Notes under the pieces: model-generated
What the model was told of the DNA's origin: nothing
Seen by the model: only the letters and a program-made list of their open reading frames with translations
The model's database searches: none
Assembly (NCBI GenBank): GCA_030272155.1
Contig: CP126197.1
Coordinates: 5,820,001-5,884,000, forward strand
Direction of reading: 5' to 3'
From: Tetradesmus obliquus
Lineage: Eukaryota > Chlorophyta > Chlorophyceae > Sphaeropleales > Scenedesmaceae
DNA length: 64,000 nucleotides
Shown: positions 1-64,000 of the stretch, piece after piece
Position numbering within the stretch: the first letter of the stretch is position 1
How the letters are laid out: every line of letters starts with the position of its first letter
Program-made: the position numbers and the translations under genes

Positions 1-11
1 CTGCCGCGCAG

Positions 12-770
12 TACTTGCTGGCTGGAGGTGCCGACGCCAACGCACTCTACCGCCTGCCGGATGGCCGCACGGTCACGCCACTGACCTGGGCGGCGCTGTG
101 TGCAGCAGCTGCCACATACAACAGCACGGCTGGCTGGGACAAGCGCTATCCAGGTTTCAGCATCAAACTGCTGCTAGATGCAGGTGCGATGCGGAAGGCA
201 GGTGCTGCACACAGCACAGTTGAGTGATATGCGGATACCAGAGCGCACTGTAGCTGTGACGCACACTGGCATGAAATGAAATTCCACCAGCCCAACTTTC
301 ACGCTTTGCTGAACACGCTGCTTGCATACACGTAATGCAGCTGTGTGGCGACACAAGTCCGTGTCTGCATATACAGGCGCGGACCCCCTTCCCTTTGGCC
401 CAGCCAACCCCCCTAGCGCGCTGCTCTACCCCCACCCCCACCCGCTGTCGCACTGCAACAAGCCAGGCGCCTGCAGCGAAGCGGAGGGTGGACCGCCTGT
501 ATGATGCCAGCTGGGATGGCGGTGCAAAGTTCCCCGAGGACTTTTCGTACTTCCACTGGTGGACCCTGTGGGGCAGGCAGGAGGCCAAGGCGGCAGGCTC
601 TGCTGTGAAGCCAGCGTTGGCTAGCTGGTGGGTGCTTGCGCTGACCTCATCATGCGTGTGTAGGCGCAGCAGGCGGCAGCTGCAGAGCTGGTGGTGCCTT
701 TGGCACGCAGTGGGTATGCTGGTGGTGATCCTAGCAGTGTTACTGTTGCGTTGCTTGCGTGTAAACCAAT

Positions 771-810
<40 letters not shown>

Positions 811-1780
811 GGCTTGAGTGCTTACGGGTGACAGCACAAATGAATGCAACACCGCTAGAACATTGCTGGCTGTTGAATACGTGATCTAGCACTCTATGTG
901 GCGGGGCGCTCCACAAGCCAGCGCACGCAAGTCTGTCAACAGAGGCAACGTTGCCATGCATGCCATGACATGAGTGCAGGGGGTGTTGGCTGCCATTTGA
1001 TTGGGCTGAGGTCAGGGACAGCGCTCCACCGTGCTGGTGAAGCCGCCTGTAAGCAGAATTACGTGTCTCGTCCTTGCAATGTGTGCTTGCTGTCGTAGGC
1101 GTCAGCACCATGGGGGCTACGATCGCGAGCTTGTTGAAGCAGCGCTGGCCATAGCGCGTGCTTGGGCCAAGAAGGCTGCGGAGCGCTATGCACGCGCCTA
1201 TCCGCTGCACGGAGCCGTGGCCGCCAACAACCTAACTGCTGTCACCGCGCTGCTGGCATCTGGCAAGTTTGATGTGAACGGCAGGGACTACAGGGGCCTC
1301 ACACCCCTGCAAGCCGGCATGGCGTGCGAAAAATCAGATGTGGATTGCTGGACGCCAGTGGAACCTGTTGAGATTGCAGTTACCGAGTACCTTGTCAGCA
1401 AGGGCGCAGATGTGAGGCTTGATGTGTACCTGGGAAGCGGCTACACACTGCTGCACAAGGCTGCTTTCCGCGGGCTGACACGGCTGGTGAAGGTTCTGCT
1501 CAATGGTGGCGCTGACCCCAATGCGGTGTACTATGCGGCGGATGACAAGCAGCGCAAGGACCCGCAGACGCCACTCACCCGGGCTGCATCGCACTGCAGC
1601 GTTGATGAAGCTGTGCGTGATTCTCTCCGTTTACATCACGGCATAGACGAGTCTGAACTCAATAGCTTAGAGGGCGCTGGGCCAGACTCCACCAACGGCA
1701 CAATCACGGCGCTGCTGGATGCGGGCGCAAAGCTGCTGCCATTTGGCAAGGAGCGCCCGCTTATTAGCCTTAGGCCTTAG
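12..1780 (+). pseudogene. ANK-A: broken, left-truncated member of the ankyrin/secreted family
   Basis: Three exons of the family are visible: 12-183 (YRLPDG..VTPLTWAALC block, preceded by an acceptor AG at 10-11), 377-627 (ADPLPFGP and CNKPGACS block) and 1099-1780 (ankyrin block with PLHGAVAANN, GLTPLQAG, GYTLLHKAAF and GGADPNAV). Exons 1-2 of the family plan lie left of the window or are absent. Exon 377-627 has one extra G in the run at 485-487. The sibling genes read GAG-GTG there; this copy changes frame, and the exon length is one base off the family phase. The last exon ends at RPLISLRP, about 80 codons before the family C-terminus, inside a short repeat shared with the convergent gene. 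I read it as a pseudogene. A sequencing error at the G run would remove one lesion but not the truncation. Confidence 0.8.
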
Positions 1781-1840
1781 GCCTAGCCCCTAAAACTGCT
1801 TAGGCCTAGCCCCCGCCTTAGGCCTAGCCCCTAAAACCCA
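1765..1840. repeat. TTAGGCCTAGCCCC direct repeats at a gene junction
   Basis: Three near-identical units built on TTAGGCCTAGCCCC, two of them followed by TAAAAC, lie exactly where ANK-A stops and the convergent secreted-protein gene ends. The units contain the palindrome TAGGCCTA and two octamers CCCTAAAA, the complement of the Chlamydomonas-type telomere unit TTTTAGGG. Both neighbouring stop codons lie in or at the repeat, so it probably marks a rearrangement breakpoint. Confidence 0.6.
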
Positions 1841-2563
1841 ACACGCGTCGCACGTCGCCCCACGCCCCCTGCACCGCCTGCACTGCACTCTTGCCGCCAT
1901 CAGCCACCTTCTGCGCTGCACCCTTCGCCCCGTCCCCAACGGTCTGCACAGCCTTCTTCGCACCCTCTACTGCCTTATTCACGCCCGCCACTGCATCCTG
2001 CCCTGCCTTCACAGCCCCAGCCGGCACCAGCCCACTCCGCAAGATTGCAGCTAGCGGCGACTTATCTGCCAGCGCAGGGTCAGCCGGCACAGTAAAGTTA
2101 CACCCCTCATACACCTTGAGCAGAAACAGCGGGTCCAGCTTCTGGCAGGCTGTTAGGGCCTCATTTGTAGCTGCATCTAGCGCCCCAGATCCTTGCAGGA
2201 CCTGTGAGGTGAGAGGCCCGCAGTTTGACAAGCCGGAGTTGGCGGCAAGTAATGGGTTGCTGGGTATGGAGGCGATGATGGTTGAGTAATTGGTGCCTGC
2301 GATGACCTTGCCGCTGCGGTCCACGCTGGCGCCGAGTGCCACGCTGCTGGCGCACATGCAGCTGCTGCAGAAGGCCTTCTGGTCGGCGTGCTGCGGCAGG
2401 GAGCGGTCTGCGGCGCGGCACATGGGGCAGGGAGGGAGAAATGCAGCAGGAGGCATGCAGCAGTGAAGCAGAGCAGCAGGTTGAATGGCTAAAATGCAGT
2501 GTGGAGGGCAGTGCTGAGGGTGCATAATGACTGCTGCTGCAGCCGCCGTTGCTGCTGTTGCTC

Positions 2564-2594
<31 letters not shown>

Positions 2595-3204
2595 GCAGCC
2601 TGTGCTTTGAGGTGAACAAAGCAAGTTTTCACATATTTGCAGCAGAGGTTGCATGCGGTTGAGCGAATTGCGAGTCGCCAATTGCATGCATGCACTGCTG
2701 CGTGCCGCACCCATCGTTGCACAGACCTGTGCGCACACGTGCTTGCTATGTTTGTGGCCAACACATCAATGTGAGCTGCTCAGGCTGCAACTGAGCAGCT
2801 TCTAAAGACATGTAGCAGCACTTCCGCCGCCATAGCCAGGCCTGCTGCTGCTGCTGCAACAGCTGGTGCCAGCACTTCTGGGCTGCCGGCTGAGCAACTG
2901 CAGCCACTGACAATACAGCCGTGTAGCTGCACACATGCTGGCTATGCATGCAAGTAGCTTCATCTTACGTTCATCAAAATCAAGAAGGGGCAAACATCAC
3001 TATGCAGCAGCCCAGTTTAAGTGCATGTTTGTGCCAGGCTGACTGTGACTCACCACATGCAGCCTGGATCCGACTGACTTCAATCGGGCGGAACGGGGTG
3101 AAGTCCGTGGCTACTACAGGGCATGGTGTGTTCGAAAACTGTCCCTGGGCCAGCCAGAAGCACGGCACGAGCAACAGAAGCTGCAGAAGAGCCGAAGGTT
3201 GCAT
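1824..3204 (-). CDS. Small secreted protein with Cys-rich N-terminus and amphipathic Ala/Lys C-terminus
   Basis: Two exons, 3054-3204 and 1824-2407, join in phase 1 (donor GTGAGT at 3053, acceptor GCCGCAG) to give 244 aa. The ATG at 3204 opens a clear signal peptide (MQPSALLQLLLLVPCFWLAQ). The mature part has a cysteine-rich segment (two close Cys as CSSCMC, then NCGP and TACQ) and then about 60 residues rich in A/K/G/V with a loose repeat (AGVNKAVEGAKKAV, GDGAKGAAQKV) likely to form an amphipathic helix, as in LEA-like or apolipoprotein-like tails. I recognise no family; the Cys pattern loosely recalls plant extracellular Cys-rich domains, but that is only an impression. It lies downstream of HAP2 on the same strand and converges with ANK-A. 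The long track reading frame that runs through the intron is not the real start. Confidence 0.72.
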
Positions 3205-3917
3205 GCTACTGCCGAAGGCCACGCGGGGAGTTGTTTGTAACTCAATGGGAACAGGTTGAACTTCTAAGCATTCACAAATTGCCACTTTCACGTGATTGCC
3301 GTGCCGATCTGGCAATCGAGCAGTGACAGTAGGAGGATTACATAAAAACACGTCCAATGATACCACGTCACCTTCCAGCAAGACAAGAACTGACACGGCA
3401 ACCAGATTGGAGTGTCTCTTTTGAGCAGAATACAACAATAACTGATGGATATTTGTTGTCCTGCTGGAAATGATGGCACAATGTGCAGCACACAGCAGCC
3501 TCAGCCTGCGCGCGCTGTGCACACACGCCAGACTGCGCAAGGTGATGGCTGTTTGGCTGTCAGCAGGAAGATGCACGTCAGTGCTGATGCAAGCAGCAAC
3601 CGGTTACCTTGCTGCAGTAGCGCCTGCTAATACCTGCAGTAGTGCGCAACTAGTAATATCAAGGCTGCTACTAGCAATGGGCAGTCCACCACAGCAGAGA
3701 TAACGCAACAGGGTGATGCAGTGCAACCGATGCTGACATGCGTGCAAGCTTAGCATGTCTCAAGGTGTAAAAACCCAATCTGCCATCCCGTCATACGCAG
3801 GCCAAATGCAGCAGGGTTCAAATCAGCGCCCCTCGACTCGATTCACAACGGCAAGTGGTGCTTTGCTTCACCAGCTTCGAATCAACACGTACTAACAGTG
3901 CGTGCCATCGCCCCATG
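3205..3917. other. Intergenic region between HAP2 and the secreted-protein gene
   Basis: No exon recognised. It holds the promoter side of the minus-strand secreted-protein gene and the 3' flank of HAP2. A GGGTTCAAATC string near 3818 resembles a tRNA T-loop but its flanks do not pair. Confidence 0.5.
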
Positions 3918-4741
3918 CTAATCATCCAGCCCATCATACAAAGGATTGGACGTCAGCATCTGCTGCTGCTGACCGACCCTGCTGCTGCTAGGCCCCCCCC
4001 TGCCGCCTGCAGCAACAACAGGGCTGCCAGCGCCACTGCTGGGCCTGCGGCCAGGGCTGCCAGCAGGCGACAGTGCTGCTGCTGCCGCCCGCACAAAGCC
4101 AGGCACCCTGGCACCAGCTGTTGGGCTGGAGACAGCAACGGACAGCCGCTGCTGTGGCCCTGGGGCTAGCTGCTGCTGCTGCTGCTGGTGGCGGCCGATG
4201 CCACCGCCGCCAGGCTCGCTGCTAGTTGCCCGTCTGCTGGGTGACATGGAGTTGCTGCTGCTGCCACCGCCAGCACTGTGGGTGCTGGCATGGCTGCTGT
4301 CAAGGTAGGGAGCCAGGTGAGGACGCGATGCAGTCGACAGAGGGCCGCCTACAGGGCTGGGGCCAAGCCGCTGCTGCTGCTGCTGCTGCACAGATGCACG
4401 GCTGCTGGCACCTGGCGACGATGCTGCTGGTTGCCAGAAGGGGGTGGGGGAAACACTCTCTCTCCTACTCTGATGCTGCTGCTGCTGCTGCGGCCGCTGC
4501 TGCTGCCGTATTTGAGGTGATTGCCTGCTTGCTTGCTGCTGCGCCTGCGTTGTGCCTCGCCGATAACCTTGACCGTCAGACCCAAGTTCGTCCTCCTCAA
4601 TTTCAAGGTGAACTTCATCACCCTCTTCCTCCCCATCTGCCAAGGAGCTGTCATCATAAGGAGCAAAGAACTCATCCTGCCGGCTGCCGCTGCCGTGCTG
4701 CCTGCTGCTAGCCTGGCGAGCTGCTGCAGCACTTCTAGCAA

Positions 4742-4785
<44 letters not shown>

Positions 4786-6757
4786 TGCTGCTGGGCTGAG
4801 CCTGCCGAGTGGCGTCGTGTGAGGCCAGCCGCGCTGATCCTGCTGGTGCTGGTGCTGCGCCCCCGCTGCTGCCCCCACTGCTGCTGCTGCTGCTGCTGAC
4901 CGTACGTTAGCTCTGCTGCTGCAGCTGCATCCACGTCGTGGCGGCTGCTGCTTCTCTGCCTCGGCTTGAGGCTCGCTGCTGCTGCTGCCACTGCCGCATC
5001 AAGTGAAGAGATGCTGTCTCTGCTGCTCCTGGCAAGCTCAGCTGCTGCTCGCTGCTCAGCAGCCAACCTGTGATCAGCCTCATCATATTCACTGCCTTCA
5101 TACTCATGCTGCCAGTCCCCCCTGCCTCTTCTAGCACTGCTGCGCTGCTGCTGTTGGTGTTGATGTCTGCTAGCAGCAACAGCAGCAGCAGCGCCAGCAA
5201 TGCCGGCAGCCCTGCTGCTCCTGGCTGCCACTGCTCCACCTGGAGCACTCGCTGCCCTGCTTGGCTGCTGCAGGTGCTGCGGCGATCTGCCGTTGCTGCT
5301 GCCTTTCTCAGGGCTTACACTGTACCTAAACCCTGACGCAGAGTCAGGGTATAAGCCTCCCTCAGGCCATCTTGCTGTCCCCCTCGGGCTGCTGCTGCTG
5401 CTGCTGCGCTGCCACCCTTGCTGCTGCTGCTCGTCAGCATGCTCGCTGCTGTAGCCTCCAAGGTAGCGCGAAGCTCTGTGTGCACTGCTGACAAGCTCTG
5501 ACAGTTGTGTGGCTGAGCGGCTTTGGCGCATTGTGGACCGGGCCCCAGGGGGTGGCAGGATGCCGCCTGGCGACGAGCTGTAGGCGCGGGCTGGAAGTTG
5601 CTGCTGCTGCTGCTGCTGTTGCTGCTGCTGCAGGGCTGCTGCGCCGCGCTGGTGGTGTAGCGAGGGCCGGCCCCACTGCTGACCACCGCCTTCATCTGCA
5701 GCATGGAAAGCATCGGAGCAGAGGTGGTAGGTAACGACTTGTTGTGCGTTGTGCTATGCAAGTGGCCAGGGTGGAGGGGCGTGGTCGGATGAAGGTACTG
5801 CTGAGCAGCTGTGGTGTGGCAGCAGCTGCATGCGAAGGTGTTGTGTGGACGGCTGTGGGTGGCGGTGCAGTTCAACACACATGCAGCCAAAGCAGCCAAC
5901 CAATGTGTTTGCCTGACACAGCCACACATCAGCATTGCTCAGCATCTTTGGCATACGTTTTCTGGCATTCTTTGGTGCACAACACGCAGAGCCCGGCTGT
6001 TACGGCCGGCACAGTGGTTGTGGTTCACTGCAACGCGCACAGACGGCAAGCCCCACACCCACCTTCATCTGAATAACCTGCTCCCCCACCTAGCCCTTGG
6101 CCCTCCAGCTCATATCCATCCTCGTCCAAGAAGTAACCACCAGCAGCAGCAGCAGCAGCAGCAGGTGGCACCCGGGGCCTCCCACCAGCGCTGCTGCTGC
6201 GCTGCCTGCCTCCTCCTTCAGCAGCAGTAGCAACAGCAGATGCCCTGCCAGCCCTGGGCAGCTGCCCACCGCCTGCTGCTCCTGCTGCTGAGTCATCCCA
6301 AGGCCCAGCCTTGATCCAGCCGCCAGGGCTGCCGCCGCCGCCGCTGCTGCTGCCGTACTTGTTATAACCGTCATTTCCGTCAGCTTTCTTGGCAGACCCA
6401 TAGAAGCTGCTGCCCCTAGTATAGCCAGCCTCCTCCTCAAAGTACTCATCCTGCTGCTGCTGCTGCTCATCAGGGTGAGCTTCTGCACGGGAACTGGCTC
6501 TGCCGCTCCTGCTGCTGCCCCGCTGGCGCCCCGCTGAGCTGTGTCGCTGCCGCTGCCGCTCTGCCTGCAGCTCAGCCATGTCTGGCAAGTACTGCTGCCC
6601 ACCATGCATCCCTCCGCTGCTGCTGTACCGTGCAGCAGCCCCTGCTGAATCCTTCTGTCTTCCCTTATGCTTGCCAGCATGATTGTGTGACGCATATTCA
6701 TCCTCATCCTCGTATTCATACTTGCTGCGATGCCGGCTGTCGCGGCTCCTCTTGTCA

Positions 6758-6789
<32 letters not shown>

Positions 6790-9700
6790 GCCGCCACAGC
6801 AGGATCCCAGCAGCGGCAGCACGCTAGCCAGCCAGCCAAACTTGTAGGCGAAGAACAGCAGCGCTGCTGCAGCTGTCAGGCCCAGGCTGAGGCCAAAGAA
6901 GCGGCCCACATTGCCCCAGCAGCCGTTCTTTGCGGCGCAGAAGACGTCGAAGCGGTTATTGCATATGTTGGAGCAGTCCTTCGTCGTCTGCGTGCCGGGA
7001 CCTGCAGGGCAGCATAGCATGCGGCAAGGCGGCCGCTGGATGCTGCTGAATCTGCTGAGACGGACTTTCTGCTGACCTGGTACGTCAACCTGTGCCTGTC
7101 ATGCCACAGCACAAGTGGTAAGCCTGCACAGCTGCGCTGCATGGCATGACTATTGCTGCTTGCAGCCCTATACTAACAGCGTGCGCATGCGGCCAGGTAT
7201 CAGCGATGCGGCCACACCCACACTGCACCCAGCAGGCAACAGCCCGCCAGCCTAGCATGCATACATCGCATGCTGCCGCAGCTGGCTGGCTTCCTGTCCC
7301 CGGGTGAGCGTGCAGGGTTCAGGCTTCAGGGTTCGGGTGCAGTGTGCATAGGGTGCCGCACCTGTGCCGTTGCCCAGCAATCCACCACTGGGCCACTCTT
7401 CGTAGGCAGTGGCGTTTGTGTAGAATTCCACGCGCACCCTATCTGACACGCCACCCTGCACATGCCGCAGCACGGAGCATACGCAACAGACAGCAGACAG
7501 CAGACAGCATCAAAGTGAGCATCCTGGCTTTGCAGGTTGGTCATAGCGGCGGTGTGCGTCTGACCAAGGGCACGGCATGCACACGGTTGCCTTCCTGCTA
7601 CCACACATGCAAACCCCACATGCAGAGGATGGGATTGGCTGTACACATGTGACAGCAACTGCACGAGCATTTGCTCTGCCGAAAAACGTTCTGTTCCTTC
7701 CACACTTGCAGGAGCAGCAGCAGCAGCAGCAGCAGCCGCCTCACCCGTGCGTCCAACATGGCCAGCCAGCAGAAGCGTGCCGCCACCGCCTTGTCATCCT
7801 CCACGTAAATGACAAAGGGGCTGATGGTGCCGTTCTGGCCGGGCGCCAGCGCCACGCGCTGCGCGTCAACCGGCCGGATGTTGACGCTGCGGGCAGCAAC
7901 AATGTTGTGGGCTAAGGGTGGAGTGCAGGATGTGCATGGAATCGAAAGCTGCAATCACAAGCCCTGCCTGTGAGAGATACTGAGCAATGGCGACAGTGTA
8001 GCCTTCACCGGAGGCAACGCCATCTGACGTGGCGGAGCGTTCAGTGTGGGGCTCATCTGCAGGCACAAGCAGCTGCTGCTGCCATCAGGCTTCAAACAGC
8101 GATCTGCCCTGCTCACCTGCAGTTGCTGACAGTGAGCGTGTAAGCAGCCGGCAGCGTGCCTGTGTTGGCTATGAAGGCATGCAGGAAACCCCTTGTGGCA
8201 GAGGCCTCAAAGCCACCACACGACACCTCAGCAAACTGGCACACGCGCGCGCCTGCAAGTTTGAGGGCAGAGGAATGCAGCGTACCAAGACAGTAGATAG
8301 GGTCAGCTGGCAGCGGTTGCAGCTGCATGCACACTGTCAAAGGCTGCACAGCTGCTTCAGCACACTAGATGCTGCAACCCAACACCCGTCTACATCGCAT
8401 CTTCCCTTACCAGCTGCCTATGCAGGTGTAGCCGCAGCTGCTGTGCCTGCCCCCGCCCCTCACCGAGGATCTTGCCGGGGCTGGTGTTCACTATGAAGCG
8501 CATCTCATCAGCGGTTGCCTCCAGCTGCACCAGGCTGCTGCGGATGCCCGTCACAGGCAGTGCAAACGACAGCGGGCCACCTGCGGCAGCAAGAAGGGAG
8601 GCAAGGCACAGGCGTCAAGCACGTTTACAAAGTGTGCATCAACAATCCTATGAATGCCTCTATTTGACATGTTACGATGCTGGCCTAGTATTGGCATCCT
8701 GTCCTGTGACATCACAACTCCACGGTGCAGGGAGATGTCAGCTTTCACCGCCCAGTGTGTACTGCGCCGCACCTGCGAATGCCCGCATGCTGCTGTTGAG
8801 GCCGTAGCTGTACTGGCTGACCAGGTACAGCGGCGCCTTGCCCGACCTGATGCGCGCAAAGTCAGCCTCCAGGATGTCTTTCAGTTGGTTGCTCAGGCAC
8901 ACCTGCAAGGTGTACACACAAACCACAGCGTGGAGCTTGGTGCAGCAGCAAGAGCATTGCAGCCTGGTGGTACCTTCGCGGCAGTGGTATGTGCATTTTC
9001 ACAGGACACGGCGGTGGGCTGCAGAAGGGGCTGACAATTGGACGCCCTTACGCTCTCTGCTGAAACAAGCGAATGCACGGTGTCGGGTCGGCCGTACAGA
9101 CAACTGCTGTACTACTAGCTTCCACACCTGTCTGTTGTGTGTGGGCTCTCACCTGTGGCGCTCTCACGCAGGCGCCGGTCTGATACCTGAATGCCGTGAA
9201 GGAGGTGCCGACCTGCGAGGAGAGGCGGCCATACGGCAGCAGCAAAGTCGAAAGGGTTCAATCACACAGATGCCTTTGCATGGCTGCCTCATCTGCGCCA
9301 CGCCTCTGGAAGGCGCAGGTTGCACACCATGCAAGCTTGCGGAGTGCTCATTAATGAGATGCAGCTTGCTGCGCCGCAGCATGCCACACCAGCCCTCACC
9401 TTGTCGCACTCGTTGCCGGTGAAGCTGATCTTGCTGCGGTCGACCAGCATCCACTCGGTGCGGTTGTTGAACATGTCGTTGATGCTCTGGCCGTTGCGCG
9501 GGTGGGGGATCATCAGCACACGCTCGCTGCAGGCAGCAGGGGGCAGCAGGGGGCAGCAGGCAGCAACAATGCTCTTCTGGAGCACTGCTTTGTGAGGCGT
9601 TGGTAGCCAGTCCATTTGCGAAAACACCAGCACAGTCAGAAACTGCTGCTGGCTCAAAATCTTGAAACAAACACCACGATCAGACACGAGCTTTGAGGGA

Positions 9701-10644
9701 CATGCGCCCGCACGGCGGCGGCAAACAACCACCATCTAACAGTTGCTCCCCGCAGAGCAACGAAGCACTGTACTACTGACACAAAGTGTTTGTCCAACCC
9801 CCTCACCTGAGCATTGGCAGCTGCGTGTACCCCGCCAGGTCACCCAGCAGCTTCGCCCCGAGTGTCCTGCCCGCGCTCAGCGCCCAAGGCATGGAGGGGC
9901 TCAGCTTCAACGCCTCACCACTGCTGCTGCTGCTGCTGCTGCCGCCGGCGTAAGTCAACGCCGCTGTGATCTCAAACTGCAAGGAGGCCTCTCCCAGGCC
10001 GTAGCCCTGCGGGGAGGGGCGTTACCGGATATGTAGCACAGCAGCGCATGAAAGCAGCAACATCAGTCACAGGGCACAACTGCTGCACAAACAGCAGCCG
10101 CCTTGAACATGTGAAGCAGCGTTGCGGTGAAACAGCGACTGCTTGAAGCAAGGCCGGAGTGGCGCAAGCAATATAAACCATGGGTGCGTCAACCTCATCA
10201 GATCCCCGATCCTCCTGCTGCCAAGCACTGCTTTTTAACTCCCACTACCTCCACTGCAGCGTGCAGGGAGAGCAACAGCGATAAAAAAACACGTCCACCT
10301 GCCGCACTCCACTGGGGCAGTGATGCACATTGACTTCTTGCCGTCATCCTGCATCCAGTGCTTTAGCAGTCGACTAGTTACAGCCACTCACCCCATGCCA
10401 TTGCTCGCCCATCTTGAAGCAACCTCCTCCTGCCCCACTCCACTGGCCAAGGCCATTTGGGGCAGTGATGCGAGGAAAAAATGACACACGTCCTGCACTC
10501 AGTGTTGCAGCAGTCAGTCACTCACCCCGTACCAGTGCTCGTCCATCATGAGGCAGTGCGCGCTGCAGGGCTTGCGCCCTATCAGGATGTCCAGCGGGTC
10601 GGAGAAGAAGTCGCAGTCCAGGTTGGCCCGCCTGCAGCAGGGGC

Positions 10645-10702
<58 letters not shown>

Positions 10703-12802
10703 CACATAAAGATGACACATGAGCTTGCCACCTGGCACCGGATCGCCACCTGCAGGACGCTGTCCTCCATCATATGGCACACAGAGCATGGTCACACCGC
10801 CCTTGACCAGGCTGCTGCTGCTGCTGCTGCTGCTGCCAGCACCAGCCGCCGCTCACGTGCGCTCCGTGTTGGTGCCAAAGGTGGTGTCCCAGATCTGGCC
10901 CGCATCACATTCACACACAAAGCCCTGGCTGTCGTCCACCTTCTGCCCCATCACGTAGTACCAGTTGCAGGTGGGAGCCTCGTCAAACGCATCAGCCTGC
11001 AGCCAAGGCAGCAGAATTTGAAAACAGTGGCAGCAGCGACGGGTCAGAACCTCAGGCCAGGGCAGCTGCATGTTGAGGCAGGCGCAAGGCAAGCAGATAC
11101 GGCAGCAGGCAGATGAGTAAAGCACTGGGAACCTGACCTGCTGCTGCTGCTGCTGCTGCTCTTGCTGTAGCCGGCATTGCTGGGTGGATGTCTGGGCGCT
11201 GCTTGTTCCTGGTTGTGGCGCTGGTGCCGCTGTAGTAATGCATATAGACCATGAAATGCAGCTGCTGTACGTGATGGTGCTAATTGATCTCAAGCTGCGT
11301 ACACTACTCCGCTGGTGCCAGTGTCTGCTGACACCACCGATGCTGCCGCCCCCGCCGCTGCTGCTGCTGCTGCTGTCACTGCTGCCGACCTTGCAATTCC
11401 CGGCTCCTGGCCGCACAATTGCCTCATATGGCTTGTAGTTGAACGACTGCAGCAGTACACAGTAGCAGCATGGTGTCAGAAACTGAAACCATGCAAAGCC
11501 AGCAACTCCAGCAGTGTCAGTGAAAGAGCAAGGTGACATGCTGCGCTCCTGCAGGTACGTCAGAGAGTAGCTGGCTGCGTCTGACAAGCGGGCACCTGTC
11601 TAGCTTGCAACTGTGACAGCGACCGAGCAACACAAAAGCATCATGCTGCGCACCTGCAGGTACGTGAGTGGGTAGCTGGCCCACAGCGGCCCCTTGCTGA
11701 GGCTGACTGTGAGGCTGCTGGCCAGGTCACGGCAGCTGCAGGAGGGGTCGGACGCATAGTTGCAGGGGCAGGGGCACTGCCCTGTCGGGCTGCAGCACAT
11801 GCCACAGGCAGCCAGTACACACAAGGTTGGGGTGCTGGGGTGAGTGTATCATAAGGTGGCACGAATGGCTTGAGTAAAATGGGTAGGCAGCGGCTGTGAT
11901 GCTGCTGATGCATGGGGTGCAGCTGCAAGCCCAACAGCTCAGCAGAGCAGTAATGGACGCACAGGCAAGGTCCGGTGTGAAACTGGTGCAGCACCAGCTG
12001 CAGACGTTCAAACGCCGCATCTGTGTGCATGCCTGCACAGCTGAGACACGCGCTGCCTCACAGCCAGCATGCCCTGCAACTGTGCACAACTGCTGCTTTG
12101 CAGAAGCTGCGCTTAAACCAGATCTGTCAGAAGGCAGCATTGTTCCTTGCATGACGCACAGCTGTCGCTTAGACCCTGTTGTAGCACTTCGGTGCTGTTG
12201 CTGGTGTGTCAGCTGGTTGCGCTGCTTGCTGCTGCATACCACGCAACACAGCGACCTGCTCAATCTGCCAAGAGCTACTTCTGGGCACGCAACAGCTGTG
12301 GAGCTATCTTGTTTGCTGTGCCTTACCTGCCGACACAGTTGAGTGTGAACTGCAGATCCTGGCTGGCAATGCTGTCTCCACTGTCCACTGACACCACCAC
12401 GATAAGCTTCTGGCTGCAGACTATTGACGTGCTGTTAGCACCCTGACGAACATCAAAATCATACAGCAGCAGGTGAAGTGTGTTGGTGCATGTGCAAGGA
12501 GTCCAGCAGATAGAAGCAGGCTGTCACGCTAGCTGTACAGCAGCAGGTGGGCTGTGGTGGGCCATACATACTGCAAAGGTTGCGATCAACGCATGTGACG
12601 TGATAATGAATTGTTTGATAAACGATTCGTGTTATTTGAGGTGTCCCGTGCGTACTGCTGCGCCCACCTGCGTTCCATTCCTGATGCACGACTCGAGCTT
12701 GCTGCTGGAGATGATGTCCACCGCTAAAGCTGGCTTATACAATACCAAATAACATATTAGATATATTACAATGCCGCACGCAGCATATCGCGGACGAAGC
12801 AT
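3918..12802 (-). CDS. HAP2: HAP2/GCS1 gamete membrane-fusion protein
   Basis: HAP2/GCS1 is a class II-like fusogen that merges gamete membranes after adhesion. I read 16 exons: 12668-12802, 12327-12442, 11654-11789, 11390-11446, 10857-10996, 10526-10631, 9807-10006, 9400-9526, 9153-9212, 8773-8902, 8464-8580, 8117-8252, 7745-7886, 7362-7455, 6063-7001 and 3918-5695. They sum to 4,413 nt, 1,470 aa, with all phases matching. The first exon is short; its ATG at 12802 opens a signal peptide (MLRPRYAACGIVIYLICYLV). Family landmarks: PTCNWYYVMG then DSQGFVCEC, the HAP2-GCS1 signature TRANLDC..CSAHCLMMDEHWY, LGEASLQF, LGDLAGYTQLP, VLMIPHP, SPGKIL and VRVEFYTN. One membrane helix lies near residues 600-631, followed by a Cys pair. 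The remaining roughly 835 residues are a Q/S/A-rich cytoplasmic tail, from memory longer than in Chlamydomonas. Exact donors of small exons are the main uncertainty. Confidence 0.92.
10315..10422 (-). repeat. Degenerate copy of HAP2 exon 6 tail plus donor, inside the next intron
   Basis: The stretch repeats 10456-10558: GGGGCAGTGATGC, a CAGTG..GCAG stretch, then CACTCACCCC followed by a degenerate copy of the exon end. On the minus strand the original reads DEHWYG then GTGAGTGAC; the copy reads GEQWHG then GTGAGTGGC. Only one exon edge is duplicated. Confidence 0.7.
11537..11578 (-). repeat. Partial copy of HAP2 exon 3 tail
   Basis: Copy of 11643-11684. The original reads ASYPLTYLQ then GTGCGCAGC; the copy reads ASYSLTYLQ then GAGCGCAGC, so its donor GT has become GA. 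It lies about 100 nt downstream of the true donor, in the intron. Confidence 0.8.
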
Positions 12803-13083
12803 GCTTATGAGTGAGTCCTGCAGGCATCACATTTTGCCCGGCGACTGCAGTCGCCCGCTGGAGACGCAAACAATTGGTATCACCTTATAACATCACTCAA
12901 GCGTGTTTTCCGCCTCTGTGGAGGGAGACGTTTTCAGGCTGCAAAGGGCACAATCCGGTCAACATCAGTCAAACTCTCCCTGCAAGCCTGACAGGGGGAG
13001 GCAAGAGGTCACTTGGGGATACAACAGATGGCTGCACTCATCCCTCCAGTTCTCACATGCCCAAACAGCATAATCTTTGCTGT

Positions 13084-16000
13084 TCAAACACCCACTGCTG
13101 CAGCCTCTGCAGGCATTGTCTGCTGCCGCTTCTGCGCTGGCTCGTCTAGGCAGTCTCCAGCTGCCTGCTTGCCCAGCTGCTGCGGCTGCTCCCGCCCTTC
13201 CTGCTGCTGCTGCTGCAGCAGCGTTTCCTGCTGCTGCTGTTGTACCAGCTGCTGCTGCTGTTGCTGCGGCTCAGCTGCTACTGCGGCACCAATCGCAGCG
13301 AGCCCTGCTGCTTCCCGCTCCTGCTCCTGGATGGAGGTCTGCTTTGCTGCCTCCTTCTCCATCTGCTTCAGCTTGCGCTCTGTCAGCTTTGGGATGGGGT
13401 AGTCCCTACCAGTGGCTGCTATCTGCTCTCCCAGCTCAGCAACCTGCAGGCGCACGTAGTTTACATCAAAGCAGCGTTCGTTAGGCGCCAGGCAACATGC
13501 TAGCATGATCACGTAGCCATGCACTACAATACAGCAGCAATGACAACACCAACACCGCACAACGCTGCAAGAGCCACACCAAACACCCTAGGCGTCCCCT
13601 GCAACAGCTGTTCACACCAATCCACCTGCACCACACCAGGCAACACACAAGCACAGACACTGCAGTACTCCCCACATCTAGCTGGCAGCTGCAGCTTCAG
13701 TCCACTGCTTGCATGTATGTAACTCTATGTCAACATCGACAGCCAAACACCCCCCCACCCACCAGGCTGCGCAGCACCGTGAGGTCCCCTCCGCTGGCAT
13801 CCCGCTGGATGCGCTCCCGCAGCTCGGTGAACTCCGCCAGCCAGCCGCGCAGCAGCTTGTGCACGTGGCCCTTCACCATGCGCGCGTGGCTGGGGTAGCT
13901 GGCTGCTAAATCCAGGTACTCCACGCACACCTGGTAGGACTCCATGTGGCTGATGGTGGCCTGGCAGATGGGTTGTTATAATGTTGATGAGCAGCAGAGA
14001 CAGCAGCGAAAGGCAGCAGCACAGCAGGCAGTGCACATGCGTGTGGCTCATGGTGGCCTGGTCACAGGGCCGTTGTGAGAGTTGAGGGTAGCGGAAAGCA
14101 GCAGCATAGCAGGCAGTGCACACACGTGAGGCACTGCCAGAAGTACACGCATGTGGAGGTCTGGCTGGCACTGAGGAGGCAGAGGACAGCTGCCAAGGGG
14201 CTGGTTCACAGCTGCAGGAGTTTGGGCCAAACGAACGGCAACGTGAACAGCATGCACCTGCGAGCACTGACAGCTGCATGCCCGTGCTCCTCTGCTGCCA
14301 TCAACCTCCCTGCGGCAGCCGCACAGCAACTGCCCCTACTGCACAGCCGACTACCAGGCGTACCTCAGGCTGCCTGCTGCTGCTGAACAGCGCAGGGTCG
14401 CTCAGCAGCGGCTCCGCTGACATCACGCCGTCTGCTTTTGTGTGCGCCATCAGCCGCTGCGCATCAGCCATGCACTGCACGTCACCATTGGCCAGCACAG
14501 GGATCTGCACCGCTGCGCGCACTGCTGCGATGCCGTCCCAGTCTGCACGCACTGCACTGTTGTCCTGCGCGGCAGCAACAGCAGGACGGGCAGCAGAGTA
14601 TTATCAGGAAATACCACAAGCAGCAGCGGCAGCGAGTTACTAGATTGTCGTTGGCAGCCTGACTTGCTTGCTGTGCGATGGAGGCACTGCCCGGCTGAGA
14701 TGCGACTCGACAAAACAGCAGCAAGCACGCAAGCGCAGCGCTGCTGCCCATCACTCCCAGCATACCTTGCACTCCCGCAGGCGGCCATGCACTGCCAGCA
14801 AGCTGCATCCTGCCGCCTGCAGCATGCGCGCGTACTCAATGGTCTTGCTGATGTCCGGGAACAGCCGGATCTTGCAGGACACCGGCTTGGCCAGCCTGCT
14901 TGCTGCTGCTGTCACCAGCTGCTCAATGAGTTGCAGGTCGTCCATGAGGAAGGCGCCATAGAAGCCGCGCTTGGCGATGCGCTGCGGGCAGCCCAGGTTG
15001 AGGTCGATGTAGTCGGCATGCTCCTGCAGAATGACAGTTAGAATATGTAAATGAGGCTGAGGCTCCAGCTTCGCATAACGACACGGAACCGCGAGAGGGG
15101 CAACTGCTGCATGTTTTGACAAGGGTACCTTTGCCAGTTGCTGGTAGCAAGCAACTGCTAAGAACCCCACAATCAACACCGACCTTTTGTGCTTCCGGCT
15201 ACTGCTGCTGGTGACATTGCCGGTTTCAGTGGCAGCTGTAAGCCACGCCGTACCTGCACAATCTGCGCTGCCGCCACAAACGTGTCGGGGTCGTTTGCGC
15301 AGAACTGTATGAACAGCGGCCTGTCGCCAGGGCAGGTGGAGAAGTGCTCCTCCCGGTACTTGTGCTGCTCCAGAAACAGCCGCGAGTGCAGCATGGGCGT
15401 GTAGGCGGCCTCAGCGCCGTGCGCGCGGCACAGCATGCGGAAGGGCAGCTCCGACTGCAGGGGCAGCATGCAGCCGGGTTGGTGTGTGGTGTGTGGTGTG
15501 GTCGTGCGAGCAGGTGAATTGCAGGTGTGTGCAGAAACGGCAAGTGACGTGTGCAGCTGGCAATGAGGCCGTGCTGGCATGAGGTGACACCTGTTACCAG
15601 CAGTGCTGGCATGCAAGACTGTTGTTGCCACGGCTGCAAAGCTGCAACGCCAGACGCACGGCTGCATGTTGCACCAGTTGCCATGCACGTGGCAGTGCAG
15701 GTGGACAAGGCTTGGGTGTGCAAACATTGCACATGGTCTGGTCAGGTGTTTCTATTACCCAGCTGTCACACATTCATATTGCATGAGCTAGCAAAACAGC
15801 TGTTGCTGCGTACGTGTTCAACAGCCTGACACTCAGTTCAGTTGGGGTGTTGCACAAAGCAGCGCTGCTCCGAACAGGGTCTGCATCAGCTCTGCCCTAT
15901 GTCCACACAACACTGAGTTTGTAGCGTGTGCTGTGTGATGCTTGCCAGCCGTTACGGTCAGCGAAAGTCGACTCGCATGCAAAGCTACCCTCCAACATGC

Positions 16001-16232
16001 TGCTGCAACTGCTGCAGGATGGCTAGCTGTTGCTGCAGGCACATACCTGGTCCACCATAGGTGCTACGTGCCACTTTGGGCTTCCCAAAGACTTGAAGTA
16101 ATCCCAAGACCGCTGCACGTGGGCCTCCAGCGCTGCTCCTGAATAGGGCGGCCTATCTACTGAGGGCTGACTGCTGCTGCCCGCGTGTGCTGCTGCCTCC
16201 ACCGTCGGTGCGTCCGCGACTGCCACGGCCAT
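13084..16232 (-). CDS. tRNA-dihydrouridine synthase, Dus1-type
   Basis: FMN enzyme reducing uridines in the tRNA D-loop (Dus1 acts on U16/U17) with NAD(P)H. Six exons, all joined in phase 0: 16047-16232, 15254-15454, 15023-14766, 14364-14564, 13763-13960 and 13084-13443; total 467 aa. Motifs in order: HVAPMVDQSELPFRMLCR (substrate/FMN pocket), YTPMLHSRLF, RPLFIQFCANDP, DLNLGCPQRIAKRG with catalytic Cys near residue 141, SCKIRLFPD, LAVHGR, PVLANGDVQ (FMN phosphate) and GVMSAEPLL. The C-terminal exon carries a basic helix and a Q-rich tail. The start at 16232 has a good context (ATGG). An in-frame ATG at 16352 would add 40 residues that could be an organelle presequence, so location is open. 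It ends 281 nt before the HAP2 start, on the same strand. Confidence 0.92.
14036..14064 (-). repeat. Copy of Dus exon 5 start with its acceptor
   Basis: GTGTGGCTCATGGTGGCCTGG repeats the first codons of exon 5 (13946-13966, GTGTGGCTGATGGTGGCCTGG within ATG-context ATISHM). On the minus strand both read CAG then GCCACCAT.AGCCACA. The surrounding 80 nt (AGCAGGCAGTGCACA..CGTG) is repeated once more near 14095-14130. Confidence 0.65.
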
Positions 16233-16352
16233 GATATTACACAGCTCGTTGAGTGCCAGCGACAGTCCGCGGTGCCAGAAAAGCCCGGAGTTGGCAGTAG
16301 CACCGGCAATCGCACGCATGAAGCAGCCCACCGCCCAGAACACCGCAAGCAC

Positions 16353-18248
16353 ACCAGGCAGAAGTAGCAGCTGGTTGAAAGGTGCTGCTCACCAGCGTTG
16401 CACAAGTTCATAGCGAAAGAAGACACATGTCATGGGTCAGCTGGTGTGAGAAGAGTGACATGGACAGTTTCGTCACAGGAGCCCCTCTCGTTTTGCAGCA
16501 AGTTCTGATGCTGCACTATGCTTGCATGTTGAGAGTGGGCTCCTATGCCTTACACATCATTGCTCAAGCTGTGTGCGCTGCCATGTACCATGTCGCCCTG
16601 CACAGACATGGATGTTTTGCAGCAACCGTTGCTGGTGGTGACCACCAAATCATGCCCCCGGGACACCTGCATGTGCTGGCTCCAGGGAAGAGTGCAGCCA
16701 ATAAGCATGAACACGGAAGAAAATCAAATACTTGGGTGCCAGTTTTGATCAAGCAATGCACATTGAATGTCAGCGGGACACTTGAGTTCTGAAAAACAAA
16801 TCAAAAACGAACCTGGTATGGCAGCAGTGCACCATCGCACGCTCAAGAGGTAAAGCGACTGGCTGCCGACAGTCAGGAAAAACAGCATCACATGCGAATT
16901 GTTAAGAGTCCAGCACGGCAAATCCAATTCAGCAAACTGCTGGTGGGCCTGCACTGGCAGTTGCCAGTGCAGGACCACCAACAGCTTGCTGGATTAGACT
17001 CCATGAACCGCCACCAAGCAGTAAACAGCGGCATTGCATGTCGCTCAATGAGCTACTGACAGTGAAGATAGTGCAGGCCCTGCCATACAGCATGGCTGCA
17101 CCTTCCGGTGGCTGAAGACAACTGATGGCAGTTGTCTCAGCAGGAGGCCTTACTCTGCCAACACACTTGCAGCCAAAATAATATAAATTTTTCACAGACT
17201 TTGCGCTGCTGAATCAATCGGCATGATGATGGCCCAAGCTTGGGTATGCTGAGCAGGGCTAGGCTTGAGCCTGCTGACCTGTGCAGTTGACAGTAACCAC
17301 TGTTGGCTTTGCTGGCGGGAGCTGTAGCCAGCCAAAAGGCTGTATCGCGCTGACAATCAGACAGAGATTGCGCACAGGCGGGCAGCAAGTATGGAAACAG
17401 GTGGTGCAAGCAAACACACGACCTGTGACCCTTGATTCCAGATTACATTGGATGAATCCCCTGCAATTGCTGTGCGTGCTCGTGCATCTATAGCTGCCAA
17501 ATCGGGAAAGACATGAGAACTGTCTTGCAGAAGTAAACATGGCAAACGTGGCACCTATGCGATGAACGAACTGCCTGGGGCGCAACCTCCAGGCTGGCGG
17601 TGTCGTGTAGGGTGTGCTTGTGCTTGCTCAGAGCTCCACACAGCACCAGCTTCTTTGTTGATCAATCCTGATGAACACACTGACGCACCATGGAATGATG
17701 CACTGCAGCACACGCTCCTATGCTGGCACTTCTGGAACTCCTCATGGATCCGGCACAATGAAGCTGCATTGTACACCATTTTCCGTGTGCTGACCGGCAC
17801 GGAACAAAATCAAACGATCATGAAGAGGTAAGGATACTTGTGTTGATATGCTGCAGTACGTGCTCCTCAGTGATCTGTCGTGGGCACTGCACCCGCAACG
17901 ACGAGCGTTGAATTCATCGGCAGTACACTTGCTGGCAGCCCATCACCATGAATCAGTGAGCAAAAAACACAACAGCATCCTGCTAATGAGTTGGCATCGC
18001 CCTTAGCATCGTTAGCGACCATTACATCGTCCAGAAGTTGTAGGGACGTGATAACACAGAGATCCAGAAGGCATTTGTGTGGCGCGAAGCCTCTGCCTTA
18101 CGTTGTACGCTCAATTGTTGAGATCTGAGCTTGCCAAGCCGTCAATCGGCCCTATTGCACTGCTGCGCCTGCCAGTGCCTGTCTGATTTGTGCGAAGCTC
18201 TTCCACTACACCGCCTGCCTTTTCTCATCTCACACGCCACACATCAAC
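16353..18248. other. Divergent intergenic region between the Dus gene and CHL27
   Basis: No exon, repeat or RNA gene recognised. Both flanking genes point away from it, so it should hold both promoters. Reading frames in it lack codon bias and splice signals that join into anything recognisable. Confidence 0.5.
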
Positions 18249-21200
18249 ATGGCAGCCACAATGATGAAGGCAAACAACCAGCTGGCGCGTGCCAGCGTGC
18301 AGGGCCGCGCTGCTCGCGTCTCTGCCCGCAGGGCAGTGGTCGTGAGGGCTGCAGCTGCCAGCGACGACCTGGGCTTCAAGACCATGCGCAATGGTGTCAA
18401 GGAGGCATCAGCTGAGAGTCTGCTGACTCCCCGCTTCTACACAACGTGAGTGCCTAGCATCATGCAAGCACTCCGGGCCCTCCCGGCCACAAGGCAATGC
18501 CAAACAGCAATAGAAATGATAAGCATGTTGTTTAGCTCAAAACTAGCAGGGTTGCGTCGACTCTCACGCCAGCAGCAGCAGCTCGTCAGATGCGTGGTTT
18601 GGACTGTTCTAGCTGTGGTGACCGGCATGTTTCAGCCATGTGCTAGCTGATCAGGCGTTGATCAGCCACTGAAGGGCCAGCATATGCTATGTTATAGCCT
18701 TTTGGTGCACAGAGTGGGCGTTGCAGCTCTCCGCAGTGGATAGCATCAAGCTGAGCGCAACATGTTCAGGCACCAGTGCTGCTGTCGCCGTAGCTGCGTG
18801 TCGGCATGCAGCTGTGACAGGCATGCAGCAGCGGGTCACCATACACTGCAAGCATCCAATTCAGCAACCTTCCATACCATGGCGTGCACCATCATGTGTC
18901 GGTTACGTCATGTGTTATGCCTGCACCACCACACCTTGGCTTGTGCCCTGCGCTGCCAACCGCTCCAACCTCCCCCACCCGTCCCGCTTTACATCTTCAC
19001 CTGTTGTCAACTTGCATCTTGATCTTGCGTCAAATCTTCTTCTCTTATTCTTCTGCAGCGACTTTGATGAGATGGAGCAGCTGTTCAGCCAGCAGATCAA
19101 CCCCAACCTGGACATGGCGGAGCTGGAGGCCATGTGCACAGAGTTCAAGAACGACTACAACCAGCGCCACTTTGTGCGCAACGAGACCTTCAAGAAGGCC
19201 GCGGAGGGCATCACAGGCGAGACACGCAAGATCTTCATCGAGTTCCTGGAGCGCTCCTGCACAGCAGAGTTCTCCGGCTTCCTGCTGTACAAGGTGTGCG
19301 GCGATTTGGGAGTTGCGCAGCAGTCAGCAGCTCAGGACATGGCTTCTATTTCACAGTGACTAAAACAGCAATGTCCTATGCCGAGTTCTCCGGCTTGCAG
19401 TTGTACAAGGTGCGGCGCGGCGGGCTGCTGCTGTTGCTGCAGCTGCTGCTGATTCTGCACACATAGTAGGGTACTGCTATGTTGCGTGCTGCACAGCAGG
19501 ATGTGGTTGCAAGCCGTCAGTGGCCATTGCTGGGTTGTCCTCTTTCTGAAGGAGAGTGACCCGAGGTAGCAACAAGCGCTGCTCTTTTCTCACACGTGCT
19601 CACCGGCTGCTGCTGTTGCTGCTGCAGGAGCTGGGGCGCCGCCTCAAGTCCACCAACCCCGTGGTGGCTGAGATCTTCACGCTCATGAGCCGCGATGAGG
19701 CCCGCCACGCAGGCTTCCTCAACAAGGCCATGTCGGACTTCAACCTGGTGCGTGGCTGCCCAGCCAGTCCGCTAGTTGGTCATGTCAGCTGCTCAGCACC
19801 TGCAGCTGTTTTGCAGTGTCAGCTGTTGTACAGTGTCAGACAGCAAATTGATGCAGGCTTCCTCAATAAGACCATGTCAGACTTCAACCTGGTGCGTGTG
19901 GAGCATGGCAGCAGGCAGCTGTTGGCAAAGCATCAGCAGCTAGTGTTGCGGGTGCTGAGGGAGAGGCAGCGCAATGGCGCAGGCGGCAGCAACGCAACAG
20001 CAGAGCCAACACAGTGGACTACAGCAGGCTGACTGAGCTTAAAAGCACAGCGAAAGCGGTAGAGCAGCAGCAGAGCAGCAGTGCTGTTACCTGGTTGGCG
20101 CATCAGCTGTCGGCCTTCTGCTGCAGCTGTGGCTCACTGACTGGGGCCCGCATCATCACCATCTGATGTACTGCTGCTGTGGCTGTGTTTCCTGCAGGCG
20201 CTGGACCTGGGCTTCCTGACCAAGAACCGCAAGTACACCTTCTTCAAGCCCAAGTTCATCATCTACGCCACCTACCTCAGCGAGAAGATCGGCTACTGGC
20301 GCTACATCAGCATCTACAGGTGCGCAGGGTGACACAAGTGCGCCGATGAAGTGCGCTTGTTACTTTCTGCAGTTTGAACGGCGCCGACAGACAGCCCATC
20401 TCGTAGCCGGTTTCCTGTGTCCTGCAAGCAGCAAGCGCATGCTTGTCATAGTGGCGCCAAGTAATGTTGCTGATGGACTCACCATGCTGCTGGGCTGCTG
20501 TTGCTGTGATTGCTGCCGTGCTGCAGGCACCTGCAGCGCAACCCCGACAACCAGCTGTATCCGCTGTTTGAGTACTTTGAGAACTGGTGCCAGGACGAGA
20601 ACAGGCACGGCGACTTCTTCACAGCCATCCTCAAGGTAGGGAGGCTGTTGCTGCTGTATTGCAGCCCTTGCGGCAAGGCCAGCTGTGCGCAGATGCAAGC
20701 GCCTGACATGGGGTTCATGCAGCAGGAGCAGCAGCAGCTGTTGGCAGGTTGATACCCGCCGCAAAGAAGCCGCTTGATGTGCAGCAGATGGTGGCAGTCT
20801 TTGTAGCAATGCCAGCCAACAATCAACCATCTACCTGCCATTTCTCTGACTCTTCTGGCGCGCTGCTGCCCCTTGCAGGTGCGCCCCGAGTTTGTCAACG
20901 ACTGGGTGGCCAAGCTATGGAGCCGCTTCTTCTGCCTGTCCGTGTACATCACCATGTACCTCAACGACCACCAGCGCAGCGCCTTCTACGAGTCCCTGGG
21001 CCTCAACACCACGCAGGTGCGGCGCTGCCCGGGAGCAGGACGTAGTTTTTTGCAGCAGCCATCATTTCTGCAGTTGAGCTGCTGACGTCACATGTGCATG
21101 CGCCCTGGCAGTGCATGTGGTGTTGCGAATCAGGGTGGTTATGCTGGAGCTTCCTGTAAGCAGCCTTGTCAAGCGTACAACTCTCGTTGGCAAGCTGCTG

Positions 21201-21532
21201 ACAAGCTGCTGCTTCTGCCCTGCGCTGCTATTTCTCGCCCGCAGTTCAACCAGCACGTGATCATTGAGACCAACAAGACCACGGAGCGCATCTTCCCCGC
21301 AGTGCCGGATGTGGAGCACCCCGAGTTCTTCACCAAGATGGACGAGCTGGTCAAGCTCAACAACAAGGTGATCGAGATCGGCAACAGCGACATGCCCGCG
21401 CCGCTCAAGGCGCTGGCGCGCGCGCCGTACGTGGAGCGCATGATTGCGGGCATCTTCCAGATCTTCATCATGAAGCCCATCGACTGCGGCAGCTTCGACC
21501 TGGAGGCCAACCAGACCCAGCTCAGCTACTAA
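18249..21532 (+). CDS. CHL27: Mg-protoporphyrin IX monomethyl ester (oxidative) cyclase, plastid
   Basis: Aerobic cyclase (AcsF/CRD1/CTH1/CHL27) forming the isocyclic ring of protochlorophyllide in the plastid. Seven exons: 18249-18445, 19059-19293, 19628-19747, 20198-20319, 20527-20635, 20879-21016 and 21245-21532; 402 aa, all phases match. The first 35 residues are rich in A/R/V/S, as in an algal plastid transit peptide, ending near [12 protein letters not shown]. The two di-iron motifs are present: SRDEARH (about 167-171) and QDENRH (about 248-252), with the helical glutamates EFLERS and FEYFENW before them. The C-terminus ([13 protein letters not shown]) is complete. Green algae usually have two isoforms, CRD1 and CTH1, switched by copper/oxygen; I cannot tell which this is. 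Introns 2 and 3 contain partial copies of the preceding exon. Confidence 0.96.
19375..19412 (+). repeat. Partial copy of CHL27 exon 2 tail with donor
   Basis: Reads [10 protein letters not shown] then GTGCGG, copying the true end [10 protein letters not shown] then GTGTGC at 19264-19299. Reading is open, the donor intact, and no acceptor side was copied. Confidence 0.85.
19853..19897 (+). repeat. Partial copy of CHL27 exon 3 tail with donor
   Basis: Reads [13 protein letters not shown] then GTGCGTGTG, copying [13 protein letters not shown] then GTGCGTGGC at 19709-19755. Differences are mostly synonymous. It begins with GCAG, so it could in principle be entered as a mini-exon. Confidence 0.85.
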
Positions 21533-21539
21533 GCGCCCG

Positions 21540-21640
21540 CTTTCCTGCAAGAGGGACGCTTTCCTGCAAGCAAGGCGCTTTCCTGCAAGAGGACTTGCAT
21601 TTCCTGCAAGCGGGCGGCGCTTTCCTGCAAGCAGGGAGTG
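21540..21640 (+). repeat. TTTCCTGCAAG tandem repeats after the CHL27 stop
   Basis: Five copies of TTTCCTGCAAG, most preceded by GGCGC or GACGC, at 18-24 nt spacing immediately after the stop codon, so within the presumed 3' UTR. Confidence 0.8.
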
Positions 21641-23253
21641 TGTGCGCAGTTGGGTGCTGCGCGTGTCGAGTGAGTAGCGGGTGCTGAGCAGCGCCGTGTG
21701 AGATGAGCGTGGCAGGATGCGTGTGCGTTATGATCCATTAGGCAGCAGCGCGGCGCTTCAGCTGGTGCGTTTTTGCACCTGCAGGAGCCGCCATAAGCAG
21801 GGTAGTAGTGCAGCAGTGTGTGGCCATGCTCGCATGCGCTTGGCGTAGGGGAGCAGCAAGGCAGCTGCCTGGTGTGTGTGCGACAGCAGCAACATAAGCA
21901 GTGGTGACACATCATCTGCAGGGGATTCGTGCTGGCCCTGGCATGCAGATCCATTGTTGGTGTGCTGTGCCGCATGGTGCAGCGGCCCGGCTCTATTTGT
22001 TGGTGGTTGTGCAGCCTCCTGTGTGCTGCATATGCAGCGGCAAGCGACTGCACCCCTGCCAGCTGCAAGCTCCGCACGGTGTTTGAAGTGCAGTGCTTGT
22101 GGGGCAGGGCTGGCTGTGAGCGATCACGAGCGTAATGCGCATGCAGACCTGATTTGTTTTGCTGCGAGCACATCTCTGGAGCCTGCTGTGTCGCTGTCTA
22201 TTGCGCGCGCCTGTGCGGCTGTGCTTTCGCTTAATCAAGGTCAGCAGATGCATGGCGGTTGGCGTATGGCGTGGTGCATGCTGGACGACTGGTGGGCTGC
22301 GCGGTGGGCTGCCGCCGGCCCTGATGCATCCTGCTTGGAAATGTCGGTGTGTACAAAGTGTGTTGAGTGGCAGACGTGCCTTCGGACTTGGGGCGGCAAC
22401 GGGCAGCATCGTCAGCGCAGCAGCTGCAGCAGCAGCAGTGCTGAGTAGGGCAGCAGCCGTTGCCATGTGGTTTGTTGAAGCATGTCCTGCAAGGTAGCGA
22501 GCAGCGGCTCGCTTGCAGCAAACAGCAGCCTCTCTGCTTTGCTGCAGGCGTGCTGCTAGCTGCTGAGCGGGGCATTGTCTTGGTTTTGGTGGTGTTCTGT
22601 TCTTCTTCTTTTGTTGGAGTGGTGAGGTGGAGCGGTGCTGGGGCAGATTGCAGCTGGTGTTGCTGACCAGCGTAGCAACTGCATCTGGCGACAGCATCGT
22701 GGCTGCACCTCAGTGGTCGGGTGGGCCACAGCATGCAGCAATGTGTGCATCCGCAAGTGCATGGTTTTCAAGGACCTTGCTTTGGCAAGTAACATACTAT
22801 GTGAATAGTATTCAGGTAAACCTGGAACCCATCACAGTGGGGTTTTGTGTAAACTACAGTCTCACTCTGCCCAAGCTCCTGAACTCCTCTGGTCACTCAG
22901 AAGCGCTGCTGAGCAACAAGTGGCCATCACCATATGGTGTGCTTACTGACAATGAGCCATACAAGGCATGCCGTTGGCAACGTGGCGCGCCAAATGCCAC
23001 ATGACGTGGCACTGTGTTGCAGTCCAGCCGCAGTACACTGGTACTTAAAGTCCGTAGTCCTCAAGCTGCGCATGCGGACACGCATGGGCGCAACCTTGAA
23101 ATTGCGCAGCCACACAACCAAACAACCATCACATCCAGTGCAAACACGTCGGCCACCACCTGGATGTCACAAACACGCGTGCGTGATGCACATGAATCCA
23201 ACTTTTGGAAGTTGCGCACGGTGCCGGACGGACGGCAGCCTCCGCCGCCGGCC
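21641..23253. other. Intergenic region between CHL27 and ANK-B
   Basis: No recognisable exon. The flanking genes converge, so this is 3' flank on both sides. Reading frames here look like shadows of GC-rich sequence. Confidence 0.45.
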
Positions 23254-25891
23254 CTACTGTTCGGCAGGCTGCGGCTGCTTTGGCTTGCCGGCTGCAGCCG
23301 CCGCCTGCTTCTCCTGCAGCCGCCACAGCAGCAGGAAGGACGATGCGCAGGTCTCACTCGTGAACTCCTGCAGTGCTGCCTGCACCCGTGCTTCACTGCA
23401 CGCGCCAATCTTCACACACTTCTGTGCACTGTCAGGCACCTTGAAGATGCTCGTCAGCGGGCGTTGCGTGCCAGCACGCTCGCACCGGCATCAAACAGTG
23501 CCGCGATTGTGGAGTCTAGATCAGGAATGTAATTGCCGCCAAAAAAAGTCCCTGTAGTCGTATGTGCAGAGGTGCGCTGCCTGCATGAGGGGCGTCTGCG
23601 GGTCCCGCTGCGTGTCACCTTTCAGGGCCCTGACAAACTTAGCGTAGTACACAGCGTTGGGGTCAGCGCCACCCTTCAGCAGCGCCTTCACCAGCTCAGT
23701 CAGCCGATACATCGCAGCCTGATGCAGCAGCGTGTAGCCGCTGCGTGGTTCCACAGCAGTTCGCGCATCCGCGCCCTTGCTGACAAGGTACTCCGCAACT
23801 TCAAGCTCAATCTGCGGGAAGCACTCCCAGTGGAAGTCCCGGGAATCGTCGATTTCGCGGCACGCCATGCCAGCTTGCAGGGGTGTTAGGCCCTTGTCAT
23901 CCTTGCTGTTCACATCAATCTTGCCGGATGCCAGTGGTGCGGTGACAGCGGTCAAGTTGTTGGCAGCCACGGCCGCATGCAGCGGGTAGGCGCGCACGTA
24001 ACGCAGCTGCTCCGCGGCCTCTTTGCGGTTGGTGAGCTCTGCGTCGAGGGCATAATTGGCTTCCTCACAGGCTTCAGCCTTGCCGCGCTTGATCCTGCAA
24101 CAGCATTAACATCAGTGGCGTGAGGCCATGCACTACCCAGGCCAGGCGGCCGCTCTCAACCCTGCAGAAGCAAGAGCAGAGAGTCTGTGACGAGACACAC
24201 CATATCACTGACAGCGCCCCCATTGCACACGCAGCGCTGTCCACACTCTCGGCTAATTGCCATGGTTAACAGCTCTTCCACTGCGGCCTGTAGCGCAACA
24301 TCACAATAATGGGGCCAGTGGCAGCACCCACCAGTCAGCCAGCTCCGGCTTCATGTCAGGGGCAGCTGCCTTGGCCTCCTGCGCGTCCCACAGGGCCCTC
24401 CAGTATGTATATTCAACATAAAGTTGTGAATATGACCGTGGCCAAGCTTCAACGGATGGCGCGCCATCGCAGCTGGCATCCCAGATGCGCACCACCTCCG
24501 CAGCGTTGCAGGCGCCCGGCCTGTTGCAGCGTGACAGCGAGGGTGGCTGGGGGAGGAGCAGCGCGCTTGTCGGAGAACCTGGGCCAAAGGGAAGTGGGTC
24601 AGCGCCTGCAGAAACAAATAGTGTACGCAGATTTGGGTACGTGTGCAGCATTGCGCCAAACTCGAGCGGGTGCTGTCCATGCCGTGCCAGTGTGCGGCAT
24701 AGGAGCACTGCAGCCCCTGCGCACACTTATAACCCAAATGTAGTGCGCTGCAGGCGACGCAGCCGCACCATGTGTGGTGCACCGTCTGCTTCCTGCGTCG
24801 CACCTGCATCTAGCAGCGGCTCAAGGCTGCAGCGTGGGCAACCATAGCCCTCGGTGTTCTCCCAAGTTTTTGTCACCGAGGTTTCTATTTTAGTTGCTGC
24901 GCAGAGTGCCGCCCAGCGGCGTGACGCCCCGTCCGTCAGGCAGGCGGTACGGCGCGTTGGCGTCAGCTCCGCCCGCCAGCAAGTTCTGCGCAGCACAGGC
25001 AGCATGCAGCATCAGGCATCAAGAGACCGTACAACTTCTGGTCTGAGCAGCAGGACGGTGCGTAGGGCTGGCATTTTCGCAGGTGTTCACCCTGGCGCCC
25101 TGGCGTGACTGATGTTGCAGGTGACAAGCTTGTGGAACCACGGCTAGCAGAAGTGCAGCTGCAGTTGTGTACTGGCCTGTTTCACAGCAAAGCACAGTTT
25201 ACGCAGCACACGCAACAGCCACGGAGCTGCTGTGCTGCTGCTTACTCGGAGGTCGCCAGAGCTGGTGCAAGCCGCAAATTGTACAAGCTTGTAGCCGGGG
25301 TGCTGTTTTGGAGACACGTCGACGTTCACGTCAGCGCCTGCACACACCAAGGCCGCTGAAATGCCGTATTCGAGGCTGCCGACGCAAAATCCGAGGTCTT
25401 TGTGTGTCATCACATCAGCAAAGCGGCTTGTGTCGTTGCCTGCAGGCAGCAGCCCAGCAGGCCGTGATCCTTAGCTGCCTACAGTTTCACTAGCAGATCA
25501 GAAGTGCATGCACTCTGCTACCAGCACGCTAACACCTGAGCCTGAAGGAACAGCAGTGCGTTCAGCAGCAGGCTGCAGTGTGATGTTTGCTGCTGGAGCA
25601 CTTCAAGAACCAGGCATGCAGCACACGCTGTGACCCTCAACCTGCTGAGCAGCCAGTCGGCTTGTTGCACTGCAGCAGCAGCTCACTGCATTTTGCCAGT
25701 GCAGCAGCCAGAGGGGTCCTGTCGCTGGCATCAAGCCCGTTGACGTCGTACTTGCGGCTGTCCAGCAGCTGCTGCAGCAGCACGATATCCTGGTTGACCG
25801 CAGCATCGTGCAGGGGGCTGCTGTGGCTGGGTGTGCAGGCCAGCAGCAGCAGTAGCGTGGCCACTGGCAGCAGCAGGTCTCTGCCATCCAT
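23254..25891 (-). pseudogene. ANK-B: disrupted full-length ankyrin/secreted family member
   Basis: All five family exons are present: 25687-25891 (signal peptide MDGRDLLLPVATLLLLLACT and SPLHDAAVNQD), 25246-25439, 24804-24985, 24332-24605 and 23254-24094. Lesions relative to siblings: a 5-nt deletion in exon 3 just after GVTPL that breaks frame; an extra T in the seven-T run of exon 5 (plus-strand A run near 23540-23546), after which the sense frame stops; and a deletion of about 7 nt where siblings have LLPFGKERP (near 23470). The downstream frame still reads CVKIGACSEA and WRLQEKQAA up to the stop at 23254. Three independent lesions make a pseudogene much likelier than error. Confidence 0.8.
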
Positions 25892-26116
25892 AGTGACCCG
25901 ATTCGGTCGCATACCTAAATCCTGAACTATGCTAGGCAAGAATCACTCAAAAACAACGTCCGTCCCGTCGGGCAGCTCAAAGTAGGCAAGTAGATCGCCG
26001 GTTCGGAACTTTGCACTTGACGCCAGTTCAAGTTGCAGACGCGGACAGCAACTTGAAAAAGTGATTAGCCGTGCTGATTCATAAACCAGCACTAACCAAT
26101 CGGCTGGTTTCAGCTG

Positions 26117-26188
26117 CTTATTATGGTATAATAGGTTGTTTGGGAAGGTGTTGGTTGGCGGAAGGTCGTCCCGCTCTTTAAAGGTCAT
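26117..26188 (-). promoter_or_regulatory. ANK-B upstream module
   Basis: GGCGGAAGGTCGTCCCG at 26157-26173 (gene strand: GACCTTCCGCC), about 268 nt before the ATG, with an AT-rich TTATTATGGTATAATA stretch 30-40 nt nearer the gene. Matching modules precede ANK-C, D, E and F. Confidence 0.5.
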
Positions 26189-28924
26189 GGCGATGATCAC
26201 TATGGCAAAAAGCATCCACAGAATGTCCTCAACTCATCCACAAGCACCCCACCATGCATCCACAAGACCATGTTGTGGATGGCTGTAAGTGACCGCCGAC
26301 AAAACCTGTAGGTGTTCCTTTGAATCAACAGTCCTGTGCATGCTATAGTTGAAAAATAAACGGTACATGTGTGCAGCGGCACCAGTACCCTGCAGAAGGC
26401 CCCCCTGAGCCAATTTGCCCTGCACCCAACTGGCAGGCCCTAAGGGTTAATGCACCAGCGATGCAGGTATTCCAATCATTTGCAAAAGTTTTTTATAGCT
26501 ACTTTGAATACTGTCAGTGTTCCGTGGCCTTGTACTGGAAGCCTTCATGGCTGGCTCAGCACTTGATGTGTCATTGGCAGTGCTTGCTGCTAACACTGTA
26601 TGACAACGGCTATGCAACAAAATATTTCATACTGTATGATTTGCAGGAAAAGCATCAGTCGATCTCTGGTCACTTGTTCAAACATCGAGGTTTGAGACTT
26701 GACAGCCCACCCGGGGGTCCAGGACCCCATGGCGAACGTAGCCGCCGTGAGGCAGAATCATAACGTACAACGTGTTTGAGGCCTTGAAGACTGCGGCACT
26801 GCTACGCTTGCTTGCACGCCATGAACGGCACTGCAGGCCACCTGCAGGGCTGCATTGCTCGCTGTGTTCGAAGTACTCACTTGAAGTAAACACGAAGAAT
26901 GAACCGAATTTGTGAACTTGATGGCGCAACGCAAGGTGTCAGCTCCGGATCAGCTAGATCAGCAGTGCTGCTGCGAAAGCAAGGACATCGCCCCTTGATC
27001 TGGCTGGGTTTGGGCAGATCATTGCCTTACGCCTTCAATGACAGATACTGCCAAATGCTGAGGTGCTAGCATCAGTACTTGCTGGTGCCGTTGTGATCAC
27101 ACAACCACTAGCTGATGGAGACAGCAGTTGCGCAGCAGCAGCGGGCATGCACAACAACAAAGGATGCCAAGGAGCACATGTGCAGAGGCCCATAGCCAGG
27201 ACGCCGATTTGCCAGCGAATCACACTCACAGCAGCAGGCGACAGGTGAGCAAGCTGTGCCAAGGGGACGGGCAGGCTGGATCAACAATAGCAGGCTGTCA
27301 CTTGCTTGTGTGCAGGGACACTCATCCTGCTGGCATGCCAGCACAGTATGTGCAGTGCAAATAAGTGCAGCAACGAGGCTCAGCTGTTTGTAAAGGGGTG
27401 ATAAACGGCAGCGCAAATGCATCGGTCACTGTGCTGTGCAGCGTACTGCAGGTGCATCCGGGCGCCTGCATGTTACAATACATGTGTGTTGTGATGAGGT
27501 GCACCTCTGCACTTGTGGACTCAGGACACGGTGGACATCTGCAGTACACAAGTGCACCTGTTAACATGGAGTTTGCACTGCGCTTTGATCCTTGCAGTGT
27601 TCTGCTGGTACCCTATCAACAACTGCAGTGGTGCTACGCCGAATTGTGAGTGCTGTGACAAGTTCATGCATCAGCAGCATGCACAGCAGATGCACTAGCG
27701 TGATGCCAGGTTACAGAGACAGGACTTGCCGCCACAGGGTCGGCAACAGCCACGAATCGGCAACAGCCACGAATGATGACAATGCACAGCAGCGGCACCG
27801 GGTGGCAGTGGCTGCAGAATTGTGTGATGAATTTGCTTCAGAGCAGCAAGGTGGCCTCGGTGCAGCAGATGCCCTGCATGCATGGGGCGTGGTAGCGGCA
27901 GTGACAGCAGCAGCAGCACCCGAAGCAGCAACATTGCATGTTGTGCATGTTGATGACTTGGGTTGCAGCACCCGGTGCTCTGCTAGCATGCAAGCAGCAG
28001 CAACACTGCAGGTTGCACAACGCTCACCACATGTGTGGTTCTGCTGCAGATCTCTCCAGTGCATTCACAGTATCTGGGAAACAGCCAAGTGCGGCGCCAT
28101 AATTGTGTGCTTCAGTCTGGTGCATTTGTCACAAGAGGTGCGTTCCAGGTGGAGCATGCCTGACACTGTCGATGGTTTAATACTATACAGCAGATAGCAT
28201 GCATGCTCATTTAGTCTACGCACTCCGCATCATCAGCTGCAGCTGCCAGACCTAGCGCATGTTGTCCTTGGTCACATTATGGCAAGTGCCTTCAGGACTG
28301 AGAGCAGATGCAGCAACAGCAGCAGCAGCAGCAGCAGCAGCGGCAGGCCACATAGCCATAAGAGGTCTACACCACACCTTGCACGTATATGTTGGGCAGC
28401 AGCAGCTCTGCTGTAGCAGTGGCATGTAAAACTCCACAGCAGCCATGCGAGTAACTGCTTGGTTTGACAGCAGCAATGATGCTTGCCTGTGCTGCTCGCC
28501 GCTGCTGCAATTATTGTGCAGGCTGCCAACTTGCAAGCTATCTGCTGGTGTCGCGAGCAGGCGTTGAGGAATATCATCTCAGTCAGCAGCATATGCTAGC
28601 AGCAGGGTTGAACTTACACAGCAAGAGCGTCATTGTTGGTTGCAGGCGGTGTGCAGCTGACTGAGCATCACCATGTCACGTTGCCTGTGACAGGTCCTGT
28701 CACATAGCACATTGTGGGATCGTTTGCCTATCTTTCATTGAGTTGTTGCCAGCAGCTTATGACACAGCGTTTTCAGCAGTTGTTTCAGCGAGCTTGTCAG
28801 CTGCTGCTGCTGCTGCTGCTGCACGCTGTGCTCGCGTACGGGCACAAGCTCGACCAAAAAGTGTTTACAACTGATATATTGTATCTGTAAACGTGTTTAA
28901 GCAGTGATTCGAGGCTCTTCTGCA

Positions 28925-29095
28925 CAATCCACAACATGATCCACACGCGATCGAGGCTTATCCACAACGGTTGTGGACCGTTCCGGTTGTGGACGGCCTT
29001 GTGGACGGCCCTCGCCCGTTGTGGATGGCTTGTGGATGATCTGCTGCGGACGACTTGTGGACGACTTGTGGATCTGCTTTGACCATAGTGGATCA
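28925..29095. repeat. Cluster of TTGTGGA/TCCACAA heptamers
   Basis: About a dozen TTGTGGA or TCCACAA/TCCACAC words in 170 nt, including TTATCCACAA at 28959 and repeated GACGACTTGTGGA units. A smaller cluster lies at 26230-26282 upstream of ANK-B (TCCACAAGCAC, TCCACAAGACC, TTGTGGATGGCT). Confidence 0.6.
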
Positions 29096-30212
29096 TCCCG
29101 CTCTGTGAACTCACCTTCTCCTCAGTGGCAGCGTCACCCATACGATAAAAAGCCGGCATCACACACAAAAACTACATTTTTAGCACGATTTTTTAAAATG
29201 TCCAGCTTCGGCGAAGTAGCTGGTCTTCAGAGGTCCAGAGCCCTACGTGTAGTCTGTACACATCGTTTGCTGTTCACACTAGGCAGCGGCAGCTGCATAC
29301 AGTTGCTCAGCACTGTGCTGCACTGCCATCGTGTTCCAGCCCACTGCTTGGCAAGCAGCCCAAGCAAAGCATGCTACTTAACTGCGCAGTAGACGGCTGA
29401 GATTGCTGTCGCTTCACGGCTGGCCACGGCGATGAAGTCATCTGACTGCATCCGATCCACTGGAGCCTCCATTCTGGCGGGAGATACTGCATAGAAGACG
29501 AGCCACCGGTGATGTACATTCAGCAGTTGTGGAACTAGTGTGTGACTGGTTTCAAGTTTGAACAGCGCAGAAACGTGGCTAGGCAAACAGTGAGGCAGTT
29601 CCGCGCCCAACATCAATGCGGTAGGAGCGTTTGCCCAGCACGCTGCGCCAATGCGCAGCAGCAGCAGCAGCAGCAGCAGCAGCTGCTGCTGGAATCTGTC
29701 TGTTCTTGGCTGACTCTTTAAAAGTATTAATAGTGCACAGAGCTTGATGATGTGCAGGCTGCGCGACAACCAGAGCATCACTGCACGCTGCAGACACCCG
29801 TAACAAGCATTCACAAAGGGCTGGTAGGTGGCTGTATCGCATATTAGCACAGGCCACTGCAACACCTTCATGCCCTGCTCGCTCGCTCATATGACGGCTG
29901 GGTGTCGCGTGTTACATGGCGCCATGTTGCAACACAGCAGGAATCTGCAATCCCCTAGGTTCATTCTTGCGCTGGCTGCTGGAAGCCAGCAGCATCACAC
30001 CATTTTCCACTGATTGGAACGTAAACACAGGTCACCTAGCCCGATTGGGGAGCCAATGACAGGCTCAATCAATGCTGTCTGCAAATGCAGCGAAGCCAGC
30101 CATCAACCTACAGTAACATCACCTACACCTACAGTAGCATCACCTGGGCAGCATCACTGCCATTGCTGCACACACATGACCTAAAACAAGCAATGGCATC
30201 GTCGTACACTCT

Positions 30213-32856
30213 CTACTTTGCTGCAGCCCTCAGACGCCGGCCTGATTGCTTGACAGGCTGCTGCTGCTGCTGCTGCTGCTGGTTTGGCGGCTTGCCAGCA
30301 GGCTTCGCCTTGGCCTCTTTTCTAGCCTGCTTGCGCCACCAGAGCTCGTTCTTGATGGCAAGGTCAGTGGAGTTGCACATGTAAACGTGGCGGGCGACCT
30401 TGAACCTGCAGCAGCAACAGCAGCCACCATGACGCTGACGCAACCTCCCGCAGCATTGGCGGTGCTCCCATTACTCCTGCAGACACCGTTAACTCATGGT
30501 GCCACGATCAAGCTGCCACTGACACTACACGCGTCACTAAGGGCGCGCTGGTTGAATGCACTGACCGCTGCTGCTCACAGCTGCAGCCTGCAACTCTCCC
30601 TGCAGTGATACAAAATGCTTGCCAGCTGTGGCAGGTATCATGCTCACAGTGAATTACTCACTGCTGGCGATTGCAAGCAAGTTCATCCTGCTGCTGCCGC
30701 TGTTGCTGCTGCTATTAATGCTGCTGCTACTGAGACAGCAGTGCCATCAGCTAACTGCTGCTGCTGCTGCTGCTCTTGCTGCTCTTGCTGTGCTTCAGCG
30801 ACTGTGCCTGCTCAGCAGATGCACTTCTGGCTGCTCAGCAGATGCACTTCTGCCTGCTCAACAGATGCACTTCTGGCTGCTCAACAGATGCACTTCTGGC
30901 TGCTCAGCAGATGCACTTCTGGCTGCTCAGCAGATGCACTTCTGGCTGCTCAGCAGATGCACTTCTGCCTGCTCAGCAGATGCACTTCTGCCTGCTCAGC
31001 AGATGCACTTCTGGCTGAGCTAGCGTGACTGCTGCAGGCCGCCTCTAGCAGGCCCACCAGCGACAACTTCAGCAGTGCACCCACCTGTCTTGGCAGTCTG
31101 AAGTCTGGCACTGCGGCAGACCTAGGGCTGCCAGGCCTGGTACCTGCATCTGCAGCTGCTGCCATTTGGGGTTTGAGTGCTTTGCCTCTTGTGCATCCCA
31201 CAGCTGTCTCCAAAGGCCATACACCAAGTCACCCGGAATGGGTTTGCCACTAGTCCACGCAGCATTCCAGATGCGGTCCACCTCTGCTGCGCTGCAGGCA
31301 CCCGGCTTGTTGCAATGTGACAGCGGATGCGGTTTGGGGTTCATGAGGGCGCTGGGAGGGGTGCCGTAGCCAAAGGGCAGCGGGTCGGCGCCTGCAGGAA
31401 ATAATGCACAGTACAAAATTACACGGTGATTGTGTGAGCAGCGACTCTGTGTTGTGGCGGCAAAGGCGAGCAGGTGCGTTACATGCGCAGTGGCGCTGGC
31501 ATTTGTTATACCACACCTCAGCTACATCATCATCTAGAGGTCGGTATACCGCAGCCTGGATGCAGCCGTCTGCCTGCCACGCCAGGCTGAAGCTGGTGTG
31601 CCATGCACAGCAGCAAACTAAACTTGAAGTGTGCAGTTTGTTGCCTTTCGCTGCCCCAGGCCGCGCATCCTTCCCAGCGCACCTTCTCGCAGCAGCGTGG
31701 GAATGGAGACAGCTTGGTGTCCGTACTCGGTGCTGTTCTTGCCAGCCCCTGCACAGATTGCTGCATAGGTGAGCGGCGTGACGGTGCGGCCGTCAGGCAG
31801 GCGGTAGCGGGCGTTGGGGTCAGCACCCCCGGTCAACAGTTCCTGTGTGGCAGCGGCGGCAGCATGGAAGAAACTGTTGATCAGGTGCAGTCAGACACCC
31901 TGTTCACCTCCAAGGTTGCTTGATGGTCAGAGTCTGACAGCATAAGGGTTTGTTTTTCTAACTTGGTTGCTGCCATCCTGTCACCGTGGTGGTGATTGGG
32001 TGTGACCTGTATGCTTGGTGCTGCTGGCAGCACACAGGTGAAACGGATGTTGGCAACAGTGCAGTGTGCGGCTATGCAACTGTCTGTCTGCTCAGTACAG
32101 CATGTGTCATCAACCACCAGCTGCAGCTGCCGCCGCCGCTGTTGTTGCTGCCGCTGCTGTTGTTCCACTCACGTAGATGTCGTTGGCACCGCTGCAGGCT
32201 GCAAGGTGCACCAGCTTGTAGCCGGGGCGCTCCTTCGGGAACACATCAACATTGACATCAGCGCCACCACAGATGAGGATAGCAGAGGTGCCGTGTGCAG
32301 TGCCTGTGGCGCAGAAATGCAGCTCGCCATTCGGCACCATGCGAGGGAAGCGGTCTGTTGTGTAGTTGCCTGCAAAAAGCAGGATCAGGTCCGTTGCAAG
32401 ACGTTAGCTTGAAGCCTGGCCAAACAGCACCGCTGCAGAGGCAGAGGCAGTCAGGAGTACCAGCTGTAGCTACAGCCGCTGTAGTGCGGCACTGAACAGC
32501 CTGCCTGTTCACATCTCGGCTTAACAGGTGTCTACTCGGAGGCATGAAGGCTGCTGCTGAAATTGGGCCCTACTTTTGCAGCACACACCGGTCGAGCCAG
32601 CTGGCCTTTAGAGCTGTGTGCTTCTGCATCATGCAGTGCTGCGCTGCAGCAACTCACTGCATGTCGTCAACGCAGCAACCAGTGGGGTCCTGCCGCTGGC
32701 GTCCCGTTCATTCACGTCGTATTTGCCGCTGTCTAGCAGCTGTTTGAGCAGCACTATGTCTTGGTTGACCGCAGCTTCGTGCAGAGGGCTGCTGTGGCTG
32801 GGTGAACAGGCCAGCAGCAGCAGCAGGGCCACTGGCAGCACGGCTCTGCCAATCAT
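30213..32856 (-). CDS. ANK-C: short ankyrin/secreted family member lacking the C-terminal ankyrin block
   Basis: Five exons in the family phases: 32658-32856, 32173-32369, 31683-31842, 31085-31391 and 30213-30405; 351 aa, no internal stop. Exon 1 has the family signal peptide (MIGRAVLPVALLLLLACSPS) and one ankyrin-like unit; exon 2 has MVPNGELHFCATG and GADVNVDVFPKERPGYKLVHLAAC; exon 3 has GGADPNARYRLPDGRTVTPL; exon 4 has ADPLPFG and CNKPGACSAAEV. Exon 5 is only 193 nt: it begins at the family acceptor (FKVARH) and goes straight to the Q-tract and KQSGRRLRAAAK end. The roughly 220-residue ankyrin block seen in ANK-E and ANK-F is missing. The exon 4 donor at 31084 was chosen because only it gives the required phase 2; an upstream GTACC at 31143 does not. 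Confidence 0.75.
30806..31018 (+). repeat. 23-nt minisatellite in the last intron of ANK-C
   Basis: About nine copies of a 23-nt unit (AGATGCACTTCTGGCTGCTC followed by AGC) with a few substitutions. Because 23 is not a multiple of three, each forward frame cycles through the same 23-residue string, and all three plus-strand frames are open across it. There are no spacers. Confidence 0.9.
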
Positions 32857-33057
32857 CGTAAGGCCGTGAAATCGTGGCTTCGAGTTACCAAATTGAATCG
32901 ATCAAGTTCAAAGGTAGGCCTGTGAGCTGGCAGCTCAGTTGCTGGCTGTGGCAATCGGTAATGAAGTACCCGATGTTCGGTTGGGTGGCAGACACGAACA
33001 GCAGGCTTACCGCTGATGACAAGCTGTACAATTCCTGGAATCCCAAAAGTGCGAGCG

Positions 33058-33155
33058 TGCATTTATAGCAGAAGCGTAGCTGCTTGACAAGGGGCAATAG
33101 TCGGTTAGGACTGTTGGCTGTTGGAAGGTCACACTGCTTTTTGAAGTGACCTTCG
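33058..33155 (-). promoter_or_regulatory. ANK-C upstream module
   Basis: GTTGGAAGGTCACACTGC at 33119-33136, about 265 nt before the ATG, followed by the inverted match AAGTGACCTTC (33143-33153), so the pair could form a hairpin or a palindromic site. A TATA-like element (gene strand CTATAAATGC) lies at 33060-33069. Confidence 0.55.
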
Positions 33156-33737
33156 TCCCAGTGGCAGCGCCTCCCACACGGCAACACGCGGCGCCCGGAA
33201 AGCCGCAAAGACTTTTCAATCCTCTGAATGGATATGCATGTTTTTACTTGTTGGTGTAGGCCAGAAGCAGGAAAAAATGCATGCAGCGGCAGCTGCTCAA
33301 TAGCCGCGGCGGCTGCACCGTGCACGGGCCGTCATGCAGCTGGTCAAGGGCAAACAAGCTGCATGATTAGCCGCTGCCAAATATTGCTGCAAAAGCAGAG
33401 CAGGATGCACCTGCGGTATGATGGGCAAAGCAATAGATGGCGACAAGGAAGTAGTGCAGACGATTACATTGAATGTGAGCACTGCAGCGCCTGGGGTAGA
33501 CGGGCGGGAAGAGCGCAGTGCAGGCTGTGCAGGGATCCTGAGGTGCCATGTGGCACATGTTTGGCTTCTCGAATGTTTTACATTCGAGGCTAAGGCACAA
33601 GCTAGCAGGGCTGTCAGCTGTGATCGGTTGCGTGCTTTGTGCAGCATAATGGCAAGATTTGAAGTTGCATAGCCCGCAGCTGGGTTGCGTCACCCCTAGA
33701 TCAAGCTGATACCAGGCAGCAGCCCGAATCTTAGCAG

Positions 33738-33738
<1 letters not shown>

Positions 33739-33831
<93 letters not shown>

Positions 33832-33837
33832 TTGTTG
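33739..33837. repeat. Long (CTG)n tract
   Basis: About 30 pure CTG units then three TTG units; the longest uninterrupted triplet run in the window, comparable to the coding run at 45.9 kb. It separates the ANK-D relic from the ANK-C upstream region. Confidence 0.95.
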
Positions 33838-33859
33838 CAGACGTTACTGGGCACATCAT

Positions 33860-34302
33860 TATGATTTGGGTCAGCGCCGCCCGAACACTGAAAGATTCAC
33901 TATAGCAGCGCCTTCATCATCCTTGCAAACCCCAGGAACGCAGCCTTGTGCAGCAGTGTGCCGCTTCCTATGACCACAGCCAGCTGAACACTGGCGCAAT
34001 AGCCAAGGTAACCGTTACATGTTACAGGTTCTATGTGCCAGAAACAGACAAGCCTGCTTGAGCTCTTCTGTGCGTAAATTAGAGCAGGACAGGGACATGC
34101 CTGGAATAGGCATAAGAGACCAGGTAACCGGCAACGCTAGGCTCTGCTAGCACTCTTGAGCATTCATGCTGCAATCCCTGCCGGCTTTCAAGCGTAGAGA
34201 ACCCTTACACCAATGCTGTCTACACCAACACTCCATGATGCCAGCAGCGCCCTCACAGCTGCCAGGTTGCTGGCAAGCACGCTCCCTGAAAGCAGGCGGG
34301 TG
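33860..34302 (-). pseudogene. Degenerate ankyrin-block relic downstream of ANK-D
   Basis: On the minus strand scattered family pieces remain: ASNLAAVRALLAS near 34.26 kb (family ADNLTAVKALLAS), GSGTLLHKAAFLGFARMMKALL near 33.96-33.89 kb (family GYTLLHKAAFHGLTRLVRALL), then GGADPN near 33.88 kb. Stops and frame changes interrupt it. It is the expected position of the missing ANK-D ankyrin block. Confidence 0.7.
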
Positions 34303-34404
34303 CTAGCCTTGCTTCGCCGCAGCCTCCTGGCGCAGCATGAGCGCATACTCAACACTTGCACGAGCTGAGCCGCAAGCCCATCCCTTGCCCTGCAGGAACC
34401 TGCG

Positions 34405-34435
<31 letters not shown>

Positions 34436-35689
34436 CAGCAGCAGCACGTTTGTTTATAGTGATACAGGCGAAGCATCACTAGTGGCCTCAACTGCGCGCA
34501 CAAAAGCACTGGCCCTTCCCAGCTTCTACAAGCCACCACCACAAGGTTATCAGAATGCAGTTATACTGCATGCAAGGATGTTAGCAGTATGTCCTTGTGC
34601 ATGGACAAAGCAAACCAATTGTGTGCTGACGGTAGGATTTGACCAGGTCCAGCACCTACCAGCTTGCAAGCTTTGGCTTCATGTTGGGGTTTGCTGCCTT
34701 GGCCTCCTGGGCCTCCCACAGCGGCCGCCAGCTGTTGTACACAAAGCCCTTGGGGAAATGCCTCTGCAGGCCTGTGAGGCGCTGCATCTCTGCAAAGCTG
34801 CAGGCGCCAGGCTTGTTGCACTTTGACAATGGGTGGGAGCTGCCAGTAGGCCAGAGCAGTGCGGTGGCCGGGTTGGCTGGGCCAAAGGGCAGTGGGTTGG
34901 CGCCTGCAGCAGGTTTGGCAGCAGCAAGGGGTGGGAGGGTGCGTGCCATGTACAGCAGTGCGCTGTGTGCTGCCTTGCGCTGCGGCAGGCGGCAGCTATC
35001 CTAGCGTGCATGCAGCATGCACATCTCAGCAGTCGATGCAGTCTGTGCTTTGCACACCAGCTGGCTGTGCAGCTGGTGGCTCTCCTGTGCAGGCTCTACA
35101 CTGGGTTGCTGTGCAGGCGCTGCACGTCACGATATAATCGTGTCACCGTGTCGCCGCATCCTATCGCCGTGTCACCTCACCTGCATCCAGCAGCACCTGA
35201 ATGCTGCTGCCCGGGTAGCCATACTCAGTGCTGTTCTTGTTTGCCGCTGTGCAGAGTGCCGCCCAGGTCAGCGGCGTGACGGTGTGGCCGTCCGGCAAGC
35301 GGTAGGGCGCGTTGGGGTTGGCACCCCCAGACAGCAGGTGCTGCAAATGCAGAGGCAGCAAGTGATGTAAAGCACAGCGATGCACATGTGTGCAAACGCT
35401 GCCCTGGTGAGGGGCGTGGGGTTGGCAGCCCCAACCAACAGATGCTGCAAAGGCAGCAGCAGCATCCAAAGCGCAGCAATGCTTGCAAGCGATGGGGCAA
35501 GCACGAGGCTGTTGACACCAACATGTTGTGAATGGATGGCACTGATAAAGGAAGGCAGCATCACGTAAAAAAAAACTGCTGCTGGTGGACATCTTGTGCA
35601 AGCCTGTTTCTGCTGGTGAAGCCGGTCGCATGAAGCATGTGCCACAGCCGCAAGCCGCTGCAGACATGCCGCTACCACCACCAATACCA

Positions 35690-35756
<67 letters not shown>

Positions 35757-36458
35757 CTCACCCAGAGGTCTGGTGGGCTGCTGCAAGCCGCAAGGTGCAC
35801 CAGCTTGTAGCCGGGCCGCTCCTTGGGGAACACATCAACGTTCACATTCGCGCCAGCACACACCAGCACAGAAGATATGCTGCGCTTGGCGCTACTGGCA
35901 GTAGCGCAGAACTGCAGCTCGCCATTTGGCACCATGCGGGGGAAGCGACCCGTGTAGTTGCCTGCAGGAAGCAACACCGTAAATCCAGAGTGAGTTGCTG
36001 CATTCAGGTGCAAGTTCAAGGCTTTGCTGGTATATATCAGAAACCGAGCCCTGCTAGGGGCTGCCAGTGTGGGACACAACTTGTGCTGAGCTGCTGTGCA
36101 GACAGGAGCCAGCTCAGCAGCAGGCTGCAGCACGCCGGATTTGGCAGCCATAACAGCTAAAAGCATGCAGTGGACATTGGATTGGTTTCTTAGTAACAGC
36201 AACATGCCGAGCTGCCCTGCCAAGTGGCATGCAGCACTGCAGTATTTACTCACTGCATGTCGCCAGCGCAGCAGCCAGTGGGGTCCTGCCGTTGGCGTCA
36301 AGCCCGTTGACGTCGTACTTGCGGCTGTCCAGCAGCTGCTGCAGCAGCACGATGTCTTGGTTGACCGCAGCATCGTGCAGGGGGCTGCTGTGGCTGGGTG
36401 TGCAGGCCAGCAGCAGCAGCAGCAAGGCAGCTGGCAGGAGCAGGGCTCTGCCAGGCAT
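34303..36458 (-). CDS. ANK-D: ankyrin/secreted family member truncated by an early stop
   Basis: Five exons in the family phases: 36254-36458, 35762-35961, 35181-35340, 34660-34903 and 34303-34399; 301 aa. Exon 1: MPGRALLLPAALLLLLLACT signal peptide and SPLHDAAVNQD unit. Exon 2: NYTGRFPRMVPNGE. Exon 3: GGANPNAPYRLPDG. Exon 4: ANPLPFGPANP and CNKPGACSFAEM. Exon 5 starts like siblings (FLQGKGWACGSA) but stops after AAAKQG, where siblings continue EKQRYARAYPLH. Degenerate ankyrin sequence follows downstream, so the gene was once full length. It may still make a short secreted protein or be an early pseudogene. Intron 2 holds a (CTG)20-type tract (35692-35752) and a copy of the exon 3 start. Confidence 0.72.
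35405..35457 (-). repeat. Copy of ANK-D exon 3 start with acceptor
   Basis: On the minus strand: GCTGCCTTTGCAG then HLLVGAANPTPLT, copying GCATTTGCAG then HLLSGGANPNAPY at 35340. The acceptor and the first dozen codons are duplicated; the rest of the exon is not. Confidence 0.8.
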
Positions 36459-36649
36459 GATTTTGTGGTATGCTAATCAAGCTTCTGCGAGAACGTTGTC
36501 TTCGACTGTTTGGGACTGGTATTCAGCCTAACTCCTTTGTTGTTGCGTTGTAGCAGCTGGGTAGCAGGCGATATCGGTGTTGATGTATTCGACGCACGAT
36601 TGGTCAAGACGGAACAGCAGGTTTGCTGCAGTAGTGAGCTGCGCAAGTT

Positions 36650-36742
36650 GATCTATAAAGGTATGATTGAGAAGGTTAGCTGCAGGATGGAATGTACCAG
36701 GCAGGCTCTTGGCTGGCGGAAGGTCGTAGGTGACCTACCGTA
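36650..36742 (-). promoter_or_regulatory. ANK-D upstream module
   Basis: GGCGGAAGGTCGTAGGTGACC at 36715-36735, about 259 nt before the ATG, with ATCTATAAAG at 36651-36660 as the TATA-like partner about 60 nt nearer the gene. Confidence 0.5.
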
Positions 36743-38123
36743 CTCACTGGCTGGCAGCAGTAGCTACCTTGTGCCAGACACTGGAAACACTTGGATGGAA
36801 AAGGCGGCTTAGCTTTCACTCTGCTTGATGGTTGGGGAAGTCACCCAGCGAAAGGTCACACTGCAGTAATGCACTGCACTGCACTGCCCCAGTGCGGAAG
36901 GTCACCCTGCAGCCAGTGGAAGGTCACCCTGCAGAAGGCAGCTGCTTTCCGACTCACCTTTGCTTCGCGGGCAGTACATCTGTACATGACGCTAATGCTT
37001 AAAAAAATTGTTGAAGCTGGTGAGTTATTATAAGGACCAATACCAGGGGCGGTGCTTGAACTTGTAGGGCAGAAATCATTCCTGACAAGCTGTCACGCAC
37101 CAACAGCGACAGTTGCTGCATTGTCGCAATGCAGCGCCAAAAAGCTTCAACGTAACTATTTGTGACCGGTCTTGTTCATACAAGTGCCACGGCTGAAACC
37201 AACTTCCCGCATTTTCAACACAAATTCACTACATTCTTGCAGATATGACAGCAGCAATATTGCATCAGTGGCACTTCAGCCCAGTAGCTTGGGCTGCTGC
37301 TGTTGCATATAGTACCACCCACGGGTAGGCCTACCCTCCCTGGTGAAGTGAGCACCGTAACAGGCGGCAATGACACAACAATACGGCAACAGATACACAA
37401 CAATGGGCAAACAGATCAGCCTGCGCAACAAGTACAACAACTGTTTGGAGAAGCAAAACACCACCTGGGCATGAACCTGGAAGAGCAACGCACAATGGCT
37501 GCCAGTGAAACTGACAGATCTAGCACACTATGCAGCACACCCACGACTGCTAACCATGTAAAGCCCATGACAACACAAGTGCCTTTATTTGGTGGTAGCA
37601 GCTGATGGGATCTCACCTGAAAAGCTACTGTGCATGGCTCATCAACGCCGCTGCCATAACGTTGAGTCGCAGACACACAACTGCTAAAAGCGATCATGCT
37701 GTTGCATAATGCTACCGCATCGCTGATGTGCACCTCATGCTGAAGGTGAGAAGATGCATGACATGAACCAAGCACTGCACCTCAGTGCAAGACGTGCTGG
37801 AGTTTGGGCTGCAGCCAAGCTGCAAGAGGTTGGATGCCACACGCCACTCCAGAGACCCTCTGCACCTGATTGCTTCTGCTCTACCCAGCGGCTGCTGCTG
37901 CTGAAGCAAATGCCCAGTGCTCACAGATAGTGCTGCTGTAGCTGTTGAGCCCAGCTGCAATGGTGGCAGGCAGATAGCAAATGCCACTCGAACGCTGCCA
38001 TTGACAGTATCAACAGACAGTTTCCAGGATCAACATCTCCATGTATCCACAGGTTGAAAAGTTTGGTGTGCAATACCATGTGGCGCCTGCCGCACAGCCA
38101 GCGGATAGCAGGCACCTTGGACG

Positions 38124-38257
38124 CTGATATGCAGCCACATTGATCTGCAGCCACACCGATCCGCAGCCACACTGATCTGCAGTCACACCGATCCGCAGCC
38201 ACACTGATCTGCAGCCAACACTGATCTGCACCCACACGGATCTGCACCCACACCGAT
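38124..38257. repeat. 16-nt minisatellite with a 32-nt higher order
   Basis: About eight units of 16 nt alternating TGATCTGCAGCCACAC and CGATCCGCAGCCACAC, then TGATCTGCACCCACAC forms. The alternation gives a 32-nt higher-order repeat. Confidence 0.85.
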
Positions 38258-38440
38258 GTTGTCACACGCTGCAAAAGACGACCACATGCTCACAAGTGGG
38301 CCGGCAACACCACACAACATCAATGCAACATCACTGCACTGATACAGTGCGACATCAATATGCAGTCACCCCATCTACGTTGCTTGCACACCAGAAACAA
38401 ACTATGACACACATGCCTTGCACATGCACTCGTTGTTGCT

Positions 38441-39323
38441 CTACACAGCAGCAGCCCTCAGGCGCCGGCCCGACTGCGCCGCCTGCTTCTCCTGCAGCCG
38501 CCACACCAACTCAAACGAGCTTGGACACGAGCCACTCTTGAAGTCTGGCAGCACAGCCTGCAGCTGCGCCTCACTGCACGCCCCAATCTTCACACACTTC
38601 TCCACACTCTTGGGCGTCAAGAAGAAGCTTGTCAGTGGCCGATCCTTGCCAAACGGCAGCAGCTTTGCGCCCGCATCTAACAGCGCCTGCACCGTGCCAT
38701 CGGTGGAGTCTGGCCCAGTGCCGTCATTTGTACTGAGGCGGAAGTCACAAGCCGCTGCTTTGGTAAGAGGAGTCTGCGGGTCCTTGCGCTGCTTGTCATC
38801 CTCATCATAGCACACAGCATTGGGGTCGGCGCCGCCCTTGAGCAGCGTCCTCACTAGCCGAGTGAGCCCGTGGAATGCAGCCTTACAAAGCAGCGAGTAC
38901 CCGCTGCCCGGGTGCACATCCAGCTTCACATTGGCACCCTTGCTGACAAGGAATTCGGCAACTTCAGGCCCCATTTGTGGCCAGCACTGCCAGTCTGTCT
39001 CCTTGCATCCCATGCCAACTTGCAGTGGCGTGAGGCCTTTGTCATTCTTGCTGTTCACGTCGATCTTGCCAGATGCCAGCGCAGCCTTGACAGCTGTCAG
39101 GTTGTCGGCAGCCACGGCCACATGCAGCGGGTAGGCGAGCGCATAGCGCTGCTTCTCTGCGGCCTCTTCCCGGCGGTTCAGCTTAGACTTGAGGAATTGA
39201 TCAGCTTGCTTGCAGGCGAAGCCCTTGCCAGGCTCGAAACTGGAACAGCAGTAGTAACAGCAATCAGCAGTGTAATTAGCAGCGTAACAGTAATAAGCAG
39301 CGTCATTAGAAGTGTTCACACAC

Positions 39324-39359
<36 letters not shown>

Positions 39360-41583
39360 GCCATGCTACCATCCAGCTTACAGGTCCGCCCCGCTTTTAC
39401 TAACCGCGCTGGCCCTTGTAAGCCCCGCTGACAGCCATTGATGGCCGATGCAGTAACAGGTTTGGTGCTGAATGTGTGATGTGGCCAGTACAGCACTTAC
39501 CAGTCTGCCAGCTCCTGCTTTGTGTTGGGGTCAGCTTGCGGGTGCGGCAACATTGCTGCCAAATGCCACCCCCAACAGCTGCGTCACTGCCGACTACACA
39601 CGATCAGACAAGTAAAAACACACACCAATCACCTGTAGCCAACTATCTCCACCGGTTTTGCATTTGGGTCGGCAAGCTTGGCCTCCTGCGCCCGCCACAT
39701 GTCATGCCATGCGCCAAATCTGAAGTCCTCAGGGAACTTTGCGCCACTAAAGATGCGGTCCACCTCCACTGCGCTGCATGCGCCCGGCTTGTTGCAGCGT
39801 GACAGTGGGTGCGGCTTGGGGTAGGCGAGGGCACTAGGGGGATTGGCCGGGCCAAAGGGGAGGGGGTTGGCGCCTGCAGGAAGAGGATGTCAACACAGAT
39901 GACGTGAGATGATGTGACAGCAGGTGCGGCTTGGCGTATGTTATGGCGCTGGGTGGGGAGGCGGGGCCGAATGGAAGAGGGTCAGACACTAGTGTGGCGT
40001 TGTGTAAGCATGGCTTCACTCTCAAACCGGGCGCTTGCAAATACAGTATGCGGCACAGTACCACTGTGCTGCCTTGTGAACACCCTGAGCATTGAAGTGC
40101 ATGGGTGTGTATTCTTCAGTGTTTACTCTCTTCGGTGTTCTTCGGTGTTTCATTCTCTTCGGTGTTCACTCTCTTCTGTTCTGGTCTCAAACCATGTGCT
40201 CATCCTGTTGTGGCCCATACTGTTGGTGGGCACCTGGCACCAACAGTACCTGGAATGTAATGATCCTTTTTTAGAAAGATGTTTTCTGCAATGTCTAGTC
40301 GGCAACTGCCAACTGCCAACTGCAACACACCTGCAACCAGCAGGTCGGCAATGCTAAAATAAGGGTAGCCGTACTCAGTGGTGTTCTTTCCTGCCGCTAT
40401 GCACAGCGCCGCCCAGGTCAGCGGCGTGACGGTGCGGTTGTCAGGCAGGCGGTAGGGGGCGTTGGGGTCAGCACCACCTGCCAGCAGGACCTGCAAAGGC
40501 AGAGGCAGCAATTAATGTTGTTAGTGTCTGCCAGCGCAGGATTGAGCGCAGTGGATGTGTGTTTGGCTAGCATGTGAATGCTGCCCTGCTGAGCAGGTGT
40601 TCACCCTGGCACGGCTTATTTGTAAACATCAACATTTGTCATCAACACGATGGGGTTCATGAAGCATATGCAAGTGCCACCACCAGCTGCTGCTGCTGCT
40701 GCTGCTGGTGCTGGTGCTGCTGGTGCCTGCAGCTTTGTATTGCTCTAGGTGTCCCTTGTGGCGCATCTTGAACACACATCAATGTATCCCCCTGATCTCA
40801 TTGCTGCTGCTGCTGCTGCTGCCGCTGCTGCTGCTTCTGCTGCTGCTTCTGCTTCTGCTGCTGCTGCTTACGCTTAGGTCGTTGGAGCCGCTGCAGGCCG
40901 CACGGTGCACCAGCTTGTAGCCGGGCCGCTCCTTGGGGAACACGTCAACATTGACATCAGCGCCAGCACAGATGAGGCTGGCAGAGATGCCATCTGCGGT
41001 GCCTGTAGCGCAGAAATGCAGCTCGCCATTCGGCACCATGCGGGGGAAGCGGCCTGTGTAGTTGCCTGCAGATTGGAGCGCAGCAGGATATTGGTTTTTG
41101 AATTGAGGCTACAAACCTGCAGTATCGTCGCAGAAGCACACTGTTGGCACCTCCACTTTCTGGCAGCTTCCTCTACGCTGCCATTTACTAGTATATGTAG
41201 TATACTACATCGGACTACTGTTGGACAGACAAGTTCCGCTCAGCAGCAGGCGGCAGCATGGCCGCGGCTGCAGAAGTGGCCCAAAGCATGCTGACGCTGA
41301 TTCAACATTTTCTGGAGCATCATGATGCTGATCAGCATGCTGATCTGCTAACTTGCTTTGAGCACTTCAGCATCAGCTCACTGCATGTAGCCAGCGCAGC
41401 AGCCAGAGGGGTCCTGCCGTTGGCATCCAGCCCGTTGACGTCATACTTGCGGCTGTCCAGCAGCTGCTGCAGCAGCACGATGTCCTGGTTGACCGCAGCA
41501 TCATGCAGGGGACTGCTGTGGCTGGGTGGGCAGGCCAGCAGCAGCAGCAAGGCCACTGGCAGCAGCAGGGCTCTGCCGGGCAT
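38441..41583 (-). CDS. ANK-E: full-length ankyrin/secreted family protein
   Basis: Five exons: 41382-41583, 40872-41065, 40331-40490, 39633-39873 and 38441-39239; 531 aa, open throughout. Signal peptide MPGRALLLPVALLLLLACPP, then SPLHDAAVNQD and KYDVNGLDANGRTPLAAAL (ankyrin unit), GELHFCATG and GADVNVDVFPKERPGYKLVH, GGADPNAPYRLPD, ANPLPFGPANPP and CNKPGACSAVEV, then in exon 5 at least four ankyrin-like units (PLHVAVAADNLTAV, GLTPLQVGMG, GYSLLCKAAFHGLTRLVR, GGADPNAV) and a conserved tail CVKIGACSEAQLQAV and FELVWRLQEKQAA. The first 5-exon member that is intact on this strand. A second possible exon 4 end (QELADW then GTAAGT at about 39500) lies downstream in the same phase and is a stronger donor than the one used here, so exon 4 may end differently. 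Confidence 0.8.
39497..39548 (-). repeat. Second exon 4 tail in the ANK-E intron
   Basis: Minus strand reads ADPNTKQELADW then GTAAGTGCTG, a copy of the family exon 4 end. ANK-F has the same extra tail at the same place (54985-55025), with shared sequence GTGACGCAGCT.TTGGGGG before it, so the duplication predates the two genes. Confidence 0.8.
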
Positions 41584-41767
41584 CTTGACCCGCAGCGTTG
41601 AAAGATCTATCGCAGAACACTAATTACTTGAAAATTTGGTTCTATGGGTGGCTTTGGGCAGCTGAATGGCATGCAAACGGCAGACGAGCACCACGACACA
41701 CCCTTGGGTTGCAGGCAAGTACAGCAGGCCTAACAGCTCTGATCCACTCTATAACGCCATTAAAGGG

Positions 41768-41855
41768 CTGTATTTATCGATCGCCAACTTTGCATAAGTG
41801 CGCAACAGGTGGTTACAAAGCTGTTGCCCAGCGGAAGGTTGCTTTTGCGCTCACT
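41768..41855 (-). promoter_or_regulatory. ANK-E upstream module
   Basis: CAGCGGAAGGTTGCTTTTGC at 41829-41848, about 248 nt before the ATG, with TATTTATCGA (gene strand TCGATAAATA) at 41771-41780 as the TATA-like partner. Confidence 0.5.
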
Positions 41856-41926
41856 TCAGTGCTGAGACAAGAAGTTGGAAAAACACGAGCTTTCAAGACG
41901 CACATTAAATCTTTTTATTCTTTATT

Positions 41927-42085
41927 GGCGCTAGCGCGCCGGCAGGCCCCGTCGGATCGCTTCTTTTGGCCGGCGCAGATCCTCTGTGGCCGGCGCCGCG
42001 CGGGCGCGCCGGCAGTTGTCACTATGATCATGATCACTGTCGCGACCATGCTCATGATCATGATGTATCATTATCGTGATGTGAT
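41927..42085. repeat. GC-rich block with short palindromes and direct repeats
   Basis: Direct repeats GCGCGCCGGCAG (about 41935 and 42004) and GGCCGGCGC (about 41968 and 41988), palindromes GCGCTAGCGC and GGCGCGCC, then CATGATCATGATCA-type inverted repeats around TGTCGCGACC. Composition differs sharply from both flanks. Confidence 0.6.
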
Positions 42086-43027
42086 CACATGCTCTGCCAG
42101 CACTGCAGTGAGGCTGAGCCTCACCTTCAAGGCTTCAAGGCGAAGTTCGCCTCAATGGCAGTCCCTCTCATATGAGAACAACACGGGGGCTTCTTTGAAG
42201 CCACACAAATCGTTTATAAATGTGGCGAAACTAAAGTCGGAAAAGCTACCCGGCCGGGTGTCAATCTCTGTTTGCAAGTCAAGAACACCAAGCACTGAAC
42301 TTTCAACAGCAGCCACAGCTACTGATGATCAGGGATTGCAGCGCAAGCAAGCATGCAAGGCGCTGAAGGTGAGCAGCCTCCGGTCGCATAGATGTGACAC
42401 GCCCACATATGCTTTGCTCTGATCAGCGGCCCTGGAAAACAGTTGATGCTGGCAGCACCACAGCAACAGGGCAGTTGAGCCAACAGCCTGGGCAGTAGTC
42501 CGATGTTCCATTCCAGCTGAGCAGCAGCCCTTTTGGCGCGCTGCAGCTGCCAAGCACATGCGGCTGCATTTTGCGCGGCTTCCACAAGCGCAATCAAGCC
42601 TCAAAGACGCCACAACAATTTTAAGCCTCCACCCACATCTCTGCTAGCTGTGTACCGCGCCGACATCATGCCAGCTAAAACAGCCAGCATCTCCATGTGC
42701 GGCTGTCTGTGCGCCTGACATGTGCAGCCGGCAGCAGCTGACAGCCAATCTAGCCATGCAGACAAGCTGTCCATCAGCACCGCACCCCACCGTCCCATCC
42801 AACCCGCAACCCCCTCAATCCCCACCTGGCCACTGGCTGCAGCCATCTTCCAATGTTCCAACATCCCGAAGGACTGCACGCTAGCATCAGCCACACCAAC
42901 CCCTCGCAGGGATTGCCGCTGCCAGCCTCTACAGCTGTAGCAGCCTCTACTGGCCGCAGCCTGCCAGAGCAACACCAACTGGCATGCTGAGCTATGGGCA
43001 GGCAAGCGCAGGGCACAGCCCCTACCC

Positions 43028-45888
43028 CTAGCCATCAAGTGCATTGCCAAGCAGCCGCTCCACTGCATCCCACACATCAGCCTTGCCAGCATCCCCGCCC
43101 CCACCCTGCAGCCACGCAGCCTCATACGCCCGCACCCACTCCAGCTCAGCTGCCAGCCGCTGCAGTGCAGCATGCCCAGGAGGCAGCGCAGCCAGCCCAG
43201 CCGGGGCAGCCCTGCAGCGCTTCAGCTGCGGCAGGCTGGCCCCCAGGCGCCTCAGCAGCCGCGGCAGGTACAGCTCAGCAGCGGCCAGCGCGTCAGCTGG
43301 GGTGGCAGGCCCTGCAATGTCTGCTGCTGCCGCTGCCGCTGCTGCTGCTGCTGCTGCCGGCGTCCCTGGTGTGGCTGGTGCAGGAACGGCATCATGCGCC
43401 GTCGCTGCTGCTGGCGGTGCCGCTGCATCACCCGCTGCAGCTTCTGCAGGCTTGGGTGGCTTCTGCTCTGCCTGCTGCAGCTGCTGCCACTGCAGCTGAG
43501 CCTTGAACTGCTGCTGTTGCTTGCCCTGAAGCAACTCTGGCCCCGCTCCTGCCTCTGCCTTGACTCCTGGGTGTGCTGTGCCCATGTTGTGCTCTGCTGC
43601 CGCCGCTGCTGCTGCTGCTGCTGCTGCTGGCAGCCTATCAGCAGGCCGCAGGCGAGGCACAGGTGTCGGGGGTGGCATGGCATCAGCAAGCGCCTTGTTC
43701 TTCTGCTCCACCCTTGCTGCAGCTGCCTCTGCAGCCTGCTGCAGCTGCGCTGCCTCAGCAGCCCTGCTGGCCCTGATGCAGTCCGCCCTGGCAGTGTCAA
43801 GCTGCTGCAGCAGGCTGGCTAGCTGGAAGTCGCTGATCAGCGATCCAATGCATTCCAGCTCCAGCACATTCTCAATGTTGGCTATGTAGCCAATTGCTGT
43901 CCCAGTCTTGTAGCGGGGGCTGGCCAGTACCTGCAGCAGAGGCTGCGGGTGTGTCAGCAGCGTCACGACATCGCTGCTGCTGCAGGCATCTTTCCAGACT
44001 CTGAAGGCCGTCATGCACTTGGCAGCAGCAGCAGTGCCCCAAACAGTCTGCAGCAGCTCCTGCAGGTCATCCAGGTCCATGGCTGGTACCGCCTGACCAT
44101 GCTGCCGCTGCTGGTGGTGATGGTGGTCGTCTATGTCCATGGCTGCTACCGCCTGATGGTGCTGCTCCTCCGGCTGCTGCTGCTGCTGCTGCTGGTGGTG
44201 GTGGTGGTCTTCTGACCTGCAGTCTGCAAGCTGCTCTTTCACAGGGTTGGCCCCAGCAGGCACCACAGCCCCTGCCGCTGCTGCCGCTGCTGCTTCCAAC
44301 CCTCCTGCTGCAATAACGCCAATATTAGCCCCGCCCAGCGTTGTGCGCGCCTGCCGCTGTGCTGCAGCTACACCTTGGGCAGCAGGGGTGGCTGGCAGGC
44401 CAGCCGGCAGTGCCCCAGCAAGGCCTGGCTGCAGCTTCACTCCGCCCATTGCCGCTGCTGCCCCTGTTGCGTTGAACTGCTTTGCTTTCGCCTTGGCTTT
44501 GGTGACAGCTGGGGGCTGTGCTGCTGCTGCTTCTGCTTCTGCTTTGACTGCCCTGTACGCAGCAGCATACTCCTGGTATGCATCATTGAGAAGGCCCAGC
44601 ACCCGGCGCTTCTCGCGTGGCTGCAGCTGTGCTGCAATATGCGGCAGCTGCACGGCCTTCACAATGCATGCGATCTGATTTGCCGCTTCTTTCGGTGCTG
44701 TGCGGCCCTGCACCTGCAGCAACTGCAGCAGCTTCTCAGGCTGCTGCAGCATGCCCGCCACGTCCGTGACGCCAGTGCAAGCTGCCCGCCAGGCGGTGAA
44801 TGTGGCCACCACAGGCGCTGCCTTGCCTGAGGGGCCCAGAGCACGCTGCAGATCCTGCTGCAGATCCTGAAAGCTCATGGGTACAGCACGCCACTTGAGC
44901 TTCTGCTGCTGCTGCTTGCCGGCTGTGGGCGCTGCGCATGCACCTTCTGCGGTTTGCCCTACGCCTATCCCTGCGTTGGCTGCTGTTGCTGCTGCTGCTG
45001 CTGCTGGTGGTGGTGGTGATTGGGTTGCTGCTTTAGCTGCAGCTTCTGCTGGGAGCTGTGCTGGTGGTGCTGGTGCTGGTGTCGCTGCTGCTGGGTACTG
45101 CGGTGGGGTTGATGGTGCTGTGGCAGCTGCTGCTGCAACAGGCTCACCAGGGCTGCCCTGTACATCCGCAGCTGCTTGGGCTCCTCCTCGAGCACACAGC
45201 TGCACAATGCCGCCACCACCACCCGCTGCACCAACGGCAGCAGCAGTGCTGGCATGGCTGCCGCCAGAGGCGGCGCCTGGGGTGCGCCGCCTGGCCCCAG
45301 CAGGCAGCGCTGCCAGCTGACCTGATGCTGCTGCCACCCCTGGCCCTGCTCCTGCAGGAGAGCCAGCGCGTGCGCCTGCTGCTGGCCGTTCTGCTGCCTT
45401 CGCGCCCTTACAGGCAGCAGCGTATTGCTGCCTGGCATGGCACAGCTGCTGCTGCAGCTGCGACAGCTCAGCAGCAGTCAGCAGCGCTGCAACATCCTGC
45501 AGCTTGAGCACCCTCAGTATGCGCTGCAGGTACTCCGCTGCAGTCCTGGCAGCGTACTTCTCCCGCATCAGCTGCAGCAGCAGCGCTGGCTGGCGCAGCG
45601 TTGCAGCCACGTCTCTGGTGCCGCAGCAAGCTGCCCAGGCGAAGAAGGGGCGCAGAGCGTTCTGTGCAGCGCCAGGACTGATCATGTCCAAACTCCAGGC
45701 GGCTGTTGCCTGCTGCTCCAGTTGCTTTAGGTTTATAGCAGCTGCTGCAGCTGCTTGCTGCTGCTGCTGCTGCTGCTGCCTCTGCTGTTGGTGTGGCTGT
45801 GACTGGTTTTCCTCATCACTCTCCACAAAATCAAATGCAGCTTCCTGCTGCTGGTCTTCCTCACCATCGTTCTTGATGTAAACTGTGC

Positions 45889-45970
<82 letters not shown>

Positions 45971-46002
45971 TTCCCCATCACCCTCCTCAAATTCAAGTGC
46001 AC

Positions 46003-46051
<49 letters not shown>

Positions 46052-47036
46052 GTGGTGGTGGTGCTGGAGGCTGCTGCCTGCAGCTGGACTGCCGGCAAGT
46101 CCGCCAGCCTGCGGCGCACAAACACCAATGGCGCAAGGTGCACGTGTGCCAGCGTGTGAACACGCAAATCAGGCGGCGGCAAGTGCACCGCCGCGGAGAT
46201 GCAGCAAGTGCATGCCTATCGATGAGATTGCGTCGTGTATATATTTGATCATCAAAAGCACACTTCTCTTCATGCACAGCCACAACCCTAACGGAATGTG
46301 GTTCAACTGCCCAGCAATCAGGTGACATGTGTAGAAATCCAGCTGCTCAATGAGCTGCTGACTAAAGTGGCTAGCAGAAACGACTGCGCTAGCCCACGCT
46401 GCCGCTGCTGCTGCTTCCTACCTGCTGAGGTGGAGTGCTTGCATTGGGTGGTGACGATGTGCGGCGCCTCTTCCTCAAATGCACTGGCACAGCCGCTGCT
46501 GCCTCCCCTGCTGGCTGCCTCCTTCTGCGCCCCAGTCCAGCAGCGCAACCTGCAGGGTTGCCCCCACCATCCTTTGTTGCATCACCATCACTGCCTTCAT
46601 CGCAGGAGCTGCAAGTATCATCAGCGTCTGCGCTGCTGCGCCGCGCTGCCTTTTGTGCAGCATCAAACCGCCGTGCAGCAGCACGTAGCTGCTGCCGCAG
46701 GCGCTCCAGCTCTGAAGCAGGCAGCAGCGCTGCAACAGGCTCCAGCGTAAGCATGGGCTGCAGGTTGTAGAGGTAACGATGTGCTGTACCAGCCGCAAGG
46801 GGTCCTTCCTGCAGCTGCTGTATCAGCGCTGCTGGCTGCCGCAGCAGCGCCGCAACATCGTCAGTGTTGCTGGCTGCTGCCCAGATGTTGAGTGCGCATG
46901 TTGCGTTGGGGTGCAGTCGGCGGTCTTTCACAAGCTGCTTCAGCTCTTTCAGGTTGAGTGTGGCAGCATCGTCTGGCTGCTGCCGCTGCTCCTGCTGCGG
47001 GCTTCCGTCTGTGGGGCTTTGTTGAATACCGTCCAT
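43028..47036 (-). CDS. Large Q/A-rich protein with four copies of an unrecognised helical domain
   Basis: Two exons, 46422-47036 and 43028-46108, join in phase 0 (donor GTAGGAAG at 46421, acceptor GCGCCGCAG) to give 1,231 aa. The ATG at 47036 (MDGIQQSPTDG) is chosen; the long second frame has no ATG upstream of its Q tracts, which supports a spliced start. Four copies of a domain of about 110 residues lie near 27-133, 330-447, 607-725 and 880-990. Shared features are W..AC or W..A, DVA.LL.QP..LLQLL, a TA..Y step, VL.L..VA.L and a final amphipathic Q-rich helix. The last 80 residues (AELYLPRLLRRLGASLPQL, EWVRAYEAAWLQGG) form another domain shared with the gene at 48-52 kb. Long Q, A and H runs link them. 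A basic RRRR and RKRRR near residues 175-195 may be a nuclear signal. Function unknown; the helical unit faintly recalls SAM-like core-binding domains of tyrosine recombinases. Confidence 0.7.
45886..46056 (-). repeat. Coding (CAG)n tracts giving long poly-Q
   Basis: Two long CTG runs on the plus strand (about 26 and 13 units) separated by an acidic spacer (EFEEGDGED on the coding strand). Both stay in the reading frame of the Q/A-rich gene. Confidence 0.9.
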
Positions 47037-48093
47037 AGCAACTGGTGCTGCTGCTACTGCACTGACAGCTGCGGATACGTGATCTGTGGCTCTTGCTGTC
47101 GATGGTGTTGCAGCTGTGTAGCCCCCACAAGATGTACTACGGCGCTATGTGTTGGTGCCTGCACATGCTGGCAGAAAACACCAACAGCATTTGCAATGAG
47201 CGTAATTACAGCAGGATGCATGCAGATCAGATGCAAAAGCAGCTGCTGGTGCATGCATCATGGCGATCAGCAGCAGCAGCTGGCTAGTGTTCTGGCCACT
47301 GACTGCAGCAAGCCTAGGTTCAGACGAGCCTGCTTTCGCTAAACTGCTGCTGATCTGGAGAACTAATTAGGCATTATGTAAACTGAAGAAACACAAGTTG
47401 CCGTACTTGCAGCGTGGCTTGCAGGCAACAGGCAATCACCTGTGCTGTGCTAGATCAGCCCTATGCACTCGCGCTCAGGCCCTTGAAGTCAGATGCACTA
47501 TTTTCAATACAAGAACTACTGTTCACTGGCACAAAGAGAAGCACTCTTGTCGCACAACGCTGAAGCCGCCCTTCCAAAGGCTGTTTACCGGAAGCCGTTC
47601 GATAACTGCGTGGAGTACGTCGAAGGTCAGATCAGCATGTGTTGAATCACTCGGCAAGCAACCGCTGCTATGTGCCAGGCCTGGACCACTGAGCCCCAAC
47701 CTTGGATGCTGGTCGGTTAACCACGTTCCTAGACGGCAAACCTGCCAATGCATTTCAAGCTGTGAACAACCATACTCGGCTGATGCGTGCGCCAAAGAGT
47801 TCAGCTGTGTGATTCAGTCTCGTCGGAAGAACCGCTTGCACCACGGACGCCCGCTGTCACCGTCCTAGTGCAAGAGCTTTACTGCACTTGAAGTCCGTCA
47901 GCATACTATGCAGTGTATGCAAGCAACAAGCACTCACCCTGTCACATCACGCTGCAAAAGCGGAGCAACTTAACTTCAGCAGCAGGAGACGGACAGCTAA
48001 CCACAGCAACGGTTGACGCAGCAGCTGCAGCTGCAGCTGCAACAGCAGGATTAAAAGACCTTGCAGCGCCCATTGAGCAGTTCCAAAGAAGCC
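47037..48093. other. Central intergenic region between the two head-to-head Q/A-rich genes
   Basis: No gene recognised with confidence. A minus-strand stretch at 47585-47660 reads LTFDVLHAVIERLPVNSLW, loosely like an F-box helix, without other support. As the centre of an inverted duplication it should hold both promoters. Confidence 0.45.
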
Positions 48094-49923
48094 ATGCCAT
48101 CATACACAGCAGGAGATCTGGTCTGGGTGCACATTGGAGGTGAGCGCGTGCACAGGCACACAAGCACTGCTGCAGGTCTGCACATGCTGCTGCGTCTGTC
48201 AAGCCAGCTGGCCCCACTGCTGGCAGGGCCACCCTGTGCTGTGCATCATGCCCAGTGTGCAGAGTGTGCAAGCAGCATACTTGCAGTGCGCTGCAACCTG
48301 CTGAGATATCTCCTGCAAGTGCTCCTGCAACCAATCTCGCATGTAGCAGGGACTGCTACGTGCTTCCTGCAAACTTTTCTGCATTTGTTTCTGCAGGCAC
48401 CTACGGTTGGTGGCCCTGCCAGGTCATGGAGCCGCAGCATGTGTTTGAGGGCTGGCGCAACGGTGTGCTACGCCTGCAGCGCCCTGGGTGGGTGCTGGTG
48501 CACTGCCACGGGGACGGCACCTTCAACTGGTTTGACCCGCAGCGTGATGTGCAGCCCATCAGCAGCAGCTTTGAGGCACGGCGCGGGCAGAAGCACAAGT
48601 CAGCACGCATCCAGGTGCGCATGTGCACAATTTATGAGGGCTTGTGCTGATGCTGGGCCTGCGGTATGCGTCTCCATCATTCAGTGCATTGCTCTTTGCT
48701 GCATAATGCGCTGGCAGCAGGGTGCGAACAATGGGTTGCTGTGCATGGTGGTGTTCTGCTGGCAGGTTTCTGTTGCAGTTGCACTCTCTCCATTACCCCA
48801 TCACACAACAGCCAAAGCCGGCTTCAACCAAGTCCTTGCCGTGTGTGCCATGCTGTCGTATTGGCACCTGCAGCGCACCTTCAGGCTAGCGCTGGAGGAG
48901 GTGGAGGAGCTGCTGGCAGCGCGGTCAAACCTGACGCCCGCCACGCGCCACCGCCCCGTTGACTTCATGCGCCCAGAGACCTACCAGCACTGGCTGCGCG
49001 AGGGTGTCAGTGAGTCCTCTGAGGAGGCTGGCGATATGATGAGGAAGACGATGATGATGAATCAGCAGCAGCCATCATTCGACACCCAGGCGAGGCCACA
49101 GCAGCAGATGCGCAGCAGGCAGGCAGCGGCGCGGCGCTGCTGGCATGGCTGCAGAGAGCAGCGGCAACACCAGGAGCAGCATGCAAGGTGCGCGGGCGTG
49201 GTTGATACATTTGGGTACACTAGTGTTGCTGCAGCAGTACTGTTGCTGCAGCAGTTATGATGCAAGCATGCTGCCGCCTACGCGCCCTCTCTGGTAGATA
49301 GCCGGATGTCTGCGGGAAGGTTGCACCATGCAGATGCAAGAATTTCACTGCAGGTGTTAAGGCTCTTTCCTGCCGGCTTGCAGATATACGCACTACGCAG
49401 CCACATGCGGCGCATTGTTGCCGCATGCTGAGCTGCGTGTTGAAGGCTTCTTGAAAACGTCCGCATGTTGCAAGGTGCCTGCAGCATTCATCCATCATCC
49501 ATCTTAGTCTGTTTGTCCTGCTGTGCTGCTGCGTGCTGCTGCTCGCAGGAGATGCAGGAGCCGCCGTCACCTGCTGCAGCAGCATTCATGCGGCTGCTGT
49601 GGTCGCACACGCACAACGCAGCAGTGCAGAAGTGTGGTGCCAGCGCCTGGGCAGCTGCCAAGCCTGCCAGGGGGGTTGCTGAGCAAGGCAGGTGCCTGGG
49701 CAAGCGTGTTGCAGCAGCAGCAGCAGCAGCAAGAGCTGCAGCTGCAGCCTTGTTGCAGAAGCAGGCAGCAGGCGCCAAACGCAACGTGGCCGCACCTGCA
49801 GGCAAAACAGTACCAGGCAAGCAGCAGAAGAGGCCCCGCAAGCAGGAGCCAAGTGCAGCTGAGGATGCTGCTGCTGCAGCGGATGGCAGCACACCCAGAA
49901 ACAGGCAGAAGCAGTCGACAGGC

Positions 49924-49955
<32 letters not shown>

Positions 49956-50097
49956 GGAGGGAAGGGGTGACTTTGGCCCAGTGGCCCTGGGGCCGCCACT
50001 GCTTGCTGGTGACCTCCGCACAGGTGGCATGATGGTGCGGCTGCTACAGGAGAAGGCAAAGCGACAGCAAAGCAGCTTGTCAAAGGCTGGCCAGGCC

Positions 50098-50137
<40 letters not shown>

Positions 50138-51484
50138 GGAGAAGGGCCTGGCGTGCTGTGCCCATGAGCCTGCCAGAGCTGGAGCAGCAGCTGCAGCGTG
50201 CTGCGCGCCCTGCAGGCATTGCAGCTGCCGTGATTGCCACATTCAACGCCTGGTGGGCAGCTTGCACTGCTGGCAGGGATGTTGCCAGCATGTTGCGGCA
50301 GCCTGAGACGCTGCTGCAGTTGCTGCAGGAGCAGGCACCAGAAGCAGCAGCACAGCAGATCACAGGCATCATGAACGCAGTGCAGCTGCCGCCTGTTGCC
50401 GCACTGCTGGAGCCAGATGAGCTGCAGCGGCTGCTGGGCTTGCTGCACGATGCGTGCGGGGATTGCGCAGCGAACAAGGCATCCAGTGCAGCAGCAGCTG
50501 CTGCTGCAGCCAGGGCACCGACGGTTGCCAGGCCAGAGGCGAATGTTGAACAGCCAAAGCAAGGCAAGGTAGGGGCAGCAGCTGCTGCACCACGGCAGAG
50601 GGCAGGCAGACCCCAATCTGCTGTTGATGGCGGCAATGCTGGTCAAGCAGGAGCAGCGACAACAGCAGCAGGGGCTGTGGCTGCAGCTGATGGGGGCAGC
50701 GCTGTGAGCAGGATGCCAAAGGACGTCAGGGTAGCGACGCATCACAAGCAGCAGCAGCAGCAGCAGCAGGAGCAGCAGCAGCAGCAGCAGCGGCACGGCC
50801 GTGCAACGGCAGTCGTGAATGTAGATGACCTGCAGACGCTGCTGCGGGCCAAGTGGGATTATCGCTCTGCAGGCAGGGGTATGACAGCATTCATGGTCTG
50901 GGCCTATGCCTGCAGCAGCAGCGATGTGGTGACGCTGCTGACCCACCCTGAGCCGCTGCTGCAGGTGCTGGCTGGCCCTGATTACAAGCCCAAGACAGCG
51001 GCAAACTACGTAACCAGCATCATACGTGTGCTGAAGCTGGAACGCGTGGCCTCACTGATCAGCGACTTTCAGCTGGCCAGCCTGCTGCAGCAGCTGTACA
51101 CCGCGCTGGAGGGCTTCTACACCGCCTGCAGGGCGGCTGATGCAGCGCAGGGGAAACCCTGTGCGAGGGCAGCTGCAGCAAGGGCAGAGGCCAGGGTGAG
51201 GGAGAAGAACCAGGCGCTTGCTGCTGACATGCCGCCGCCATTACCGCTGCCAACACCAGGTGCTGCAACAGCAAGAGCAGCCGCAGCAGCAAGGGCAGCA
51301 GGAGCTGTAGAAGCAGCAGGAGCAGCAGCAAAAGCACAGCCTACTGCTGCTTCAGCAGCAGCAGCAGCATCAGAAGAGCTCAAGGTAGGCACAGCATCTC
51401 AAGAAGGTCATGTAGAAGCAGAAGCAGGGCCAGGCACACCATTTCAGGCAAGGCAACCACGTCAGCGCAGAACCCAATCGCAAG

Positions 51485-51528
<44 letters not shown>

Positions 51529-51676
51529 GCAGAGCAGACGCTGCAGCTGCCGCACCAGAGCACAGAAGGTGCACATCACCACGCAGAATCAACAGCAGCG
51601 GCGCCACATGGCTCTACTGCTATTTCTGGACCAGTAGCGACAGGGACACCGGCAGCGGCAGCAGCAGCAGCGGCAG

Positions 51677-51725
<49 letters not shown>

Positions 51726-52017
51726 TGTCCCCTGGCCCGGCACCCCTGCCGACGCGCTGGGCGCTGCTGAGCTGTACCTGCCGCGGCTGCTGACGCGCCT
51801 GGGGGCCAGCCTGCCACAGCTCAAGCGCTGCAGGGCTGCCCTGGCTGGGCTGGCTGCGCTGCCTCCTGGGCATGCTGCACTGCGGCGGCTGGCAGCTGAG
51901 CTGGAGTGGGTGCGGGCGTATGAGGCTGCGTGGCTGCAGGGTGGGGGCGGGGCTGCTGGCAAGGCTGATGTGTGGGATGCGGTGGAGCAGCTGCTTGAGG
52001 ATGCACTTGGTGGCTAG
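48094..52017 (+). CDS. PWWP-domain Q/A-rich protein, paralog of the 43-47 kb gene, with one frame break
   Basis: Exons: 48094-48139, 48397-48614, 48874-49187 and 49549-52017. Residues 5-100 form a PWWP domain (YTAGDLVWVHIGG, TYGWWPCQVM, DGTFNWFDP), a reader of methylated histones and DNA in chromatin proteins. Exon 3 continues TFRLALEEVEELLAARS and REGVSESSEEAG; near 49030-49036 the sensible frame changes to DEEDDDDESAAA and AALLAWLQRAAATPGAACK, ending at donor AAG/GTGCGC, which is in phase with exon 4. Exon 3 is 314 nt, so the model needs a frame change: a recent mutation, an assembly error or an unrecognised splice. Exon 4 is open for 823 codons with two clear copies of the helical domain (AVPMSLPELEQQLQ.., VNVDDLQTLLRAKW..) and the shared C-terminal domain ending DAVEQLLEDALGG. 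Paralog of the gene at 43-47 kb, in opposite orientation. Confidence 0.65.
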
Positions 52018-53228
52018 GGCTGTGGCATGGGATGGTGTGGCTGTTCCTGGCACAACGCAACCGGCCAGTCAGCTGAAGGGACAGGCTGTTGGTGCCGGCA
52101 GCCGGAGTGCCCGAGGGCCTGAGGCTGATGTCAGGGGGTTGTCTGTAGGGGTTGATAGGGTTGTTGGGAGGCTTGGGTGCTGGGGCGTGGCCCTCATGGA
52201 GGGCATGTGTGTATGGCTAGGCCGTCTGGCAGCTGCTGCTGGCTGCGCGTGTCAGCCGCGCAGTAGGTGCTGGCGACACCATTTGGCAATGTGGCAGCGC
52301 GGTAAGCAGATAGGGTTGCTTTGGGGTTGAGTGTTGAAGACTCTTCAAGAAGTGTCCACCTTGTGTTGGTATTTCAAGGTGCGGCACTGGTACTGGTACT
52401 GAAGCATATAATTTTGCTGCACTGCTGGCAGCAGCCTGTGCTTGGCGGCTGCAGTGCGTTGGAGCCTGCGTCTCAGAGGAGCATGCATGCCAGGTTTTCA
52501 GCAGCAGCTTTGGCTGAAAGGGCCAGATCAGACAGTAAATTAATGCCTATACCATTCGATTGATTGGTGGTGTACGATTGTGAGATGTTTGGCTCCAGAC
52601 AGTAGTTGTACAGCTGCCCAGCCTTGGGCTCGACTGCGCAGTTGCTGCCAGCATAAGTTGTACTTCAGGACTGCTAATCATAGCGCAGCCGTTGCGGGTC
52701 ACGCTTACTCGGCCAGAATGTAGTTAGTTTTACGACCTTGAGGCTTGCTTGCACTGGCACACTATGCACTGTGACAGTGCAGCAGCAGCTGATGCTTGTG
52801 CATCGGTGGTGCTGATGCACACAAAAAGAAGCGTACTCAACCAAGCAGGTTTCTCCACTTTTTCTTTGCGCCGTGCGCTGAGCCTTTTAGGGATAAAATG
52901 GAACCGCGTGTTCTCGTGTGGCAGTGACTGCCACTGAGGCGAATGTGAGCCCAAAAGCAGTGACCTTCCGCTGGTCAACAGCTTCCGTAACCACCAGTTG
53001 TACATTCAGGAGAACCTGACGGCCACATTTTCAAAGCTATTTATGGCGTATTAGTAGCTAACCAATGCTGCAAGCCTGCTATCCTAGTTCCGCAACCCAA
53101 CTGTGCTTCGGCTGCTTGTGTGCCGATTGCCTGCCACTAACCTGCCTACAGCGATAAGTTAAGGCCTAATACAGTCTTATTGTCCTAATTTTTCTCCGGT
53201 GAGAGATCCTTGATCGAATCGGGTCAGG
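52018..53228. other. Intergenic region between the PWWP gene and ANK-F
   Basis: The first 250 nt resemble the 3' flank of the paralog at 43 kb. The last 450 nt resemble the region upstream of ANK-E in inverted orientation and include the ANK-F promoter module. No other exon recognised. Confidence 0.55.
52950..53048 (+). promoter_or_regulatory. ANK-F upstream module
   Basis: AAAGCAGTGACCTTCCGCTGG at 52953-52973, about 258 nt before the ATG, with CTATTTATGG at 53037-53046 about 70 nt nearer the gene. Same order and orientation relative to the gene as in ANK-B to ANK-E. Confidence 0.55.
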
Positions 53229-56088
53229 ATGCCAGTGCCTGGCAGAGCCCTGCTGCTGCCAGTGGCCCTGCTGCTGCTGGTGGCCTGCACACCCGGCCAC
53301 ACCAGCCCCCTGCACGATGCTGCGGTCAACCAGGACATCGTGCTGCTGCAGCAGCTGCTGGACAGCCGCAAGTATGACGTCAACGGGCTGGATGCCAGTG
53401 GCAGGACCCCGCTGGCTGCAGCACTGGCGACATGCAGTAAGTTCTCCTGTGGTCTTCTGCAGTTTCCTGCGGTCTAAAAACCAGGTAGCATCTCAAAAAG
53501 CCGCTGTTACACAAATCATTCAGTCATGTGCTGCATGTTAAAGGCTTGAGAAGCAGCACCAGCCATTATGCCACAGCTCACATCATAGCAGGATGTGTGC
53601 CAGCTGGCGGCGCAAAAGTGGGGTGCTGGAAGGTGTATTTACCGGCAGGATGCTGCAGAGGCAACAATGTATGTGTGCAGCCACAACTCAAGTCATGTTG
53701 CGCTGTTGTGCCCCTCCCTGCAGGCAACTACACAGGCCGCTTCCCCCGCATGGTGCCCAATGGAGAGCTGCAGTTCTGCGCCACAGGCACCGCAGATGGC
53801 ATCTCTGCTAGCCTCATCTGTGCCGGCGCTGATGTGAACGTTGACGTGTTCCCCAAGGAGCGCCCCGGCTACAAGCTGGTGCACCTGGCGGCTTGCAGCG
53901 GCGCCAACGACCTCTATGTGAGCAGCAGAAGCAGCAGCAGCAATGGAGGCGGCAGCAGCAATGATGGAGGCAGCAGCAGCAGCAATGATGGAGGCAGCTT
54001 GTAGATATGACATGCGTGTGTTGCTGTGCTGCGGAAGCAATTGACCACACAACTGCAACAGCGCTGCTGCCAGCATAGGCTGCATCATGTGCTGCCAGCA
54101 CCATCAAGCGTTTAAGCCATGTCTGCTCACCATGACTGCGGCTCGGCTGCTCGCATATACAGTCCTGCTGCTCACTCCACTACGTGCAAACACTGATGTG
54201 CACCACATGCTGCTGCCGCTGCTGTTGCGCAGTACTTGCTGGCAGGTGGCACTGATGCCAACGCCCGCTATCGCCTGCCTGATGGCCGCACGGTGACGCC
54301 GCTGACCTGGGCGGCGCTGTGTGTGGCGGCTGGCAAGAACAACACCGAGTACGGCTACCCAGGCTTCAGCGTTGAGAGGCTGCTGGGTGCAGGTGCGAGG
54401 CAGTGGGCGGGTGCTGTACACATAGCGCAGCAGGATGGGTTCTGATTTCTGTTAAGCAGGGCAGGCAGCACCCTTGTGCATGGCAACCGATCATCTGCAA
54501 TGCCATGCTGCAGACGTTCACAATGGAAGCAACACAATACTATGGATCCCATAATACGTGCTGCAACGCAGTATACTGCAGCGCAGTGTGAGCAACTGGT
54601 TGCTGTCATGATGCCATGTATGTCTCCTGCAGGCGCGGACCCCCTTCCCTTTGGCCCATCTGCCACCCCACCCAGTGCCCTGGCCTACCCCAAACCCCAC
54701 CCGCTGTCACGCTGCAACAAGCTGGGCGCCTGCAGCGCAGCAGAGGTGCAGCGCATCTTTGATGCCAGCTGGGAGGGTGGTGCTAAGTTCCCTGAGGGCT
54801 TCAACATTGGCTACTGGCGGCCGCTGTGGGAGGCCCAGGAGGCCAAGGCAGCTAACCCTAACACGAATCCGGAGCTGGCTGACTGGTGGGTGCTGCCAGT
54901 TACTTGGCTGATCGTGTGTATGTGAGCGCAGCAGTGACGCAGCTATTGGGGGCGCTTCTGGCAGCATTGTTGCTGGACCCGGAAGCTGACCCTAACACAA
55001 AGCGGGAGCTGGCTGACTGGTGGGTGCTGCCGCTGGTGTCATGTTATGCTATCCTCACCCGACACTGCAACGGTTGTTAGTATCTGTCAGCACAGATATT
55101 TGCCGCGCTGCGTCTGCACTGCATACTAGTTGGGGGTTGGAGAAGAGGGGTGGTTTTGAAGTGGGATGGTGCCACCACCATTGTTGCTGTGTGCTTCATC
55201 CCTGCTGATCCCTGTTGCTGTTGCTGCTGCAGGTTCAAGCGTGGCAAGAGCTATGCCTGCAAGTCTGCAGATGATTACCTCAAATCTGAGCTTGCCAGCC
55301 GCAAAGAGACCGCAGAAAAGCAGCGCTATGCGCGCGCCTACCCGCTGCACGTGGCCGTTGCTGCGGACAACCTGACAGCGGTCAAAGCTATCATGTCATC
55401 TGGCAAAATCGATGTGAACAGCAAGAATGACAAAGGCCTCACACCGCTGCAAGCTGGTATGGGCTGCAGCAAGACAGACTTTTGGTGCTGGCCGCAGGTC
55501 GGGCCTGACGTTGCCGAGTTCCTTGTCAGTAAGGGTGCCAATGTGAGGCTTGATGTGTACCCGGGAAGTGGCTACACGCTGCTGCACAAGGCTGCTTTCC
55601 ATGGGCTCACTCGGCTGGTGAGGGCGCTGCTCAAGGGCGGCGCTGACCCCAATGCCGTGTACTATGCGGCGGATGACAAGCAGCGCAACGACCCGCAGAC
55701 GCCTCTTACCAGAGCTGCGTACTGCGACTTCCGCCGCAGCACAAATGACGGCACTGGGCCAGACTCCACCAACGGCACAATGCAGGCGCTGTTGGATGCG
55801 GGCGCAAAGCTGCTGCCCTTCGGTAAGGAGCGCCCGATGACAAGCTTCTTCTTGACGCCTCAGAGTGCGCAGAAGTGTGTGAAGATTGGGGCGTGTAGTG
55901 AGGCGCAGCTGCAGGCAGTGCTGCCAGACTTCAAGAGTGGCTCGTGCCCAGTGTCGTTTGAGCTGGTGTGGCGGCTGCAGGAGAAGCAGGCGGCGGCTGC
56001 AGCCGGCAAGCCGCCACAGCAGCAGCAGCAGCAACAGCAGCAGGCTGCTAAGCAGTCAGGCCGGCGGCTGAGGGCTGTTGTGGTGTAG
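53229..56088 (+). CDS. ANK-F: full-length ankyrin/secreted family protein
   Basis: Best-preserved member. Five exons: 53229-53436, 53724-53917, 54233-54392, 54633-54885 and 55233-56088; 556 aa, phases 1, 0, 1, 2. Signal peptide in residues 1-28 (PGRALLLPVALLLLVACTPG), then HDAAVNQDIVLLQQLL (ankyrin unit), NYTGRFPRMVPNGE and GADVNVDVFPKERPGYKL (70-134), GGTDANARYRLPDG and TPLTWAALC (135-187), ADPLPFGPSATPP, CNKLGACSAAEV and WRPLWEAQEAKAA (188-271), and exon 5 with the ankyrin block (PLHVAVAADNLTAVKA, GLTPLQAGMG, GYTLLHKAAFHGLTRLVRAL, GGADPNAVYY), TSFFLTPQSAQKCVKIGACS and a Q tract before the stop. A hydrophobic leader on an ankyrin protein is unusual. Start fits siblings; two more residues than MPGRALL come from MPV. 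Function unknown. Confidence 0.85.
54932..55027 (+). repeat. Second exon 4 tail in the ANK-F intron
   Basis: Reads EADPNTKRELADW then GTGGGTGCTGCC, copying the true end ANPNTNPELADW then GTGGGTGCTGCC at 54855-54897. A possible acceptor GCGCAG precedes it at 54926-54931, but that would give an 88-nt exon that breaks frame. Confidence 0.8.
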
Positions 56089-57226
56089 CACAACAGCGAG
56101 GACCTTTTGACATTATTTGTTGCAGTTGTATAAGGGACATCAATAGGGTGACTACAAGATTGCTGTACTATTGCACTTGTGTTGTTCAGAAGGTTGTTGT
56201 GGTCTTGTGTACCCGCCAATGCGCAAGCACTTGACATGCCACACTGCAGCACGATGCCAACTGATCTTTTACGGCCTGCCAAGATGCCAAATGAGCATGT
56301 GATTGTTTACTAGGAGACTTTTTTCTCACTAGGAGACGTTCAACGTCAACGTTAACAAGTCGTTCAAGCCTTTGCGTTGCTGCTGAGAACTTTCTCACGG
56401 TGCCTGCAGTGTGCTGACCGTGCAGCAGACGCCACAACATCAATGTATGTACTGCGTGGTGCACGGAGATGTTGCTTTGGCTTGTATGGTGACTGTCTGA
56501 TGATGGCAGGTTGCACGCACCATGTAGCAACGGCAGACACTGCCCAGCAGTGCCGATATTTAGATCCAGACCTGCACATGGCAGTCAGCTGCGGCGTGAT
56601 GTGTACCTGTCCGAACGCGCATGCCATAGTGCTCAAGGACGCAGCATTAATCGCACTGCCACACGTAGTGTCAGCCAATTGGTCTTATTGGTCTGATTGG
56701 TCCTGGTCTTGGGGTGCACTACTGCGTCTCCTGCCACTGTGTGGAGCCTCCGCGTGACGCCTACTGTGACTGCAGTATATACTATATACTGCCCGGGGAC
56801 CGCCTCTAGAGGATCTGGTCGTCATCTGTGCATTAGTCAGGTGCGCGCATGTAGGTCAGTGTTTTGGATTGCTGTCGCGGGGGACACACTGGTTATCAGG
56901 CGCCATGTTTGGAGCCCAGGATGCACGTGTGATAGTATATTATTCAACTCAGCAAGCACCAGGTGGTCATGCAGGCTGTCAGCAGCCCACAAGCAACTCG
57001 ATCAACTCTGTTACATTGTGCCGCAGCAAGATGCCATGGAACACGCCTCCAACAACTGTACTCCGTGCCGTGGCCATAAGGCAAGCATGTAAAAGGACGT
57101 GCGCAGCGTGCTTTCACCTGTTGTCCAGGATCCTTCACCTCCGCGCTTACACAAAGCCGTCACTCTCCAACAGACCATCCACCGCCATTAACCCCCAAAC
57201 TGCCATCAACCGCCAATAGCGCCGCC
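56089..57226. other. Convergent intergenic region between ANK-F and the aldolase gene
   Basis: No exon recognised. It contains a perfect 10-1-10 inverted repeat at 56772-56792 (GCAGTATATA, C, TATATACTGC) and three ATTGGTC words at 56680-56702. Confidence 0.5.
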
Positions 57227-57401
57227 TCACTGCTTGGGCGGCTTGTGGTCTCCCTCTCCCGCCTTGGGCTTGTACTCGCCCTTGGCTGCTGCTGACGCCA
57301 CAGCCAGCTCCTGCAGGTACAGCGCCTCCATCTCAGGCAGCTTCAGGCCACCCTGGCACAGCGCAAACAGCGGCATCTGCGGCAGCAGCAGCAGCAGCAC
57401 C

Positions 57402-57433
<32 letters not shown>

Positions 57434-59425
57434 GTTTGAGCACTCCTGCAGGTACAGCGCCTCCATCTCGGGGAGCTTCAGGCCGCCCTGGCACAGCGCA
57501 AACAGCGGCATCTGCGGCAGCAGCAGCAGCAGCATGTCAGCAACATCAGCTCTGCAGGTACAGCGCCTCCATCTCGGGGAGCTTCAGGCCGCCCTGGCAC
57601 AGCGCAAACAGCGGCATCTGAGGCAGCAGCAGCAGCAGCAGCAGCAGCAGCGGCAGCGGCAGTAGCAGCATGTTTGAGAACTCCTGCAAGTACAGCGCCT
57701 CCATCTCAGGAAGCTTGAGCCCGCCCTGGCACAGCGCAAACAGCGGCATCTGCGGCAGCAACAGCAGCAGCAGCAGCAGCAGAGAAGCGGTGCGTGGTAG
57801 GCAGCAGGTCAGCACAAATTGCCGCAACAAGAACAGCCGTGTGTCAAGGTCCAGAGCAGGCAGCATGCATTCAGTATCAGCCGCATGCAGCTGTCATACG
57901 GCTGCCGTACTCACCGGCTGTACTCACCTGGTGTCATAGGCAGCGCCTGCCAGCACAACACACTGCGTACAACGCAAAGCTACATCCTGCTCGCACCAGC
58001 CGCAAGTGCAGTCCATTATGCCGAATATGCCAACTCGCGAGTCGCCCATCTTCTCCTGCAGCTGCACAGCTTGCTACCCCCATCACAGAGACAATCGGCT
58101 GCAATGATACACTCAACAGGCAGCACGCTGCACACCTGCAGCGCCGCACTCCATGAGAAGGACAGGTTGACAGGCAGGTTCCCGTTCTTCTGTTTCAACA
58201 CGATCACCTTGACTCCTGCTGCTGAGCACAAATCATGGCCCAGGCTTGCAGCCCAAGATTCCTCATCAGCCGCAGCTATTAATTTGCCAGCCAACCAGCA
58301 GCCAGCCTGCTTCCCTGTCACACCGTACGCAACAGCTGCAACGGCTGATCACCGTGAACAGCCAGCCATTGTGCACGCCTCAGCACCACACACCTGCAGC
58401 GCCGCACTCCAGCTGAAGGACAGGTTGACAGGCAGGTTGCCCTTCTTCTGGTTCATCACGCTCAGCCGCGCAGCCGCGTCAGCCAGCGACTGGCCGCCGC
58501 TGAGGAAGTTGGCGGAGCGCACCGCGATCGGCATCACGCGCTTGAACAGGTCCACGTTGGCCTGAGCGATCTCGTCCACGCTGCACATGCGTACACGGCA
58601 CAGCACGGATACAGTACAGTCAGCAAACAGCAGTGAGATACAGGTCAGCATAAGGCAGAGGCAAACCATGTCAGCAGATGCCCAGAACCGGTCCATGTTG
58701 GCCTGTGCGATCTTGTCCACGCTGCATGGGCACAAAACGCATGCAATACATGAAACAGGGGCACAGGTGTGGCAGGAAACCGTTGCGCTGCAGTGGAACA
58801 GGTCCACGTTGGCCTGCGCGATCTCATCCACGCTGCAGGCATGTGCATGTACAGGACAAGGTGCTGTTGTGGGGGCACAGACTACTTGCACAGCAGTGGA
58901 ACAGGTCCACGTTGGTGTGCGTAATCTCGTCTGCGCTGCATGGGCACACAGCGCAAGGGTGTTTGCTCATGTGCCGCAGGCTGAGGCTGGTGCAACGGCA
59001 AGGCAGGGGTGCTGTGAGTGCTGCCTGGCGGCGGCTACTCATAATGTATTGCAGTCAAACAGCACATCATGTGCCGTTGCAGCGGCGTGAGACGTGTTTT
59101 TGAGGCAAGCTGATACAAGCGGCTGGCCGCACTGGCTTCGCCTGGCCTTAGGTATTGTTAGCAGGCATGAGCGGCTACATCAAACCATGAATATTGCTTT
59201 CAACCACGGCTGCTGTCTTCGCACCTGTAGGGCACGGGGCACTGCCTGCCTGGGTTGACGATGTTGCTCTTGAGGATGACTCCCTCCATGAACACGCCGT
59301 GCTCCAGCAGTGCCCTGTACAGCACGCTCTGGATCTTCGTGTTGATGGCCAGCGCTGACTCCAGGGTGTGTGTGCCAGCCATGGACACGTCTGGCTCCAC
59401 AATGGGCACCAAGCCCACGTCCTGC

Positions 59426-59468
<43 letters not shown>

Positions 59469-60674
59469 ATTCAGAACAAGGTTTGGCCAGTTGCGATGGC
59501 CTCCATGAACAGCTGCAAGCTGACGTCACGCTGCCAGCCCTGCAGACTTGCACACCAGGCAGACAAGTGCGTAGCACGCCAGGTTTATCACGTATGAAGT
59601 GTGTGTCAGTTATGCTGTCAACACCTCACCTGCCAGATGAGTGCATACCCCGCCAACTCTAGCATATGGGTGTTGGTCCTGAACCCTAAACCCAAACCAC
59701 AATTCCAGCAATCCACAAACTCTCCGCCTCAGACCAGCATGCCGGCCCACCTGGCAGATGAGGGCGTAGCGGGCCAGGTCCAGCATGTTGGCCTCGATCA
59801 CACCCGTAAACATTACCCCCTCAACTGCAACTCATAAAACCTAACCCACCTGGCAGATGAGCGCGTAGCGGGCCAGGTCCAGCATGTTGGCCTCAATCAC
59901 AAAGTCGCTGGGCTGGCCGTTGGCCTCATCAATGGCCATCGGGCTGCGCCACTTGGCAAACACAGCCCCGGCGTCCTTGTACTCCTGCAGGCGGGCTGCC
60001 AGGGAGTCCAGGCCCTGCGGCAGGATGGATTAACAGGAAAGTTACACCGGTGTCAGTCAGCGGCTGCGCCACTTGGCAAACACAGCCCCGGCATCCTTGT
60101 ACTCCTGCAGCCGCGCTGCCAGAGAATCCGGGCCCTGTGCATGCATTGCAGCACAGCAGCAGGCTGTTAAGCATTGGGTGTGATTGGCACTTGCAAACAC
60201 GGCCCCGGCGTCCTTGTACTCCTGCAGGCTGCCAGGGAGTCCAGGCCCTGCAGCAGCAAGTTGCACAGCAGCAGGTGCGCAGTGGGTGTGAAGCTGGCGC
60301 CTGTGTGAGCGGTGCGGCGCCACGTGATGCGTACAGCTCTACATGGAGGAAGGCACGTACAGCATGGGTGGCAAAGGTTACATGTTCACGAACAGTTGTG
60401 CCTGATATGCGGGGACTGCAGAACTCAGCTGCTGGCACATAACAAAAAACGCCAGATATCTGCGAGAGGTGACTATCTGTGAGTTGACCAGCTGCCAGCT
60501 CGCATGGTGCTGCAGCTGGCAGTCTTAGTGCCACACGTGTTTGCTGCTTGCGGAGCAGCGGATGAAGAACCTAGCGCGCATCAGCTGCTGCTGCCGCGGT
60601 CACCTGCATGTGTGTTGAGCCGCGCTGCCCAGGCAGGTTGTACACCTTCAGGTGGGGCTTCACGCCTGCAGCAC

Positions 60675-60727
<53 letters not shown>

Positions 60728-62545
60728 GCCCAGGTTGCTTGTTGTTCACGCACACCTAGCAGGACGCCCAGCTGCTTGAGGCGATGTATGAACAACACCC
60801 TGTATCCACTGCCAACAAGTTTCATTAACAACTCGCAGCAGCCTGACTCAGGCCTCCCCGCACCTGGCATGATGCCCAGCTGCTTGAAACGCTGAGCGAA
60901 CAGCAACCTGCAGCTACTGCCAACAAACATCCATAAAGATTAAAAAGAAACAACAGCTTGAGTCCAAGCCCTGGCCCTCGCACCTGGCATGATGCCCAGC
61001 TGCTTGAGGCGCTCGGGGAAGAGCGGGGCGCCCTCGCTGGTGGAGCGCTGCCACAGCGTCTCAGGGTCCAGGATGGCCGCACACAGGTACTGCAGCAGCG
61101 GCAGCAGCAGCAGCAGCGATGAACTTCAGGGCACTCTGCAAGCGCATGCAAATGACAAACAGGCCTGCTGCATTGCGCATCACAGCTCTGAAGCACAGGA
61201 CGCATGGCTGTGGCTGGGTCTGCGGCTTCACATGGAGAGCAGTTTGAGGCTGGTGCAAGCAACCCCTGCAAGCAGCCGAATGGCTGCCCTGCATGCAAGC
61301 GCGTTGCTGTAGGCTGAGCTGTAACGCTGGCGGCTCACCTGGTTGGCGCCGGGCGCCTCAAACAACATCTGGCGGTACGCGCGGCGGTTCTGCAGCACCA
61401 ATGCATGCGGCAACAGCAACATGCGTGGCGTGTCAGCGCGAAAAAAAGCCACACACACTTAGGTGCTGCGGTGCGGCAGCCTGTATCTCAGCTGTTGCTG
61501 GCTGCTTCTTCAGCAGGCCAGGCTTCGCCCAGCTACTGAGGCCGTGACAGCAGCTGCTGGTGTGGTCTGCACTGCCGCTGCCGGTGGTCTGTTGCCGCTG
61601 CCATCCAGGTCAGCAGCCTGCCAGACACTACAAGGCCCAGTGACTGACACATCAACTCCCAAACAGCTGCCACCAAGAATGCTGCTTGCCTGATTTATGC
61701 CATAACATCACAGCTGCGCACCTTCCTGCTGTTCTCGATGCCGTACTTGGCCAGGGAGGCACCTGCAAACTAGCCACCCCCCCCCAGCCAATTGCTGTCC
61801 TACTGCCGGCCATCAAACCACAGCCACACCTCCACCTATTCTTGATTGTCGATGCCACACACAATCGGGCACACGCATATATCCTCTGCGCTCAGCTGCC
61901 CAGCCTACTGCTGCCCCGGCAACTGCCACATTGCCCAGCACCACCGCGCACCTCCTCGCTGTTCTCGATGCCGTACTTGGCGAAGCGGTCCCCGATGGTG
62001 CCGGGCCCCTCGTCACAGGCCGTGATGCCCTTGCCGGGCTGTGCGATGTGCTCAGCCACAGCCTCCAGCTCAGCCTTGCGGGCCTTGCTCAGGTGCGCGC
62101 CGTTGTGGCAGCTGTGGAAGTAGCCGCTGGCGCTGGCCGTCACGCGCACGCTGCGGGCGCGGCTGGCGCGGCCGGCCGCGTTGGGGCGCTGCAGGGGGAA
62201 GAAGGAAGAGTATGGGCGGGTGGTGTGCTAGATGTAGTAGGAGCATGTGGGAGGCATGTCATTACATGCTGTGAGGGTTGCTGGTTCTGATAATGGTGGT
62301 GACTTGGCAGAAAGCTATAGCTTTCAGGTTGCTGGTGTGGTGCAGGTATGTAGCTGCTGTCATTGCTGCAGGCCAGCTGCTGCAAGATTTGGAAAGTGGG
62401 TGCTTTCGGGTTCATGCCATCAACCACAGTGGCGGCAGAAGATGCCTGAACTCATGGCTTGATAACCTTTGCTGCAATATGTTCGTATGAGCAGTTGATT
62501 GAACTGGTGACCGCTGCAACTGTACCACCTTGCACCTCGTTTCCT

Positions 62546-62579
<34 letters not shown>

Positions 62580-62641
62580 GGGGCGGGTCCTGCTGCTGCA
62601 TCACGTACCTGGGCCCCAAAAGGCTTAGCCTGCATCTGCAT
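57227..62641 (-). CDS. FBA: Class I fructose-bisphosphate aldolase, plastid type
   Basis: Cleaves fructose-1,6-bisphosphate, and in the Calvin cycle makes it and sedoheptulose bisphosphate, through a lysine Schiff base. Nine exons: 62609-62641, 61952-62188, 61339-61389, 60984-61089, 60604-60665, 59850-60014, 59225-59421, 58394-58580 and 57227-57376; 395 aa, all phases match. Residues 1-32 (MQMQAKPFG, RPNAAGRASRARSVRVTAS) look like a plastid transit peptide. Active-site segments: GITACDEGPGTIG (Asp near 70), NRRAYRQMLF, GAVFAKWRSP (Lys near 184), VPIVEPDVSMAGTHT (Glu near 227) and GVILKSNIVNPG (Schiff-base Lys near 269), then FLSGGQS and LSFSWSAALQ. The C-terminal tail is lysine-rich without the classic Tyr. 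Exon 1 is short and its ATG least certain; an acceptor-like CTGTAG just upstream would allow a further 5' exon. Introns hold at least 14 partial exon copies. Confidence 0.93.
57444..57760 (-). repeat. Three extra copies of the aldolase exon 9 start with acceptor
   Basis: Copies at about 57444-57520, 57551-57630 and 57677-57760 each read CTGCAG-type or GCCGCAG acceptor (one CCTCAG), then MPLFALCQGGLKLPEMEALY and LQ. The true exon is at 57227-57376. Copies are joined by CTG tracts; coding differences are few and mostly silent. The last part of exon 9 (AVASAAAKG onward) is in the terminal copy only. Confidence 0.93.
58131..58202 (-). repeat. Copy of aldolase exon 8 tail with donor
   Basis: Reads KQKNGNLPVNLSFSWSAALQ then GTGTGC, copying NQKKGNLPVNLSFSWSAALQ then GTGTGT at 58394-58455. 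It lies in the intron between exons 8 and 9. Confidence 0.9.
58684..58944 (-). repeat. Three copies of aldolase exon 8 start with acceptor
   Basis: About 58684-58728 (SVDKIAQANMDRF), 58793-58840 (SVDEIAQANVDLF) and 58894-58944 (SADEITHTNVDLF), each after a minus-strand GCAG acceptor. The true exon starts at 58580 with SVDEIAQANVDLF. Divergence rises with distance from the exon. Confidence 0.9.
59621..59806 (-). repeat. Two copies of aldolase exon 6 tail with donor
   Basis: 59747-59806 reads VIEANMLDLARYALICQ then GTGGGC, near-identical to the true end at 59850. 59621-59669 reads MLELAGYALIWQ then GTGAGG and is more diverged. Confidence 0.88.
60060..60258 (-). repeat. Two copies of aldolase exon 6 start with acceptor
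   Basis: 60060-60140 reads GPDSLAARLQEYKDAGAVF and AKWRSR; 60189-60258 reads GLDSLA.LQEYKDAGAVFA with a small deletion. Both copy the exon 6 start at 60014. Confidence 0.88.
60750..60898 (-). repeat. Two copies of aldolase exon 4 tail with donor
   Basis: 60858-60898 reads RFKQLGIMP then G/GTGCGGGG; 60750-60790 reads RLKQLGVLL then G/GTGTGCGT. The true end is RLKQLGIMP then G/GTGCGAGG at 60984. Confidence 0.88.
61718..61762 (-). repeat. Copy of aldolase exon 2 tail with donor
   Basis: Reads LAKYGIENSRK then GTGCGCAGC, copying FAKYGIENSEE then GTGCGCGGT at 61952. Confidence 0.88.
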
Positions 62642-63675
62642 AGCTCCGTATACAGCAGGAATCAGGCCAACCTACAGCCAATTCAGCACGTCACCCGCAA
62701 TGAGTTCGTGTTTTGGGCGGACATATCTCGCAGGCAGTGGCACTCAAGCCCCATTAGTGTCAGCGCGACGGTAAACTTGTCATAACTAAGATTTATACTG
62801 TACAAGCAGTTGCAGTGCTTGTTATGAGCTACGGTGGTCAGGTCGTTGCGCTGCTCAGGGCTGGCTGTTCAAGCAAGACTAGCACCTGCCTTGAGCGGTC
62901 AACAAGCAGCTTTTTTCCCACTCGTGACTTGAAAGGTGTAATGTTTCAGCAATCCAGCTGGCTATGGCGCCACAGCGAACCGCAGCTCTGAACTGTGCCC
63001 TGAGCCCTGCTGCTGTGAAATGCCATGCCATCACATGCGGTTACAGCATGACCCTAGTTCTGCTTGCGGTAAGCTAATTGCCTGCAGGCGAAGCCAACTG
63101 CAAACCAAAAGTACATTCAACAGCACGGACCATCAGTCACCATATACATCACAAATACAGACAGCCATGCCAGCCTGGCACCAGGCATGCTGATCGCCAC
63201 CCTGCGTTGCCGCAAACTAAGAGTGGGGATTGACCGTTCCTCACATGCACACAGCCGGAGCAAAACAAGCACGGCTGCAACTGAAACAATCGGTTGCAAC
63301 AGCAAAGATCTTTCACAACTTGCCAAACCCCTCACACCAACAGTTCCAAGTCAGAAACACCACCTTGACTACGCCCTCCTCAGACAACTGCCTGCGCAGA
63401 AAAATCAACAATGCTCGGCAGCCACCGTACAACAGTAGCAGCAAATGCAGTGTACACCGACACAGCTGGCGCGTCGTCAGTGCCAGCAATCAGCAGCAGC
63501 CTGCAGCCTACTGCAGAAGGAAACAGATGCGCACTAGATGCAAGTGACAAGCTACAATGCTGCCTGCTGCCCCACACGCTGATTCCCTAGCAACACGGAG
63601 CGTGCAACTGACAGCCCCCCAAAAGACAAGTGATGCTGCTGCTGGACGCATGCAGCTTTTTGACAGCCGCAATAA
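62642..63675. other. Region upstream of the aldolase gene
   Basis: Presumed promoter of the minus-strand aldolase gene. No TATA box, exon or repeat could be singled out. Confidence 0.4.
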
Positions 63676-64000
63676 TCATAGCACGGCAGCAGGAATGATA
63701 GTCACAGGTAAAGATATTGTCTCGACAAGCACAGATGTGCGACGCTGTACACGATACTTCTCTGCATGCAGGATGGCATGCAGCAGCAAGATCATACTAC
63801 ATACTCCAGCTGCCACAGCAGCAGCACCAAGAGCTGATGCAATCCTGAGTTGGTTGTGGACGAAGCAGCAGCCTGCGCGGCTGTGCAAGACACCGCAGGT
63901 TCCTGCTGTTGATGGCACGAGTACATGGTCCACACACAACAAACATTCCCACAACACACTGAGCCCACGCACAGAACCCGTAAACATCACTCCACATCAT
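63676..64000 (-). CDS. Possible partial membrane-protein exon at the right edge
   Basis: A minus-strand frame contains a hydrophobic segment (RIASALGAAAVAAGVCSMIL, then LLHAILHAEKY) followed by a basic stretch and a stop at 63676. It could be the last exon of a gene entering from the right. There is no recognisable family, and the frame upstream may be intronic, so support is weak. Confidence 0.22.

Follow-up and report, generated by a model that had tools for sequence, protein, structure and literature searches.

Partial copies of exon edges are common in introns of the green alga Tetradesmus obliquus and apparently arise by short local duplications

Tandem duplication of mutually exclusive exons yields extra exon-like units that reside in introns and show conservation at the codon level, and introner elements contribute to change in the introns of green algae. 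The closest described relatives of the structures reported here are the ‘mirages’ of amphioxus, in which, according to the part of the published account used here (PMC3087553), both 5ʹ and 3ʹ exon boundaries are duplicated, AG and GT are kept in many copies, and normal splicing is said to persist. The units given there measure 10-72 bp in Adh3, 150-160 and 157 bp in globins, and 60 and 108 bp in PGBD5, and these lancelet cases are described gene by gene. Another parallel is a potato RdRp gene, where a short tandem duplication with splice signals copied intron-exon structure, as stated in the portion of that report used here (PMC4974935).

Introns of T. obliquus often hold extra partial copies of the adjoining exon edge together with its splice site. 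These copies are apparently made by short local duplications, and the resulting arrays are probably mirages, generated by short direct duplications that straddle the exon-intron boundary. Compared with the amphioxus examples in the part of the account noted above, the algal copies are of the same kind: they are boundary-spanning direct repeats, they affect both types of edge, and their unit lengths fall in the same range. However, the algal copies occur in many unrelated genes, and many of them are old and decayed. Copy order and an excess of synonymous differences were measured in one assembly of the alga; in amphioxus, copy number varies between haplotypes. The potato case, so far as the portion used here describes it, likewise involves a short tandem duplication carrying splice signals, but the algal copies reside inside existing introns and no new intron is shown. 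Codon-level conservation is a feature that the algal units share with mutually exclusive exons, from which they differ in being partial, in having one splice site, and in mostly being out of frame or stopped if used. Unlike introner elements, which are dispersed, the copies match the local exon; no dispersed element was seen in a search with the one stretch used for this purpose (57250-57780), which found, beyond itself, mainly matches on CAG/CTG tracts.

An earlier note on this DNA suggested that such duplication could be a hitherto undescribed source of change in gene structure in this lineage. The kind is already known from lancelets, and what is new is its occurrence in a green alga, its abundance, and its spread over many unrelated genes. 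Also new, and unexplained, is the synonymous excess in the differences between an exon and its closest copy. Our search of the open-access literature found no algal report of mirages, although this search was not exhaustive and does not establish their absence.

The window (the whole 64-kb stretch of DNA analysed) includes a gene for class I fructose-bisphosphate aldolase that carries 15 partial exon-edge copies in six of its seven introns (Table 1). In this gene, all 15 are located inside the introns that flank the complete exons. The annotated T. obliquus aldolase protein P0001 equals the chain of real exons with no copy inserted. By eye, it differs from the window aldolase at two residues, and thus strains do differ. 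The gene for CHL27/AcsF carries two donor-side copies with one splice junction each. The count of six genes in the earlier note is plausible, and two of them, the aldolase and CHL27/AcsF genes, have exons proven by homology. Five further loci, beginning at 10380, 11529, 35312, 39799 and 54846, were read by eye as exon-edge copies with the order rule already known, and the ORFs scanned there gave no Pfam match.

Table 1. Genes, exon edges and exon-edge copies in the window (a slash marks the exon-intron boundary)
Feature	Position	Strand	Basis or remark
Class I fructose-bisphosphate aldolase gene	57227-62188	-	PF00274; NF033379 3.2e-89; near-identical annotated T. obliquus protein
Aldolase exon chain	62188-61952, 61389-61339, 61089-60984, 60665-60604, 60014-59850, 59421-59225, 58580-58394, 57376-57227	-	part traced; may extend 5ʹ
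Intron 1 donor-side copy, end of first traced exon (AKYGIENSEE/gt)	61716-61751	-	
Intron 3 donor-side copy 1 of LKQLGIMPG/gt	60856-60904	-	
Intron 3 donor-side copy 2 of LKQLGIMPG/gt	60753-60783	-	
Intron 4 acceptor-side copy (ag/GLDSLA...)	60188-60255	-	frame-shifting gaps
Intron 4 acceptor-side copy (ag/GLDSLAARLQEYKDAGAVFAKWRS)	60062-60137	-	
Intron 5 donor-side copy 1 of VIEANMLDLARYALICQ/gt	59746-59802	-	
Intron 5 donor-side copy 2 of VIEANMLDLARYALICQ/gt	59627-59670	-	
Intron 5 donor-side copy 3 of VIEANMLDLARYALICQ/gt	59553-59593	-	decayed
Intron 6 acceptor-side copy (ag/VDEIAQANVDLF), far	58899-58940	-	
Intron 6 acceptor-side copy of ag/VDEIAQANVDLF, middle	58796-58837	-	
Intron 6 acceptor-side copy of ag/VDEIAQANVDLF, near	58685-58726	-	
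Intron 7 donor-side copy of NLPVNLSFSWSAALQ/gt	58131-58206	-	
Intron 7 acceptor-side copy, last exon (ag/MPLFALCQGGLKLPEMEALYLQE), far	57681-57757	-	
Intron 7 acceptor-side copy, last exon (ag/MPLFALCQGGLKLPEMEALYLQE), middle	57547-57620	-	
Intron 7 acceptor-side copy, last exon (ag/MPLFALCQGGLKLPEMEALYLQE), near	57443-57516	-	
CHL27/AcsF gene (Mg-protoporphyrin IX monomethyl ester cyclase), part of exon chain read	19059-20635	+	PF02915 4.1e-9; TIGR02029 2e-96
CHL27/AcsF donor-side copy, 10-residue edge (real edge ends 19293)	19380-19409	+	
CHL27/AcsF donor-side copy, 13-residue edge (real edge ends 19747)	19853-19891	+	
Probable exon edge 10514-10555 and donor-side copy 10380-10421	10380-10555	-	by eye
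Probable exon edge 11634-11682 and donor-side copy 11529-11577	11529-11682	-	by eye; donor lost in copy
Probable exon edge 35312-35348 and acceptor-side copy 35416-35452	35312-35452	-	by eye
Probable exon edge 39799-39867 and acceptor-side copy 39914-39982	39799-39982	-	by eye; acceptor lost in copy
Donor-side edge in two copies, real exon ambiguous	54846-55039	+	by eye

Local repeat pairs in the window are exclusively direct (23 versus 0 inverted, with four of the 23 belonging to one minisatellite). The same is true of random 10-kb stretches of the genome, of which 19 were readable (another, L035, consisted of N throughout and was excluded); these gave 52 direct and 0 inverted pairs, 23 of the 52 coming from satellite arrays in L033 and L048. 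A gap-free lag scan returned 171 matches, or 98 once the satellites in L033, L048 and the window at 30.7-31.1 kb were excluded, and none in block-shuffled sequence. Chance is ruled out as the origin of the local repeats by the absence of both inverted pairs and matches in shuffled sequence, and the presence of partial exon-edge copies in introns, as first proposed from the window, is confirmed. Lags of 100-140 bp account for 24 of the 98 matches kept and form the main peak apart from the 20-30 bp lags of minisatellites. A word-anchored test for splice-site asymmetry in unannotated stretches, with the same satellites excluded, gave no clear signal from its too few sites.

Copies are also present in other genes of the genome. 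For example, one kinesin intron holds two donor-side and six acceptor-side copies, one chaperonin intron holds an acceptor-side copy and five donor-side copies whose spacers are visibly alike, and a further chaperonin intron holds three acceptor-side copies. The chaperonin family was chosen beforehand, and its C16 gene was fetched because the family table showed copies. Some observations count on the other side. Among 21 short-lag loci inspected by eye, seven were ambiguous or did not straddle an edge, and no local repeats were found in A1 and A1b, two of five aldolase genes, or in the kinesin loci L051, L052 and L050, the last of which had been included on account of two overlapping kinesin matches.

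Exons encoding repeat proteins may account for the repeats at L031, L041 and perhaps L040 8005-8400, as read by eye. The folds of aldolase, AcsF, the kinesin motor, chaperonin, HSP70 and tRNA synthetase domains have no LRR, TPR or ankyrin-type repeats, and such exons were therefore rejected as the whole explanation. Our own reading of the L040 6024 copy as a ‘cyclase’ (CY) was unsupported by Pfam, and that gene is left unnamed.

The order of the copies is uniform. At 18 edges, selected for having copies, all 39 copies are located downstream of the real edge if donor-side and upstream if acceptor-side, with none on the wrong side and none inverted; two of the 39 are weak (A12_E3d, score 17). 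A whole-genome search of five gene families gave the same order for 25 of 25 clear copies, some of which are weak taken alone (E 0.1 to 1: C17 55-75, C17 54-75, C14 336-364 and Aldedh C14 143-179). Rows set aside as unclear came from the chaperonins (C15 341-393, C16 247-281, C16 348-396, C17 461-487, C4 410-488), the tRNA synthetases (C10 187-229, C10 229-250, C13 384-413, C15 374-401) and the kinesins (C5 161-215, C6 109-208). The order originally described for the window holds in every clear case.

Together with nine copies at three chaperonin edges, the 39 copies at 18 edges are direct repeats that span the exon-intron boundary, and donor-side and acceptor-side copies sometimes occur within one intron. 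The distance from the real edge to the nearest copy is 99-151 bp at 17 of 21 edges and 173-258 bp at the other four. Introns with copies are 283-1017 nt long (n=11), versus 209-312 nt for those without (n=6). Identity to the exon ranges from 73% to 97%, and the process therefore seems long-lasting.

With the two weak A12_E3d rows excluded, splice sites are kept in 22 of 25 donor-side copies and in 13 of 21 acceptor-side copies by script, plus seven by eye that the script missed through an offset. The earlier note foresaw new alternative exons made at a high rate. However, each copy is a partial exon with one splice site, rather than a complete exon with both sites and the frame kept as in mutually exclusive tandem exons. 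Moreover, use of its splice site in place of the real one would preserve an open frame in just 12 of 46 cases, six of them from one kinesin array; in the other 34, the reading frame would be lost or a stop codon would be encountered.

If short direct duplications span exon edges and selection acts on the protein, the survivors would be found in introns in the observed order. Duplication across a donor would leave extra edges downstream of the complete exon, and duplication across an acceptor would leave them upstream of it; duplications within exon bodies would be removed by selection on the protein. Later unequal exchange or slippage could cause arrays to grow and shrink, while decay would proceed faster in spacers than in exon edges. 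The normal mRNA would join the outermost, complete exons, and exon definition would favour skipping of the copies, as each is partial and offers a single splice site. Three elements of this scheme are inferences: the mechanism of duplication, an exchange between copies and the real exon, and the skipping of copies in splicing.

Spacers are alike in A11 (80% over 143 nt) and also in W_E8a and K_a, but are hardly or not distinguishable from shuffled sequence in W_E3d, W_E5d, A12_E3d, A12_E8d and K_d. In three pairs whose exon parts are >95% identical (W_E5d copy 1, A12_E11d and K_d copy 1), intron similarity ends 6-16 nt past the splice site, whereas we estimate that simple neutral tandem duplication would predict about 90% intron identity. 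Both observations count against simple duplication. The early stop near the splice consensus in these young pairs is what would be expected if copying were bounded by the splice site, such that only the edge itself, with some 6-16 nt of intron attached, is placed in the neighbouring intron with no tandem duplication. This mode is unlikely, given that units in other arrays have longer intron spacers in common and that the order of tandem duplication is seen in every clear case.

The earlier note further attributed the duplications to CTG/CAG tracts, which would act by offering microhomology for slippage or template switching. Consistent with this proposal, a CTG tract is present in each unit of some arrays (kinesin and the last aldolase exon) and in most units of chaperonin L054, and CAG/CTG occurs at 26 of 35 exon-side copy ends versus 15.6 expected, in rows that are not independent. 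However, there is no association by intron, as tracts of at least five units are present in 5 of the 11 copy-bearing introns and in 3 of the 6 that lack copies, and none by locus, as a tract overlaps 2 of 25 short-lag loci versus 4.9 expected at random places, with masking lowering the observed count. The proposed tie therefore fails, and we give little credence to tracts as the driver. A tract is found at most 60 nt from the acceptor in all eight tract-bearing introns, a position that makes the tracts resemble part of the pyrimidine tract, which the duplicated unit sometimes includes. Overall, local duplication of exon edges with their splice sites, the order of the copies and their genome spread are what stand of the initial proposal, without the triplet tracts and the alternative exons.

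Similarity among the copies of a cluster, which in amphioxus mirages is associated with concerted evolution, is mixed in the alga: the kinesin acceptor-side copies are 96-100% identical in their exon parts, and the middle and near copies of the last aldolase exon are identical, whereas other arrays have diverged. Arrays have a common history and their copies are therefore not independent; counts per edge are safer. Using the closest copy at each of 21 edges, and again without the two weak A12_E3d rows, differences from the exon comprise 59.8 synonymous and 28.2 nonsynonymous changes, a fraction of 0.68 compared with 0.38-0.49 for a null of dead copies (P at most 0.001). Under the harshest mutation spectrum, which includes a CpG effect and was applied to the first set only, the null rises to 0.50-0.51 (P = 0.015 for closest copies). 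The excess is larger than dead copies would give and, like the spacer data, counts against the duplication scheme set out above.

The excess, the 44.8:19.2 ratio of synonymous to nonsynonymous changes over the nine chaperonin copies, and the retention of most splice sites would all fit functional alternative edges that are used in some mRNAs and kept by selection. Such a role is nevertheless improbable. Each copy has only one splice site and few are in frame and open, copies below 90% identity look neutral (0.448), the chaperonin array C53_d alone is not significant (15:11, P 0.03-0.27), and some close copies carry frame-shifting gaps (the W_E5a far copy and the second C53_d copy).

A better, albeit still tentative, account of the excess is that copies are demoted real exons, produced by unequal crossing over between diverged haplotypes and followed by neutral decay. 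One haplotype's real edge would be set beside the other's, and copies would consequently begin with synonymous differences. In agreement with this, the synonymous fraction is 0.763 at identities of at least 90% and the excess is absent below, strains differ in the aldolase, and amphioxus arrays vary between haplotypes, according to the part of the account used here (PMC3087553). Against it, the synonymous allelic divergence required is very high, at an estimated 0.1-0.35 or so. Going further, it is conceivable, though rather doubtful, that the partial edges, although unable to serve as complete exons, are not simply dead but keep their amino-acid meaning. They would then form a reservoir close to the real edge and exchange sequence with it, such that real edges are repeatedly replaced by intronic copies or demoted to them.

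For gene prediction in this genus, mirages create a risk that copies are added as false exons. A genome in which mirages of many ages are common in conserved genes also constitutes a large natural experiment on the duplication of splice junctions. Such a genome could address how decoy splice sites are ignored within one intron, how introns lengthen, and whether new introns or exons emerge from arrays. If the reservoir reading is true, the unit of evolution at gene edges throughout this algal genome would be a small array and not a single site.

Partial copies of exon edges, each carried with its splice site inside a neighbouring intron as the earlier note had proposed, are a real feature of the window (G000:C7:5820001-5884000 of a 104.7-Mb assembly in 17 contigs). 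Tracing seven introns of the class I aldolase gene revealed 15 such copies, every one with its own splice junction, in introns 1, 3, 4, 5, 6 and 7. The CHL27/AcsF gene carries two donor-side copies, and reading by eye yielded the further candidates listed below.

Features of the window and of other stretches of the same genome
Feature	Position	Strand	Evidence or description
Class I aldolase gene	57227-62188	minus	NF033379, 3.2e-89
CHL27/AcsF gene	19059-20635	plus	TIGR02029, 2e-96
Candidate edge-copy loci	10380, 11529, 35312, 39799, 54846		Read by eye
Open frame, 1046 aa	43031-46168	minus	Inverted and partly similar to next row; no Pfam match at E 0.01
Open frame, 857 aa	49444-52014	plus	As previous row; no Pfam match at E 0.01
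Several similar stretches, diverged from one another	23268-25891, 31131-36458, 38477-41586, 53236-56026	both	
ORF	55081-56085		Ankyrin repeats
Minisatellite	30808-31017		23-bp unit, ~9 copies
Minisatellite	38124-38257		16-bp unit, ~8 copies
Fifth aldolase gene	G000:C1:11083404-11084791		Found as just two long pieces
Direct duplication	L046:2432-2636		93 bp, 97% identity, no clear exon edge
Tandem array	L048:7062-7548		50-bp unit, ~99% identity
Longer satellite-like array	L033		

The arrangement of the copies follows the predicted order, in which donor-side copies lie downstream of the real exon and acceptor-side copies upstream. At 18 edges from three aldolase genes, one kinesin and one unnamed gene, all selected for having copies, 39 copies (two of them weak) occupy the predicted side, with none on the other side and none in reverse complement. 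A blinder test is offered by searches of protein families fixed in advance, for which gene counts are our own grouping of table rows. Clear copies were found in four of 11 chaperonin genes (PF00118; two more unclear), and copies in two of six tRNA-synt_1 genes (PF00133), two of nine HSP70 genes (PF00012), one of about five Aldedh genes (PF00171; 13 of 68 candidates scored) and, at a stricter E of 1e-3, one of about 35 kinesin clusters (PF00225). With 11 rows left out as unclear, all 15 acceptor-type copies lie upstream and all ten donor-type copies downstream. Inspection of the sequence confirmed two donor-side and six acceptor-side copies in one kinesin intron, five donor-side copies and one acceptor-side copy in one chaperonin intron, and three acceptor-side copies in a second chaperonin intron.

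This order has an ordinary cause. A direct duplication spanning a donor necessarily puts the complete exon first, and one spanning an acceptor puts it last; direct duplication combined with selection on the protein thus yields the observed order without a special rule. In plants, short tandem duplications can reportedly be generated by paired single-strand breaks (Schiml, Puchta and colleagues, 2016). Intron spacers are shared, as expected from tandem duplication, in the aldolase gene A11, the chaperonins, the kinesin acceptor side and the last aldolase exon; they are hardly or not separable from shuffled sequence at donor edges of window aldolase exons 3 and 5 (W_E3d, W_E5d), of exons 3 and 8 of the aldolase gene A12 (A12_E3d, A12_E8d) and of the kinesin (K_d). 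Introns that hold copies are longer, at 283-1017 nt (n = 11), than introns lacking them, at 209-312 nt (n = 6).

In normal mRNA the complete exons are presumably joined to one another, so that splicing would need to favour the outermost sites, which exon definition would do because a partial copy has a single splice site. The window aldolase protein is 100% identical, after rounding, to the annotated T. obliquus protein P0001 (OEZ85_013406), with two residue differences noted on reading; the annotated protein, which may be a mere prediction, contains no inserted copy. The proposal that copies generate alternative exons lacks support: a copy site replacing the real site would leave the frame intact and open in only 12 of 46 cases, and some copies contain frame-shifting gaps, which makes their plain translation unlikely.

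Edge copies occur in many genes across the genome. With triplet tracts masked beforehand, self-comparison for pairs at most 1 kb apart showed local repeats beyond chance: all 23 pairs in the window were direct, as were all 52 from 19 readable random 10-kb stretches, and neither set had an inverted pair; 29 of the 52 remain once two satellite arrays are excluded. A gap-free lag scan returned 171 matches (98 once satellites were removed) versus none in a block-shuffled control; lags of 100-140 bp, with 24 of the 98, form the main peak apart from minisatellite lags of 20-30 bp. Among 21 edges examined closely, the nearest copy lies 99-151 bp from the real edge at 17 and 173-258 bp at four. When 21 short-lag loci were judged by eye by a reader who already knew the rule, 14 looked like exon edges in the predicted order, and the other seven either failed to do so or were ambiguous. 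Of the 14, seven fall within the 190-kb random sample, and rough extrapolation from these by-eye readings gives a genome-wide total in the region of 4,000 loci. Their distribution across genes is uneven: edge copies are absent from two of five aldolase genes, including the C1 gene, whose paralogs are intron-rich, and from kinesin loci L050-L052. The L046 duplication is probably a young event, usable for junction reading.

The suggested tie to CTG/CAG tracts did not emerge. Tracts of at least five units occur in five of 11 introns with copies versus three of six without, and two of 25 loci overlap a tract versus 4.9 expected at random positions, an observed count that tract masking depresses. 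In all eight tract-bearing introns, from the window aldolase and C12:2315875-2323056, tracts lie upstream of the real acceptor and no more than 60 nt from it. In T. obliquus such tracts could take the role of the pyrimidine tract, and from this position may travel inside acceptor-side duplicated units. CAG/CTG near the exon-side ends of copies (26 of 35 versus 15.6 expected, in non-independent rows) gives a weak hint of microhomology.

Two observations do not fit the simple account of duplication and selection. In W_E5d copy 1, A12_E11d and K_d copy 1, three young pairs, exon identity is >95%, yet intron similarity ends 6-16 nt beyond the splice site. The second is that copy and exon differ too often at synonymous positions. 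Counted over the closest copies, one per edge, the ratio of synonymous to nonsynonymous differences is 40:23 for the first set and 19.8:5.2 for the chaperonins; pooled, 59.8:28.2 gives a synonymous share of 0.68 versus 0.38-0.49 expected for a neutral copy and a constrained exon (P at most 0.001). Under the harshest mutation spectrum, applied to the first set, P is 0.015. Taken alone, chaperonin array C54_a is significant (18:4) and C53_d is not (15:11, P 0.03-0.27). The share is 0.763 in copies of at least 90% identity and 0.448, with no excess, below. If unequal exchange between haplotypes demoted diverged real edges, this pattern would result; exchange of copies with the real exon might also produce it. 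The synonymous excess is worth following up.

As a kind, such arrays are not the previously undescribed phenomenon that the earlier note had considered possible. Mirages, the arrays of duplicated exon-intron boundaries in amphioxus genes (PMC3087553; also PMC3902484), share with the T. obliquus arrays direct repeats across an exon-intron boundary, involvement of both 5' and 3' boundaries and a similar unit length. As regards concerted evolution, the picture is mixed: kinesin acceptor-side copies match at 96-100% over their exon part and the middle and near copies of the last aldolase exon are identical, against diverged copies in other arrays. Intron gain by tandem duplication (PMC4974935) is the nearest evolutionary model. 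As far as literature listings show, arrays of this known kind are new for this algal lineage.
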